Of a stretch of DNA of 64,000 bases, positions 1 through 64,000 are shown piece after piece. Both the position numbers and the translations under genes were made by a program. The stretch covers positions 1 to 64,000 of the forward strand of contig QUOL01000021.1 in the NCBI GenBank assembly GCA_009761415.1, given 5' to 3'. The stretch comes from Sarcomyxa edulis. Lineage: Eukaryota; Basidiomycota; Agaricomycetes; Agaricales; Mycenaceae. The notes under the pieces were generated by a model, which worked only from the letters and a program-made list of their open reading frames with translations, was not told the origin of the DNA and did not search any database. How positions within the stretch are numbered: the stretch's first letter is position 1; each line of letters begins with the position of its first letter.

Positions 1-396
1 GCTCTGGTTCCCTCTTTGATTCCTGATTTTTTACTTTTCTCTCAGACACGTCTTGGTACTCGCTTTTGCATTCTTGGATGTTCCAAATAACAAGCCAGTG
101 TCTTATTTGGAAAATGCTCTGGCTCCTACTGTTGTGTCAAAGAACGCCCTATTCCGTCACAGGACGCCCTATTCCGTGACCGAACGCCCTATTCCGTCAC
201 AAAACACCCTATTCCGTGACATTTCGTGACTGAACGCCCTATTCCGTCACCTTTTTCGTCCGTTTTGCCTTGAAATGACCTCGGGGTTAGTGGAATAGGG
301 CGCCCTATTCCCGGATAAGAAACATATGATCCGGTCGCTTCTCATAGCGTGACGCTGGGGTAGCTTGGAGTTGTTTCCTTGTCGTTTGTCGTAAAT

Positions 397-544
397 GAGC
401 TCGGGGTTACTCGGGGTTATTTCTGTGCTGTTTGAGCTCGGGGTTACACGGGGTTATTTCCATGTCGTTTGAACTCGGGGTTACACGGGGTTATTTCCGT
501 GTTGTTTCAGCTCGAAGTTACTCGGGGTTAGTTTGGACTCACTT
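397..544 (+). repeat. 37-bp GGGGTTA-rich direct repeats
   Basis: Four copies start at 397, 434, 471 and 508, each beginning GAGCTCGG or similar and holding two GGGGTTA words. The G-runs lie on the plus strand, opposite in polarity to the CCCTAAC tract 600 bp further on. Four or more G4 runs sit close enough for a G-quadruplex, which is inferred only. The 1561-bp monomers lack one of these repeats. Confidence 0.85.
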
Positions 545-597
545 GGTGTCATAGTGGAGTGTCATCTCATTTGAAACATTGTAACTCTAAGCATCAG

Positions 598-972
598 ACT
601 TGGTGTTGGTGACTCAGTTTCCAAATAGTGGGATGTCGTCTTATTTGGAATGTGAGTCTGACTATGTTGACTTGATCCACAATTGATCTTAGACTTGGTG
701 TTGGTGACTCAGTTTCAAATAGTGGGGTGTCGTCTTATTTGGAATGTGGGCTGTTAGAGTTTTCTTGGACTTGGTGTTGGTGACTCAGTTTCAAATAGTG
801 GGATGTCGTCTTATTTGGAATGTGAGTCTGACTATGTTGACTTGATCCACAATTCATCTTAGACTTGGTGTTGGTGACTGGTGTTGGTGACTCAGTTTCA
901 AATAGTGGGGCGTCATCTTATTTGGAATGTGAGTCTGACTGACTCTGTTGACTTGATCCACAATTGATTGTG
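598..972 (+). repeat. 76-94-bp GACTTGGTG direct repeats
   Basis: Copies start at 598, 692, 768 and 862 and share GACTTGGTGTTGGTGACT followed by CAAATAGTGG, CTTATTTGGAATGTG and TTGACTTGATCCACAATT. Differences in the number and internal length of these repeats explain much of the length variation between monomers. Most copies contain a CAAATA...TATTTGG inverted pair. Confidence 0.88.
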
Positions 973-1079
973 ATGCACATTTTATTTTTGAAACGGTCGC
1001 TCGTTGACTTGTTTGAGATAGGTCGGTTGCTCACTTGACTGACTGTCTGACTATCTTGATTTTGTATGTGAGTTGATGT

Positions 1080-1116
1080 CTGCACTGACACTGACACTGA
1101 CACTCTGACTCTGATA
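1080..1116 (+). repeat. CTGACA microsatellite
   Basis: This is a short run of CTGACA and CTGACT words. An expanded form with GATGCTGACTCTGACCTGC occurs in the 1369-bp monomers and in the truncated pieces at 29835 and 30819, which marks a sub-lineage. Confidence 0.8.
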
Positions 1117-1127
1117 CTAACTCGCAC

Positions 1128-1136
1128 TTTTTTTTT
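1128..1136 (+). repeat. T9 run before the telomere-like tract
   Basis: Nine T are followed by ATATGATCCTCAACCC. The run keeps this length in the copies I compared. The word ATATGATCC also spans every read-through join between monomers (ACATATGATCC). Confidence 0.75.
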
Positions 1137-1146
1137 ATATGATCCT

Positions 1147-1218
1147 CAACCCTAACACCTAACACTAACCCTAACGCCTAACACTAACCCTAACCGCCTA
1201 ACTACCCCAACCCTAACG
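1147..1218 (+). repeat. Degenerate telomere-like CCCTAAC tract
   Basis: About 72 bp mix CCCTAAC, CCTAACA, CTAACGC and CTAACCG words. It resembles TTAGGG-type telomere read on the C strand but is too irregular to be a live telomere end. The same tract is found in every full monomer. In the 1467-bp class one word reads CCCGAAC, and in the copy at 3863-5327 it reads CCCAAC. Confidence 0.85.
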
Positions 1219-1226
1219 TCCCAGCT

Positions 1227-1276
1227 GGGGGGGTAGCGGCTGATTCCGATTACGGGTCTAACGGCTTCATCCCTGT
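1227..1276 (+). other. Conserved core box (G7-TAGCGGCTGATTCCGAT)
   Basis: A run of seven G leads into TAGCGGCTGATTCCGAT and then GTCTAACGGCTTCATCC. A clearly related stretch opens family X (GCGGTTAGCGGCTAATTCC) and recurs in the old relics at 61755 and 61950. It is therefore the most widely shared internal motif in the window. Its function is unknown. Confidence 0.8.
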
Positions 1277-1318
1277 TTCACTTGCGTTTTGACCGTTCTT
1301 TGTCTTGTATCGGTCTGT

Positions 1319-1534
1319 CCACTTCGATGGTTCCCTCTTTGATCTCATATTTTTGCGTCTCTGATGCATACACTTCATCTCGATCTTGGGGTTGCACGGC
1401 TGAAGGTTGATTGCCTTCTTGTCTTGCCTCTCAGAGTTGGTTTTTCGTTTTTGTCGCAACTGATGCTTTGACCGTTCACTTTGGTCTTGGTGTATGGTTG
1501 ACGTCTTCTCCACTTCGATGGTTCCCTCTTTGAT
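1319..1534 (+). repeat. 25-bp direct repeat pair CACTTCGATGGTTCCCTC
   Basis: Copies lie at 1319-1343 and 1510-1534, 191 bp apart, each followed by related T-rich text. The second copy begins the block that is duplicated in the long monomers. Confidence 0.75.
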
Positions 1535-1594
1535 CCATGATTTTTTACTTTTCTCTCAGACACGTCTTGGTACTCGCTTTTGCATTCTTGGATG

Positions 1595-1626
1595 TTCCAA
1601 ATAACAAGCCAGTGTCTTATTTGGAA
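1595..1626. repeat. Inverted repeat TTCCAAATAA / TTATTTGGAA
   Basis: Perfect 10-bp arms (1595-1604 and 1617-1626) flank a 12-nt loop. The same stem with 7-8-bp arms recurs in many of the 76-94-bp repeats, so each monomer could form several related stem-loops. Confidence 0.8.
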
Positions 1627-1655
1627 AATGCTCTGGCTCCTACTGTTGTGTCAAA

Positions 1656-1765
1656 GAACGCCCTATTCCGTCACAGGACGCCCTATTCCGTGACCGAACG
1701 CCCTATTCCGTCACAAAACACCCTATTCCGTGACATTTCGTGACTGAACGCCCTATTCCGTCACC
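1656..1765 (+). repeat. 20-bp GAACGCCCTATTCCGTCAC minisatellite
   Basis: Five copies of a CCCTATTCC-centred word start near 1656, 1676, 1696, 1717 and 1746. Each contains CCCTATTCC, the right arm of the terminal palindrome, so each could pair with the palindrome's left arm. There are no intervening unique spacers. Confidence 0.88.
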
Positions 1766-1805
1766 TTTTTCGTCCGTTTTGCCTTGAAATGACCTCGGGG
1801 TTAGT

Positions 1806-1840
1806 GGAATAGGGCGCCCTATTCCCGGATAAGAAACATA
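1806..1840 (+). other. Constant 3' end: 20-bp palindrome plus 15-nt tail
   Basis: GGAATAGGGCGCCCTATTCC (1806-1825) is a perfect palindrome, followed by CGGATAAGAAACATA (1826-1840). The same pair closes every M copy. After the tail comes either T (read-through into a full monomer) or G (truncated piece). Hairpin plus short tail is a typical recognition end of elements copied from their 3' end; that role is inferred. Confidence 0.92.
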
Positions 1841-3354
1841 TGATCCGGTCGCTTCTCATAGCGTGACGCTGGGGTAGCTTGGAGTTGTTTCCTTGTCGTT
1901 TGTCGTAAATGAGCTCGGGGTTACTCGGGGTTATTTCTGTGCTGTTTGAGCTCGGGGTTACACGGGGTTATTTCCATGTCGTTTGAACTCGGGGTTACAC
2001 GGGGTTATTTCCGTGTTGTTTCAGCTCGAAGTTACTCGGGGTTAGTTTGGACTCACTTGGTGTCATAGTGGAGTGTCATCTCATTTGAAACATTGTAACT
2101 CTAAGCATCAGACTTGGTGTTGGTGACTCAGTTTCCAAATAGTGGGATGTCGTCTTATTTGGAATGTGAGTCTGACTATGTTGACTTGATCCACAATTGA
2201 TCTTAGACTTGGTGTTGGTGACTCAGTTTCAAATAGTGGGGTGTCGTCTTATTTGGAATGTGGGCTGTTAGAGTTTTCTTGGACTTGGTGTTGGTGACTC
2301 AGTTTCAAATAGTGGGATGTCGTCTTATTTGGAATGTGAGTCTGACTATGTTGACTTGATCCACAATTCATCTTAGACTTGGTGTTGGTGACTGGTGTTG
2401 GTGACTCAGTTTCAAATAGTGGGGCGTCATCTTATTTGGAATGTGAGTCTGACTGACTCTGTTGACTTGATCCACAATTGATTGTGATGCACATTTTATT
2501 TTTGAAACGGTCGCTCGTTGACTTGTTTGAGATAGGTCGGTTGCTCACTTGACTGACTGTCTGACTATCTTGATTTTGTATGTGAGTTGATGTCTGCACT
2601 GACACTGACACTGACACTCTGACTCTGATACTAACTCGCACTTTTTTTTTATATGATCCTCAACCCTAACACCTAACACTAACCCTAACGCCTAACACTA
2701 ACCCTAACCGCCTAACTACCCCAACCCTAACGTCCCAGCTGGGGGGGTAGCGGCTGATTCCGATTACGGGTCTAACGGCTTCATCCCTGTTTCACTTGCG
2801 TTTTGACCGTTCTTTGTCTTGTATCGGTCTGTCCACTTCGATGGTTCCCTCTTTGATCTCATATTTTTGCGTCTCTGATGCATACACTTCATCTCGATCT
2901 TGGGGTTGCACGGCTGAAGGTTGATTGCCTTCTTGTCTTGCCTCTCAGAGTTGGTTTTTCGTTTTTGTCGCAACTGATGCTTTGACCGTTCACTTTGGTC
3001 TTGGTGTATGGTTGACGTCTTCTCCACTTCGATGGTTCCCTCTTTGATCCATGATTTTTTACTTTTCTCTCAGACACGTCTTGGTACTCGCTTTTGCATT
3101 CTTGGATGTTCCAAATAACAAGCCAGTGTCTTATTTGGAAAATGCTCTGGCTCCTACTGTTGTGTCAAAGAACGCCCTATTCCGTCACAGGACGCCCTAT
3201 TCCGTGACCGAACGCCCTATTCCGTCACAAAACACCCTATTCCGTGACATTTCGTGACTGAACGCCCTATTCCGTCACCTTTTTCGTCCGTTTTGCCTTG
3301 AAATGACCTCGGGGTTAGTGGAATAGGGCGCCCTATTCCCGGATAAGAAACATA

Positions 3355-3409
3355 GAAATGACCTCGGGGTTAGTGGAATAGGGCGCCCTATTCCCGGATA
3401 AGAAACATA
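3355..3409 (+). repeat. M stub, 55 bp
   Basis: This stub has only the last 55 bases of a monomer, from GAAATGACC through the palindrome and tail. The intact monomer has TTGAAATGACC, so the G is shared. Confidence 0.9.
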
Positions 3410-6400
3410 GGGATTGCACGGCTGAAGGTTGGTCTGCCTTCTTGTCTTGCCTCTCAGAGTCAGTCTCTGTTTTTGTCGCAACTGATGCTTTGACCGTTCA
3501 CTTTGGTCTTGGTGTATGGTTGACGTCTTCTCCACTTCGATGGTTCCCTCTTTGATCCATGATTTTTTACTTTTCTCTCAGACACGTCTTGGTACTCGCT
3601 TTTGCATTCTTGGATGTTCCAAATAACAAGCCAGTGTCTTATTTGGAAAATGCTCTGGCTCCTACTGTTGTGTCAAAGAACGCCCTATTCCGTCACAGGA
3701 CGCCCTATTCCGTGACCGAACGCCCTATTCCGTCACAAAACACCCTATTCCGTGACATTTCGTGACTGAACGCCCTATTCCGTCACCTTTTTCGTCCGTT
3801 TTGCCTTGAAATGACCTCGGGGTTAGTGGAATAGGGCGCCCTATTCCCGGATAAGAAACATATGATCCGGTCGCTTCTCATAGCGTGACGCTGGGGTAGC
3901 TTGGAGTTGTTTCCTTGTCGTTTGTCGTAAATGAGCTCGGGGTTACTCGGGGTTATTTCTGTGCTGTTTGAGCTCGGGGTTACACGGGGTTATTTCCATG
4001 TCGTTTGAACTCGGGGTTACACGGGGTTATTTCCGTGTTGTTTCAGCTCGAAGTTACTCGGGGTTAGTTTGGACTCACTTGGTGTCGATGCTCCAAATAG
4101 TGGAGTGTCATCTTATTTGAAACATTGTAACCCTAAGTGTTCTTGCATCAGACTTGGTGTTGGTGACTCAGTTTCAAATAGTGGGACGTCGTCTTATTTG
4201 GAATGTGAGTCTGACTATGTTGACTTGATCCACAATTCATCTTAGACTTGGTGTTGGTGACTGGTGTTGGTGACTCAGTTTCAAATAGTGGGGCGTCATC
4301 TTATTTGGAATGTGGGTCTGACTGACTCTGTTGACTTGATCCACTATTGATCTTAGACTTGGTGTTGGTGACTTAGTTTCCAAATAGTGGGGTGCCGTCT
4401 TATGTGGAATGTGAGTCTGACTGACTATGTTGACTTGATCCACAATTGATTGTGATGCACATTTTATTTTTGAAACGGAAACGGTCGCTCGTTGACTTGT
4501 TTGAGATAGGTCGGTCGCTCACTTGACTGACTGTCTGACTATCTTGATTTTGTATGTGAGTTGATGTCTGCACTGACACTGACACTGACACTCTGACTCT
4601 GATACTAACTCGCACTTTTTTTTTATATGATCCTCAACCCTAACACCTAACACTAACCCAACGCCTAACACTAACCCTAACCGCCTAACTACCCCAACCC
4701 TAACGTCCCAGCTGGGGGGGTAGCGGCTGATTCCGATTACGGGTCTAACGGCTTCATCCCTGTTTTACTTGCGTTTTGACCGTTCTTTGTCTTGTATCGG
4801 TCTGTCCACTTCGATGGTTCCCTCTTTGATCTCATATTTTTGCGTCTCTGATGCATACACTTCATCTCGATCTTGGGGTTGCACGGCTGAAGGTTGATTG
4901 CCTTCTTGTCTTGCCTCTCAGAGTTGGTTTTTCGTTTTTGTCGCAACTGATGCTTTGACCGTTCACTTTGGTCTTGGTGTATGGTTGACGTCTTCTCCAC
5001 TTCGATGGTTCCCTCTTTGATCCATGATTTTTTACTTTTCTCTCAGACACGTCTTGGTACTCGCTTTTGCATTCTTGGATGTTCCAAATAACAAGCCAGT
5101 GTCTTATTTGGAAAATGCTCTGGCTCCTACTGTTGTGTCAAAGAACGCCCTATTCCGTCACAGGACGCCCTATTCCGTGACCGAACGCCCTATTCCGTCA
5201 CAAAACACCCTATTCCGTGACATTTCGTGACTGAACGCCCTATTCCGTCACCTTTTTCGTCCGTTTTGCCTTGAAATGACCTCGGGGTTAGTGGAATAGG
5301 GCGCCCTATTCCCGGATAAGAAACATATGATCCGGTCGCTTCTCATAGCGTGACGCTGGGGTAGCTTGGAGTTGTTTCCTTGTCGTTTGTCGTAAATGAG
5401 CTCGGGGTTACTCGGGGTTATTTCTGTGCTGTTTGAGCTCGGGGTTACACGGGGTTATTTCCATGTCGTTTGAACTCGGGGTTACACGGGGTTATTTCCG
5501 TGTTGTTTCAGCTCGAAGTTACTCGGGGTTAGTTTGGACTCACTTGGTGTCATAGTGGAGTGTCATCTCATTTGAAACATTGTAACTCTAAGCATCAGAC
5601 TTGGTGTTGGTGACTCAGTTTCCAAATAGTGGGATGTCGTCTTATTTGGAATGTGAGTCTGACTATGTTGACTTGATCCACAATTGATCTTAGACTTGGT
5701 GTTGGTGACTCAGTTTCAAATAGTGGGGTGTCGTCTTATTTGGAATGTGGGCTGTTAGAGTTTTCTTGGACTTGGTGTTGGTGACTCAGTTTCAAATAGT
5801 GGGATGTCGTCTTATTTGGAATGTGAGTCTGACTATGTTGACTTGATCCACAATTCATCTTAGACTTGGTGTTGGTGACTGGTGTTGGTGACTCAGTTTC
5901 AAATAGTGGGGCGTCATCTTATTTGGAATGTGGGTCTGACTGACTCTGTTGACTTGATCCACAATTGATCTTAGACTTGGTGTTGGTGACTTAGTTTCCA
6001 AATAGTGGGGTGCCGTCTTATGTGGAATGTGAGTCTGACTGACTATGTTGACTTGATCCACAATTGATTGTGACGCACATTTTATTTTTGAAACGGAAAC
6101 GGTCGCTCGTTGACTTGTTTGAGATAGGTTGGTTGCTCACTTGACTGACTGTCTGACTATCTTGATTTTGTATGTGAGTTGATGTCTGCACTGACACTGA
6201 CACTGACACTCTGACTCTGATACTAACTCGCACTTTTTTTTTATATGATCCTCAACCCTAACACCTAACACTAACCCTAACGCCTAACACTAACCCTAAC
6301 CGCCTAACTACCCCAACCCTAACGTCCCAGCTGGGGGGGTAGCGGCTGATTCCGATTACGGGTCTAACGGCTTCATCTCTGTTTCACTTGCGTTTTGACC

Positions 6401-7083
6401 GTTCTTTGTCTTGATCGTCTTGTATCGGTCTGTCCACTTCGATGGTTCGCTCTTTGATCTGATATTTTTGCGTCTCTGATGCATACACTTCATCTCGATC
6501 TTGGGATTGCACGGCTGAAGGTTGGTCTGCCTTCTTGTCTTGCCTCTCAGAGTCAGTCTCTGTTTTTGTCGCAACTGATGCGTTGACCGTTCACTTTGGT
6601 CTTTGTCTCGCGCTTGGTGGATGGTTGACGTCTTCTCCACTTCGATGGTTCCCTCTTTGATACCTGATTTTTACTTCTCACTCAGACACGCCTTGTCACT
6701 CGCTTTTGTGTTTTTTGATGTTTCCAAATAACAAGCCAGTGTCTTATTTGAAAAATGCTCTGGTTCCCTCTTTGATCCCTGATTTTTACTTGTCTCTCTC
6801 AGACACGTCTTGGTAGTCGCTTTTGCATTCTTGGATGTTCCAAATAACAAGCCAGTGTCTTATTTGGAAAATGCTCTGGCTCCTACTGTTGTGTCAAAGA
6901 ACGCCCTATTCCGTCACAGGACGCCCTATTCCGTGACCGAACGCCCTATTCCGTCACAAAACACCCTATTCCGTGACATTTCGTGACTGAACGCCCTATT
7001 CCGTCACCTTTTTCGTCCGTTTTGCCTTGAAATGACCTCGGGGTTAGTGGAATAGGGCGCCCTATTCCCGGATAAGAAACATA
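3410..7083 (+). repeat. M block: 453-bp piece + 1465 + 1756 bp monomers
   Basis: The pieces are 3410-3862, 3863-5327 and 5328-7083. The 1465-bp monomer differs from its 1467-bp relatives by two single-base losses, CGATGCTCC for CGATGGCTCC near 4089 and CCCAACG for CCCGAACG near 4650. This block opens the 14.2-kb duplication. Confidence 0.9.
6648..6878 (+). repeat. 115-bp tandem duplication specific to long monomers
   Basis: Copies 6648-6762 and 6763-6878 both run from GTTCCCTCTTTGAT to GCTCTG and have diverged at several bases. The duplication is present in the 1756- and 1561-bp monomers, together with an extra CTTGATCG upstream, and absent from the short class. Confidence 0.88.
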
Positions 7084-7697
7084 GGGGGGGTAGCGGCTGA
7101 TTCCGATTACGGGTCTAACGGCTTCATCCCTGTTTTACTTGCGTTTTGACCGTTCTTTGTCTTGTATCGGTCTGTCCACTTCGATGGTTCCCTCTTTGAT
7201 CTCATATTTTTGCGTCTCTGATGCATACACTTCATCTCGATCTTGGGGTTGCACGGCTGAAGGTTGATTGCCTTCTTGTCTTGCCTCTCAGAGTTGGTTT
7301 TTCGTTTTTGTCGCAACTGATGCTTTGACCGTTCACTTTGGTCTTGGTGTATGGTTGACGTCTTCTCCACTTCGATGGTTCCCTCTTTGATCCATGATTT
7401 TTTACTTTTCTCTCAGACACGTCTTGGTACTCGCTTTTGCATTCTTGGATGTTCCAAATAACAAGCCAGTGTCTTATTTGGAAAATGCTCTGGCTCCTAC
7501 TGTTGTGTCAAAGAACGCCCTATTCCGTCACAGGACGCCCTATTCCGTGACCGAACGCCCTATTCCGTCACAAAACACCCTATTCCGTGACATTTCGTGA
7601 CTGAACGCCCTATTCCGTCACCTTTTTCGTCCGTTTTGCCTTGAAATGACCTCGGGGTTAGTGGAATAGGGCGCCCTATTCCCGGATAAGAAACATA
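7084..7697 (+). repeat. M truncated piece, 614 bp, starting at the G7 box
   Basis: It starts within the G7 run of the core box. The same breakpoint recurs at 9775, 15532, 32595, 38863, 41554 and 47311. All but the independent-looking 32595 can be explained by block duplication. Confidence 0.9.
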
Positions 7698-9774
7698 GGT
7701 TCCCTCTTTGATCCATGATTTTTTACTTTTCTCTCAGACACGTCTTGGTACTCGCTTTTGCATTCTTGGATGTTCCAAATAACAAGCCAGTGTCTTATTT
7801 GGAAAATGCTCTGGCTCCTACTGTTGTGTCAAAGAACGCCCTATTCCGTCACAGGACGCCCTATTCCGTGACCGAACGCCCTATTCCGTCACAAAACACC
7901 CTATTCCGTGACATTTCGTGACTGAACGCCCTATTCCGTCACCTTTTTCGTCCGTTTTGCCTTGAAATGACCTCGGGGTTAGTGGAATAGGGCGCCCTAT
8001 TCCCGGATAAGAAACATATGATCCGGTCGCTTCTCATAGCGTGACGCTGGGGTAGCTTGGAGTTGTTTCCTTGTCGTTTGTCGTAAATGAGCTCGGGGTT
8101 ACTCGGGGTTATTTCTGTGCTGTTTGAGCTCGGGGTTACACGGGGTTATTTCCATGTCGTTTGAACTCGGGGTTACACGGGGTTATTTCCGTGTTGTTTC
8201 AGCTCGAAGTTACTCGGGGTTAGTTTGGACTCACTTGGTGTCATAGTGGAGTGTCATCTCATTTGAAACATTGTAACTCTAAGCATCAGACTTGGTGTTG
8301 GTGACTCAGTTTCCAAATAGTGGGATGTCGTCTTATTTGGAATGTGAGTCTGACTATGTTGACTTGATCCACAATTGATCTTAGACTTGGTGTTGGTGAC
8401 TCAGTTTCAAATAGTGGGGTGTCGTCTTATTTGGAATGTGGGCTGTTAGAGTTTTCTTGGACTTGGTGTTGGTGACTCAGTTTCAAATAGTGGGATGTCG
8501 TCTTATTTGGAATGTGAGTCTGACTATGTTGACTTGATCCACAATTCATCTTAGACTTGGTGTTGGTGACTGGTGTTGGTGACTCAGTTTCAAATAGTGG
8601 GGCGTCATCTTATTTGGAATGTGGGTCTGACTGACTCTGTTGACTTGATCCACAATTGATCTTAGACTTGGTGTTGGTGACTTAGTTTCCAAATAGTGGG
8701 GTGCCGTCTTATGTGGAATGTGAGTCTGACTGACTATGTTGACTTGATCCACAATTGATTGTGACGCACATTTTATTTTTGAAACGGAAACGGTCGCTCG
8801 TTGACTTGTTTGAGATAGGTTGGTTGCTCACTTGACTGACTGTCTGACTATCTTGATTTTGTATGTGAGTTGATGTCTGCACTGACACTGACACTGACAC
8901 TCTGACTCTGATACTAACTCGCACTTTTTTTTTATATGATCCTCAACCCTAACACCTAACACTAACCCTAACGCCTAACACTAACCCTAACCGCCTAACT
9001 ACCCCAACCCTAACGTCCCAGCTGGGGGGGTAGCGGCTGATTCCGATTACGGGTCTAACGGCTTCATCTCTGTTTCACTTGCGTTTTGACCGTTCTTTGT
9101 CTTGATCGTCTTGTATCGGTCTGTCCACTTCGATGGTTCGCTCTTTGATCTGATATTTTTGCGTCTCTGATGCATACACTTCATCTCGATCTTGGGATTG
9201 CACGGCTGAAGGTTGGTCTGCCTTCTTGTCTTGCCTCTCAGAGTCAGTCTCTGTTTTTGTCGCAACTGATGCGTTGACCGTTCACTTTGGTCTTTGTCTC
9301 GCGCTTGGTGGATGGTTGACGTCTTCTCCACTTCGATGGTTCCCTCTTTGATACCTGATTTTTACTTCTCACTCAGACACGCCTTGTCACTCGCTTTTGT
9401 GTTTTTTGATGTTTCCAAATAACAAGCCAGTGTCTTATTTGAAAAATGCTCTGGTTCCCTCTTTGATCCCTGATTTTTACTTGTCTCTCTCAGACACGTC
9501 TTGGTAGTCGCTTTTGCATTCTTGGATGTTCCAAATAACAAGCCAGTGTCTTATTTGGAAAATGCTCTGGCTCCTACTGTTGTGTCAAAGAACGCCCTAT
9601 TCCGTCACAGGACGCCCTATTCCGTGACCGAACGCCCTATTCCGTCACAAAACACCCTATTCCGTGACATTTCGTGACTGAACGCCCTATTCCGTCACCT
9701 TTTTCGTCCGTTTTGCCTTGAAATGACCTCGGGGTTAGTGGAATAGGGCGCCCTATTCCCGGATAAGAAACATA
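7698..9774 (+). repeat. M block: 321-bp piece + 1756-bp monomer
   Basis: The pieces are 7698-8018 and 8019-9774. 7698 starts the second copy of a 2691-bp tandem duplication (5007-7697 and 7698-10388). The left copy begins inside a monomer at the G of GGTTCCCTC. Confidence 0.9.
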
Positions 9775-11855
9775 GGGGGGGTAGCGGCTGATTCCGATTA
9801 CGGGTCTAACGGCTTCATCCCTGTTTTACTTGCGTTTTGACCGTTCTTTGTCTTGTATCGGTCTGTCCACTTCGATGGTTCCCTCTTTGATCTCATATTT
9901 TTGCGTCTCTGATGCATACACTTCATCTCGATCTTGGGGTTGCACGGCTGAAGGTTGATTGCCTTCTTGTCTTGCCTCTCAGAGTTGGTTTTTCGTTTTT
10001 GTCGCAACTGATGCTTTGACCGTTCACTTTGGTCTTGGTGTATGGTTGACGTCTTCTCCACTTCGATGGTTCCCTCTTTGATCCATGATTTTTTACTTTT
10101 CTCTCAGACACGTCTTGGTACTCGCTTTTGCATTCTTGGATGTTCCAAATAACAAGCCAGTGTCTTATTTGGAAAATGCTCTGGCTCCTACTGTTGTGTC
10201 AAAGAACGCCCTATTCCGTCACAGGACGCCCTATTCCGTGACCGAACGCCCTATTCCGTCACAAAACACCCTATTCCGTGACATTTCGTGACTGAACGCC
10301 CTATTCCGTCACCTTTTTCGTCCGTTTTGCCTTGAAATGACCTCGGGGTTAGTGGAATAGGGCGCCCTATTCCCGGATAAGAAACATATGATCCGGTCGC
10401 TTCTCATAGCGTGACGCTGGGGTAGCTTGGAGTTGTTTCCTTGTCGTTTGTCGTAAATGAGCTCGGGGTTACTCGGGGTTATTTCTGTGCTGTTTGAGCT
10501 CGGGGTTACACGGGGTTATTTCCATGTCGTTTGAACTCGGGGTTACACGGGGTTATTTCCGTGTTGTTTCAGCTCGAAGTTACTCGGGGTTAGTTTGGAC
10601 TCACTTGGTGTCGATGGCTCCAAATAGTGGAGTGTCATCTTATTTGAAACATTGTAACCCTAAGTGTTCTTGCATCAGACTTGGTGTTGGTGACTCAGTT
10701 TCAAATAGTGGGACGTCGTCTTATTTGGAATGTGAGTCTGACTATGTTGACTTGATCCACAATTCATCTTAGACTTGGTGTTGGTGACTGGTGTTGGTGA
10801 CTCAGTTTCAAATAGTGGGGCGTCATCTTATTTGGAATGTGGGTCTGACTGACTCTGTTGACTTGATCCACTATTGATCTTAGACTTGGTGTTGGTGACT
10901 TAGTTTCCAAATAGTGGGGTGCCGTCTTATGTGGAATGTGAGTCTGACTGACTATGTTGACTTGATCCACAATTGATTGTGATGCACATTTTATTTTTGA
11001 AACGGAAACGGTCGCTCGTTGACTTGTTTGAGATAGGTCGGTCGCTCACTTGACTGACTGTCTGACTATCTTGATTTTGTATGTGAGTTGATGTCTGCAC
11101 TGACACTGACACTGACACTCTGACTCTGATACTAACTCGCACTTTTTTTTTATATGATCCTCAACCCTAACACCTAACACTAACCCGAACGCCTAACACT
11201 AACCCTAACCGCCTAACTACCCCAACCCTAACGTCCCAGCTGGGGGGGTAGCGGCTGATTCCGATTACGGGTCTAACGGCTTCATCCCTGTTTTACTTGC
11301 GTTTTGACCGTTCTTTGTCTTGTATCGGTCTGTCCACTTCGATGGTTCCCTCTTTGATCTCATATTTTTGCGTCTCTGATGCATACACTTCATCTCGATC
11401 TTGGGGTTGCACGGCTGAAGGTTGATTGCCTTCTTGTCTTGCCTCTCAGAGTTGGTTTTTCGTTTTTGTCGCAACTGATGCTTTGACCGTTCACTTTGGT
11501 CTTGGTGTATGGTTGACGTCTTCTCCACTTCGATGGTTCCCTCTTTGATCCATGATTTTTTACTTTTCTCTCAGACACGTCTTGGTACTCGCTTTTGCAT
11601 TCTTGGATGTTCCAAATAACAAGCCAGTGTCTTATTTGGAAAATGCTCTGGCTCCTACTGTTGTGTCAAAGAACGCCCTATTCCGTCACAGGACGCCCTA
11701 TTCCGTGACCGAACGCCCTATTCCGTCACAAAACACCCTATTCCGTGACATTTCGTGACTGAACGCCCTATTCCGTCACCTTTTTCGTCCGTTTTGCCTT
11801 GAAATGACCTCGGGGTTAGTGGAATAGGGCGCCCTATTCCCGGATAAGAAACATA
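9775..11855 (+). repeat. M block: 614-bp piece + 1467-bp monomer
   Basis: The pieces are 9775-10388 and 10389-11855. The same 2081-bp arrangement recurs at 15532-17612, 41554-43634 and 47311-49391. Confidence 0.9.
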
Positions 11856-14800
11856 GGGATTGCACGGCTGAAGGTTGGTCTGCCTTCTTGTCTTGCCTCT
11901 CAGAGTCAGTCTCTGTTTTTGTCGCAACTGATGCTTTGACCGTTCACTTTGGTCTTGGTGTATGGTTGACGTCTTCTCCACTTCGATGGTTCCCTCTTTG
12001 ATCCATGATTTTTTACTTTTCTCTCAGACACGTCTTGGTACTCGCTTTTGCATTCTTGGATGTTCCAAATAACAAGCCAGTGTCTTATTTGGAAAATGCT
12101 CTGGCTCCTACTGTTGTGTCAAAGAACGCCCTATTCCGTCACAGGACGCCCTATTCCGTGACCGAACGCCCTATTCCGTCACAAAACACCCTATTCCGTG
12201 ACATTTCGTGACTGAACGCCCTATTCCGTCACCTTTTTCGTCCGTTTTGCCTTGAAATGACCTCGGGGTTAGTGGAATAGGGCGCCCTATTCCCGGATAA
12301 GAAACATATGATCCGGTCGCTTCTCATAGCGTGACGCTGGGGTAGCTTGGAGTTGTTTCCTTGTCGTTTGTCGTAAATGAGCTCGGGGTTACTCGGGGTT
12401 ATTTCTGTGCTGTTTGAGCTCGGGGTTACACGGGGTTATTTCCATGTCGTTTGAACTCGGGGTTACACGGGGTTATTTCCGTGTTGTTTCAGCTCGAAGT
12501 TACTCGGGGTTAGTTTGGACTCACTTGGTGTCGATGGCTCCAAATAGTGGAGTGTCATCTTATTTGAAACATTGTAACCCTAAGTGTTCTTGCATCAGAC
12601 TTGGTGTTGGTGACTCAGTTTCAAATAGTGGGACGTCGTCTTATTTGGAATGTGAGTCTGACTATGTTGACTTGATCCACAATTCATCTTAGACTTGGTG
12701 TTGGTGACTGGTGTTGGTGACTCAGTTTCAAATAGTGGGGCGTCATCTTATTTGGAATGTGGGTCTGACTGACTCTGTTGACTTGATCCACTATTGATCT
12801 TAGACTTGGTGTTGGTGACTTAGTTTCCAAATAGTGGGGTGCCGTCTTATGTGGAATGTGAGTCTGACTGACTATGTTGACTTGATCCACAATTGATTGT
12901 GATGCACATTTTATTTTTGAAACGGAAACGGTCGCTCGTTGACTTGTTTGAGATAGGTCGGTCGCTCACTTGACTGACTGTCTGACTATCTTGATTTTGT
13001 ATGTGAGTTGATGTCTGCACTGACACTGACACTGACACTCTGACTCTGATACTAACTCGCACTTTTTTTTTATATGATCCTCAACCCTAACACCTAACAC
13101 TAACCCGAACGCCTAACACTAACCCTAACCGCCTAACTACCCCAACCCTAACGTCCCAGCTGGGGGGGTAGCGGCTGATTCCGATTACGGGTCTAACGGC
13201 TTCATCCCTGTTTTACTTGCGTTTTGACCGTTCTTTGTCTTGTATCGGTCTGTCCACTTCGATGGTTCCCTCTTTGATCTCATATTTTTGCGTCTCTGAT
13301 GCATACACTTCATCTCGATCTTGGGGTTGCACGGCTGAAGGTTGATTGCCTTCTTGTCTTGCCTCTCAGAGTTGGTTTTTCGTTTTTGTCGCAACTGATG
13401 CTTTGACCGTTCACTTTGGTCTTGGTGTATGGTTGACGTCTTCTCCACTTCGATGGTTCCCTCTTTGATCCATGATTTTTTACTTTTCTCTCAGACACGT
13501 CTTGGTACTCGCTTTTGCATTCTTGGATGTTCCAAATAACAAGCCAGTGTCTTATTTGGAAAATGCTCTGGCTCCTACTGTTGTGTCAAAGAACGCCCTA
13601 TTCCGTCACAGGACGCCCTATTCCGTGACCGAACGCCCTATTCCGTCACAAAACACCCTATTCCGTGACATTTCGTGACTGAACGCCCTATTCCGTCACC
13701 TTTTTCGTCCGTTTTGCCTTGAAATGACCTCGGGGTTAGTGGAATAGGGCGCCCTATTCCCGGATAAGAAACATATGATCCGGTCGCTTCTCATAGCGTG
13801 ACGCTGGGGTAGCTTGGAGTTGTTTCCTTGTCGTTTGTCGTAAATGAGCTCGGGGTTACTCGGGGTTATTTCTGTGCTGTTTGAGCTCGGGGTTACACGG
13901 GGTTATTTCCATGTCGTTTGAACTCGGGGTTACACGGGGTTATTTCCGTGTTGTTTCAGCTCGAAGTTACTCGGGGTTAGTTTGGACTCACTTGGTGTCA
14001 TAGTGGAGTGTCATCTCATTTGAAACATTGTAACTCTAAGCATCAGACTTGGTGTTGGTGACTCAGTTTCCAAATAGTGGGATGTCGTCTTATTTGGAAT
14101 GTGAGTCTGACTATGTTGACTTGATCCACAATTGATCTTAGACTTGGTGTTGGTGACTCAGTTTCAAATAGTGGGGTGTCGTCTTATTTGGAATGTGGGC
14201 TGTTAGAGTTTTCTTGGACTTGGTGTTGGTGACTCAGTTTCAAATAGTGGGATGTCGTCTTATTTGGAATGTGAGTCTGACTATGTTGACTTGATCCACA
14301 ATTCATCTTAGACTTGGTGTTGGTGACTGGTGTTGGTGACTCAGTTTCAAATAGTGGGGCGTCATCTTATTTGGAATGTGGGTCTGACTGACTCTGTTGA
14401 CTTGATCCACAATTGATCTTAGACTTGGTGTTGGTGACTTAGTTTCCAAATAGTGGGGTGCCGTCTTATGTGGAATGTGAGTCTGACTGACTATGTTGAC
14501 TTGATCCACAATTGATTGTGACGCACATTTTATTTTTGAAACGGAAACGGTCGCTCGTTGACTTGTTTGAGATAGGTTGGTTGCTCACTTGACTGACTGT
14601 CTGACTATCTTGATTTTGTATGTGAGTTGATGTCTGCACTGACACTGACACTGACACTCTGACTCTGATACTAACTCGCACTTTTTTTTTATATGATCCT
14701 CAACCCTAACACCTAACACTAACCCTAACGCCTAACACTAACCCTAACCGCCTAACTACCCCAACCCTAACGTCCCAGCTGGGGGGGTAGCGGCTGATTC

Positions 14801-15531
14801 CGATTACGGGTCTAACGGCTTCATCTCTGTTTCACTTGCGTTTTGACCGTTCTTTGTCTTGATCGTCTTGTATCGGTCTGTCCACTTCGATGGTTCGCTC
14901 TTTGATCTGATATTTTTGCGTCTCTGATGCATACACTTCATCTCGATCTTGGGATTGCACGGCTGAAGGTTGGTCTGCCTTCTTGTCTTGCCTCTCAGAG
15001 TCAGTCTCTGTTTTTGTCGCAACTGATGCGTTGACCGTTCACTTTGGTCTTTGTCTCGCGCTTGGTGGATGGTTGACGTCTTCTCCACTTCGATGGTTCC
15101 CTCTTTGATACCTGATTTTTACTTCTCACTCAGACACGCCTTGTCACTCGCTTTTGTGTTTTTTGATGTTTCCAAATAACAAGCCAGTGTCTTATTTGAA
15201 AAATGCTCTGGTTCCCTCTTTGATCCCTGATTTTTACTTGTCTCTCTCAGACACGTCTTGGTAGTCGCTTTTGCATTCTTGGATGTTCCAAATAACAAGC
15301 CAGTGTCTTATTTGGAAAATGCTCTGGCTCCTACTGTTGTGTCAAAGAACGCCCTATTCCGTCACAGGACGCCCTATTCCGTGACCGAACGCCCTATTCC
15401 GTCACAAAACACCCTATTCCGTGACATTTCGTGACTGAACGCCCTATTCCGTCACCTTTTTCGTCCGTTTTGCCTTGAAATGACCTCGGGGTTAGTGGAA
15501 TAGGGCGCCCTATTCCCGGATAAGAAACATA
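11856..15531 (+). repeat. M block: 453-bp piece + 1467 + 1756 bp monomers
   Basis: The pieces are 11856-12308, 12309-13775 and 13776-15531. It is the same arrangement as 3410-7083 but without the two single-base losses, so it is the better-preserved version. Confidence 0.9.
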
Positions 15532-17612
15532 GGGGGGGTAGCGGCTGATTCCGATTACGGGTCTAACGGCTTCATCCCTGTTTTACTTGCGTTTTGACCG
15601 TTCTTTGTCTTGTATCGGTCTGTCCACTTCGATGGTTCCCTCTTTGATCTCATATTTTTGCGTCTCTGATGCATACACTTCATCTCGATCTTGGGGTTGC
15701 ACGGCTGAAGGTTGATTGCCTTCTTGTCTTGCCTCTCAGAGTTGGTTTTTCGTTTTTGTCGCAACTGATGCTTTGACCGTTCACTTTGGTCTTGGTGTAT
15801 GGTTGACGTCTTCTCCACTTCGATGGTTCCCTCTTTGATCCATGATTTTTTACTTTTCTCTCAGACACGTCTTGGTACTCGCTTTTGCATTCTTGGATGT
15901 TCCAAATAACAAGCCAGTGTCTTATTTGGAAAATGCTCTGGCTCCTACTGTTGTGTCAAAGAACGCCCTATTCCGTCACAGGACGCCCTATTCCGTGACC
16001 GAACGCCCTATTCCGTCACAAAACACCCTATTCCGTGACATTTCGTGACTGAACGCCCTATTCCGTCACCTTTTTCGTCCGTTTTGCCTTGAAATGACCT
16101 CGGGGTTAGTGGAATAGGGCGCCCTATTCCCGGATAAGAAACATATGATCCGGTCGCTTCTCATAGCGTGACGCTGGGGTAGCTTGGAGTTGTTTCCTTG
16201 TCGTTTGTCGTAAATGAGCTCGGGGTTACTCGGGGTTATTTCTGTGCTGTTTGAGCTCGGGGTTACACGGGGTTATTTCCATGTCGTTTGAACTCGGGGT
16301 TACACGGGGTTATTTCCGTGTTGTTTCAGCTCGAAGTTACTCGGGGTTAGTTTGGACTCACTTGGTGTCGATGGCTCCAAATAGTGGAGTGTCATCTTAT
16401 TTGAAACATTGTAACCCTAAGTGTTCTTGCATCAGACTTGGTGTTGGTGACTCAGTTTCAAATAGTGGGACGTCGTCTTATTTGGAATGTGAGTCTGACT
16501 ATGTTGACTTGATCCACAATTCATCTTAGACTTGGTGTTGGTGACTGGTGTTGGTGACTCAGTTTCAAATAGTGGGGCGTCATCTTATTTGGAATGTGGG
16601 TCTGACTGACTCTGTTGACTTGATCCACTATTGATCTTAGACTTGGTGTTGGTGACTTAGTTTCCAAATAGTGGGGTGCCGTCTTATGTGGAATGTGAGT
16701 CTGACTGACTATGTTGACTTGATCCACAATTGATTGTGATGCACATTTTATTTTTGAAACGGAAACGGTCGCTCGTTGACTTGTTTGAGATAGGTCGGTC
16801 GCTCACTTGACTGACTGTCTGACTATCTTGATTTTGTATGTGAGTTGATGTCTGCACTGACACTGACACTGACACTCTGACTCTGATACTAACTCGCACT
16901 TTTTTTTTATATGATCCTCAACCCTAACACCTAACACTAACCCGAACGCCTAACACTAACCCTAACCGCCTAACTACCCCAACCCTAACGTCCCAGCTGG
17001 GGGGGTAGCGGCTGATTCCGATTACGGGTCTAACGGCTTCATCCCTGTTTTACTTGCGTTTTGACCGTTCTTTGTCTTGTATCGGTCTGTCCACTTCGAT
17101 GGTTCCCTCTTTGATCTCATATTTTTGCGTCTCTGATGCATACACTTCATCTCGATCTTGGGGTTGCACGGCTGAAGGTTGATTGCCTTCTTGTCTTGCC
17201 TCTCAGAGTTGGTTTTTCGTTTTTGTCGCAACTGATGCTTTGACCGTTCACTTTGGTCTTGGTGTATGGTTGACGTCTTCTCCACTTCGATGGTTCCCTC
17301 TTTGATCCATGATTTTTTACTTTTCTCTCAGACACGTCTTGGTACTCGCTTTTGCATTCTTGGATGTTCCAAATAACAAGCCAGTGTCTTATTTGGAAAA
17401 TGCTCTGGCTCCTACTGTTGTGTCAAAGAACGCCCTATTCCGTCACAGGACGCCCTATTCCGTGACCGAACGCCCTATTCCGTCACAAAACACCCTATTC
17501 CGTGACATTTCGTGACTGAACGCCCTATTCCGTCACCTTTTTCGTCCGTTTTGCCTTGAAATGACCTCGGGGTTAGTGGAATAGGGCGCCCTATTCCCGG
17601 ATAAGAAACATA
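15532..17612 (+). repeat. M block: 614-bp piece + 1467-bp monomer
   Basis: The pieces are 15532-16145 and 16146-17612. This is the last block of the first 14.2-kb copy. It is followed here by family X, whereas the second copy (ending 49391) is followed by a 185-bp M stub. Confidence 0.9.
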
Positions 17613-18551
17613 GTTTTGCGGTTAGCGGCTAATTCCGATTTCTTGTCTGAAGGCTTAATCCTAGTCTTTGTGCATAATCAGAGTAAACTCTGATTATAAT
17701 AACACTGACTGCTAATATTGAAAACTTGACCGTGGGAATATTTTGGAATGTGCATATACCATCATGACCGGAATCATGACATTTCATAACAAGGTTTTTT
17801 TCTTGAAATCTGTACTTCGAAACTGGTCTTATACGGATAATGCAATTATAATGCTGTTAAATGCTTATTAATTCAAGCCAAATATTCCTGCAGGTTCATT
17901 GGCTGGACCGATGGACATGAAATTTTTTGAGGGTAGGCGTATGCATATTAAAACTATATTCCCAAAGTTTCAAGGTTGGCGCACACTATACAGGTGCTGG
18001 CGTAGCTATATAATGGGTGGAAAATAGGAATTTGGGTGTAAACTGGCAATGGCGCAGAGGTATATACACAAAAAAATTTCTAAACTCTGCGGTAGTCAGC
18101 TCTGGACATATACGCTAGTATTTCAAAAGAAACCTAAGGATTTGGACGGATACCCGCGCCCTACGCTTAGATACAACTTTGGCATTCTGGCCAAAGTTAA
18201 ATAGGCGGGTATAGGCTACGCCTTATATATTTTTATGAATGGACTCTTGGGACGGGTCACCTGACCATGTACGCCAACCCTCATTTCAAAAAAAGTGGGT
18301 ATATAGCAAGGCGTACCCAGGCGTAGCCTGTTCTTTCAGCCAAATCAGATTTCTGACACCTCTGGATGTTTGTGGCTGAAACCAAACAAAGGCAAACACA
18401 TACACATCAGATTTTTGCATTTTCCGGAAGCCAAGAAGCATACGCTCATGACGGTATAACTTTTTTGACATATTGCATACGGGCGTAGCCAGGCGTAGCT
18501 TGAAACTTTCCAAGCCGGACAATGGGGCATTGTCAAATTTCCCACCCATTA
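17613..18551 (+). mobile_element. Family X element, copy 1
   Basis: This 939-bp piece begins GTTTTGCGGTTAGCGGCT, a variant of the M core box, and is otherwise unrelated and AT-richer. It carries many GGCGTAG words, including the inverted pair AGGCTACGCCT (18212-18222) and AGGCGTAGCCT (18319-18329). It ends with a hairpin at 18518-18534 (7-bp arms GACAATG and CATTGTC, loop GGG) and a 17-nt tail ending CCCATTA. A minus-strand frame of 87 codons starting in the tail is not convincing as a gene. It is probably left-truncated, because the motif's usual left neighbour is missing. Two further copies look identical. Confidence 0.85.
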
Positions 18552-18564
18552 GATAAGAAACATA
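18552..18564 (+). repeat. M micro-stub, 13 bp
   Basis: Only GATAAGAAACATA, the last 13 bases of an M tail, separates the X end from the next M piece. It shows that a piece shorter than the palindrome can persist. Its duplicates are at 26322 and 52422. Confidence 0.8.
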
Positions 18565-21340
18565 GACTTGGTGTTGGTGACTGGTGTTGGTGACTCAGTT
18601 TCAAATAGTGGGGCGTCATCTTATTTGGAATGTGGGTCTGACTGACTCTGTTGACTTGATCCACAATTGATCTCAGACTTGGTGTTGGTGACTTAGTTTC
18701 CAAATAGTGGGGCGTCATCTTATTTGGAATGTGAGTCTGACTGACTATGTTGACTTGATCCACAATTGATTGTGATGCACATTTTATTTTTGAAACGGTC
18801 GCTCGTTGACTTGTTTGAGATAGGTCGGTTGCTCACTTGACTGACTGTCTGACTATCTTGATTTTGTATGTGAGTTGATGTCTGCACTGACACTGACACT
18901 GACACTCTGACTCTGATACTAACTCGCACTTTTTTTTTATATGATCCTCAACCCTAACACCTAACACTAACCCTAACGCCTAACACTAACCCTAACCGCC
19001 TAACTACCCCAACCCTAACGTCCCAGCTGGGGGGGTAGCGGCTGATTCCGATTACGGGTCTAACGGCTTCATCCCTGTTTCACTTGCGTTTTGACCGTTC
19101 GTTGTCTTGATCGTCTTGTATCGGTCTGTCCACTTCGATGGTTCGCTCTTTGATCTGATATTTTTGCGTCTCTGATGCATACACTTCATCTCCATCTTGG
19201 GGTTGCACGGCTGAAGGTTGGTCTGCCTTCTTGTCTTGCCTCTCAGAGTCAGTCTCTGTTTTTGTCGCAACTGATGCGTTGACCGTTCACTTTGGTCTTT
19301 GTCTCGCGCTTGGTGGATGGTTGACGTCTTCTCCACTTCGATGGTTCCCTCTTTGATACCTGATTTTTACTTCTCACTCAGACACGTCTTGTCACTCGCT
19401 TTTGCGTTTTTTGATGTTTCCAAATAACAAGCCAGTGTCTTATTTGAAAAATGCTCTGGTTCCCTCTTTGATCCCTGATTTTTACTTGTCTCTCTCAGAC
19501 ACGTCTTGGTAGTCGCTTTTGCATTCTTGGATGTTCCAAATAACAAGCCAGTGTCTTATTTGGAAAATGCTCTGGCTCCTACTGTTGTGTCAAAGAACGC
19601 CCTATTCCGTCACAGGACGCCCTATTCCGTGACCGAACGCCCTATTCCGTCACAAAACACCCTATTCCGTGACATTTCGTGACTGAACGCCCTATTCCGT
19701 CACCTTTTTCGTCCATTTTGCCTTGAAATGACCTCGGGGTTAGTGGAATAGGGCGCCCTATTCCCGGATAAGAAACATATGATCCGGTCGCTTCTCATAG
19801 CGTGACGCTGGGGTAGCTTGGAGTTGTTTCCTTGTCGTTTGTCGTAAATGAGCTCGGGGTTACTCGGGGTTATTTCTGTGCTGTTTAAGCTCGGGGTTAC
19901 ACGGGGTTATTTCCGTGTTGTTTCAGCTCGGGGTTACTCGGGGTTAGTTTGGACTCACTTGGTGTCGATGGCTCCAAATAGTGGAGTGTCATCTTATTTG
20001 AAACATTGTAACCCTAAGTGTTCTTGCATCAGACTTGGTGTTGGTGACTCAGTTTCAAATAGTGGGATGTCGTCTTATTTGGAATGTGAGTCTGACTATG
20101 TTGACTTGATCCACAATTCATCTTAGACTTGGTGTTGGTGACTGGTGTTGGTGACTCAGTTTCAAATAGTGGGGCGTCATCTTATTTGGAATGTGGGTCT
20201 GACTGACTCTGTTGACTTGATCCACAATTGATCTCAGACTTGGTGTTGGTGACTTAGTTTCCAAATAGTGGGGCGTCATCTTATTTGGAATGTGAGTCTG
20301 ACTGACTATGTTGACTTGATCCACAATTGATTGTGATGCACATTTTATTTTTGAAACGGTCGCTCGTTGACTTGTTTGAGATAGGTCGGTTGCTCACTTG
20401 ACTGACTGTCTGACTATCTTGATTTTGTATGTGAGTTGATGTCTGCACTGACACTGACACTGACACTCTGACTCTGATACTAACTCGCACTTTTTTTTTA
20501 TATGATCCTCAACCCTAACACCTAACACTAACCCTAACGCCTAACACTAACCCTAACCGCCTAACTACCCCAACCCTAACGTCCCAGCTGGGGGGGTAGC
20601 GGCTGATTCCGATTACGGGTCTAACGGCTTCATCCCTGTTTCACTTGCGTTTTGACCGTTCGTTGTCTTGATCGTCTTGTATCGGTCTGTCCACTTCGAT
20701 GGTTCGCTCTTTGATCTGATATTTTTGCGTCTCTGATGCATACACTTCATCTCCATCTTGGGGTTGCACGGCTGAAGGTTGGTCTGCCTTCTTGTCTTGC
20801 CTCTCAGAGTCAGTCTCTGTTTTTGTCGCAACTGATGCGTTGACCGTTCACTTTGGTCTTTGTCTCGCGCTTGGTGGATGGTTGACGTCTTCTCCACTTC
20901 GATGGTTCCCTCTTTGATACCTGATTTTTACTTCTCACTCAGACACGTCTTGTCACTCGCTTTTGCGTTTTTTGATGTTTCCAAATAACAAGCCAGTGTC
21001 TTATTTGAAAAATGCTCTGGTTCCCTCTTTGATCCCTGATTTTTACTTGTCTCTCTCAGACACGTCTTGGTAGTCGCTTTTGCATTCTTGGATGTTCCAA
21101 ATAACAAGCCAGTGTCTTATTTGGAAAATGCTCTGGCTCCTACTGTTGTGTCAAAGAACGCCCTATTCCGTCACAGGACGCCCTATTCCGTGACCGAACG
21201 CCCTATTCCGTCACAAAACACCCTATTCCGTGACATTTCGTGACTGAACGCCCTATTCCGTCACCTTTTTCGTCCATTTTGCCTTGAAATGACCTCGGGG
21301 TTAGTGGAATAGGGCGCCCTATTCCCGGATAAGAAACATA
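18565..21340 (+). repeat. M block: 1215-bp piece + 1561-bp monomer
   Basis: The pieces are 18565-19779 and 19780-21340. The first starts at TAG-ACTTGGTG, a 3-base overlap with the parental TTAGACTTGG. Both are long-class, marked by TCGTCCATTTTGCC near the right end. Confidence 0.9.
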
Positions 21341-23291
21341 GTCTCTGATGCATACACTTCATCTCGATCTTGGGGTTGCACGGCTGAAGGTTGATTGCCT
21401 TCTTGTCTTGCCTCTCAGAGTTGGTTTTTCGTTTTTGTCGCAACTGATGCTTTGACCGTTCACTTTGGTCTTGGTGTATGGTTGACGTCTTCTCCACTTC
21501 GATGGTTCCCTCTTTGATCCATGATTTTTTACTTTTCTCTCAGACACGTCTTGGTACTCGCTTTTGCATTCTTGGATGTTCCAAATAACAAGCCAGTGTC
21601 TTATTTGGAAAATGCTCTGGCTCCTACTGTTGTGTCAAAGAACGCCCTATTCCGTCACAGGACGCCCTATTCCGTGACCGAACGCCCTATTCCGTCACAA
21701 AACACCCTATTCCGTGACATTTCGTGACTGAACGCCCTATTCCGTCACCTTTTTCGTCCGTTTTGCCTTGAAATGACCTCGGGGTTAGTGGAATAGGGCG
21801 CCCTATTCCCGGATAAGAAACATATGATCCGGTCGCTTCTCATAGCGTGACGCTGGGGTAGCTTGGAGTTGTTTCCTTGTCGTTTGTCGTAAATGAGCTC
21901 GGGGTTACTCGGGGTTATTTCTGTGCTGTTTGAGCTCGGGGTTACACGGGGTTATTTCCATGTCGTTTGAACTCGGGGTTACACGGGGTTATTTCCGTGT
22001 TGTTTCAGCTCGAAGTTACTCGGGGTTAGTTTGGACTCACTTGGTGTCGATGGCTCCAAATAGTGGAGTGTCATCTTATTTGAAACATTGTAACCCTAAG
22101 TGTTCTTGCATCAGACTTGGTGTTGGTGACTCAGTTTCAAATAGTGGGACGTCGTCTTATTTGGAATGTGAGTCTGACTATGTTGACTTGATCCACAATT
22201 CATCTTAGACTTGGTGTTGGTGACTGGTGTTGGTGACTCAGTTTCAAATAGTGGGGCGTCATCTTATTTGGAATGTGGGTCTGACTGACTCTGTTGACTT
22301 GATCCACTATTGATCTTAGACTTGGTGTTGGTGACTTAGTTTCCAAATAGTGGGGTGCCGTCTTATGTGGAATGTGAGTCTGACTGACTATGTTGACTTG
22401 ATCCACAATTGATTGTGATGCACATTTTATTTTTGAAACGGAAACGGTCGCTCGTTGACTTGTTTGAGATAGGTCGGTCGCTCACTTGACTGACTGTCTG
22501 ACTATCTTGATTTTGTATGTGAGTTGATGTCTGCACTGACACTGACACTGACACTCTGACTCTGATACTAACTCGCACTTTTTTTTTATATGATCCTCAA
22601 CCCTAACACCTAACACTAACCCGAACGCCTAACACTAACCCTAACCGCCTAACTACCCCAACCCTAACGTCCCAGCTGGGGGGGTAGCGGCTGATTCCGA
22701 TTACGGGTCTAACGGCTTCATCCCTGTTTTACTTGCGTTTTGACCGTTCTTTGTCTTGTATCGGTCTGTCCACTTCGATGGTTCCCTCTTTGATCTCATA
22801 TTTTTGCGTCTCTGATGCATACACTTCATCTCGATCTTGGGGTTGCACGGCTGAAGGTTGATTGCCTTCTTGTCTTGCCTCTCAGAGTTGGTTTTTCGTT
22901 TTTGTCGCAACTGATGCTTTGACCGTTCACTTTGGTCTTGGTGTATGGTTGACGTCTTCTCCACTTCGATGGTTCCCTCTTTGATCCATGATTTTTTACT
23001 TTTCTCTCAGACACGTCTTGGTACTCGCTTTTGCATTCTTGGATGTTCCAAATAACAAGCCAGTGTCTTATTTGGAAAATGCTCTGGCTCCTACTGTTGT
23101 GTCAAAGAACGCCCTATTCCGTCACAGGACGCCCTATTCCGTGACCGAACGCCCTATTCCGTCACAAAACACCCTATTCCGTGACATTTCGTGACTGAAC
23201 GCCCTATTCCGTCACCTTTTTCGTCCGTTTTGCCTTGAAATGACCTCGGGGTTAGTGGAATAGGGCGCCCTATTCCCGGATAAGAAACATA
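21341..23291 (+). repeat. M block: 484-bp piece + 1467-bp monomer
   Basis: The pieces are 21341-21824 and 21825-23291. The left edge at GTCTCTGATG is also the left edge of the 8.5-kb duplication. The matching base in the other copy (47441) is internal to a longer piece. Confidence 0.9.
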
Positions 23292-23476
23292 GAACGCCCT
23301 ATTCCGTCACAGGACGCCCTATTCCGTGACCGAACGCCCTATTCCGTCACAAAACACCCTATTCCGTGACATTTCGTGACTGAACGCCCTATTCCGTCAC
23401 CTTTTTCGTCCGTTTTGCCTTGAAATGACCTCGGGGTTAGTGGAATAGGGCGCCCTATTCCCGGATAAGAAACATA
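23292..23476 (+). repeat. M stub, 185 bp (minisatellite to end)
   Basis: It starts at the first minisatellite word (AG-AACGCCC, a 2-base overlap) and runs to the tail. Confidence 0.9.
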
Positions 23477-25382
23477 GTCTTGTATCGGTCTGTCCACTTC
23501 GATGGTTCCCTCTTTGATCTCATATTTTTGCGTCTCTGATGCATACACTTCATCGATCTTGGGGTTGCACGGCTGAAGGTTGATTGCCTTCTTGTCTTGC
23601 CTCTCAGAGTTGGTTTTTCGTTTTTGTCGCAACTGATGCTTTGACCGTTCACTTTGGTCTTGGTGTATGGTTGACGTCTTCTCCACTTCGATGGTTCCCT
23701 CTTTGATCCATGATTTTTTACTTTTCTCTCAGACACGTCTTGGTACTCGCTTTTGCATTCTTGGACGTTCCAAATAACAAGCCAGTGTCTTATTTGGAAA
23801 ATGCTCTGGCTCCTACTGTTGTGTCAAAGAACGCCCTATTCCGTCACAGGACGCCCTATTCCGTGACCGAACGCCCTATTCCGTCACAAAACACCCTATT
23901 CCGTGACATTTCGTGACTGAACGCCCTATTCCGTCACCTTTTTCGTCCGTTTTGCCTTGAAATGACCTCGGGGTTAGTGGAATAGGGCGCCCTATTCCCG
24001 GATAAGAAACATATGATCCGGTCGCTTCTCATGGCGTGACGCTGGGGTAGCTTGGAGTTGTTTCCTTGTCGTTTGTCGTAAATGAGCTCGGGGTTACTCG
24101 GGGTTATTTCTGTGCTGTTTGAGCTCGGGGTTACACGGGGTTATTTCCATGTCGTTTGAACTCGGGGTTACACGGGGTTATTTCCGTGTCGTTTCAGCTC
24201 GAAGTTACTCGGGGTTAGTTTGGACTCACTTGGTGTCGATGGCTCCAAATAGTGGAGTGTCATCTTATTTGAAACATTGTAACCCTAAGTGTTCTTGCAT
24301 CAGACTTGGTGTTGGTGACTCAGTTTCAAATAGTGGGATGTCGTCTTATTTGGAATGTGAGTCTGACTATGTTGACTTGATCCACAATTCATCTTAGACT
24401 TGGTGTTGGTGACTGGTGTTGGTGACTCAGTTTCAAATAGTGGGGCGTCATCTTATTTGGAATGTGGGTCTGACTGACTCTGTTGACTTGATCCACAATT
24501 GATTGTGATGCACATTTTATTTTTGAAACGGTCGCTCGTTGACTTGTTTGAGATAGATCGGTTGCTGACTTGACTGACTGTCTGATTTGATGTCTGCACT
24601 GATGCTGACTCTGACCTGCACTGATACTGACACTGACACTAACACTCTGACTCTGATACTAACTCGCACTTTTTTTTTATATGATCCTCAACCCTAACAC
24701 CTAACACTAACCCTAACGCCTAACACTAACCCTAACCGCCTAACTACCCCAACCCTAACGTCCCAGCTGGGGGGGTAGCGGCTGATTCCGATTACGGGTC
24801 TAACGGCTTCATCCCTGTTTTACTTGCGTTTTGACCGTTCTTTGTCTTGTATCGGTCTGTCCACTTCGATGGTTCCCTCTTTGATCTCATATTTTTGCGT
24901 CTCTGATGCATACACTTCATCTCGATCTTGGGGTTGCACGGCTGAAGGTTGATTGCCTTCTTGTCTTGCCTCTCAGAGTTGGTTTTTCGTTTTTGTCGCA
25001 ACTGATGCTTTGACCGTTCACTTTGGTCTTGGTGTATGGTTGACGTCTTCTCCACTTCGATGGTTCCCTCTTTGATCCATGATTTTTTACTTTTCTCTCA
25101 GACACGTCTTGGTAGTCGCTTTTGCATTCTTGGATGTTCCAAATAACAAGCCAGTGTCTTATTTGGAAAATGCTCTGGCTCCTACTGTTGTGTCAAAGAA
25201 CGCCCTATTCCGTCACAGGACGCCCTATTCCGTGACCGAACGCCCTATTCCGTCACAAAACACCCTATTCCGTGACATTTCGTGACTGAACGCCCTATTC
25301 CGTCACCTTTTTCGTCCGTTTTGCCTTGAAATGACCTCGGGGTTAGTGGAATAGGGCGCCCTATTCCCGGATAAGAAACATA
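23477..25382 (+). repeat. M block: 537-bp piece + 1369-bp monomer
   Basis: The pieces are 23477-24013 and 24014-25382. The 1369-bp form has fewer GACTTGGTG repeats and the expanded CTGACA region. The 537-bp piece has CATCGATC where other copies have CATCTCGATC, a 2-base loss. Confidence 0.9.
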
Positions 25383-26321
25383 GTTTTGCGGTTAGCGGCT
25401 AATTCCGATTTCTTGTCTGAAGGCTTAATCCTAGTCTTTGTGCATAATCAGAGTAAACTCTGATTATAATAACACTGACTGCTAATATTGAAAACTTGAC
25501 CGTGGGAATATTTTGGAATGTGCATATACCATCATGACCGGAATCATGACATTTCATAACAAGGTTTTTTTCTTGAAATCTGTACTTCGAAACTGGTCTT
25601 ATACGGATAATGCAATTATAATGCTGTTAAATGCTTATTAATTCAAGCCAAATATTCCTGCAGGTTCATTGGCTGGACCGATGGACATGAAATTTTTTGA
25701 GGGTAGGCGTATGCATATTAAAACTATATTCCCAAAGTTTCAAGGTTGGCGCACACTATACAGGTGCTGGCGTAGCTATATAATGGGTGGAAAATAGGAA
25801 TTTGGGTGTAAACTGGCAATGGCGCAGAGGTATATACACAAAAAAATTTCTAAACTCTGCGGTAGTCAGCTCTGGACATATACGCTAGTATTTCAAAAGA
25901 AACCTAAGGATTTGGACGGATACCCGCGCCCTACGCTTAGATACAACTTTGGCATTCTGGCCAAAGTTAAATAGGCGGGTATAGGCTACGCCTTATATAT
26001 TTTTATGAATGGACTCTTGGGACGGGTCACCTGACCATGTACGCCAACCCTCATTTCAAAAAAAGTGGGTATATAGCAAGGCGTACCCAGGCGTAGCCTG
26101 TTCTTTCAGCCAAATCAGATTTCTGACACCTCTGGATGTTTGTGGCTGAAACCAAACAAAGGCAAACACATACACATCAGATTTTTGCATTTTCCGGAAG
26201 CCAAGAAGCATACGCTCATGACGGTATAACTTTTTTGACATATTGCATACGGGCGTAGCCAGGCGTAGCTTGAAACTTTCCAAGCCGGACAATGGGGCAT
26301 TGTCAAATTTCCCACCCATTA
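25383..26321 (+). mobile_element. Family X element, copy 2
   Basis: It matches copy 1 over 939 bp by eye, with the same start, hairpin and CCCATTA end. It lies within the 3.7-kb block at 25383-29110, which equals 17613-21340. Confidence 0.85.
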
Positions 26322-26334
26322 GATAAGAAACATA
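26322..26334 (+). repeat. M micro-stub, 13 bp (second copy)
   Basis: It is a duplicate of 18552-18564 carried in the 3.7-kb block. Confidence 0.8.
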
Positions 26335-29110
26335 GACTTGGTGTTGGTGACTGGTGTTGGTGACTCAGTTTCAAATAGTGGGGCGTCATCTTATTTGGAA
26401 TGTGGGTCTGACTGACTCTGTTGACTTGATCCACAATTGATCTCAGACTTGGTGTTGGTGACTTAGTTTCCAAATAGTGGGGCGTCATCTTATTTGGAAT
26501 GTGAGTCTGACTGACTATGTTGACTTGATCCACAATTGATTGTGATGCACATTTTATTTTTGAAACGGTCGCTCGTTGACTTGTTTGAGATAGGTCGGTT
26601 GCTCACTTGACTGACTGTCTGACTATCTTGATTTTGTATGTGAGTTGATGTCTGCACTGACACTGACACTGACACTCTGACTCTGATACTAACTCGCACT
26701 TTTTTTTTATATGATCCTCAACCCTAACACCTAACACTAACCCTAACGCCTAACACTAACCCTAACCGCCTAACTACCCCAACCCTAACGTCCCAGCTGG
26801 GGGGGTAGCGGCTGATTCCGATTACGGGTCTAACGGCTTCATCCCTGTTTCACTTGCGTTTTGACCGTTCGTTGTCTTGATCGTCTTGTATCGGTCTGTC
26901 CACTTCGATGGTTCGCTCTTTGATCTGATATTTTTGCGTCTCTGATGCATACACTTCATCTCCATCTTGGGGTTGCACGGCTGAAGGTTGGTCTGCCTTC
27001 TTGTCTTGCCTCTCAGAGTCAGTCTCTGTTTTTGTCGCAACTGATGCGTTGACCGTTCACTTTGGTCTTTGTCTCGCGCTTGGTGGATGGTTGACGTCTT
27101 CTCCACTTCGATGGTTCCCTCTTTGATACCTGATTTTTACTTCTCACTCAGACACGTCTTGTCACTCGCTTTTGCGTTTTTTGATGTTTCCAAATAACAA
27201 GCCAGTGTCTTATTTGAAAAATGCTCTGGTTCCCTCTTTGATCCCTGATTTTTACTTGTCTCTCTCAGACACGTCTTGGTAGTCGCTTTTGCATTCTTGG
27301 ATGTTCCAAATAACAAGCCAGTGTCTTATTTGGAAAATGCTCTGGCTCCTACTGTTGTGTCAAAGAACGCCCTATTCCGTCACAGGACGCCCTATTCCGT
27401 GACCGAACGCCCTATTCCGTCACAAAACACCCTATTCCGTGACATTTCGTGACTGAACGCCCTATTCCGTCACCTTTTTCGTCCATTTTGCCTTGAAATG
27501 ACCTCGGGGTTAGTGGAATAGGGCGCCCTATTCCCGGATAAGAAACATATGATCCGGTCGCTTCTCATAGCGTGACGCTGGGGTAGCTTGGAGTTGTTTC
27601 CTTGTCGTTTGTCGTAAATGAGCTCGGGGTTACTCGGGGTTATTTCTGTGCTGTTTAAGCTCGGGGTTACACGGGGTTATTTCCGTGTTGTTTCAGCTCG
27701 GGGTTACTCGGGGTTAGTTTGGACTCACTTGGTGTCGATGGCTCCAAATAGTGGAGTGTCATCTTATTTGAAACATTGTAACCCTAAGTGTTCTTGCATC
27801 AGACTTGGTGTTGGTGACTCAGTTTCAAATAGTGGGATGTCGTCTTATTTGGAATGTGAGTCTGACTATGTTGACTTGATCCACAATTCATCTTAGACTT
27901 GGTGTTGGTGACTGGTGTTGGTGACTCAGTTTCAAATAGTGGGGCGTCATCTTATTTGGAATGTGGGTCTGACTGACTCTGTTGACTTGATCCACAATTG
28001 ATCTCAGACTTGGTGTTGGTGACTTAGTTTCCAAATAGTGGGGCGTCATCTTATTTGGAATGTGAGTCTGACTGACTATGTTGACTTGATCCACAATTGA
28101 TTGTGATGCACATTTTATTTTTGAAACGGTCGCTCGTTGACTTGTTTGAGATAGGTCGGTTGCTCACTTGACTGACTGTCTGACTATCTTGATTTTGTAT
28201 GTGAGTTGATGTCTGCACTGACACTGACACTGACACTCTGACTCTGATACTAACTCGCACTTTTTTTTTATATGATCCTCAACCCTAACACCTAACACTA
28301 ACCCTAACGCCTAACACTAACCCTAACCGCCTAACTACCCCAACCCTAACGTCCCAGCTGGGGGGGTAGCGGCTGATTCCGATTACGGGTCTAACGGCTT
28401 CATCCCTGTTTCACTTGCGTTTTGACCGTTCGTTGTCTTGATCGTCTTGTATCGGTCTGTCCACTTCGATGGTTCGCTCTTTGATCTGATATTTTTGCGT
28501 CTCTGATGCATACACTTCATCTCCATCTTGGGGTTGCACGGCTGAAGGTTGGTCTGCCTTCTTGTCTTGCCTCTCAGAGTCAGTCTCTGTTTTTGTCGCA
28601 ACTGATGCGTTGACCGTTCACTTTGGTCTTTGTCTCGCGCTTGGTGGATGGTTGACGTCTTCTCCACTTCGATGGTTCCCTCTTTGATACCTGATTTTTA
28701 CTTCTCACTCAGACACGTCTTGTCACTCGCTTTTGCGTTTTTTGATGTTTCCAAATAACAAGCCAGTGTCTTATTTGAAAAATGCTCTGGTTCCCTCTTT
28801 GATCCCTGATTTTTACTTGTCTCTCTCAGACACGTCTTGGTAGTCGCTTTTGCATTCTTGGATGTTCCAAATAACAAGCCAGTGTCTTATTTGGAAAATG
28901 CTCTGGCTCCTACTGTTGTGTCAAAGAACGCCCTATTCCGTCACAGGACGCCCTATTCCGTGACCGAACGCCCTATTCCGTCACAAAACACCCTATTCCG
29001 TGACATTTCGTGACTGAACGCCCTATTCCGTCACCTTTTTCGTCCATTTTGCCTTGAAATGACCTCGGGGTTAGTGGAATAGGGCGCCCTATTCCCGGAT
29101 AAGAAACATA
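26335..29110 (+). repeat. M block: 1215-bp piece + 1561-bp monomer
   Basis: The pieces are 26335-27549 and 27550-29110, matching 18565-21340 over 2776 bp by eye. Confidence 0.9.
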
Positions 29111-29834
29111 GGGTCTAACGGCTTCATCCCTGTTTCACTTGCGTTTTGACCGTTCGTTGTCTTGATCGTCTTGTATCGGTCTGTCCACTTCGATGGTTCG
29201 CTCTTTGATCTGATATTTTTGCGTCTCTGATGCATACACTTCATCTCCATCTTGGGGTTGCACGGCTGAAGGTTGGTCTGCCTTCTTGTCTTGCCTCTCA
29301 GAGTCAGTCTCTGTTTTTGTCGCAACTGATGCGTTGACCGTTCACTTTGGTCTTTGTCTCGCGCTTGGTGGATGGTTGACGTCTTCTCCACTTCGATGGT
29401 TCCCTCTTTGATACCTGATTTTTACTTCTCACTCAGACACGTCTTGTCACTCGCTTTTGCGTTTTTTGATGTTTCCAAATAACAAGCCAGTGTCTTATTT
29501 GAAAAATGCTCTGGTTCCCTCTTTGATCCCTGATTTTTACTTGTCTCTCTCAGACACGTCTTGGTAGTCGCTTTTGCATTCTTGGATGTTCCAAATAACA
29601 AGCCAGTGTCTTATTTGGAAAATGCTCTGGCTCCTACTGTTGTGTCAAAGAACGCCCTATTCCGTCACAGGACGCCCTATTCCGTGACCGAACGCCCTAT
29701 TCCGTCACAAAACACCCTATTCCGTGACATTTCGTGACTGAACGCCCTATTCCGTCACCTTTTTCGTCCATTTTGCCTTGAAATGACCTCGGGGTTAGTG
29801 GAATAGGGCGCCCTATTCCCGGATAAGAAACATA
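29111..29834 (+). repeat. M truncated piece, 724 bp, long class
   Basis: It starts at GGGTCTAACGG, just inside the core box, and includes the 115-bp duplication. Its right end closes the 8.5-kb duplication. Confidence 0.9.
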
Positions 29835-30818
29835 GAGTTTTCTTGGACTTGGTGTTGGTGACTCAGTTTCAAATAGTGGGGTGTCATCTTATTTGGAATG
29901 TGGGTCTGACTGACTCTGTTGACTTGAATCCACAATTGATTGTAATGCACATTTTATTTTTGAAGGGTCAGTCGTTGACTTGTTTGAGATAGGTCGGTTG
30001 CTGACTTGACTGACTGTCTGATTTGATGTCTGCACTGATGCTGACTCTGACCTGCACTGATACTGACACTGACACTGACACTCTGACTCTGATACTAACT
30101 CGCACTTTTTTTTTATATGATCCTCAACCCTAACACCTAACACTAACCCTAACGCCTAACACTAACCCTAACCGCCTAACTACCCCAACCCTAACGTCCC
30201 AGCTGGGGGGGTAGCGGCTGATTCCGATTACGGGTCTAACGGCTTCATCCCTGTTTCACTTGCGTTTTGACCGTTCTTTGTCTTGTATCGGTCTGTCCAC
30301 TTCGATGGTTCCCTCTTTGATCTCATATTTTTGCGTCTCTGATGCATACACTTCATCTCGATCTTGGGGTTGCACGGCTGAAGGTTGATTGCCTTCTTGT
30401 CTTGCCTCTCAGAGTTGGTTTTTCGTTTTTCTCGCAACTGATGCTTTGACCGTTCACTTTGGTCTTGGTGTATGGTTGACGTCTTCTCCACTTCGATGGT
30501 TCCCTCTTTGATCCATGATTTTTTACTTTTCTCTCAGACACGTCTTGGTACTCGCTTTTGCATTCTTGGATGTTCCAAATAACAAGCCAGTGTCTTATTT
30601 GGAAAATGCTCTGGCTCCTACTGTTGTGTCAAAGAACGCCCTATTCCGTCACAGGACGCCCTATTCCGTGACCGAACGCCCTATTCCGTCACAAAACACC
30701 CTATTCCGTGACATTTCGTGACTGAACGCCCTATTCCGTCACCTTTTTCGTCCGTTTTGCCTTGAAATGACCTCGGGGTTAGTGGAATAAGGCGCCCTAT
30801 TCCCGGATAAGAAACATA
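29835..30818 (+). repeat. M truncated piece, 984 bp, with a mutated palindrome
   Basis: It starts TAG-AGTTTTCTTGG (3-base overlap with parental TTAGAGTTTTC). It carries the expanded CTGACA region and GACTTGAATCC. The palindrome at 30784-30803 has A at 30790 instead of G, breaking one stem pair. This is the only M palindrome in the array where I noticed a change. Confidence 0.88.
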
Positions 30819-31880
30819 GACTTGGTGTTGGTGACTGGTGTTGGTGACTCAGTTTCAAATAGTGGGGTGTCATCTTATTTGGAATGTGGGCTGTTAGAGT
30901 TTTCTTGGACTTGGTGTTGGTGACTCAGTTTCAAATAGTGGGGTGTCATCTTATTTGGAATGTGGGTCTGACTGACTCTGTTGACTTGAATCCACAATTG
31001 ATTGTAATGCACATTTTATTTTTGAAGGGTCAGTCGTTGACTTGTTTGAGATAGGTCGGTTGCTGACTTGACTGACTGTCTGATTTGATGTCTGCACTGA
31101 TGCTGACTCTGACCTGCACTGATACTGACACTGACACTGACACTCTGACTCTGATACTAACTCGCACTTTTTTTTTATATGATCCTCAACCCTAACACCT
31201 AACACTAACCCTAACGCCTAACACTAACCCTAACCGCCTAACTACCCCAACCCTAACGTCCCAGCTGGGGGGGTAGCGGCTGATTCCGATTACGGGTCTA
31301 ACGGCTTCATCCCTGTTTCACTTGCGTTTTGACCGTTCTTTGTCTTGTATCGGTCTGTCCACTTCGATGGTTCCCTCTTTGATCTCATATTTTTGCGTCT
31401 CTGATGCATACACTTCATCTCGATCTTGGGGTTGCACGGCTGAAGGTTGGTCTGCCTTCTTGTCTTGCCTCTCAGAGTCAGTCTCTGTTTTTGTCGCAAC
31501 TGATGCGTTGACCGTTCACTTTGGTCTTGGTGTATGGTTGACGTCTTCTCCACTTCGATGGTTCCCTCTTTGATCCATGATTTTTTACTTTTCTCTCAGA
31601 CACGTCTTGGTACTCGCTTTTGCATTCTTGGATGTTCCAAATAACAAGCCAGTGTCTTATTTGGAAAATGCTCTGGCTCCTACTGTTGTGTCAAAGAACG
31701 CCCTATTCCGTCACAGGACGCCCTATTCCGTGACCGAACGCCCTATTCCGTCACAAAACACCCTATTCCGTGACATTTCGTGACTGAACGCCCTATTCCG
31801 TCACCTTTTTCGTCCGTTTTGCCTTGAAATGACCTCGGGGTTAGTGGAATAGGGCGCCCTATTCCCGGATAAGAAACATA
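30819..31880 (+). repeat. M truncated piece, 1062 bp, mosaic
   Basis: The left half matches the 29835 piece, with the same expanded CTGACA region. The right half pairs the long-class version of one segment (GTCTGCCTTC and CAGTCTCTG) with the short-class ending lacking the 115-bp duplication. This suggests recombination or gene conversion between classes. Confidence 0.85.
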
Positions 31881-32594
31881 GGGTCTAACGGCTTCATCCC
31901 TGTTTCACTTGCGTTTTGACCGTTCTTTGTCTTGTATCGGTCTGTCCACTTCGATGGTTCCCTCTTTGATCTCATATTTTTGCGTCTCTGATGCATACAC
32001 TTCATCTCGATCTTGGGTTGCACGGCTGAAGGTTGGTCTGCCTTCTTGTCTTGCCTCTCAGAGTCAGTCTCTGTTTTTGTCGCAACTGATGCGTTGACCG
32101 TTCACTTTGGTCTTTGTCTCGCGCTTGGTGGATGGTTGACGTCTTCTCCACTTCGATGGTTCCCTCTTTGATACCTGATTTTTACTTCTCACTCAGACAC
32201 GTCTTGTCACTCGCTTTTGCGTTTTTTGATGTTTCCAAATAACAAGCCAGTGTCTTATTTGAAAAATGCTCTGGTTCCCTCTTTGATCCCTGATTTTTAC
32301 TTGTCTCTCTCAGACACGTCTTGGTAGTCGCTTTTGCATTCTTGGATGTTCCAAATAACAAGCCAGTGTCTTATTTGGAAAATGCTCTGGCTCCTACTGT
32401 TGTGTCAAAGAACGCCCTATTCCGTCACAGGACGCCCTATTCCGTGACCGAACGCCCTATTCCGTCACAAAACACCCTATTCCGTGACATTTCGTGACTG
32501 AACGCCCTATTCCGTCACCTTTTTCGTCCGTTTTGCCTTGAAATGACCTCGGGGTTAGTGGAATAGGGCGCCCTATTCCCGGATAAGAAACATA
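31881..32594 (+). repeat. M truncated piece, 714 bp
   Basis: It starts at the same point as 29111. It lacks one G in CTTGGGTTGCACGG and lacks the long-class CTTGATCG insertion, yet it has the 115-bp duplication. It is another mosaic. Confidence 0.88.
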
Positions 32595-33208
32595 GGGGGG
32601 GTAGCGGCTGATTCCGATTACGGGTCTAACGGCTTCATCCCTGTTTCACTTGCGTTTTGACCGTTCTTTGTCTTGTATCGGTCTGTCCACTTCGATGGTT
32701 CCCTCTTTGATCTCATATTTTTGCGTCTCTGATGCATACACTTCATCTCGATCTTGGGGTTGCACGGCTGAAGGTTGATTGCCTTCTTGTCTTGCCTCTC
32801 AGAGTTGGTTTTTCGTTTTTGTCGCAACTGATGCTTTGACCGTTCACTTTGGTCTTGGTGTATGGTTGACGTCTTCTCCACTTCGATGGTTCCCTCTTTG
32901 ATCCATGATTTTTTACTTTTCTCTCAGACACGTCTTGGTACTCGCTTTTGCATTCTTGGATGTTCCAAATAACAAGCCAGTGTCTTATTTGGAAAATGCT
33001 CTGGCTCCTACTGTTGTGTCAAAGAACGCCCTATTCCGTCACAGGACGCCCTATTCCGTGACCGAACGCCCTATTCCGTCACAAAACACCCTATTCCGTG
33101 ACATTTCGTGACTGAACGCCCTATTCCGTCACCTTTTTCGTCCGTTTTGCCTTGAAATGACCTCGGGGTTAGTGGAATAGGGCGCCCTATTCCCGGATAA
33201 GAAACATA
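32595..33208 (+). repeat. M truncated piece, 614 bp
   Basis: It starts at the G7 box. It has CCCTGTTTCAC, where the other 614-bp pieces have CCCTGTTTTAC, so it is not part of the block duplications. Confidence 0.9.
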
Positions 33209-35126
33209 GGGATTGCACGGCTGAAGGTTGGTCTGCCTTCTTGTCTTGCCTCTCAGAGTCAGTCTCTGTTTTTGTCGCAACTGATGCTTTGACCGTTCAC
33301 TTTGTCTTGGTGTATGGTTGACGTCTTCTCCACTTCGATGGTTCCCTCTTTGATCCATGATTTTTTACTTTTCTCTCAGACACGTCTTGGTACTCGCTTT
33401 TGCATTCTTGGATGTTCCAAATAACAAGCCAGTGTCTTATTTGGAAAATGCTCTGGCTCCTACTGTTGTGTCAAAGAACGCCCTATTCCGTCACAGGACG
33501 CCCTATTCCGTGACCGAACGCCCTATTCCGTCACAAAACACCCTATTCCGTGACATTTCGTGACTGAACGCCCTATTCCGTCACCTTTTTCGTCCGTTTT
33601 GCCTTGAAATGACCTCGGGGTTAGTGGAATAGGGCGCCCTATTCCCGGATAAGAAACATATGATCCGGTCGCTTCTCATAGCGTGACGCTGGGGTAGCTT
33701 GGAGTTGTTTCCTTGTCGTTTGTCGTAAATGAGCTCGGGGTTACTCGGGGTTATTTCTGTGCTGTTTGAGCTCGGGGTTACACGGGGTTATTTCCATGTC
33801 GTTTGAACTCGGGGTTACACGGGGTTATTTCCGTGTTGTTTCAGCTCGAAGTTACTCGGGGTTAGTTTGGACTCACTTGGTGTCGATGGCTCCAAATAGT
33901 GGAGTGTCATCTTATTTGAAACATTGTAACCCTAAGTGTTCTTGCATCAGACTTGGTGTTGGTGACTCAGTTTCAAATAGTGGGACGTCGTCTTATTTGG
34001 AATGTGAGTCTGACTATGTTGACTTGATCCACAATTCATCTTAGACTTGGTGTTGGTGACTGGTGTTGGTGACTCAGTTTCAAATAGTGGGGCGTCATCT
34101 TATTTGGAATGTGGGTCTGACTGACTCTGTTGACTTGATCCACTATTGATCTTAGACTTGGTGTTGGTGACTTAGTTTCCAAATAGTGGGGTGCCGTCTT
34201 ATGTGGAATGTGAGTCTGACTGACTATGTTGACTTGATCCACAATTGATTGTGATGCACATTTTATTTTTGAAACGGAAACGGTCGCTCGTTGACTTGTT
34301 TGAGATAGGTCGGTCGCTCACTTGACTGACTGTCTGACTATCTTGATTTTGTATGTGAGTTGATGTCTGCACTGACACTGACACTGACACTCTGACTCTG
34401 ATACTAACTCGCACTTTTTTTTTATATGATCCTCAACCCTAACACCTAACACTAACCCGAACGCCTAACACTAACCCTAACCGCCTAACTACCCCAACCC
34501 TAACGTCCCAGCTGGGGGGGTAGCGGCTGATTCCGATTACGGGTCTAACGGCTTCATCCCTGTTTTACTTGCGTTTTGACCGTTCTTTGTCTTGTATCGG
34601 TCTGTCCACTTCGATGGTTCCCTCTTTGATCTCATATTTTTGCGTCTCTGATGCATACACTTCATCTCGATCTTGGGGTTGCACGGCTGAAGGTTGATTG
34701 CCTTCTTGTCTTGCCTCTCAGAGTTGGTTTTTCGTTTTTGTCGCAACTGATGCTTTGACCGTTCACTTTGGTCTTGGTGTATGGTTGACGTCTTCTCCAC
34801 TTCGATGGTTCCCTCTTTGATCCATGATTTTTTACTTTTCTCTCAGACACGTCTTGGTACTCGCTTTTGCATTCTTGGATGTTCCAAATAACAAGCCAGT
34901 GTCTTATTTGGAAAATGCTCTGGCTCCTACTGTTGTGTCAAAGAACGCCCTTTCCGTCACAGGACGCCCTATTCCGTGACCGAACGCCCTATTCCGTCAC
35001 AAAACACCCTATTCCGTGACATTTCGTGACTGAACGCCCTATTCCGTCACCTTTTTCGTCCGTTTTGCCTTGAAATGACCTCGGGGTTAGTGGAATAGGG
35101 CGCCCTATTCCCGGATAAGAAACATA
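33209..35126 (+). repeat. M block: 452-bp piece + 1466-bp monomer
   Basis: The pieces are 33209-33660 and 33661-35126. One base is missing in the first piece (TTTGTCTTGG for TTTGGTCTTGG near 33303) and one in a minisatellite word (CCCTTTCCG near 34950). Confidence 0.9.
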
Positions 35127-35186
35127 GCCTTGAAATGACCTCGGGGTTAGTGGAATAGGGCGCCCTATTCCCGGATAAGAAACATA
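35127..35186 (+). repeat. M stub, 60 bp
   Basis: It starts at GCCTTGAAATG and keeps only the palindrome region. It stands in the same place relative to the 14.2-kb block as the 55-bp stub at 3355 but with a different breakpoint, so the two arose separately. Confidence 0.9.
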
Positions 35187-38100
35187 GGGATTGCACGGCT
35201 GAAGGTTGGTCTGCCTTCTTGTCTTGCCTCTCAGAGTCAGTCTCTGTTTTTGTCGCAACTGATGCTTTGACCGTTCACTTTGGTCTTGGTGTATGGTTGA
35301 CGTCTTCTCCACTTCGATGGTTCCCTCTTTGATCCATGATTTTTTACTTTTCTCTCAGACACGTCTTGGTACTCGCTTTTGCATTCTTGGATGTTCCAAA
35401 TAACAAGCCAGTGTCTTATTTGGAAAATGCTCTGGCTCCTACTGTTGTGTCAAAGAACGCCCTATTCCGTCACAGGACGCCCTATTCCGTGACCGAACGC
35501 CCTATTCCGTCACAAAACACCCTATTCCGTGACATTTCGTGACTGAACGCCCTATTCCGTCACCTTTTTCGTCCGTTTTGCCTTGAAATGACCTCGGGGT
35601 TAGTGGAATAGGGCGCCCTATTCCCGGATAAGAAACATATGATCCGGTCGCTTCTCATAGCGTGACGCTGGGGTAGCTTGGAGTTGTTTCCTTGTCGTTT
35701 GTCGTAAATGAGCTCGGGGTTACTCGGGGTTATTTCTGTGCTGTTTGAGCTCGGGGTTACACGGGGTTATTTCCATGTCGTTTGAACTCGGGGTTACACG
35801 GGGTTATTTCCGTGTTGTTTCAGCTCGAAGTTACTCGGGGTTAGTTTGGACTCACTTGGTGTCGATGGCTCCAAATAGTGGAGTGTCATCTTATTTGAAA
35901 CATTGTAACCCTAAGTGTTCTTGCATCAGACTTGGTGTTGGTGACTCAGTTTCAAATAGTGGGACGTCGTCTTATTTGGAATGTGAGTCTGACTATGTTG
36001 ACTTGATCCACAATTCATCTTAGACTTGGTGTTGGTGACTGGTGTTGGTGACTCAGTTTCAAATAGTGGGGCGTCATCTTATTTGGAATGTGGGTCTGAC
36101 TGACTCTGTTGACTTGATCCACTATTGATCTTAGACTTGGTGTTGGTGACTTAGTTTCCAAATAGTGGGGTGCCGTCTTATGTGGAATGTGAGTCTGACT
36201 GACTATGTTGACTTGATCCACAATTGATTGTGATGCACATTTTATTTTTGAAACGGAAACGGTCGCTCGTTGACTTGTTTGAGATAGGTCGGTCGCTCAC
36301 TTGACTGACTGTCTGACTATCTTGATTTTGTATGTGAGTTGATGTCTGCACTGACACTGACACTGACACTCTGACTCTGATACTAACTCGCACTTTTTTT
36401 TTATATGATCCTCAACCCTAACACCTAACACTAACCCGAACGCCTAACACTAACCCTAACCGCCTAACTACCCCAACCCTAACGTCCCAGCTGGGGGGGT
36501 AGCGGCTGATTCCGATTACGGGTCTAACGGCTTCATCCCTGTTTTACTTGCGTTTTGACCGTTCTTTGTCTTGTATCGGTCTGTCCACTTCGATGGTTCC
36601 CTCTTTGATCTCATATTTTTGCGTCTCTGATGCATACACTTCATCTCGATCTTGGGGTTGCACGGCTGAAGGTTGATTGCCTTCTTGTCTTGCCTCTCAG
36701 AGTTGGTTTTTCGTTTTTGTCGCAACTGATGCTTTGACCGTTCACTTTGGTCTTGGTGTATGGTTGACGTCTTCTCCACTTCGATGGTTCCCTCTTTGAT
36801 CCATGATTTTTTACTTTTCTCTCAGACACGTCTTGGTACTCGCTTTTGCATTCTTGGATGTTCCAAATAACAAGCCAGTGTCTTATTTGGAAAATGCTCT
36901 GGCTCCTACTGTTGTGTCAAAGAACGCCCTATTCCGTCACAGGACGCCCTATTCCGTGACCGAACGCCCTATTCCGTCACAAAACACCCTATTCCGTGAC
37001 ATTTCGTGACTGAACGCCCTATTCCGTCACCTTTTTCGTCCGTTTTGCCTTGAAATGACCTCGGGGTTAGTGGAATAGGGCGCCCTATTCCCGGATAAGA
37101 AACATATGATCCGGTCGCTTCTCATAGCGTGACGCTGGGGTAGCTTGGAGTTGTTTCCTTGTCGTTTGTCGTAAATGAGCTCGGGGTTACTCGGGGTTAT
37201 TTCTGTGCTGTTTGAGCTCGGGGTTACACGGGGTTATTTCCATGTCGTTTGAACTCGGGGTTACACGGGGTTATTTCCGTGTTGTTTCAGCTCGAAGTTA
37301 CTCGGGGTTAGTTTGGACTCACTTGGTGTCATAGTGGAGTGTCATCTCATTTGAAACATTGTAACTCTAAGCATCAGACTTGGTGTTGGTGACTCAGTTT
37401 CCAAATAGTGGGATGTCGTCTTATTTGGAATGTGAGTCTGACTATGTTGACTTGATCCACAATTGATCTTAGACTTGGTGTTGGTGACTCAGTTTCAAAT
37501 AGTGGGGTGTCGTCTTATTTGGAATGTGGGCTGTTAGAGTTTTCTTGGACTTGGTGTTGGTGACTCAGTTTCAAATAGTGGGATGTCGTCTTATTTGGAA
37601 TGTGAGTCTGACTATGTTGACTTGATCCACAATTCATCTTAGACTTGGTGTTGGTGACTGGTGTTGGTGACTCAGTTTCAAATAGTGGGGCGTCATCTTA
37701 TTTGGAATGTGGGTCTGACTGACTCTGTTGACTTGATCCACAATTGATCTTAGACTTGGTGTTGGTGACTTAGTTTCCAAATAGTGGGGTGCCGTCTTAT
37801 GTGGAATGTGAGTCTGACTGACTATGTTGACTTGATCCACAATTGATTGTGACGCACATTTTATTTTTGAAACGGAAACGGTCGCTCGTTGACTTGTTTG
37901 AGATAGGTTGGTTGCTCACTTGACTGACTGTCTGACTATCTTGATTTTGTATGTGAGTTGATGTCTGCACTGACACTGACACTGACACTCTGACTCTGAT
38001 ACTAACTCGCACTTTTTTTTTATATGATCCTCAACCCTAACACCTAACACTAACCCTAACGCCTAACACTAACCCTAACCGCCTAACTACCCCAACCCTA

Positions 38101-38862
38101 ACGTCCCAGCTGGGGGGGTAGCGGCTGATTCCGATTACGGGTCTAACGGCTTCATCTCTGTTTCACTTGCGTTTTGACCGTTCTTTGTCTTGATCGTCTT
38201 GTATCGGTCTGTCCACTTCGATGGTTCGCTCTTTGATCTGATATTTTTGCGTCTCTGATGCATACACTTCATCTCGATCTTGGGATTGCACGGCTGAAGG
38301 TTGGTCTGCCTTCTTGTCTTGCCTCTCAGAGTCAGTCTCTGTTTTTGTCGCAACTGATGCGTTGACCGTTCACTTTGGTCTTTGTCTCGCGCTTGGTGGA
38401 TGGTTGACGTCTTCTCCACTTCGATGGTTCCCTCTTTGATACCTGATTTTTACTTCTCACTCAGACACGCCTTGTCACTCGCTTTTGTGTTTTTTGATGT
38501 TTCCAAATAACAAGCCAGTGTCTTATTTGAAAAATGCTCTGGTTCCCTCTTTGATCCCTGATTTTTACTTGTCTCTCTCAGACACGTCTTGGTAGTCGCT
38601 TTTGCATTCTTGGATGTTCCAAATAACAAGCCAGTGTCTTATTTGGAAAATGCTCTGGCTCCTACTGTTGTGTCAAAGAACGCCCTATTCCGTCACAGGA
38701 CGCCCTATTCCGTGACCGAACGCCCTATTCCGTCACAAAACACCCTATTCCGTGACATTTCGTGACTGAACGCCCTATTCCGTCACCTTTTTCGTCCGTT
38801 TTGCCTTGAAATGACCTCGGGGTTAGTGGAATAGGGCGCCCTATTCCCGGATAAGAAACATA
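35187..38862 (+). repeat. M block: 453-bp piece + 1467 + 1756 bp monomers
   Basis: The pieces are 35187-35639, 35640-37106 and 37107-38862. This opens the second copy of the 14.2-kb duplication and lacks the two single-base losses of 3410-7083. Confidence 0.9.
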
Positions 38863-39476
38863 GGGGGGGTAGCGGCTGATTCCGATTACGGGTCTAACGG
38901 CTTCATCCCTGTTTTACTTGCGTTTTGACCGTTCTTTGTCTTGTATCGGTCTGTCCACTTCGATGGTTCCCTCTTTGATCTCATATTTTTGCGTCTCTGA
39001 TGCATACACTTCATCTCGATCTTGGGGTTGCACGGCTGAAGGTTGATTGCCTTCTTGTCTTGCCTCTCAGAGTTGGTTTTTCGTTTTTGTCGCAACTGAT
39101 GCTTTGACCGTTCACTTTGGTCTTGGTGTATGGTTGACGTCTTCTCCACTTCGATGGTTCCCTCTTTGATCCATGATTTTTTACTTTTCTCTCAGACACG
39201 TCTTGGTACTCGCTTTTGCATTCTTGGATGTTCCAAATAACAAGCCAGTGTCTTATTTGGAAAATGCTCTGGCTCCTACTGTTGTGTCAAAGAACGCCCT
39301 ATTCCGTCACAGGACGCCCTATTCCGTGACCGAACGCCCTATTCCGTCACAAAACACCCTATTCCGTGACATTTCGTGACTGAACGCCCTATTCCGTCAC
39401 CTTTTTCGTCCGTTTTGCCTTGAAATGACCTCGGGGTTAGTGGAATAGGGCGCCCTATTCCCGGATAAGAAACATA
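38863..39476 (+). repeat. M truncated piece, 614 bp
   Basis: It is the counterpart of 7084-7697. Confidence 0.9.
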
Positions 39477-41553
39477 GGTTCCCTCTTTGATCCATGATTT
39501 TTTACTTTTCTCTCAGACACGTCTTGGTACTCGCTTTTGCATTCTTGGATGTTCCAAATAACAAGCCAGTGTCTTATTTGGAAAATGCTCTGGCTCCTAC
39601 TGTTGTGTCAAAGAACGCCCTATTCCGTCACAGGACGCCCTATTCCGTGACCGAACGCCCTATTCCGTCACAAAACACCCTATTCCGTGACATTTCGTGA
39701 CTGAACGCCCTATTCCGTCACCTTTTTCGTCCGTTTTGCCTTGAAATGACCTCGGGGTTAGTGGAATAGGGCGCCCTATTCCCGGATAAGAAACATATGA
39801 TCCGGTCGCTTCTCATAGCGTGACGCTGGGGTAGCTTGGAGTTGTTTCCTTGTCGTTTGTCGTAAATGAGCTCGGGGTTACTCGGGGTTATTTCTGTGCT
39901 GTTTGAGCTCGGGGTTACACGGGGTTATTTCCATGTCGTTTGAACTCGGGGTTACACGGGGTTATTTCCGTGTTGTTTCAGCTCGAAGTTACTCGGGGTT
40001 AGTTTGGACTCACTTGGTGTCATAGTGGAGTGTCATCTCATTTGAAACATTGTAACTCTAAGCATCAGACTTGGTGTTGGTGACTCAGTTTCCAAATAGT
40101 GGGATGTCGTCTTATTTGGAATGTGAGTCTGACTATGTTGACTTGATCCACAATTGATCTTAGACTTGGTGTTGGTGACTCAGTTTCAAATAGTGGGGTG
40201 TCGTCTTATTTGGAATGTGGGCTGTTAGAGTTTTCTTGGACTTGGTGTTGGTGACTCAGTTTCAAATAGTGGGATGTCGTCTTATTTGGAATGTGAGTCT
40301 GACTATGTTGACTTGATCCACAATTCATCTTAGACTTGGTGTTGGTGACTGGTGTTGGTGACTCAGTTTCAAATAGTGGGGCGTCATCTTATTTGGAATG
40401 TGGGTCTGACTGACTCTGTTGACTTGATCCACAATTGATCTTAGACTTGGTGTTGGTGACTTAGTTTCCAAATAGTGGGGTGCCGTCTTATGTGGAATGT
40501 GAGTCTGACTGACTATGTTGACTTGATCCACAATTGATTGTGACGCACATTTTATTTTTGAAACGGAAACGGTCGCTCGTTGACTTGTTTGAGATAGGTT
40601 GGTTGCTCACTTGACTGACTGTCTGACTATCTTGATTTTGTATGTGAGTTGATGTCTGCACTGACACTGACACTGACACTCTGACTCTGATACTAACTCG
40701 CACTTTTTTTTTATATGATCCTCAACCCTAACACCTAACACTAACCCTAACGCCTAACACTAACCCTAACCGCCTAACTACCCCAACCCTAACGTCCCAG
40801 CTGGGGGGGTAGCGGCTGATTCCGATTACGGGTCTAACGGCTTCATCTCTGTTTCACTTGCGTTTTGACCGTTCTTTGTCTTGATCGTCTTGTATCGGTC
40901 TGTCCACTTCGATGGTTCGCTCTTTGATCTGATATTTTTGCGTCTCTGATGCATACACTTCATCTCGATCTTGGGATTGCACGGCTGAAGGTTGGTCTGC
41001 CTTCTTGTCTTGCCTCTCAGAGTCAGTCTCTGTTTTTGTCGCAACTGATGCGTTGACCGTTCACTTTGGTCTTTGTCTCGCGCTTGGTGGATGGTTGACG
41101 TCTTCTCCACTTCGATGGTTCCCTCTTTGATACCTGATTTTTACTTCTCACTCAGACACGCCTTGTCACTCGCTTTTGTGTTTTTTGATGTTTCCAAATA
41201 ACAAGCCAGTGTCTTATTTGAAAAATGCTCTGGTTCCCTCTTTGATCCCTGATTTTTACTTGTCTCTCTCAGACACGTCTTGGTAGTCGCTTTTGCATTC
41301 TTGGATGTTCCAAATAACAAGCCAGTGTCTTATTTGGAAAATGCTCTGGCTCCTACTGTTGTGTCAAAGAACGCCCTATTCCGTCACAGGACGCCCTATT
41401 CCGTGACCGAACGCCCTATTCCGTCACAAAACACCCTATTCCGTGACATTTCGTGACTGAACGCCCTATTCCGTCACCTTTTTCGTCCGTTTTGCCTTGA
41501 AATGACCTCGGGGTTAGTGGAATAGGGCGCCCTATTCCCGGATAAGAAACATA
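39477..41553 (+). repeat. M block: 321-bp piece + 1756-bp monomer
   Basis: The pieces are 39477-39797 and 39798-41553, the counterpart of 7698-9774. Confidence 0.9.
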
Positions 41554-43634
41554 GGGGGGGTAGCGGCTGATTCCGATTACGGGTCTAACGGCTTCATCCC
41601 TGTTTTACTTGCGTTTTGACCGTTCTTTGTCTTGTATCGGTCTGTCCACTTCGATGGTTCCCTCTTTGATCTCATATTTTTGCGTCTCTGATGCATACAC
41701 TTCATCTCGATCTTGGGGTTGCACGGCTGAAGGTTGATTGCCTTCTTGTCTTGCCTCTCAGAGTTGGTTTTTCGTTTTTGTCGCAACTGATGCTTTGACC
41801 GTTCACTTTGGTCTTGGTGTATGGTTGACGTCTTCTCCACTTCGATGGTTCCCTCTTTGATCCATGATTTTTTACTTTTCTCTCAGACACGTCTTGGTAC
41901 TCGCTTTTGCATTCTTGGATGTTCCAAATAACAAGCCAGTGTCTTATTTGGAAAATGCTCTGGCTCCTACTGTTGTGTCAAAGAACGCCCTATTCCGTCA
42001 CAGGACGCCCTATTCCGTGACCGAACGCCCTATTCCGTCACAAAACACCCTATTCCGTGACATTTCGTGACTGAACGCCCTATTCCGTCACCTTTTTCGT
42101 CCGTTTTGCCTTGAAATGACCTCGGGGTTAGTGGAATAGGGCGCCCTATTCCCGGATAAGAAACATATGATCCGGTCGCTTCTCATAGCGTGACGCTGGG
42201 GTAGCTTGGAGTTGTTTCCTTGTCGTTTGTCGTAAATGAGCTCGGGGTTACTCGGGGTTATTTCTGTGCTGTTTGAGCTCGGGGTTACACGGGGTTATTT
42301 CCATGTCGTTTGAACTCGGGGTTACACGGGGTTATTTCCGTGTTGTTTCAGCTCGAAGTTACTCGGGGTTAGTTTGGACTCACTTGGTGTCGATGGCTCC
42401 AAATAGTGGAGTGTCATCTTATTTGAAACATTGTAACCCTAAGTGTTCTTGCATCAGACTTGGTGTTGGTGACTCAGTTTCAAATAGTGGGACGTCGTCT
42501 TATTTGGAATGTGAGTCTGACTATGTTGACTTGATCCACAATTCATCTTAGACTTGGTGTTGGTGACTGGTGTTGGTGACTCAGTTTCAAATAGTGGGGC
42601 GTCATCTTATTTGGAATGTGGGTCTGACTGACTCTGTTGACTTGATCCACTATTGATCTTAGACTTGGTGTTGGTGACTTAGTTTCCAAATAGTGGGGTG
42701 CCGTCTTATGTGGAATGTGAGTCTGACTGACTATGTTGACTTGATCCACAATTGATTGTGATGCACATTTTATTTTTGAAACGGAAACGGTCGCTCGTTG
42801 ACTTGTTTGAGATAGGTCGGTCGCTCACTTGACTGACTGTCTGACTATCTTGATTTTGTATGTGAGTTGATGTCTGCACTGACACTGACACTGACACTCT
42901 GACTCTGATACTAACTCGCACTTTTTTTTTATATGATCCTCAACCCTAACACCTAACACTAACCCGAACGCCTAACACTAACCCTAACCGCCTAACTACC
43001 CCAACCCTAACGTCCCAGCTGGGGGGGTAGCGGCTGATTCCGATTACGGGTCTAACGGCTTCATCCCTGTTTTACTTGCGTTTTGACCGTTCTTTGTCTT
43101 GTATCGGTCTGTCCACTTCGATGGTTCCCTCTTTGATCTCATATTTTTGCGTCTCTGATGCATACACTTCATCTCGATCTTGGGGTTGCACGGCTGAAGG
43201 TTGATTGCCTTCTTGTCTTGCCTCTCAGAGTTGGTTTTTCGTTTTTGTCGCAACTGATGCTTTGACCGTTCACTTTGGTCTTGGTGTATGGTTGACGTCT
43301 TCTCCACTTCGATGGTTCCCTCTTTGATCCATGATTTTTTACTTTTCTCTCAGACACGTCTTGGTACTCGCTTTTGCATTCTTGGATGTTCCAAATAACA
43401 AGCCAGTGTCTTATTTGGAAAATGCTCTGGCTCCTACTGTTGTGTCAAAGAACGCCCTATTCCGTCACAGGACGCCCTATTCCGTGACCGAACGCCCTAT
43501 TCCGTCACAAAACACCCTATTCCGTGACATTTCGTGACTGAACGCCCTATTCCGTCACCTTTTTCGTCCGTTTTGCCTTGAAATGACCTCGGGGTTAGTG
43601 GAATAGGGCGCCCTATTCCCGGATAAGAAACATA
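41554..43634 (+). repeat. M block: 614-bp piece + 1467-bp monomer
   Basis: The pieces are 41554-42167 and 42168-43634, the counterpart of 9775-11855. Confidence 0.9.
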
Positions 43635-46600
43635 GGGATTGCACGGCTGAAGGTTGGTCTGCCTTCTTGTCTTGCCTCTCAGAGTCAGTCTCTGTTTTTG
43701 TCGCAACTGATGCTTTGACCGTTCACTTTGGTCTTGGTGTATGGTTGACGTCTTCTCCACTTCGATGGTTCCCTCTTTGATCCATGATTTTTTACTTTTC
43801 TCTCAGACACGTCTTGGTACTCGCTTTTGCATTCTTGGATGTTCCAAATAACAAGCCAGTGTCTTATTTGGAAAATGCTCTGGCTCCTACTGTTGTGTCA
43901 AAGAACGCCCTATTCCGTCACAGGACGCCCTATTCCGTGACCGAACGCCCTATTCCGTCACAAAACACCCTATTCCGTGACATTTCGTGACTGAACGCCC
44001 TATTCCGTCACCTTTTTCGTCCGTTTTGCCTTGAAATGACCTCGGGGTTAGTGGAATAGGGCGCCCTATTCCCGGATAAGAAACATATGATCCGGTCGCT
44101 TCTCATAGCGTGACGCTGGGGTAGCTTGGAGTTGTTTCCTTGTCGTTTGTCGTAAATGAGCTCGGGGTTACTCGGGGTTATTTCTGTGCTGTTTGAGCTC
44201 GGGGTTACACGGGGTTATTTCCATGTCGTTTGAACTCGGGGTTACACGGGGTTATTTCCGTGTTGTTTCAGCTCGAAGTTACTCGGGGTTAGTTTGGACT
44301 CACTTGGTGTCGATGGCTCCAAATAGTGGAGTGTCATCTTATTTGAAACATTGTAACCCTAAGTGTTCTTGCATCAGACTTGGTGTTGGTGACTCAGTTT
44401 CAAATAGTGGGACGTCGTCTTATTTGGAATGTGAGTCTGACTATGTTGACTTGATCCACAATTCATCTTAGACTTGGTGTTGGTGACTGGTGTTGGTGAC
44501 TCAGTTTCAAATAGTGGGGCGTCATCTTATTTGGAATGTGGGTCTGACTGACTCTGTTGACTTGATCCACTATTGATCTTAGACTTGGTGTTGGTGACTT
44601 AGTTTCCAAATAGTGGGGTGCCGTCTTATGTGGAATGTGAGTCTGACTGACTATGTTGACTTGATCCACAATTGATTGTGATGCACATTTTATTTTTGAA
44701 ACGGAAACGGTCGCTCGTTGACTTGTTTGAGATAGGTCGGTCGCTCACTTGACTGACTGTCTGACTATCTTGATTTTGTATGTGAGTTGATGTCTGCACT
44801 GACACTGACACTGACACTCTGACTCTGATACTAACTCGCACTTTTTTTTTATATGATCCTCAACCCTAACACCTAACACTAACCCGAACGCCTAACACTA
44901 ACCCTAACCGCCTAACTACCCCAACCCTAACGTCCCAGCTGGGGGGGTAGCGGCTGATTCCGATTACGGGTCTAACGGCTTCATCCCTGTTTTACTTGCG
45001 TTTTGACCGTTCTTTGTCTTGTATCGGTCTGTCCACTTCGATGGTTCCCTCTTTGATCTCATATTTTTGCGTCTCTGATGCATACACTTCATCTCGATCT
45101 TGGGGTTGCACGGCTGAAGGTTGATTGCCTTCTTGTCTTGCCTCTCAGAGTTGGTTTTTCGTTTTTGTCGCAACTGATGCTTTGACCGTTCACTTTGGTC
45201 TTGGTGTATGGTTGACGTCTTCTCCACTTCGATGGTTCCCTCTTTGATCCATGATTTTTTACTTTTCTCTCAGACACGTCTTGGTACTCGCTTTTGCATT
45301 CTTGGATGTTCCAAATAACAAGCCAGTGTCTTATTTGGAAAATGCTCTGGCTCCTACTGTTGTGTCAAAGAACGCCCTATTCCGTCACAGGACGCCCTAT
45401 TCCGTGACCGAACGCCCTATTCCGTCACAAAACACCCTATTCCGTGACATTTCGTGACTGAACGCCCTATTCCGTCACCTTTTTCGTCCGTTTTGCCTTG
45501 AAATGACCTCGGGGTTAGTGGAATAGGGCGCCCTATTCCCGGATAAGAAACATATGATCCGGTCGCTTCTCATAGCGTGACGCTGGGGTAGCTTGGAGTT
45601 GTTTCCTTGTCGTTTGTCGTAAATGAGCTCGGGGTTACTCGGGGTTATTTCTGTGCTGTTTGAGCTCGGGGTTACACGGGGTTATTTCCATGTCGTTTGA
45701 ACTCGGGGTTACACGGGGTTATTTCCGTGTTGTTTCAGCTCGAAGTTACTCGGGGTTAGTTTGGACTCACTTGGTGTCATAGTGGAGTGTCATCTCATTT
45801 GAAACATTGTAACTCTAAGCATCAGACTTGGTGTTGGTGACTCAGTTTCCAAATAGTGGGATGTCGTCTTATTTGGAATGTGAGTCTGACTATGTTGACT
45901 TGATCCACAATTGATCTTAGACTTGGTGTTGGTGACTCAGTTTCAAATAGTGGGGTGTCGTCTTATTTGGAATGTGGGCTGTTAGAGTTTTCTTGGACTT
46001 GGTGTTGGTGACTCAGTTTCAAATAGTGGGATGTCGTCTTATTTGGAATGTGAGTCTGACTATGTTGACTTGATCCACAATTCATCTTAGACTTGGTGTT
46101 GGTGACTGGTGTTGGTGACTCAGTTTCAAATAGTGGGGCGTCATCTTATTTGGAATGTGGGTCTGACTGACTCTGTTGACTTGATCCACAATTGATCTTA
46201 GACTTGGTGTTGGTGACTTAGTTTCCAAATAGTGGGGTGCCGTCTTATGTGGAATGTGAGTCTGACTGACTATGTTGACTTGATCCACAATTGATTGTGA
46301 CGCACATTTTATTTTTGAAACGGAAACGGTCGCTCGTTGACTTGTTTGAGATAGGTTGGTTGCTCACTTGACTGACTGTCTGACTATCTTGATTTTGTAT
46401 GTGAGTTGATGTCTGCACTGACACTGACACTGACACTCTGACTCTGATACTAACTCGCACTTTTTTTTTATATGATCCTCAACCCTAACACCTAACACTA
46501 ACCCTAACGCCTAACACTAACCCTAACCGCCTAACTACCCCAACCCTAACGTCCCAGCTGGGGGGGTAGCGGCTGATTCCGATTACGGGTCTAACGGCTT

Positions 46601-47310
46601 CATCTCTGTTTCACTTGCGTTTTGACCGTTCTTTGTCTTGATCGTCTTGTATCGGTCTGTCCACTTCGATGGTTCGCTCTTTGATCTGATATTTTTGCGT
46701 CTCTGATGCATACACTTCATCTCGATCTTGGGATTGCACGGCTGAAGGTTGGTCTGCCTTCTTGTCTTGCCTCTCAGAGTCAGTCTCTGTTTTTGTCGCA
46801 ACTGATGCGTTGACCGTTCACTTTGGTCTTTGTCTCGCGCTTGGTGGATGGTTGACGTCTTCTCCACTTCGATGGTTCCCTCTTTGATACCTGATTTTTA
46901 CTTCTCACTCAGACACGCCTTGTCACTCGCTTTTGTGTTTTTTGATGTTTCCAAATAACAAGCCAGTGTCTTATTTGAAAAATGCTCTGGTTCCCTCTTT
47001 GATCCCTGATTTTTACTTGTCTCTCTCAGACACGTCTTGGTAGTCGCTTTTGCATTCTTGGATGTTCCAAATAACAAGCCAGTGTCTTATTTGGAAAATG
47101 CTCTGGCTCCTACTGTTGTGTCAAAGAACGCCCTATTCCGTCACAGGACGCCCTATTCCGTGACCGAACGCCCTATTCCGTCACAAAACACCCTATTCCG
47201 TGACATTTCGTGACTGAACGCCCTATTCCGTCACCTTTTTCGTCCGTTTTGCCTTGAAATGACCTCGGGGTTAGTGGAATAGGGCGCCCTATTCCCGGAT
47301 AAGAAACATA
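43635..47310 (+). repeat. M block: 453-bp piece + 1467 + 1756 bp monomers
   Basis: The pieces are 43635-44087, 44088-45554 and 45555-47310, the counterpart of 11856-15531. Confidence 0.9.
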
Positions 47311-49391
47311 GGGGGGGTAGCGGCTGATTCCGATTACGGGTCTAACGGCTTCATCCCTGTTTTACTTGCGTTTTGACCGTTCTTTGTCTTGTATCGGTCT
47401 GTCCACTTCGATGGTTCCCTCTTTGATCTCATATTTTTGCGTCTCTGATGCATACACTTCATCTCGATCTTGGGGTTGCACGGCTGAAGGTTGATTGCCT
47501 TCTTGTCTTGCCTCTCAGAGTTGGTTTTTCGTTTTTGTCGCAACTGATGCTTTGACCGTTCACTTTGGTCTTGGTGTATGGTTGACGTCTTCTCCACTTC
47601 GATGGTTCCCTCTTTGATCCATGATTTTTTACTTTTCTCTCAGACACGTCTTGGTACTCGCTTTTGCATTCTTGGATGTTCCAAATAACAAGCCAGTGTC
47701 TTATTTGGAAAATGCTCTGGCTCCTACTGTTGTGTCAAAGAACGCCCTATTCCGTCACAGGACGCCCTATTCCGTGACCGAACGCCCTATTCCGTCACAA
47801 AACACCCTATTCCGTGACATTTCGTGACTGAACGCCCTATTCCGTCACCTTTTTCGTCCGTTTTGCCTTGAAATGACCTCGGGGTTAGTGGAATAGGGCG
47901 CCCTATTCCCGGATAAGAAACATATGATCCGGTCGCTTCTCATAGCGTGACGCTGGGGTAGCTTGGAGTTGTTTCCTTGTCGTTTGTCGTAAATGAGCTC
48001 GGGGTTACTCGGGGTTATTTCTGTGCTGTTTGAGCTCGGGGTTACACGGGGTTATTTCCATGTCGTTTGAACTCGGGGTTACACGGGGTTATTTCCGTGT
48101 TGTTTCAGCTCGAAGTTACTCGGGGTTAGTTTGGACTCACTTGGTGTCGATGGCTCCAAATAGTGGAGTGTCATCTTATTTGAAACATTGTAACCCTAAG
48201 TGTTCTTGCATCAGACTTGGTGTTGGTGACTCAGTTTCAAATAGTGGGACGTCGTCTTATTTGGAATGTGAGTCTGACTATGTTGACTTGATCCACAATT
48301 CATCTTAGACTTGGTGTTGGTGACTGGTGTTGGTGACTCAGTTTCAAATAGTGGGGCGTCATCTTATTTGGAATGTGGGTCTGACTGACTCTGTTGACTT
48401 GATCCACTATTGATCTTAGACTTGGTGTTGGTGACTTAGTTTCCAAATAGTGGGGTGCCGTCTTATGTGGAATGTGAGTCTGACTGACTATGTTGACTTG
48501 ATCCACAATTGATTGTGATGCACATTTTATTTTTGAAACGGAAACGGTCGCTCGTTGACTTGTTTGAGATAGGTCGGTCGCTCACTTGACTGACTGTCTG
48601 ACTATCTTGATTTTGTATGTGAGTTGATGTCTGCACTGACACTGACACTGACACTCTGACTCTGATACTAACTCGCACTTTTTTTTTATATGATCCTCAA
48701 CCCTAACACCTAACACTAACCCGAACGCCTAACACTAACCCTAACCGCCTAACTACCCCAACCCTAACGTCCCAGCTGGGGGGGTAGCGGCTGATTCCGA
48801 TTACGGGTCTAACGGCTTCATCCCTGTTTTACTTGCGTTTTGACCGTTCTTTGTCTTGTATCGGTCTGTCCACTTCGATGGTTCCCTCTTTGATCTCATA
48901 TTTTTGCGTCTCTGATGCATACACTTCATCTCGATCTTGGGGTTGCACGGCTGAAGGTTGATTGCCTTCTTGTCTTGCCTCTCAGAGTTGGTTTTTCGTT
49001 TTTGTCGCAACTGATGCTTTGACCGTTCACTTTGGTCTTGGTGTATGGTTGACGTCTTCTCCACTTCGATGGTTCCCTCTTTGATCCATGATTTTTTACT
49101 TTTCTCTCAGACACGTCTTGGTACTCGCTTTTGCATTCTTGGATGTTCCAAATAACAAGCCAGTGTCTTATTTGGAAAATGCTCTGGCTCCTACTGTTGT
49201 GTCAAAGAACGCCCTATTCCGTCACAGGACGCCCTATTCCGTGACCGAACGCCCTATTCCGTCACAAAACACCCTATTCCGTGACATTTCGTGACTGAAC
49301 GCCCTATTCCGTCACCTTTTTCGTCCGTTTTGCCTTGAAATGACCTCGGGGTTAGTGGAATAGGGCGCCCTATTCCCGGATAAGAAACATA
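47311..49391 (+). repeat. M block: 614-bp piece + 1467-bp monomer
   Basis: The pieces are 47311-47924 and 47925-49391. The 14.2-kb duplication ends here, and the 8.5-kb duplication starts within the first piece at 47441. The two duplications therefore overlap in this copy. Confidence 0.9.
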
Positions 49392-49576
49392 GAACGCCCT
49401 ATTCCGTCACAGGACGCCCTATTCCGTGACCGAACGCCCTATTCCGTCACAAAACACCCTATTCCGTGACATTTCGTGACTGAACGCCCTATTCCGTCAC
49501 CTTTTTCGTCCGTTTTGCCTTGAAATGACCTCGGGGTTAGTGGAATAGGGCGCCCTATTCCCGGATAAGAAACATA
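49392..49576 (+). repeat. M stub, 185 bp (second copy)
   Basis: It matches 23292-23476 and is carried in the 8.5-kb duplication. Confidence 0.9.
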
Positions 49577-51482
49577 GTCTTGTATCGGTCTGTCCACTTC
49601 GATGGTTCCCTCTTTGATCTCATATTTTTGCGTCTCTGATGCATACACTTCATCGATCTTGGGGTTGCACGGCTGAAGGTTGATTGCCTTCTTGTCTTGC
49701 CTCTCAGAGTTGGTTTTTCGTTTTTGTCGCAACTGATGCTTTGACCGTTCACTTTGGTCTTGGTGTATGGTTGACGTCTTCTCCACTTCGATGGTTCCCT
49801 CTTTGATCCATGATTTTTTACTTTTCTCTCAGACACGTCTTGGTACTCGCTTTTGCATTCTTGGACGTTCCAAATAACAAGCCAGTGTCTTATTTGGAAA
49901 ATGCTCTGGCTCCTACTGTTGTGTCAAAGAACGCCCTATTCCGTCACAGGACGCCCTATTCCGTGACCGAACGCCCTATTCCGTCACAAAACACCCTATT
50001 CCGTGACATTTCGTGACTGAACGCCCTATTCCGTCACCTTTTTCGTCCGTTTTGCCTTGAAATGACCTCGGGGTTAGTGGAATAGGGCGCCCTATTCCCG
50101 GATAAGAAACATATGATCCGGTCGCTTCTCATGGCGTGACGCTGGGGTAGCTTGGAGTTGTTTCCTTGTCGTTTGTCGTAAATGAGCTCGGGGTTACTCG
50201 GGGTTATTTCTGTGCTGTTTGAGCTCGGGGTTACACGGGGTTATTTCCATGTCGTTTGAACTCGGGGTTACACGGGGTTATTTCCGTGTCGTTTCAGCTC
50301 GAAGTTACTCGGGGTTAGTTTGGACTCACTTGGTGTCGATGGCTCCAAATAGTGGAGTGTCATCTTATTTGAAACATTGTAACCCTAAGTGTTCTTGCAT
50401 CAGACTTGGTGTTGGTGACTCAGTTTCAAATAGTGGGATGTCGTCTTATTTGGAATGTGAGTCTGACTATGTTGACTTGATCCACAATTCATCTTAGACT
50501 TGGTGTTGGTGACTGGTGTTGGTGACTCAGTTTCAAATAGTGGGGCGTCATCTTATTTGGAATGTGGGTCTGACTGACTCTGTTGACTTGATCCACAATT
50601 GATTGTGATGCACATTTTATTTTTGAAACGGTCGCTCGTTGACTTGTTTGAGATAGATCGGTTGCTGACTTGACTGACTGTCTGATTTGATGTCTGCACT
50701 GATGCTGACTCTGACCTGCACTGATACTGACACTGACACTAACACTCTGACTCTGATACTAACTCGCACTTTTTTTTTATATGATCCTCAACCCTAACAC
50801 CTAACACTAACCCTAACGCCTAACACTAACCCTAACCGCCTAACTACCCCAACCCTAACGTCCCAGCTGGGGGGGTAGCGGCTGATTCCGATTACGGGTC
50901 TAACGGCTTCATCCCTGTTTTACTTGCGTTTTGACCGTTCTTTGTCTTGTATCGGTCTGTCCACTTCGATGGTTCCCTCTTTGATCTCATATTTTTGCGT
51001 CTCTGATGCATACACTTCATCTCGATCTTGGGGTTGCACGGCTGAAGGTTGATTGCCTTCTTGTCTTGCCTCTCAGAGTTGGTTTTTCGTTTTTGTCGCA
51101 ACTGATGCTTTGACCGTTCACTTTGGTCTTGGTGTATGGTTGACGTCTTCTCCACTTCGATGGTTCCCTCTTTGATCCATGATTTTTTACTTTTCTCTCA
51201 GACACGTCTTGGTAGTCGCTTTTGCATTCTTGGATGTTCCAAATAACAAGCCAGTGTCTTATTTGGAAAATGCTCTGGCTCCTACTGTTGTGTCAAAGAA
51301 CGCCCTATTCCGTCACAGGACGCCCTATTCCGTGACCGAACGCCCTATTCCGTCACAAAACACCCTATTCCGTGACATTTCGTGACTGAACGCCCTATTC
51401 CGTCACCTTTTTCGTCCGTTTTGCCTTGAAATGACCTCGGGGTTAGTGGAATAGGGCGCCCTATTCCCGGATAAGAAACATA
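49577..51482 (+). repeat. M block: 537-bp piece + 1369-bp monomer
   Basis: The pieces are 49577-50113 and 50114-51482, the counterpart of 23477-25382, including the CATCGATC deletion. Confidence 0.9.
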
Positions 51483-52421
51483 GTTTTGCGGTTAGCGGCT
51501 AATTCCGATTTCTTGTCTGAAGGCTTAATCCTAGTCTTTGTGCATAATCAGAGTAAACTCTGATTATAATAACACTGACTGCTAATATTGAAAACTTGAC
51601 CGTGGGAATATTTTGGAATGTGCATATACCATCATGACCGGAATCATGACATTTCATAACAAGGTTTTTTTCTTGAAATCTGTACTTCGAAACTGGTCTT
51701 ATACGGATAATGCAATTATAATGCTGTTAAATGCTTATTAATTCAAGCCAAATATTCCTGCAGGTTCATTGGCTGGACCGATGGACATGAAATTTTTTGA
51801 GGGTAGGCGTATGCATATTAAAACTATATTCCCAAAGTTTCAAGGTTGGCGCACACTATACAGGTGCTGGCGTAGCTATATAATGGGTGGAAAATAGGAA
51901 TTTGGGTGTAAACTGGCAATGGCGCAGAGGTATATACACAAAAAAATTTCTAAACTCTGCGGTAGTCAGCTCTGGACATATACGCTAGTATTTCAAAAGA
52001 AACCTAAGGATTTGGACGGATACCCGCGCCCTACGCTTAGATACAACTTTGGCATTCTGGCCAAAGTTAAATAGGCGGGTATAGGCTACGCCTTATATAT
52101 TTTTATGAATGGACTCTTGGGACGGGTCACCTGACCATGTACGCCAACCCTCATTTCAAAAAAAGTGGGTATATAGCAAGGCGTACCCAGGCGTAGCCTG
52201 TTCTTTCAGCCAAATCAGATTTCTGACACCTCTGGATGTTTGTGGCTGAAACCAAACAAAGGCAAACACATACACATCAGATTTTTGCATTTTCCGGAAG
52301 CCAAGAAGCATACGCTCATGACGGTATAACTTTTTTGACATATTGCATACGGGCGTAGCCAGGCGTAGCTTGAAACTTTCCAAGCCGGACAATGGGGCAT
52401 TGTCAAATTTCCCACCCATTA
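51483..52421 (+). mobile_element. Family X element, copy 3
   Basis: This 939-bp copy looks identical to copies 1 and 2 and lies in the third instance of the 3728-bp block (51483-55210). Confidence 0.85.
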
Positions 52422-52434
52422 GATAAGAAACATA
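52422..52434 (+). repeat. M micro-stub, 13 bp (third copy)
   Basis: It is carried in the 3728-bp block. Confidence 0.8.
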
Positions 52435-55210
52435 GACTTGGTGTTGGTGACTGGTGTTGGTGACTCAGTTTCAAATAGTGGGGCGTCATCTTATTTGGAA
52501 TGTGGGTCTGACTGACTCTGTTGACTTGATCCACAATTGATCTCAGACTTGGTGTTGGTGACTTAGTTTCCAAATAGTGGGGCGTCATCTTATTTGGAAT
52601 GTGAGTCTGACTGACTATGTTGACTTGATCCACAATTGATTGTGATGCACATTTTATTTTTGAAACGGTCGCTCGTTGACTTGTTTGAGATAGGTCGGTT
52701 GCTCACTTGACTGACTGTCTGACTATCTTGATTTTGTATGTGAGTTGATGTCTGCACTGACACTGACACTGACACTCTGACTCTGATACTAACTCGCACT
52801 TTTTTTTTATATGATCCTCAACCCTAACACCTAACACTAACCCTAACGCCTAACACTAACCCTAACCGCCTAACTACCCCAACCCTAACGTCCCAGCTGG
52901 GGGGGTAGCGGCTGATTCCGATTACGGGTCTAACGGCTTCATCCCTGTTTCACTTGCGTTTTGACCGTTCGTTGTCTTGATCGTCTTGTATCGGTCTGTC
53001 CACTTCGATGGTTCGCTCTTTGATCTGATATTTTTGCGTCTCTGATGCATACACTTCATCTCCATCTTGGGGTTGCACGGCTGAAGGTTGGTCTGCCTTC
53101 TTGTCTTGCCTCTCAGAGTCAGTCTCTGTTTTTGTCGCAACTGATGCGTTGACCGTTCACTTTGGTCTTTGTCTCGCGCTTGGTGGATGGTTGACGTCTT
53201 CTCCACTTCGATGGTTCCCTCTTTGATACCTGATTTTTACTTCTCACTCAGACACGTCTTGTCACTCGCTTTTGCGTTTTTTGATGTTTCCAAATAACAA
53301 GCCAGTGTCTTATTTGAAAAATGCTCTGGTTCCCTCTTTGATCCCTGATTTTTACTTGTCTCTCTCAGACACGTCTTGGTAGTCGCTTTTGCATTCTTGG
53401 ATGTTCCAAATAACAAGCCAGTGTCTTATTTGGAAAATGCTCTGGCTCCTACTGTTGTGTCAAAGAACGCCCTATTCCGTCACAGGACGCCCTATTCCGT
53501 GACCGAACGCCCTATTCCGTCACAAAACACCCTATTCCGTGACATTTCGTGACTGAACGCCCTATTCCGTCACCTTTTTCGTCCATTTTGCCTTGAAATG
53601 ACCTCGGGGTTAGTGGAATAGGGCGCCCTATTCCCGGATAAGAAACATATGATCCGGTCGCTTCTCATAGCGTGACGCTGGGGTAGCTTGGAGTTGTTTC
53701 CTTGTCGTTTGTCGTAAATGAGCTCGGGGTTACTCGGGGTTATTTCTGTGCTGTTTAAGCTCGGGGTTACACGGGGTTATTTCCGTGTTGTTTCAGCTCG
53801 GGGTTACTCGGGGTTAGTTTGGACTCACTTGGTGTCGATGGCTCCAAATAGTGGAGTGTCATCTTATTTGAAACATTGTAACCCTAAGTGTTCTTGCATC
53901 AGACTTGGTGTTGGTGACTCAGTTTCAAATAGTGGGATGTCGTCTTATTTGGAATGTGAGTCTGACTATGTTGACTTGATCCACAATTCATCTTAGACTT
54001 GGTGTTGGTGACTGGTGTTGGTGACTCAGTTTCAAATAGTGGGGCGTCATCTTATTTGGAATGTGGGTCTGACTGACTCTGTTGACTTGATCCACAATTG
54101 ATCTCAGACTTGGTGTTGGTGACTTAGTTTCCAAATAGTGGGGCGTCATCTTATTTGGAATGTGAGTCTGACTGACTATGTTGACTTGATCCACAATTGA
54201 TTGTGATGCACATTTTATTTTTGAAACGGTCGCTCGTTGACTTGTTTGAGATAGGTCGGTTGCTCACTTGACTGACTGTCTGACTATCTTGATTTTGTAT
54301 GTGAGTTGATGTCTGCACTGACACTGACACTGACACTCTGACTCTGATACTAACTCGCACTTTTTTTTTATATGATCCTCAACCCTAACACCTAACACTA
54401 ACCCTAACGCCTAACACTAACCCTAACCGCCTAACTACCCCAACCCTAACGTCCCAGCTGGGGGGGTAGCGGCTGATTCCGATTACGGGTCTAACGGCTT
54501 CATCCCTGTTTCACTTGCGTTTTGACCGTTCGTTGTCTTGATCGTCTTGTATCGGTCTGTCCACTTCGATGGTTCGCTCTTTGATCTGATATTTTTGCGT
54601 CTCTGATGCATACACTTCATCTCCATCTTGGGGTTGCACGGCTGAAGGTTGGTCTGCCTTCTTGTCTTGCCTCTCAGAGTCAGTCTCTGTTTTTGTCGCA
54701 ACTGATGCGTTGACCGTTCACTTTGGTCTTTGTCTCGCGCTTGGTGGATGGTTGACGTCTTCTCCACTTCGATGGTTCCCTCTTTGATACCTGATTTTTA
54801 CTTCTCACTCAGACACGTCTTGTCACTCGCTTTTGCGTTTTTTGATGTTTCCAAATAACAAGCCAGTGTCTTATTTGAAAAATGCTCTGGTTCCCTCTTT
54901 GATCCCTGATTTTTACTTGTCTCTCTCAGACACGTCTTGGTAGTCGCTTTTGCATTCTTGGATGTTCCAAATAACAAGCCAGTGTCTTATTTGGAAAATG
55001 CTCTGGCTCCTACTGTTGTGTCAAAGAACGCCCTATTCCGTCACAGGACGCCCTATTCCGTGACCGAACGCCCTATTCCGTCACAAAACACCCTATTCCG
55101 TGACATTTCGTGACTGAACGCCCTATTCCGTCACCTTTTTCGTCCATTTTGCCTTGAAATGACCTCGGGGTTAGTGGAATAGGGCGCCCTATTCCCGGAT
55201 AAGAAACATA
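52435..55210 (+). repeat. M block: 1215-bp piece + 1561-bp monomer
   Basis: The pieces are 52435-53649 and 53650-55210, matching 18565-21340 and 26335-29110. Confidence 0.9.
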
Positions 55211-57495
55211 GGGTCTAACGGCTTCATCCCTGTTTCACTTGCGTTTTGACCGTTCGTTGTCTTGATCGTCTTGTATCGGTCTGTCCACTTCGATGGTTCG
55301 CTCTTTGATCTGATATTTTTGCGTCTCTGATGCATACACTTCATCTCCATCTTGGGGTTGCACGGCTGAAGGTTGGTCTGCCTTCTTGTCTTGCCTCTCA
55401 GAGTCAGTCTCTGTTTTTGTCGCAACTGATGCGTTGACCGTTCACTTTGGTCTTTGTCTCGCGCTTGGTGGATGGTTGACGTCTTCTCCACTTCGATGGT
55501 TCCCTCTTTGATACCTGATTTTTACTTCTCACTCAGACACGTCTTGTCACTCGCTTTTGCGTTTTTTGATGTTTCCAAATAACAAGCCAGTGTCTTATTT
55601 GAAAAATGCTCTGGTTCCCTCTTTGATCCCTGATTTTTACTTGTCTCTCTCAGACACGTCTTGGTAGTCGCTTTTGCATTCTTGGATGTTCCAAATAACA
55701 AGCCAGTGTCTTATTTGGAAAATGCTCTGGCTCCTACTGTTGTGTCAAAGAACGCCCTATTCCGTCACAGGACGCCCTATTCCGTGACCGAACGCCCTAT
55801 TCCGTCACAAAACACCCTATTCCGTGACATTTCGTGACTGAACGCCCTATTCCGTCACCTTTTTCGTCCATTTTGCCTTGAAATGACCTCGGGGTTAGTG
55901 GAATAGGGCGCCCTATTCCCGGATAAGAAACATATGATCCGGTCGCTTCTCATAGCGTGACGCTGGGGTAGCTTGGAGTTGTTTCCTTGTCGTTTGTCGT
56001 AAATGAGCTCGGGGTTACTCGGGGTTATTTCTGTGCTGTTTAAGCTCGGGGTTACACGGGGTTATTTCCGTGTTGTTTCAGCTCGGGGTTACTCGGGGTT
56101 AGTTTGGACTCACTTGGTGTCGATGGCTCCAAATAGTGGAGTGTCATCTTATTTGAAACATTGTAACCCTAAGTGTTCTTGCATCAGACTTGGTGTTGGT
56201 GACTCAGTTTCAAATAGTGGGATGTCGTCTTATTTGGAATGTGAGTCTGACTATGTTGACTTGATCCACAATTCATCTTAGACTTGGTGTTGGTGACTGG
56301 TGTTGGTGACTCAGTTTCAAATAGTGGGGCGTCATCTTATTTGGAATGTGGGTCTGACTGACTCTGTTGACTTGATCCACAATTGATCTCAGACTTGGTG
56401 TTGGTGACTTAGTTTCCAAATAGTGGGGCGTCATCTTATTTGGAATGTGAGTCTGACTGACTATGTTGACTTGATCCACAATTGATTGTGATGCACATTT
56501 TATTTTTGAAACGGTCGCTCGTTGACTTGTTTGAGATAGGTCGGTTGCTCACTTGACTGACTGTCTGACTATCTTGATTTTGTATGTGAGTTGATGTCTG
56601 CACTGACACTGACACTGACACTCTGACTCTGATACTAACTCGCACTTTTTTTTTATATGATCCTCAACCCTAACACCTAACACTAACCCTAACGCCTAAC
56701 ACTAACCCTAACCGCCTAACTACCCCAACCCTAACGTCCCAGCTGGGGGGGTAGCGGCTGATTCCGATTACGGGTCTAACGGCTTCATCCCTGTTTCACT
56801 TGCGTTTTGACCGTTCGTTGTCTTGATCGTCTTGTATCGGTCTGTCCACTTCGATGGTTCGCTCTTTGATCTGATATTTTTGCGTCTCTGATGCATACAC
56901 TTCATCTCCATCTTGGGGTTGCACGGCTGAAGGTTGGTCTGCCTTCTTGTCTTGCCTCTCAGAGTCAGTCTCTGTTTTTGTCGCAACTGATGCGTTGACC
57001 GTTCACTTTGGTCTTTGTCTCGCGCTTGGTGGATGGTTGACGTCTTCTCCACTTCGATGGTTCCCTCTTTGATACCTGATTTTTACTTCTCACTCAGACA
57101 CGTCTTGTCACTCGCTTTTGCGTTTTTTGATGTTTCCAAATAACAAGCCAGTGTCTTATTTGAAAAATGCTCTGGTTCCCTCTTTGATCCCTGATTTTTA
57201 CTTGTCTCTCTCAGACACGTCTTGGTAGTCGCTTTTGCATTCTTGGATGTTCCAAATAACAAGCCAGTGTCTTATTTGGAAAATGCTCTGGCTCCTACTG
57301 TTGTGTCAAAGAACGCCCTATTCCGTCACAGGACGCCCTATTCCGTGACCGAACGCCCTATTCCGTCACAAAACACCCTATTCCGTGACATTTCGTGACT
57401 GAACGCCCTATTCCGTCACCTTTTTCGTCCATTTTGCCTTGAAATGACCTCGGGGTTAGTGGAATAGGGCGCCCTATTCCCGGATAAGAAACATA
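55211..57495 (+). repeat. M block: 724-bp piece + 1561-bp monomer
   Basis: The pieces are 55211-55934 and 55935-57495. The first piece ends the 8.5-kb duplication. Here it reads through into a full monomer, whereas its partner at 29834 meets a truncated piece. Confidence 0.9.
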
Positions 57496-58710
57496 GACTT
57501 GGTGTTGGTGACTGGTGTTGGTGACTCAGTTTCAAATAGTGGGGCGTCATCTTATTTGGAATGTGGGTCTGACTGACTCTGTTGACTTGATCCACAATTG
57601 ATCTCAGACTTGGTGTTGGTGACTTAGTTTCCAAATAGTGGGGCGTCATCTTATTTGGAATGTGAGTCTGACTGACTATGTTGACTTGATCCACAATTGA
57701 TTGTGATGCACATTTTATTTTTGAAACGGTCGCTCGTTGACTTGTTTGAGATAGGTCGGTTGCTCACTTGACTGACTGTCTGACTATCTTGATTTTGTAT
57801 GTGAGTTGATGTCTGCACTGACACTGACACTGACACTCTGACTCTGATACTAACTCGCACTTTTTTTTTATATGATCCTCAACCCTAACACCTAACACTA
57901 ACCCTAACGCCTAACACTAACCCTAACCGCCTAACTACCCCAACCCTAACGTCCCAGCTGGGGGGGTAGCGGCTGATTCCGATTACGGGTCTAACGGCTT
58001 CATCCCTGTTTCACTTGCGTTTTGACCGTTCGTTGTCTTGATCGTCTTGTATCGGTCTGTCCACTTCGATGGTTCGCTCTTTGATCTGATATTTTTGCGT
58101 CTCTGATGCATACACTTCATCTCCATCTTGGGGTTGCACGGCTGAAGGTTGGTCTGCCTTCTTGTCTTGCCTCTCAGAGTCAGTCTCTGTTTTTGTCGCA
58201 ACTGATGCGTTGACCGTTCACTTTGGTCTTTGTCTCGCGCTTGGTGGATGGTTGACGTCTTCTCCACTTCGATGGTTCCCTCTTTGATACCTGATTTTTA
58301 CTTCTCACTCAGACACGTCTTGTCACTCGCTTTTGCGTTTTTTGATGTTTCCAAATAACAAGCCAGTGTCTTATTTGAAAAATGCTCTGGTTCCCTCTTT
58401 GATCCCTGATTTTTACTTGTCTCTCTCAGACACGTCTTGGTAGTCGCTTTTGCATTCTTGGATGTTCCAAATAACAAGCCAGTGTCTTATTTGGAAAATG
58501 CTCTGGCTCCTACTGTTGTGTCAAAGAACGCCCTATTCCGTCACAGGACGCCCTATTCCGTGACCGAACGCCCTATTCCGTCACAAAACACCCTATTCCG
58601 TGACATTTCGTGACTGAACGCCCTATTCCGTCACCTTTTTCGTCCATTTTGCCTTGAAATGACCTCGGGGTTAGTGGAATAGGGCGCCCTATTCCCGGAT
58701 AAGAAACATA
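57496..58710 (+). repeat. M truncated piece, 1215 bp, at the array's inner edge
   Basis: It starts at TAG-ACTTGGTG, like 18565. Its tail ends at 58710 directly against non-repeat DNA beginning GTGCCGTTGG. It is the first piece laid down if growth was leftward. Confidence 0.92.
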
Positions 58711-58711
58711 G

Positions 58712-59515
58712 TGCCGTTGGAATAAGACCGTGACTTTTTAAATGACCAATCAAACGTTTTGGAGTCCATGCTGTTTTGCATACCATGCAATGAACGGTCT
58801 TGAAAAGAGTATGAATCCGAAGTGAAAATAGGGTGAGGATTGCAGACGTGACAAGATAGCATATGCGACCATTTAGGGATTGAGCTGTCAAATTGAAATG
58901 GATACGTTAGTTTTGTCCCAGTTTTTATACTTCAAAACTCACATGAAGGATTGTTTTCTGATATCGACTCAACCTGTGGCACAGTCGAAGTTTCCGGTAC
59001 TGATGTGGTACGAGAATAGGGGTGATGTCTTGCACTGACATTTCGATTATCAGTGTGGCGATGCGGACCAATACCTGATGACGGTGAGATAATAGGCTCC
59101 GTCTGATCGTCGACCTCCATTTTGTCTTGCACCAAATTAGGTGATGTCTCGATTGCTTTGAGTGCCTCCGTGTTACTTTTAACCTGTACTGTTGTAATTC
59201 CATGTGATTTTTTTGCATGAGCCACAATGTTCCGAATATTCGTGAAGGTTTCGGTGCATGGCGCGAATGGACAGTCAACATTTCCTGTTAGCTCAGACCG
59301 TGCCAAAATATAGGAATGATCTGCTCAACATAAATTAATAATTGTCGAATATTGAGAAGATTTATTTCACCATCAACAATAAGGCCATAAGTTTTCAGAT
59401 GATATGACGTATTGTGAGTGAACATGGCTGAAGCCCCTGAAGACACACTTGTATTACAAGTGGGACAAAGAGGCCTTTTCAATAATACATATTTAGTATA
59501 ACATCTAAGCATCAA
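58712..59515 (-). pseudogene. Decayed C2H2 zinc-finger gene fragment cut by the array
   Basis: Three Cys2-His2 patterns follow in order on the minus strand. The first is C-X2-C-X13-H-X4-H (59399-59467, starting CPTCNTSV). The second is C-X4-C-X12-H-X4-H (59202-59273, CPFAPCTETF). The third is C-X2-C-X11-H-X3-H (58730-58789, CMVCKTAWTP and HLKSHG). The first two lie in different frames: the first frame stops at 59288, and the second is open over 58932-59306 but has no ATG at its left limit. Either a frameshift or an unrecognised intron separates them. The third lies beyond a stop near 58932 and its frame runs straight into the array at 58711, so the gene is severed there. The layout is reminiscent of fungal paired-finger domains such as DUF3505; that family call is tentative. 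Confidence 0.5.
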
Positions 59516-59682
59516 AATGATGGGCTTACATTGTCCAGTTCCTTTGGGTTGATTTTTAATTGAAGTTGATATGTGGTGATGGTGGAAGAAAAGAAGAAAG
59601 AAATTAACTAATTTACTAATTTGAATCTGATAACATCATGTAAATAATGACATCATCTGATAATATTATTGAATAGAGTGAA
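59516..59682. other. AT-rich spacer
   Basis: It contains repeated ATCATGTAAATAATGACATCATC-like words but nothing I can assign. Confidence 0.5.
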
Positions 59683-59709
59683 CAAACAATACTTCTGAAG
59701 TATTGTTTG
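59683..59709. repeat. 27-bp palindrome
   Basis: The 13-bp arms CAAACAATACTTC and GAAGTATTGTTTG surround a single central T. The equivalent sites at about 59998 and 60636 have lost perfect symmetry (GAAATATAGTTTG). Confidence 0.85.
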
Positions 59710-60780
59710 GTTTCTAGGTAACTCATAGATAGTGTCTATATTTTCAATCATGTAATTTGAAGCATATTCAGCCTGTTTCAAAAAAGAGGGGCACAGATTT
59801 GTTCAGAGTAGCACTGCCACCTCAGGTACAATGTCAACAAAGCCAAACCAAGCCTTGAAGCTCATGTTGGTTCTGTTTGGTATCAGCACTGCCATCATGT
59901 CAACAGAGCCAAAGTAAGCATTGAAGGTCATGTTGGTCCTGTTTGGTTTCAACACTGCCACCACATGAAATATAGCCACCAGACATCACAGTGAGACCAA
60001 ACAATACTTCTGAAATATAGTTTGGTTCCCAGGCACGTCATGGATGATGCCTACATTTTCAATCATGTGATTTGGTGCATATTTGCACTGTTTCAAAAAA
60101 GTGGGGCACAGATTTGTTCAATGCAGCACTGCCACCATGTCAACAAGGCCAAAGTTATCTTTGAAGCTCATGTTGGTCCTGTTTGGTTTCAGCACTGCCA
60201 CCAATCAACAGAGCCAAAGTTAGCTTTGAAGGTCATGTTGGCTCTGTTGACATTGAGGCTGTGCTGACACTGCCACCCAGGTACATTGTCAACAAAACCA
60301 AAGGGACCTTTGAAGCTCATGTTGGCTTTGTTTACATTGTGCCTGATGGGCAGGCTGTCACCTGACCACCTCCCAGATGATGTCTGAATTTTTAATCATG
60401 TGATTTGATGCATATTTGGCCTGTTTCAAAAAAGGGGGGCATAGATTTGTTCAGAGCAGCACTGCCACCATGTCAACAAAACCAAAGTCAGCTTTGAAGG
60501 TCATGTTGGTGCTGTTTGGTTTTAGCACTGCCATCATGTCAACAGAGCCAAAGTGAGCATTGAAGGTCATGTTGGCACTATTTGGTTTCAACACTGCCAC
60601 ATACTAAATATAACCACTAGACATCACAGAGAGACCAAACAATACTTCTGAAATATAGTTTGGTTCCCAGGCACATCATAGATGATGCCTGCATTTTGAA
60701 TCATGTGATTTGACCTATATTTGGGCTGTTTCAAAAAAGGGGGGCACAGATTTGTTCAGAGTAGCACAGCCACCTCTCTT
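59683..60780 (+). repeat. Tandem repeat, about 306-332 bp, four diverged copies
   Basis: The landmark AATCATGT(A/G)ATTTG recurs near 59746, 60061, 60393 and 60699. It is followed each time by CTGTTTCAAAAAAG, GGGGCACAGATTTGTTCA and GCACTGCCACC, or close variants. A smaller word (CATGTCAACAGAGCCAAAGT, then AAGGTCATGTTGG) repeats within copies. It is unrelated to M. Short open frames of 60-81 codons here overlap and are not credible genes. Confidence 0.82.
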
Positions 60781-61720
60781 GGACCAACTAAGGAGAACAT
60801 GTATCCCTAACTTTGTTGAAAAGAACATCACTAACCCACCTGTTCAAGATATTACATTTCTAGTATCATACATGTATCCCTAATCACAGATGAAAAGAAT
60901 GATTCCTAACTTCACTTTAGTGGGTGGCTCAGAGTCACAGTCACAGTCACCCAAGATTGACCGGCCATTTGCCAGCCAACCGGCAGCGGCTAGAACTAGT
61001 TCTCATGGGGTATGACAGATGTATCCTATACCTTCCATTTGAGCACTTGAACACGTACTAGCCACCCCAACTGAGTGCTAGCCATGCCCGTCAATGTTGG
61101 GCCGCGGTGCTGCCATTGACGCCTTGTTTGCGCCGTGAAAACAAGTACGTGTACGTTTCCACATGGTGCACTCAGGTTTTGGACCTCTACGAACGCCGTG
61201 GTGCGGTCGAAATTTTGTTCCGAGCGCTTTTTTACCACCCCTCCTGGTGCCCCACCCACTTTTCAGTAATCGGCCCGCTACGAGCTCAGTTTTGCCGGCT
61301 AGCCCTGGATCTTTTGGGGTTGAGATCCTGGGACCACTAGCCAACTGTCGGGCCACCTAGCCAGTACTAGCAAGACGTCGGGTTACCGGAGGCCTGGGGT
61401 AACCGCCTAATTAGAGTAGGACGCCAAGACGGTCCAGACCCAGTCTAGGCCAGCTAAGTTTAGAAAATATTCCCATGATCCGACGGATGACAACGTCAAC
61501 TGACCTATCACATGGTCGATCGCGCCATATCACGCCATAACGACACAATATTATTAGAAATCGGCTGACTGATTTCTCCGTACATTACTCATTAGATATT
61601 ACTACAGTAGAACTGACGAGCCTATAAAGGCGAAACGAGTTGAAAGGCCTTCTTCCCCAGAAGACCTCGTTTTCTACTTAGTTCCCTTTACATACTACTC
61701 TCAACAGGAGCAGACTTCTG
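60781..61720. other. Gene-poor stretch, GC-richer from about 61020
   Basis: The word CATGTATCCCTAA appears near 60797 and 60869. From 61020 to 61440 the sequence is GC-richer and open in several overlapping frames on both strands (65-92 codons). None has a recognisable motif, and opposite-strand overlap suggests composition rather than coding. I see no RNA gene. Confidence 0.5.
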
Positions 61721-61723
61721 AAC

Positions 61724-61812
61724 GGCCCTAACTGCCAAACGCCTAACGTCCGAGCTTTGCGGTTGGCGGCTGATTCCCATCTTCAGTCTCACGGCTCCAT
61801 CCCAGTGTCAGA
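61724..61812 (+). repeat. Diverged relic 1 of telomere-like tract plus core box
   Basis: CCCTAACTGCCAAACGCCTAACG is degenerate telomere-like text. It is followed by GTCCGAGCTTTGCGG, TTGGCGGCTGATTCCCAT and CACGGCTCCATCCCAG. The order and spacing match the M monomer (CTAACGTCCCAGCT, then GTAGCGGCTGATTCCGAT, then AACGGCTTCATCCC). Confidence 0.72.
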
Positions 61813-61886
61813 GTCCTACGCGCGTTTGTTCCCTCGACGTCCACCGTTCAGATCACCACCATTCTCAACTCACCCGTCTTGTCTTT

Positions 61887-61985
61887 TCTTTTTTTATGAT
61901 CCTCAACCCGAACTGCTAACTACCGAGAACCTAACTGCCAAACTCCTAACGTCCGAGCTCTGCGGTCGGCGGCCGATAGCTATCT
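61887..61985 (+). repeat. Diverged relic 2 of T-run, telomere-like tract and core box
   Basis: A T7 run, ATGATCCTCAACCCG, AACTGCTAACTACCG, CTAACGTCCGAGCT and GCGGTCGGCGGCCGAT follow the same order as in M (T9, ATATGATCCTCAACCC, CTAAC words, core). Spacing to relic 1 is about 200 bp, so these may be two short, old units in tandem. Confidence 0.72.
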
Positions 61986-62656
61986 TCTACTCTGGTGCTG
62001 GGACTCGTCAGCTCGTTCCGTCTTTGTATCTCTTCTGCGTCGTCAAACTCGCGTTTTTGGCCGTTTCACTCCTCGACTTGTTTCCCATGGTCGACGGTTC
62101 CAGATGACAAGTCAAACTCGACTCATCGTTGGGTGAACCTTTGGAGCGTTTGGTCTCACTCAGTTTCAAGTCCCGACCCTATGCCTTTGTACGTCAAGAA
62201 CGTCAGCGTCGGATCCGGTAGATGTCCGTCCGTCCTTGGCTCAACTCGACAACGCCTAGGCTCAAGTCACAACTCTGTATCCTCCGTCGCACTCACTTTC
62301 CAACTTGCCTTGGGCCGTCAACTCGTCACCACCGGTTTCTCTCCAAGTCGCAACACGTCAAATCCTCTTGGACGCAGGGATCTCTGTCCGTGAACGCAAC
62401 ACCATCGGAGCTAGAAATCATCTCGCCACAACCCGTACATGTTCGAAACTCAACACGCATCGTCTCTCTCACCGTCTTGAAATTGATGTCAGCTATGTTG
62501 TATGAATGAACTCCTTTTCCTACACTGGTGCTGGCGACGGTGTTTTTGTGAGTGTCTTTGTAGCAATGCATATGACAATGAACTGGCATTACATGTTGGA
62601 ACTGAAGGTACGTAAAGTAAGATAGAGCACCGTGAAATCAAGATGTCGTCACACAA
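61986..62656. other. No gene recognised
   Basis: Overlapping frames of 66-132 codons are open on the plus strand (for example 61995-62393) without any domain I recognise. The text could be further decayed element sequence, given words such as GTCAAACTCGCGTTTTTGG and CATGGTCGACGGTTCC. I would not call a gene here. Confidence 0.4.
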
Positions 62657-62964
62657 AGTTTATATGTCTGAAATGTAGCAGATATAAAAATTGCTAGAGC
62701 GGTTCTCCAAGCATCACTTTACTGACGCATAACAGATTGTGCAGGCGTAATATGGGATATGAGATTATATTTGTACGACTATATATGACGGTGAACATGT
62801 ATGCAGACTGAGACTCAAACAGTCAGGTGGTTGAACCAAGTCTATATGTGTGAGAATGAGCAGATATATGAAGCCAAGATAGATGGAGTAGAGATTGGTT
62901 TCTACAAGAGTGATACAGTGTAGGTGCAGTTTTGAGTCTATATGTGTGAGAGTTGGCAGATATA
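62657..62964 (+). repeat. Three 30-bp repeats (AGTCTATATGTGTGAGA...GCAGATATA)
   Basis: Copies lie at 62657-62686, 62840-62869 and 62935-62964. The last two differ at three positions; the first is more diverged. They may be internal repeats of family Y, which ends 190 bp further on. Confidence 0.7.
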
Positions 62965-62997
62965 GAATGTACATATCTTGAGACAGAACACATCTGA

Positions 62998-63154
62998 TGG
63001 AATAGGGAATTTCAATTCCCCTTTTCCAAGAAATCACTCGTGTGTTGGAATAGGGGGCTAAATAAAGCCCTATTCCACAGATTTTTTGCCAAATTAGGCC
63101 CAATTAGGCCAAAAAAGATGGAATAGGGTACCCTATTCCAGGATCAGAAGGATA
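62998..63154 (+). mobile_element. Family Y element 3' end
   Basis: GGAATAGGG occurs at 62999, 63047 and 63120. The middle one pairs with CCCTATTCC at 63068-63076. The last forms the perfect 20-bp palindrome GGAATAGGGTACCCTATTCC (63120-63139), followed by the 15-nt tail AGGATCAGAAGGATA and then G. Palindrome length, tail length and the final ATA-G match M, while the sequence upstream is unrelated. The left limit is not visible. Confidence 0.75.
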
Positions 63155-63225
63155 GGGCGTAGCCAGGCGTAGCTTGAAACTTTCCAAGCCGGACAATGGG
63201 GCATTGTCAAATTTCCCACCCATTA
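63155..63225 (+). mobile_element. Family X 3' fragment, 71 bp
   Basis: It runs from GGGCGTAGCC through the GACAATG/CATTGTC hairpin to CCCATTA, matching the X right end. It is joined to Y by a G that is also the preceding base in intact X (ACGGGCGTAG). Confidence 0.88.
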
Positions 63226-63507
63226 GATTTTTTACTTTTCTCTCAGACACGTCTTGGTAGTCGCTTTTGCATTCTTGGATGTTCCAAATAACAAGCCAGT
63301 GTCTTATTTGGAAAATGCTCTGGCTCCTACTGTTGTGTCAAAGAACGCCCTATTCCGTCACAGGACGCCCTATTCCGTCACAAAACACCCTATTCCGTGA
63401 CATTTCGTGACTGAACACCCTATTCCGTCACCTTTTTCGTCCGTTTTGCCTTGAAATGACCTCGGGGTTAGTGGAATAGGGCGCCCTATTCCCGGATAAG
63501 AAACATA
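63226..63507 (+). mobile_element. Isolated family M 3' fragment, 282 bp
   Basis: It starts GATTTTTTACTTTT and ends with the M palindrome and tail. It has four minisatellite words instead of five (20 bp shorter) and GAACACCC in the last word. It has TAGTCGC like the long class but lacks other long-class marks. This is the only M piece I see outside the array. Confidence 0.9.
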
Positions 63508-64000
63508 GTTTTGTTTGGTTCAATAATCCCTGTATCAAGTCTCATCCAGTTGTAACTTTACCATCCAAAATTCAAGAATTCAATGTACAGCTATACATAT
63601 CCTAACTCCAATAAATATGTTGTGATTTTATCTCTTCAAATTGAATCAATTACCTAACTTCAGTGTAATACTTTCAAGCCTAACACCACTGGAATGGGAG
63701 GCAAGCACCACATGTGTGAATTCTATCTGAGATGCTTGAAAACATATTTCCTATCTTCTAGAAGTAGAGTAGAACCCTGTATATTGATGCATACATGCTT
63801 TAGTATCTGTTGCACAACTTTGTTTCAGTCTCTCCTGGAAGTTCCTGTGCCACTCAAACACAAACAGGCCCTTTGCAAGCTTGGTTGAAGCGGGCTAGCT
63901 TAATCCTTTGGGGTACGGTCAAAGGGACCTTACACCTTGAATCTGAGCCTACAAGCCTCCCCAAGCCCTCAAAAATCAGGCCAAGCCTGCCCTGACAAGT
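63508..64000. other. Unassigned flank
   Basis: It begins GTTTTGTTTGGTTC immediately after the M tail. I see no repeat of the array and no convincing gene; frames of 61-64 codons overlap. From about 63890 it becomes C-rich with AAGCCT and CAAGCC words. Confidence 0.5.

What the first reader, a model, noticed from the sequence alone, without database searches (positions are those of the whole stretch)
3355..58711. Every truncated join carries a shared G
I compared 14 distinct breakpoints, 13 in M and one in X (13, 55, 60, 71, 185, 302-equivalent, 321, 453, 484, 537, 614, 724, 984 and 1062/1215 bp from the right end). In each, the base just left of the breakpoint in the intact copy is G, matching the G after ATA at the join. 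The overlap is AG at 23292 and TAG at 18565 and 29835. With random bases, 14 of 14 would occur about once in 270 million. One reading is that an RNA ending ATAG is primed by a DNA 3' end terminating in C, or CTA, so 1-3 base pairs set each join.
Basis: partly seen in the sequence, partly recalled or inferred. Interest (0 to 1): 0.85.

Follow-up and report, generated by a model that had tools for sequence, protein, structure and literature searches.

The report
RNA-primed patches on worn chromosome ends
In a mushroom-type fungus, chromosome ends carry piled-up non-coding elements whose fixed right end is almost always joined to a worn end at a shared G, as if an RNA ending in ATAG had been copied onto broken DNA through one to five base pairs.

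Summary
The window is the left end of a contig. GATAAGAAACATA occurs 265 times in the genome; all 100 places that one search lists (of 265) lie within about 62 kb of a contig end with the fixed right end pointing inward, and 185 of 265 are followed by G. The letters I could fetch hold 102 distinct joins from three families (M, N, X): next base G in 98, T in 2 (M's own full-length starts), A in 2. Of 73 G-joins with a recognisable parent, the parental base is G in 71; after merging, 63 of 65, P about 3e-38. Overlap runs past G more often than chance: >=2 nt in 24 of 63 (9-13 expected), >=3 nt in 12 of 63 (3-4 expected). That favours annealing of a 3' end ...ATAG (X...TTAG) over a mere taste for G. 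Best explanation: non-autonomous elements reverse-transcribed onto eroded ends, possibly by an endonuclease-less Penelope-type enzyme found at the same ends. Telomeric G-strands lack C, so the rule would exclude capped ends. The RNA intermediate and the enzyme are inferred.

The parts
1..58710 (+). Head-to-tail array of M units (and three X copies); right ends complete, left ends variable
   Evidence: 58 of 58 segments between ends keep the complete right end
19780..21340 (+). One full-length M unit (1561 bp); other lengths 1514 (327-1840), about 1466, 1369 and 1756 (5328-7083)
20510..20580 (+). Degenerate telomere-like tract (AACCCTAACACCTAAC...) inside the M unit, after ATATGATCC
   Evidence: telomere caps of C15 and C37 continue into this tract
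58676..58711 (+). M right end: 20-bp palindrome (58676-58695) and 16-nt tail CGGATAAGAAACATAG, joined at the G to DNA without a known parent
3355..3355 (+). Join G, 55-bp remnant
   Evidence: parent GCCTTG
3410..3410 (+). Join G, 453-bp remnant (also 11856, 33209, 35187, 43635)
   Evidence: parent ATCTTG
7084..7084 (+). Join G, 614-bp remnant (7 places)
   Evidence: parent CAGCTG
7698..7698 (+). Join G, 321-bp remnant (also 39477)
   Evidence: parent TCGATG
17613..18551 (+). X element, left-truncated, joined to M at G; further copies start at 25383 and 51483
   Evidence: parent TCCTAG in one fetched copy
18518..18534 (+). X hairpin GACAATGGGGCATTGTC, followed by an 18-nt tail ending TTAG
18552..18564 (+). 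13-bp remnant of M's right end joined to X's ...CCCATTA at a shared G (also 26322, 52422)
   Evidence: parent CCCGG
18565..18565 (+). Join with TAG overlap (5 places with this start)
   Evidence: parent TCTTAG
21341..21341 (+). Join G, 484-bp remnant
   Evidence: parent TTTGCG
23292..23292 (+). Join with AG overlap, 185-bp remnant (also 49392)
   Evidence: parent TCAAAG by the longer match
23477..23477 (+). Join G, 537-bp remnant (also 49577)
   Evidence: parent TCTTTG
29111..29111 (+). Join G, 724-bp remnant (also 31881, 55211)
   Evidence: parent ATTACG
29835..29835 (+). Join with TAG overlap, 984-bp remnant
   Evidence: parent TGTTAG
35127..35127 (+). Join G, 60-bp remnant
   Evidence: parent GTTTTG
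63120..63155 (+). N right end: palindrome 63120-63139, tail AGGATCAGAAGGATAG, joined at G to a 71-bp X remnant
63226..63508 (+). M remnant joined to X at G (63226), and itself joined at G (63508) to DNA without a known parent

Best explanation
M, N and X are non-coding elements added to exposed chromosome ends by reverse transcription. Their RNA has a fixed, untailed 3' end (...AUAG in M and N, ...UUAG in X) behind a hairpin. An end that has lost its telomere erodes; its 3' strand is nibbled a few bases until a C, better C-T-A(-T), can pair with that RNA end. Reverse transcription then extends the chromosome. Left truncation arises because copying stops early or because the end erodes again before the next addition. 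Telomerase can cap later, sometimes on the element's own telomere-like tract. Shown: fixed right ends, inward orientation at the places listed, shared G, matches extending past G, avoidance of inner G-run positions. Inferred: the RNA, the nibbling, the enzyme. The best enzyme candidate here is Y, a Penelope-type reverse transcriptase without a recognisable endonuclease, at the same ends.
For: All 100 listed of 265 M ends sit near contig ends, + at left and - at right. 58 of 58 window segments keep the right end. G shared in 71 of 73, 63 of 65 merged. Overlap >=2 in 24 of 63 and >=3 in 12 of 63, above both null models. The same rule holds for N (21 of 21 distinct joins G) and X (8 of 9). Joins also go to DNA unrelated to the elements (58711, 63508). 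Stacked remnants of 14 and 29 bp at C7. C9 shows worn M, telomere repeats, truncated Y, then M added on Y at a shared AG. The R2 reverse transcriptase jumps best onto a template when 1 or at most 2 nt of DNA 3' overhang match the template 3' end (PMC8857657, passages).
Against: No RNA, transcript end or enzyme activity was seen. Full-length joins (24 of 59 in the window) lack the G, and two distinct A-joins exist. Y's own 3' end sits on telomere repeats, not on the G rule, so Y as driver is uncertain; the genome has 111 RVT_1 matches. For M parents alone the overlap excess is weak: 11 of 41 at >=2 (5.0 expected, p 0.009), 4 of 41 at >=3 (1.8, p 0.10). The mean distance to the previous G (5.27) fits neither simple breakage model exactly (3.38, 7.07). 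M and N 3' ends are homologous, so the end has only two visibly unrelated versions.
Confidence: 0.68

Rival explanations
1. Linear DNA copies of the elements with a defined right end (perhaps a 1-nt 3' overhang) are joined to broken chromosome ends by microhomology end joining; no RNA step.
For: Overlap of 1-5 nt at nearly every join is also what end joining could leave; the right-end palindrome could be a cut or protein site.
Against: Ordinary end joining should give many joins without overlap, and overlaps at varied donor positions; here 71 of 73 keep the same last donor base and the donor end is constant.
Confidence: 0.17
2. The element ends at ATA and the addition machinery simply demands a target that begins with G (3' end C), without pairing.
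For: G is the only near-constant base: 63 of 65 merged breakpoints.
Against: Bases left of the G match the donor end more often than expected under two null models. One C7 join keeps the G although its best-matching parents have A.
Confidence: 0.1
3. The array is an ordinary subtelomeric satellite shaped by unequal exchange; the joins are old deletion points multiplied by copying.
For: Large duplicated blocks and uniform full-length joins in the window show that such exchange also occurs.
Against: It does not fix one donor end in each of three families joined to unrelated DNA, nor predict a shared G.
Confidence: 0.03

Closest known systems
Drosophila HeT-A/TART/TAHRE telomeric retrotransposons (PMC4700185 and PMC5537684, passages read)
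   Same: Head-to-tail arrays on chromosome ends, elements thought to be added at the 3' OH of the end; HeT-A has no reverse transcriptase of its own.
   Different: Here telomerase-type repeats are also present, no open reading frame was recognised in M, no poly(A) at the join, and the join is set by a shared G. (Poly(A) in HeT-A is recalled.)
Endonuclease-deficient Penelope-like elements such as Athena (PMC5537684 passages; the 2007 primary paper is not held; the fungal name Coprina is recalled)
   Same: Y looks like one; 3' end inward, mostly 5'-truncated copies, telomere repeats at its 3' end. M shares an ATGATCC plus telomere-like tract module with Y (read directly).
   Different: M, N and X show no reverse transcriptase and join at non-telomeric G, not at telomere repeats.
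MoTeR and FoTeR telomere-targeted non-LTR retrotransposons of fungi (PMC8381367, PMC12857005, passages read)
   Same: Fungal chromosome ends, truncated copies, neighbouring RecQ-type helicase genes.
   Different: Those lie next to telomere repeats and encode a restriction-like endonuclease; none of the 102 distinct joins here enters plain telomere repeats.
R2 reverse transcriptase template jumping (PMC8857657, passages read)
   Same: Works best with a 1- or at most 2-nt 3' DNA overhang complementary to the template's 3' end.
   Different: In vitro, with another enzyme; here a genomic record of joins with overlap up to 5.

Membership tests
Telomeric retrotransposon arrays (HeT-A type, by working) | Fixed 3' end toward the chromosome interior, at chromosome ends only | tested here: met
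   100 of 100 listed places (of 265) in inward orientation within about 62 kb of a contig end
Telomeric retrotransposon arrays (HeT-A type, by working) | 5' truncation with complete 3' ends | tested here: met
   58 of 58 window segments right-complete
Telomeric retrotransposon arrays (HeT-A type, by working) | RNA intermediate | not testable with these tools
   no transcript data
Endonuclease-deficient Penelope-like elements | Encodes a Penelope-type reverse transcriptase | tested here: not met
   The 899-aa frame Y is a separate element; all seven matches to it lie outside the window; no frame like it was seen in M, N or X letters
Endonuclease-deficient Penelope-like elements | 3' end attached to telomere repeats | tested here: not met
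   0 of 102 distinct M/N/X joins enter plain CCCTAA repeats; Y itself does
Helitron | 3' hairpin close to a CTRR end | tested here: inconclusive
   Hairpin 16-18 nt before the end is present, but the ends are ATAG/TTAG, not CTRR (motif recalled); no search for the Helitron protein was made
Telomerase RNA | Match to a known telomerase RNA family | tested here: not met
   Rfam scans of window 16000-22000 and of five loci: only weak Ocean-VII matches far below its gathering score
MoTeR/FoTeR type | Inserted in telomere repeats with a restriction-like endonuclease | tested here: not met
   Joins are at non-telomeric G; no coding frame recognised in M; the endonuclease itself was not searched for genome-wide

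The most novel reading that the evidence does not exclude
A second chromosome-end repair route works beside telomerase: structured non-coding RNAs ending in UAG are copied onto ends whose 3' strand can expose a C. Because the telomeric G-strand contains no C, this rule by itself tells an uncapped end from a capped one. The patch brings along a telomere-like tract that telomerase can later extend (4 of 8 contig-terminal caps read begin in such a tract: C15, C23, C37, C39).
Probability: 0.3. Interest if true: 0.9.

Novelty: new variant of a known kind. Interest (0 to 1): 0.74.

Why it matters
How reverse transcriptases choose free DNA ends in cells is hard to see. Here one genome keeps dozens of distinct joins that record the priming step: a nearly obligatory G:C pair, optional further pairs, and signs of short trimming. 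If confirmed it would explain how such elements avoid capped telomeres and give a simple readout of end erosion in a fungus that also has telomerase-type repeats.

Tried and rejected
Target preference without pairing: disfavoured by the overlap excess. Annealing with equal use of every G: rejected by G-run avoidance. Plain satellite exchange: rejected for the truncated joins, kept for the large duplicated blocks. Telomerase RNA or another known RNA: no Rfam family near threshold in the stretches scanned (best Ocean-VII, 17.7 bits against 53.5). An H/ACA-like end (ACA three bases from M's end) was considered and dropped because N and X lack it (read directly). Folding of the right ends: M z -1.5, N z -2.1, X z +0.7; M and N are homologous there, so a structural requirement is not shown. 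Whether telomere caps also follow a G rule: seven caps outside element tracts were read (C12, C13, C18, C38 terminal; C3, C9, C19 internal). Their first non-telomeric base is often G, but that count is biased because the telomere C-strand has no G, and of the three with a recognisable parent (C9, C12, C19) two show telomere-type overlap; nothing is claimed. A 17-base N-like end at C21 and C28 (L070, L072) lies in a diverged copy; where it lies on its chromosome was not settled. Species: not identified; Y and the helicase have named relatives in Lentinula, Armillaria, Agrocybe and other mushrooms. Pfam found no domain in Y itself and weak RVT_1, under the curated cut-off, in two of three relatives; no solved structure matched by sequence; the Penelope reading of Y rests on recalled motifs in the alignment. 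Literature: nine completed searches listed nothing that I saw describing a shared-G rule; I saw listings and, for six papers, passages (for PMC10088271 two passages); three look-ups for the main Penelope and MoTeR papers found them not held.
Full report
WHAT IS THERE. The window is the first 64 kb of contig C14 of a 35.6-Mb, 40-contig genome. Bases 1-58710 are a head-to-tail array of M units, with three X copies. Units keep one right end...GGATAAGAAACATA, and differ at the left. All 58 segments between ends keep the right end complete. Two further families share the plan: N ends ...AGGATCAGAAGGATAG and X ends ...CCCATTAG, each 16-18 nt after a hairpin. M and N are homologous in their last 75 nt; X is not visibly so. 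There are therefore two visibly unrelated 3' ends, not three.

GENOME-WIDE. GATAAGAAACATA occurs 140 times forward and 125 times reverse; the reversed control pattern occurs 0 times. The call lists 100 of the 265 places; all 100 lie within about 62 kb of a contig end, + at left ends and - at right ends (contig lengths). So the fixed end points inward wherever I could see it. 185 of 265 are followed by G. Several contig ends also carry plain (CCCTAA)n caps, so the genome has telomerase-type telomeres.

THE SHARED G. In the window 35 of 59 M ends are followed by G and 24 by T, the T cases all being the unit's own start TGATCC. The window has 17 distinct G-joins over the three families; 15 have a known parent and all 15 have G there. 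In all letters fetched, 102 joins are distinct by their next 16 bases: M 69 G, 2 T, 1 A; N 21 G; X 8 G, 1 A. Joins with fewer than 26 bases behind them were dropped. For 73 of the 98 G-joins a parental copy not preceded by a family end was found; its base at the join is G in 71 and A in 2 (70 of 72 by the stricter match). Merging breakpoints equal in their neighbouring bases leaves 65, of which 63 are G, against 22.6% G in a unit, P about 3e-38. The other 25 G-joins and the two T-joins go to DNA without a recognisable parent and cannot be tested this way. Most of the unlisted places outside the window were not read.

PAIRING, NOT ONLY A TASTE FOR G. If the element simply sought targets starting with G, bases further left would not resemble the donor end. 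They do. Overlap lengths in the 73 are 0: 2, 1: 42, 2: 15, 3: 7, 4: 4, 5: 3. In the 63 merged G-joins >=2 nt occurs 24 times (expected 9.4 if any G is equally likely, 12.8 if the first G from a random break is used) and >=3 nt 12 times (2.9, 4.4); fewer than 2 in 1000 draws reach this under either model. For M-type parents alone the effect is weaker: 11 of 41 against 5.0 (p 0.009) and 4 of 41 against 1.8 (p 0.10).

TRIMMING. Inside runs of G the shared G is nearly always the leftmost: 4 of 63 have G to the left, against 15.7 for equal use of all Gs and 3.6 for 'first G met from a random break'. The mean distance to the previous G (5.27) lies between the two models (3.38, 7.07) and fits neither exactly. 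My reading is that the 3' strand is shortened by a few bases until a C can pair. This is inference.

EXCEPTIONS. X joined to AACACC... at two places (C38, C29) shares an A instead. One M join at C40 continues with A to a sequence whose parent I could not settle. The G-join at C7:716893 has best-matching parents with A. The frequent full-length joins ATA|TGATCC could be pairing one to three bases inside the end (A, TA or ATA) with the last G unpaired or missing, or tandem amplification of few events; the data do not decide.

WHO DOES IT. At C34's right end an 899-aa open frame, Y, has 291 homologs at E <= 0.001 among the 7996 candidates scored, some from named mushrooms, and conserved blocks that I recognise from memory as Penelope-type; no Pfam model hit Y itself. 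Y has seven matches in the genome, six of them partial; five of them (C1, C3, C9, C19, C34) lie within about 26 kb of a right contig end, and for C33 and C35 the contig length was not looked up. Its 3' end sits on CCCTAA repeats at two places in C9 and apparently in C19. At C9 one reads, from inside outward: a worn M, about 66 bp of telomere repeats, a truncated Y, then a new M joined to Y at a shared AG. Y's 3' region and M both contain ATGATCC followed by a degenerate telomere-like tract. This makes Y a plausible driver, not a shown one. The genome has many other reverse transcriptases (111 RVT_1 matches, some apparently mitochondrial).

CONSEQUENCE. The telomeric G-strand has no C, so a 3'-C requirement would keep these elements off intact telomeres. 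None of the 102 distinct joins enters plain repeats; the one that comes close, X to GCTAACCCTAACGC, enters Y's degenerate tract with the G in the parent. Of eight contig-terminal caps read (C12, C13, C15, C18, C23, C37, C38, C39), four run straight into a telomere-like tract of an element (C15, C37: M; C23, C39: what looks like a related family). So element tracts seem to serve as seeds for telomerase, among other sites.

KNOWN SYSTEMS. By working this resembles HeT-A arrays, endonuclease-free Penelope elements and R2 template jumping. By membership it meets the end-location and truncation features of telomeric retrotransposon arrays; it does not meet the tested features of Penelope elements or of MoTeR/FoTeR. 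I class it as a new variant of terminal retroelement addition.

Noticed in passing
L040 (C7:715700-725699), about 5500-10000: Frames resembling a subtelomeric RecQ-type (telomere-linked) helicase with C2H2-like parts; relatives in Agrocybe, Armillaria, Hebeloma and other mushrooms.
   Followed up: partly
L040 1-340 (C7:715700-716040): Remnants of M's right end as short as 14 and 29 bp are stacked, each joined with G: serial erosion and re-addition in miniature.
   Followed up: partly
L041 (C9:676501-686500): Layered record: worn M, about 66 bp of telomere repeats, truncated Y, new M; a second Y 3' end on telomere repeats lies nearby.
   Followed up: partly
L122 (C34:2524290-2527060): Intact 899-aa Penelope-type reverse transcriptase frame whose outer end is capped directly by telomere repeats.
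   Followed up: partly
window 20491-20585, 61880-61910; L041; L130: A module of T-run, ATGATCC, then a degenerate telomere-like tract recurs in M, in an older element at 61.9 kb, in Y and in a C38 element; its role is unknown.
   Followed up: no
window 3409-47310 and 17612-53649: Large near-identical duplicated blocks (offsets about 7.8, 26.1 and 31.8 kb), so most repeated joins in the window are not independent.
   Followed up: partly
L070 and L072 (C21:76333, C28:34642): Two loci share a diverged N-like copy ending CCAGGATCAGAAGGATA followed by G, with other DNA on both sides; position on the chromosome unknown.
   Followed up: no
L124, L129, L128, L131 (C15, C37, C23, C39 ends): Telomere caps continue directly into element-borne telomere-like tracts.
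   Followed up: partly
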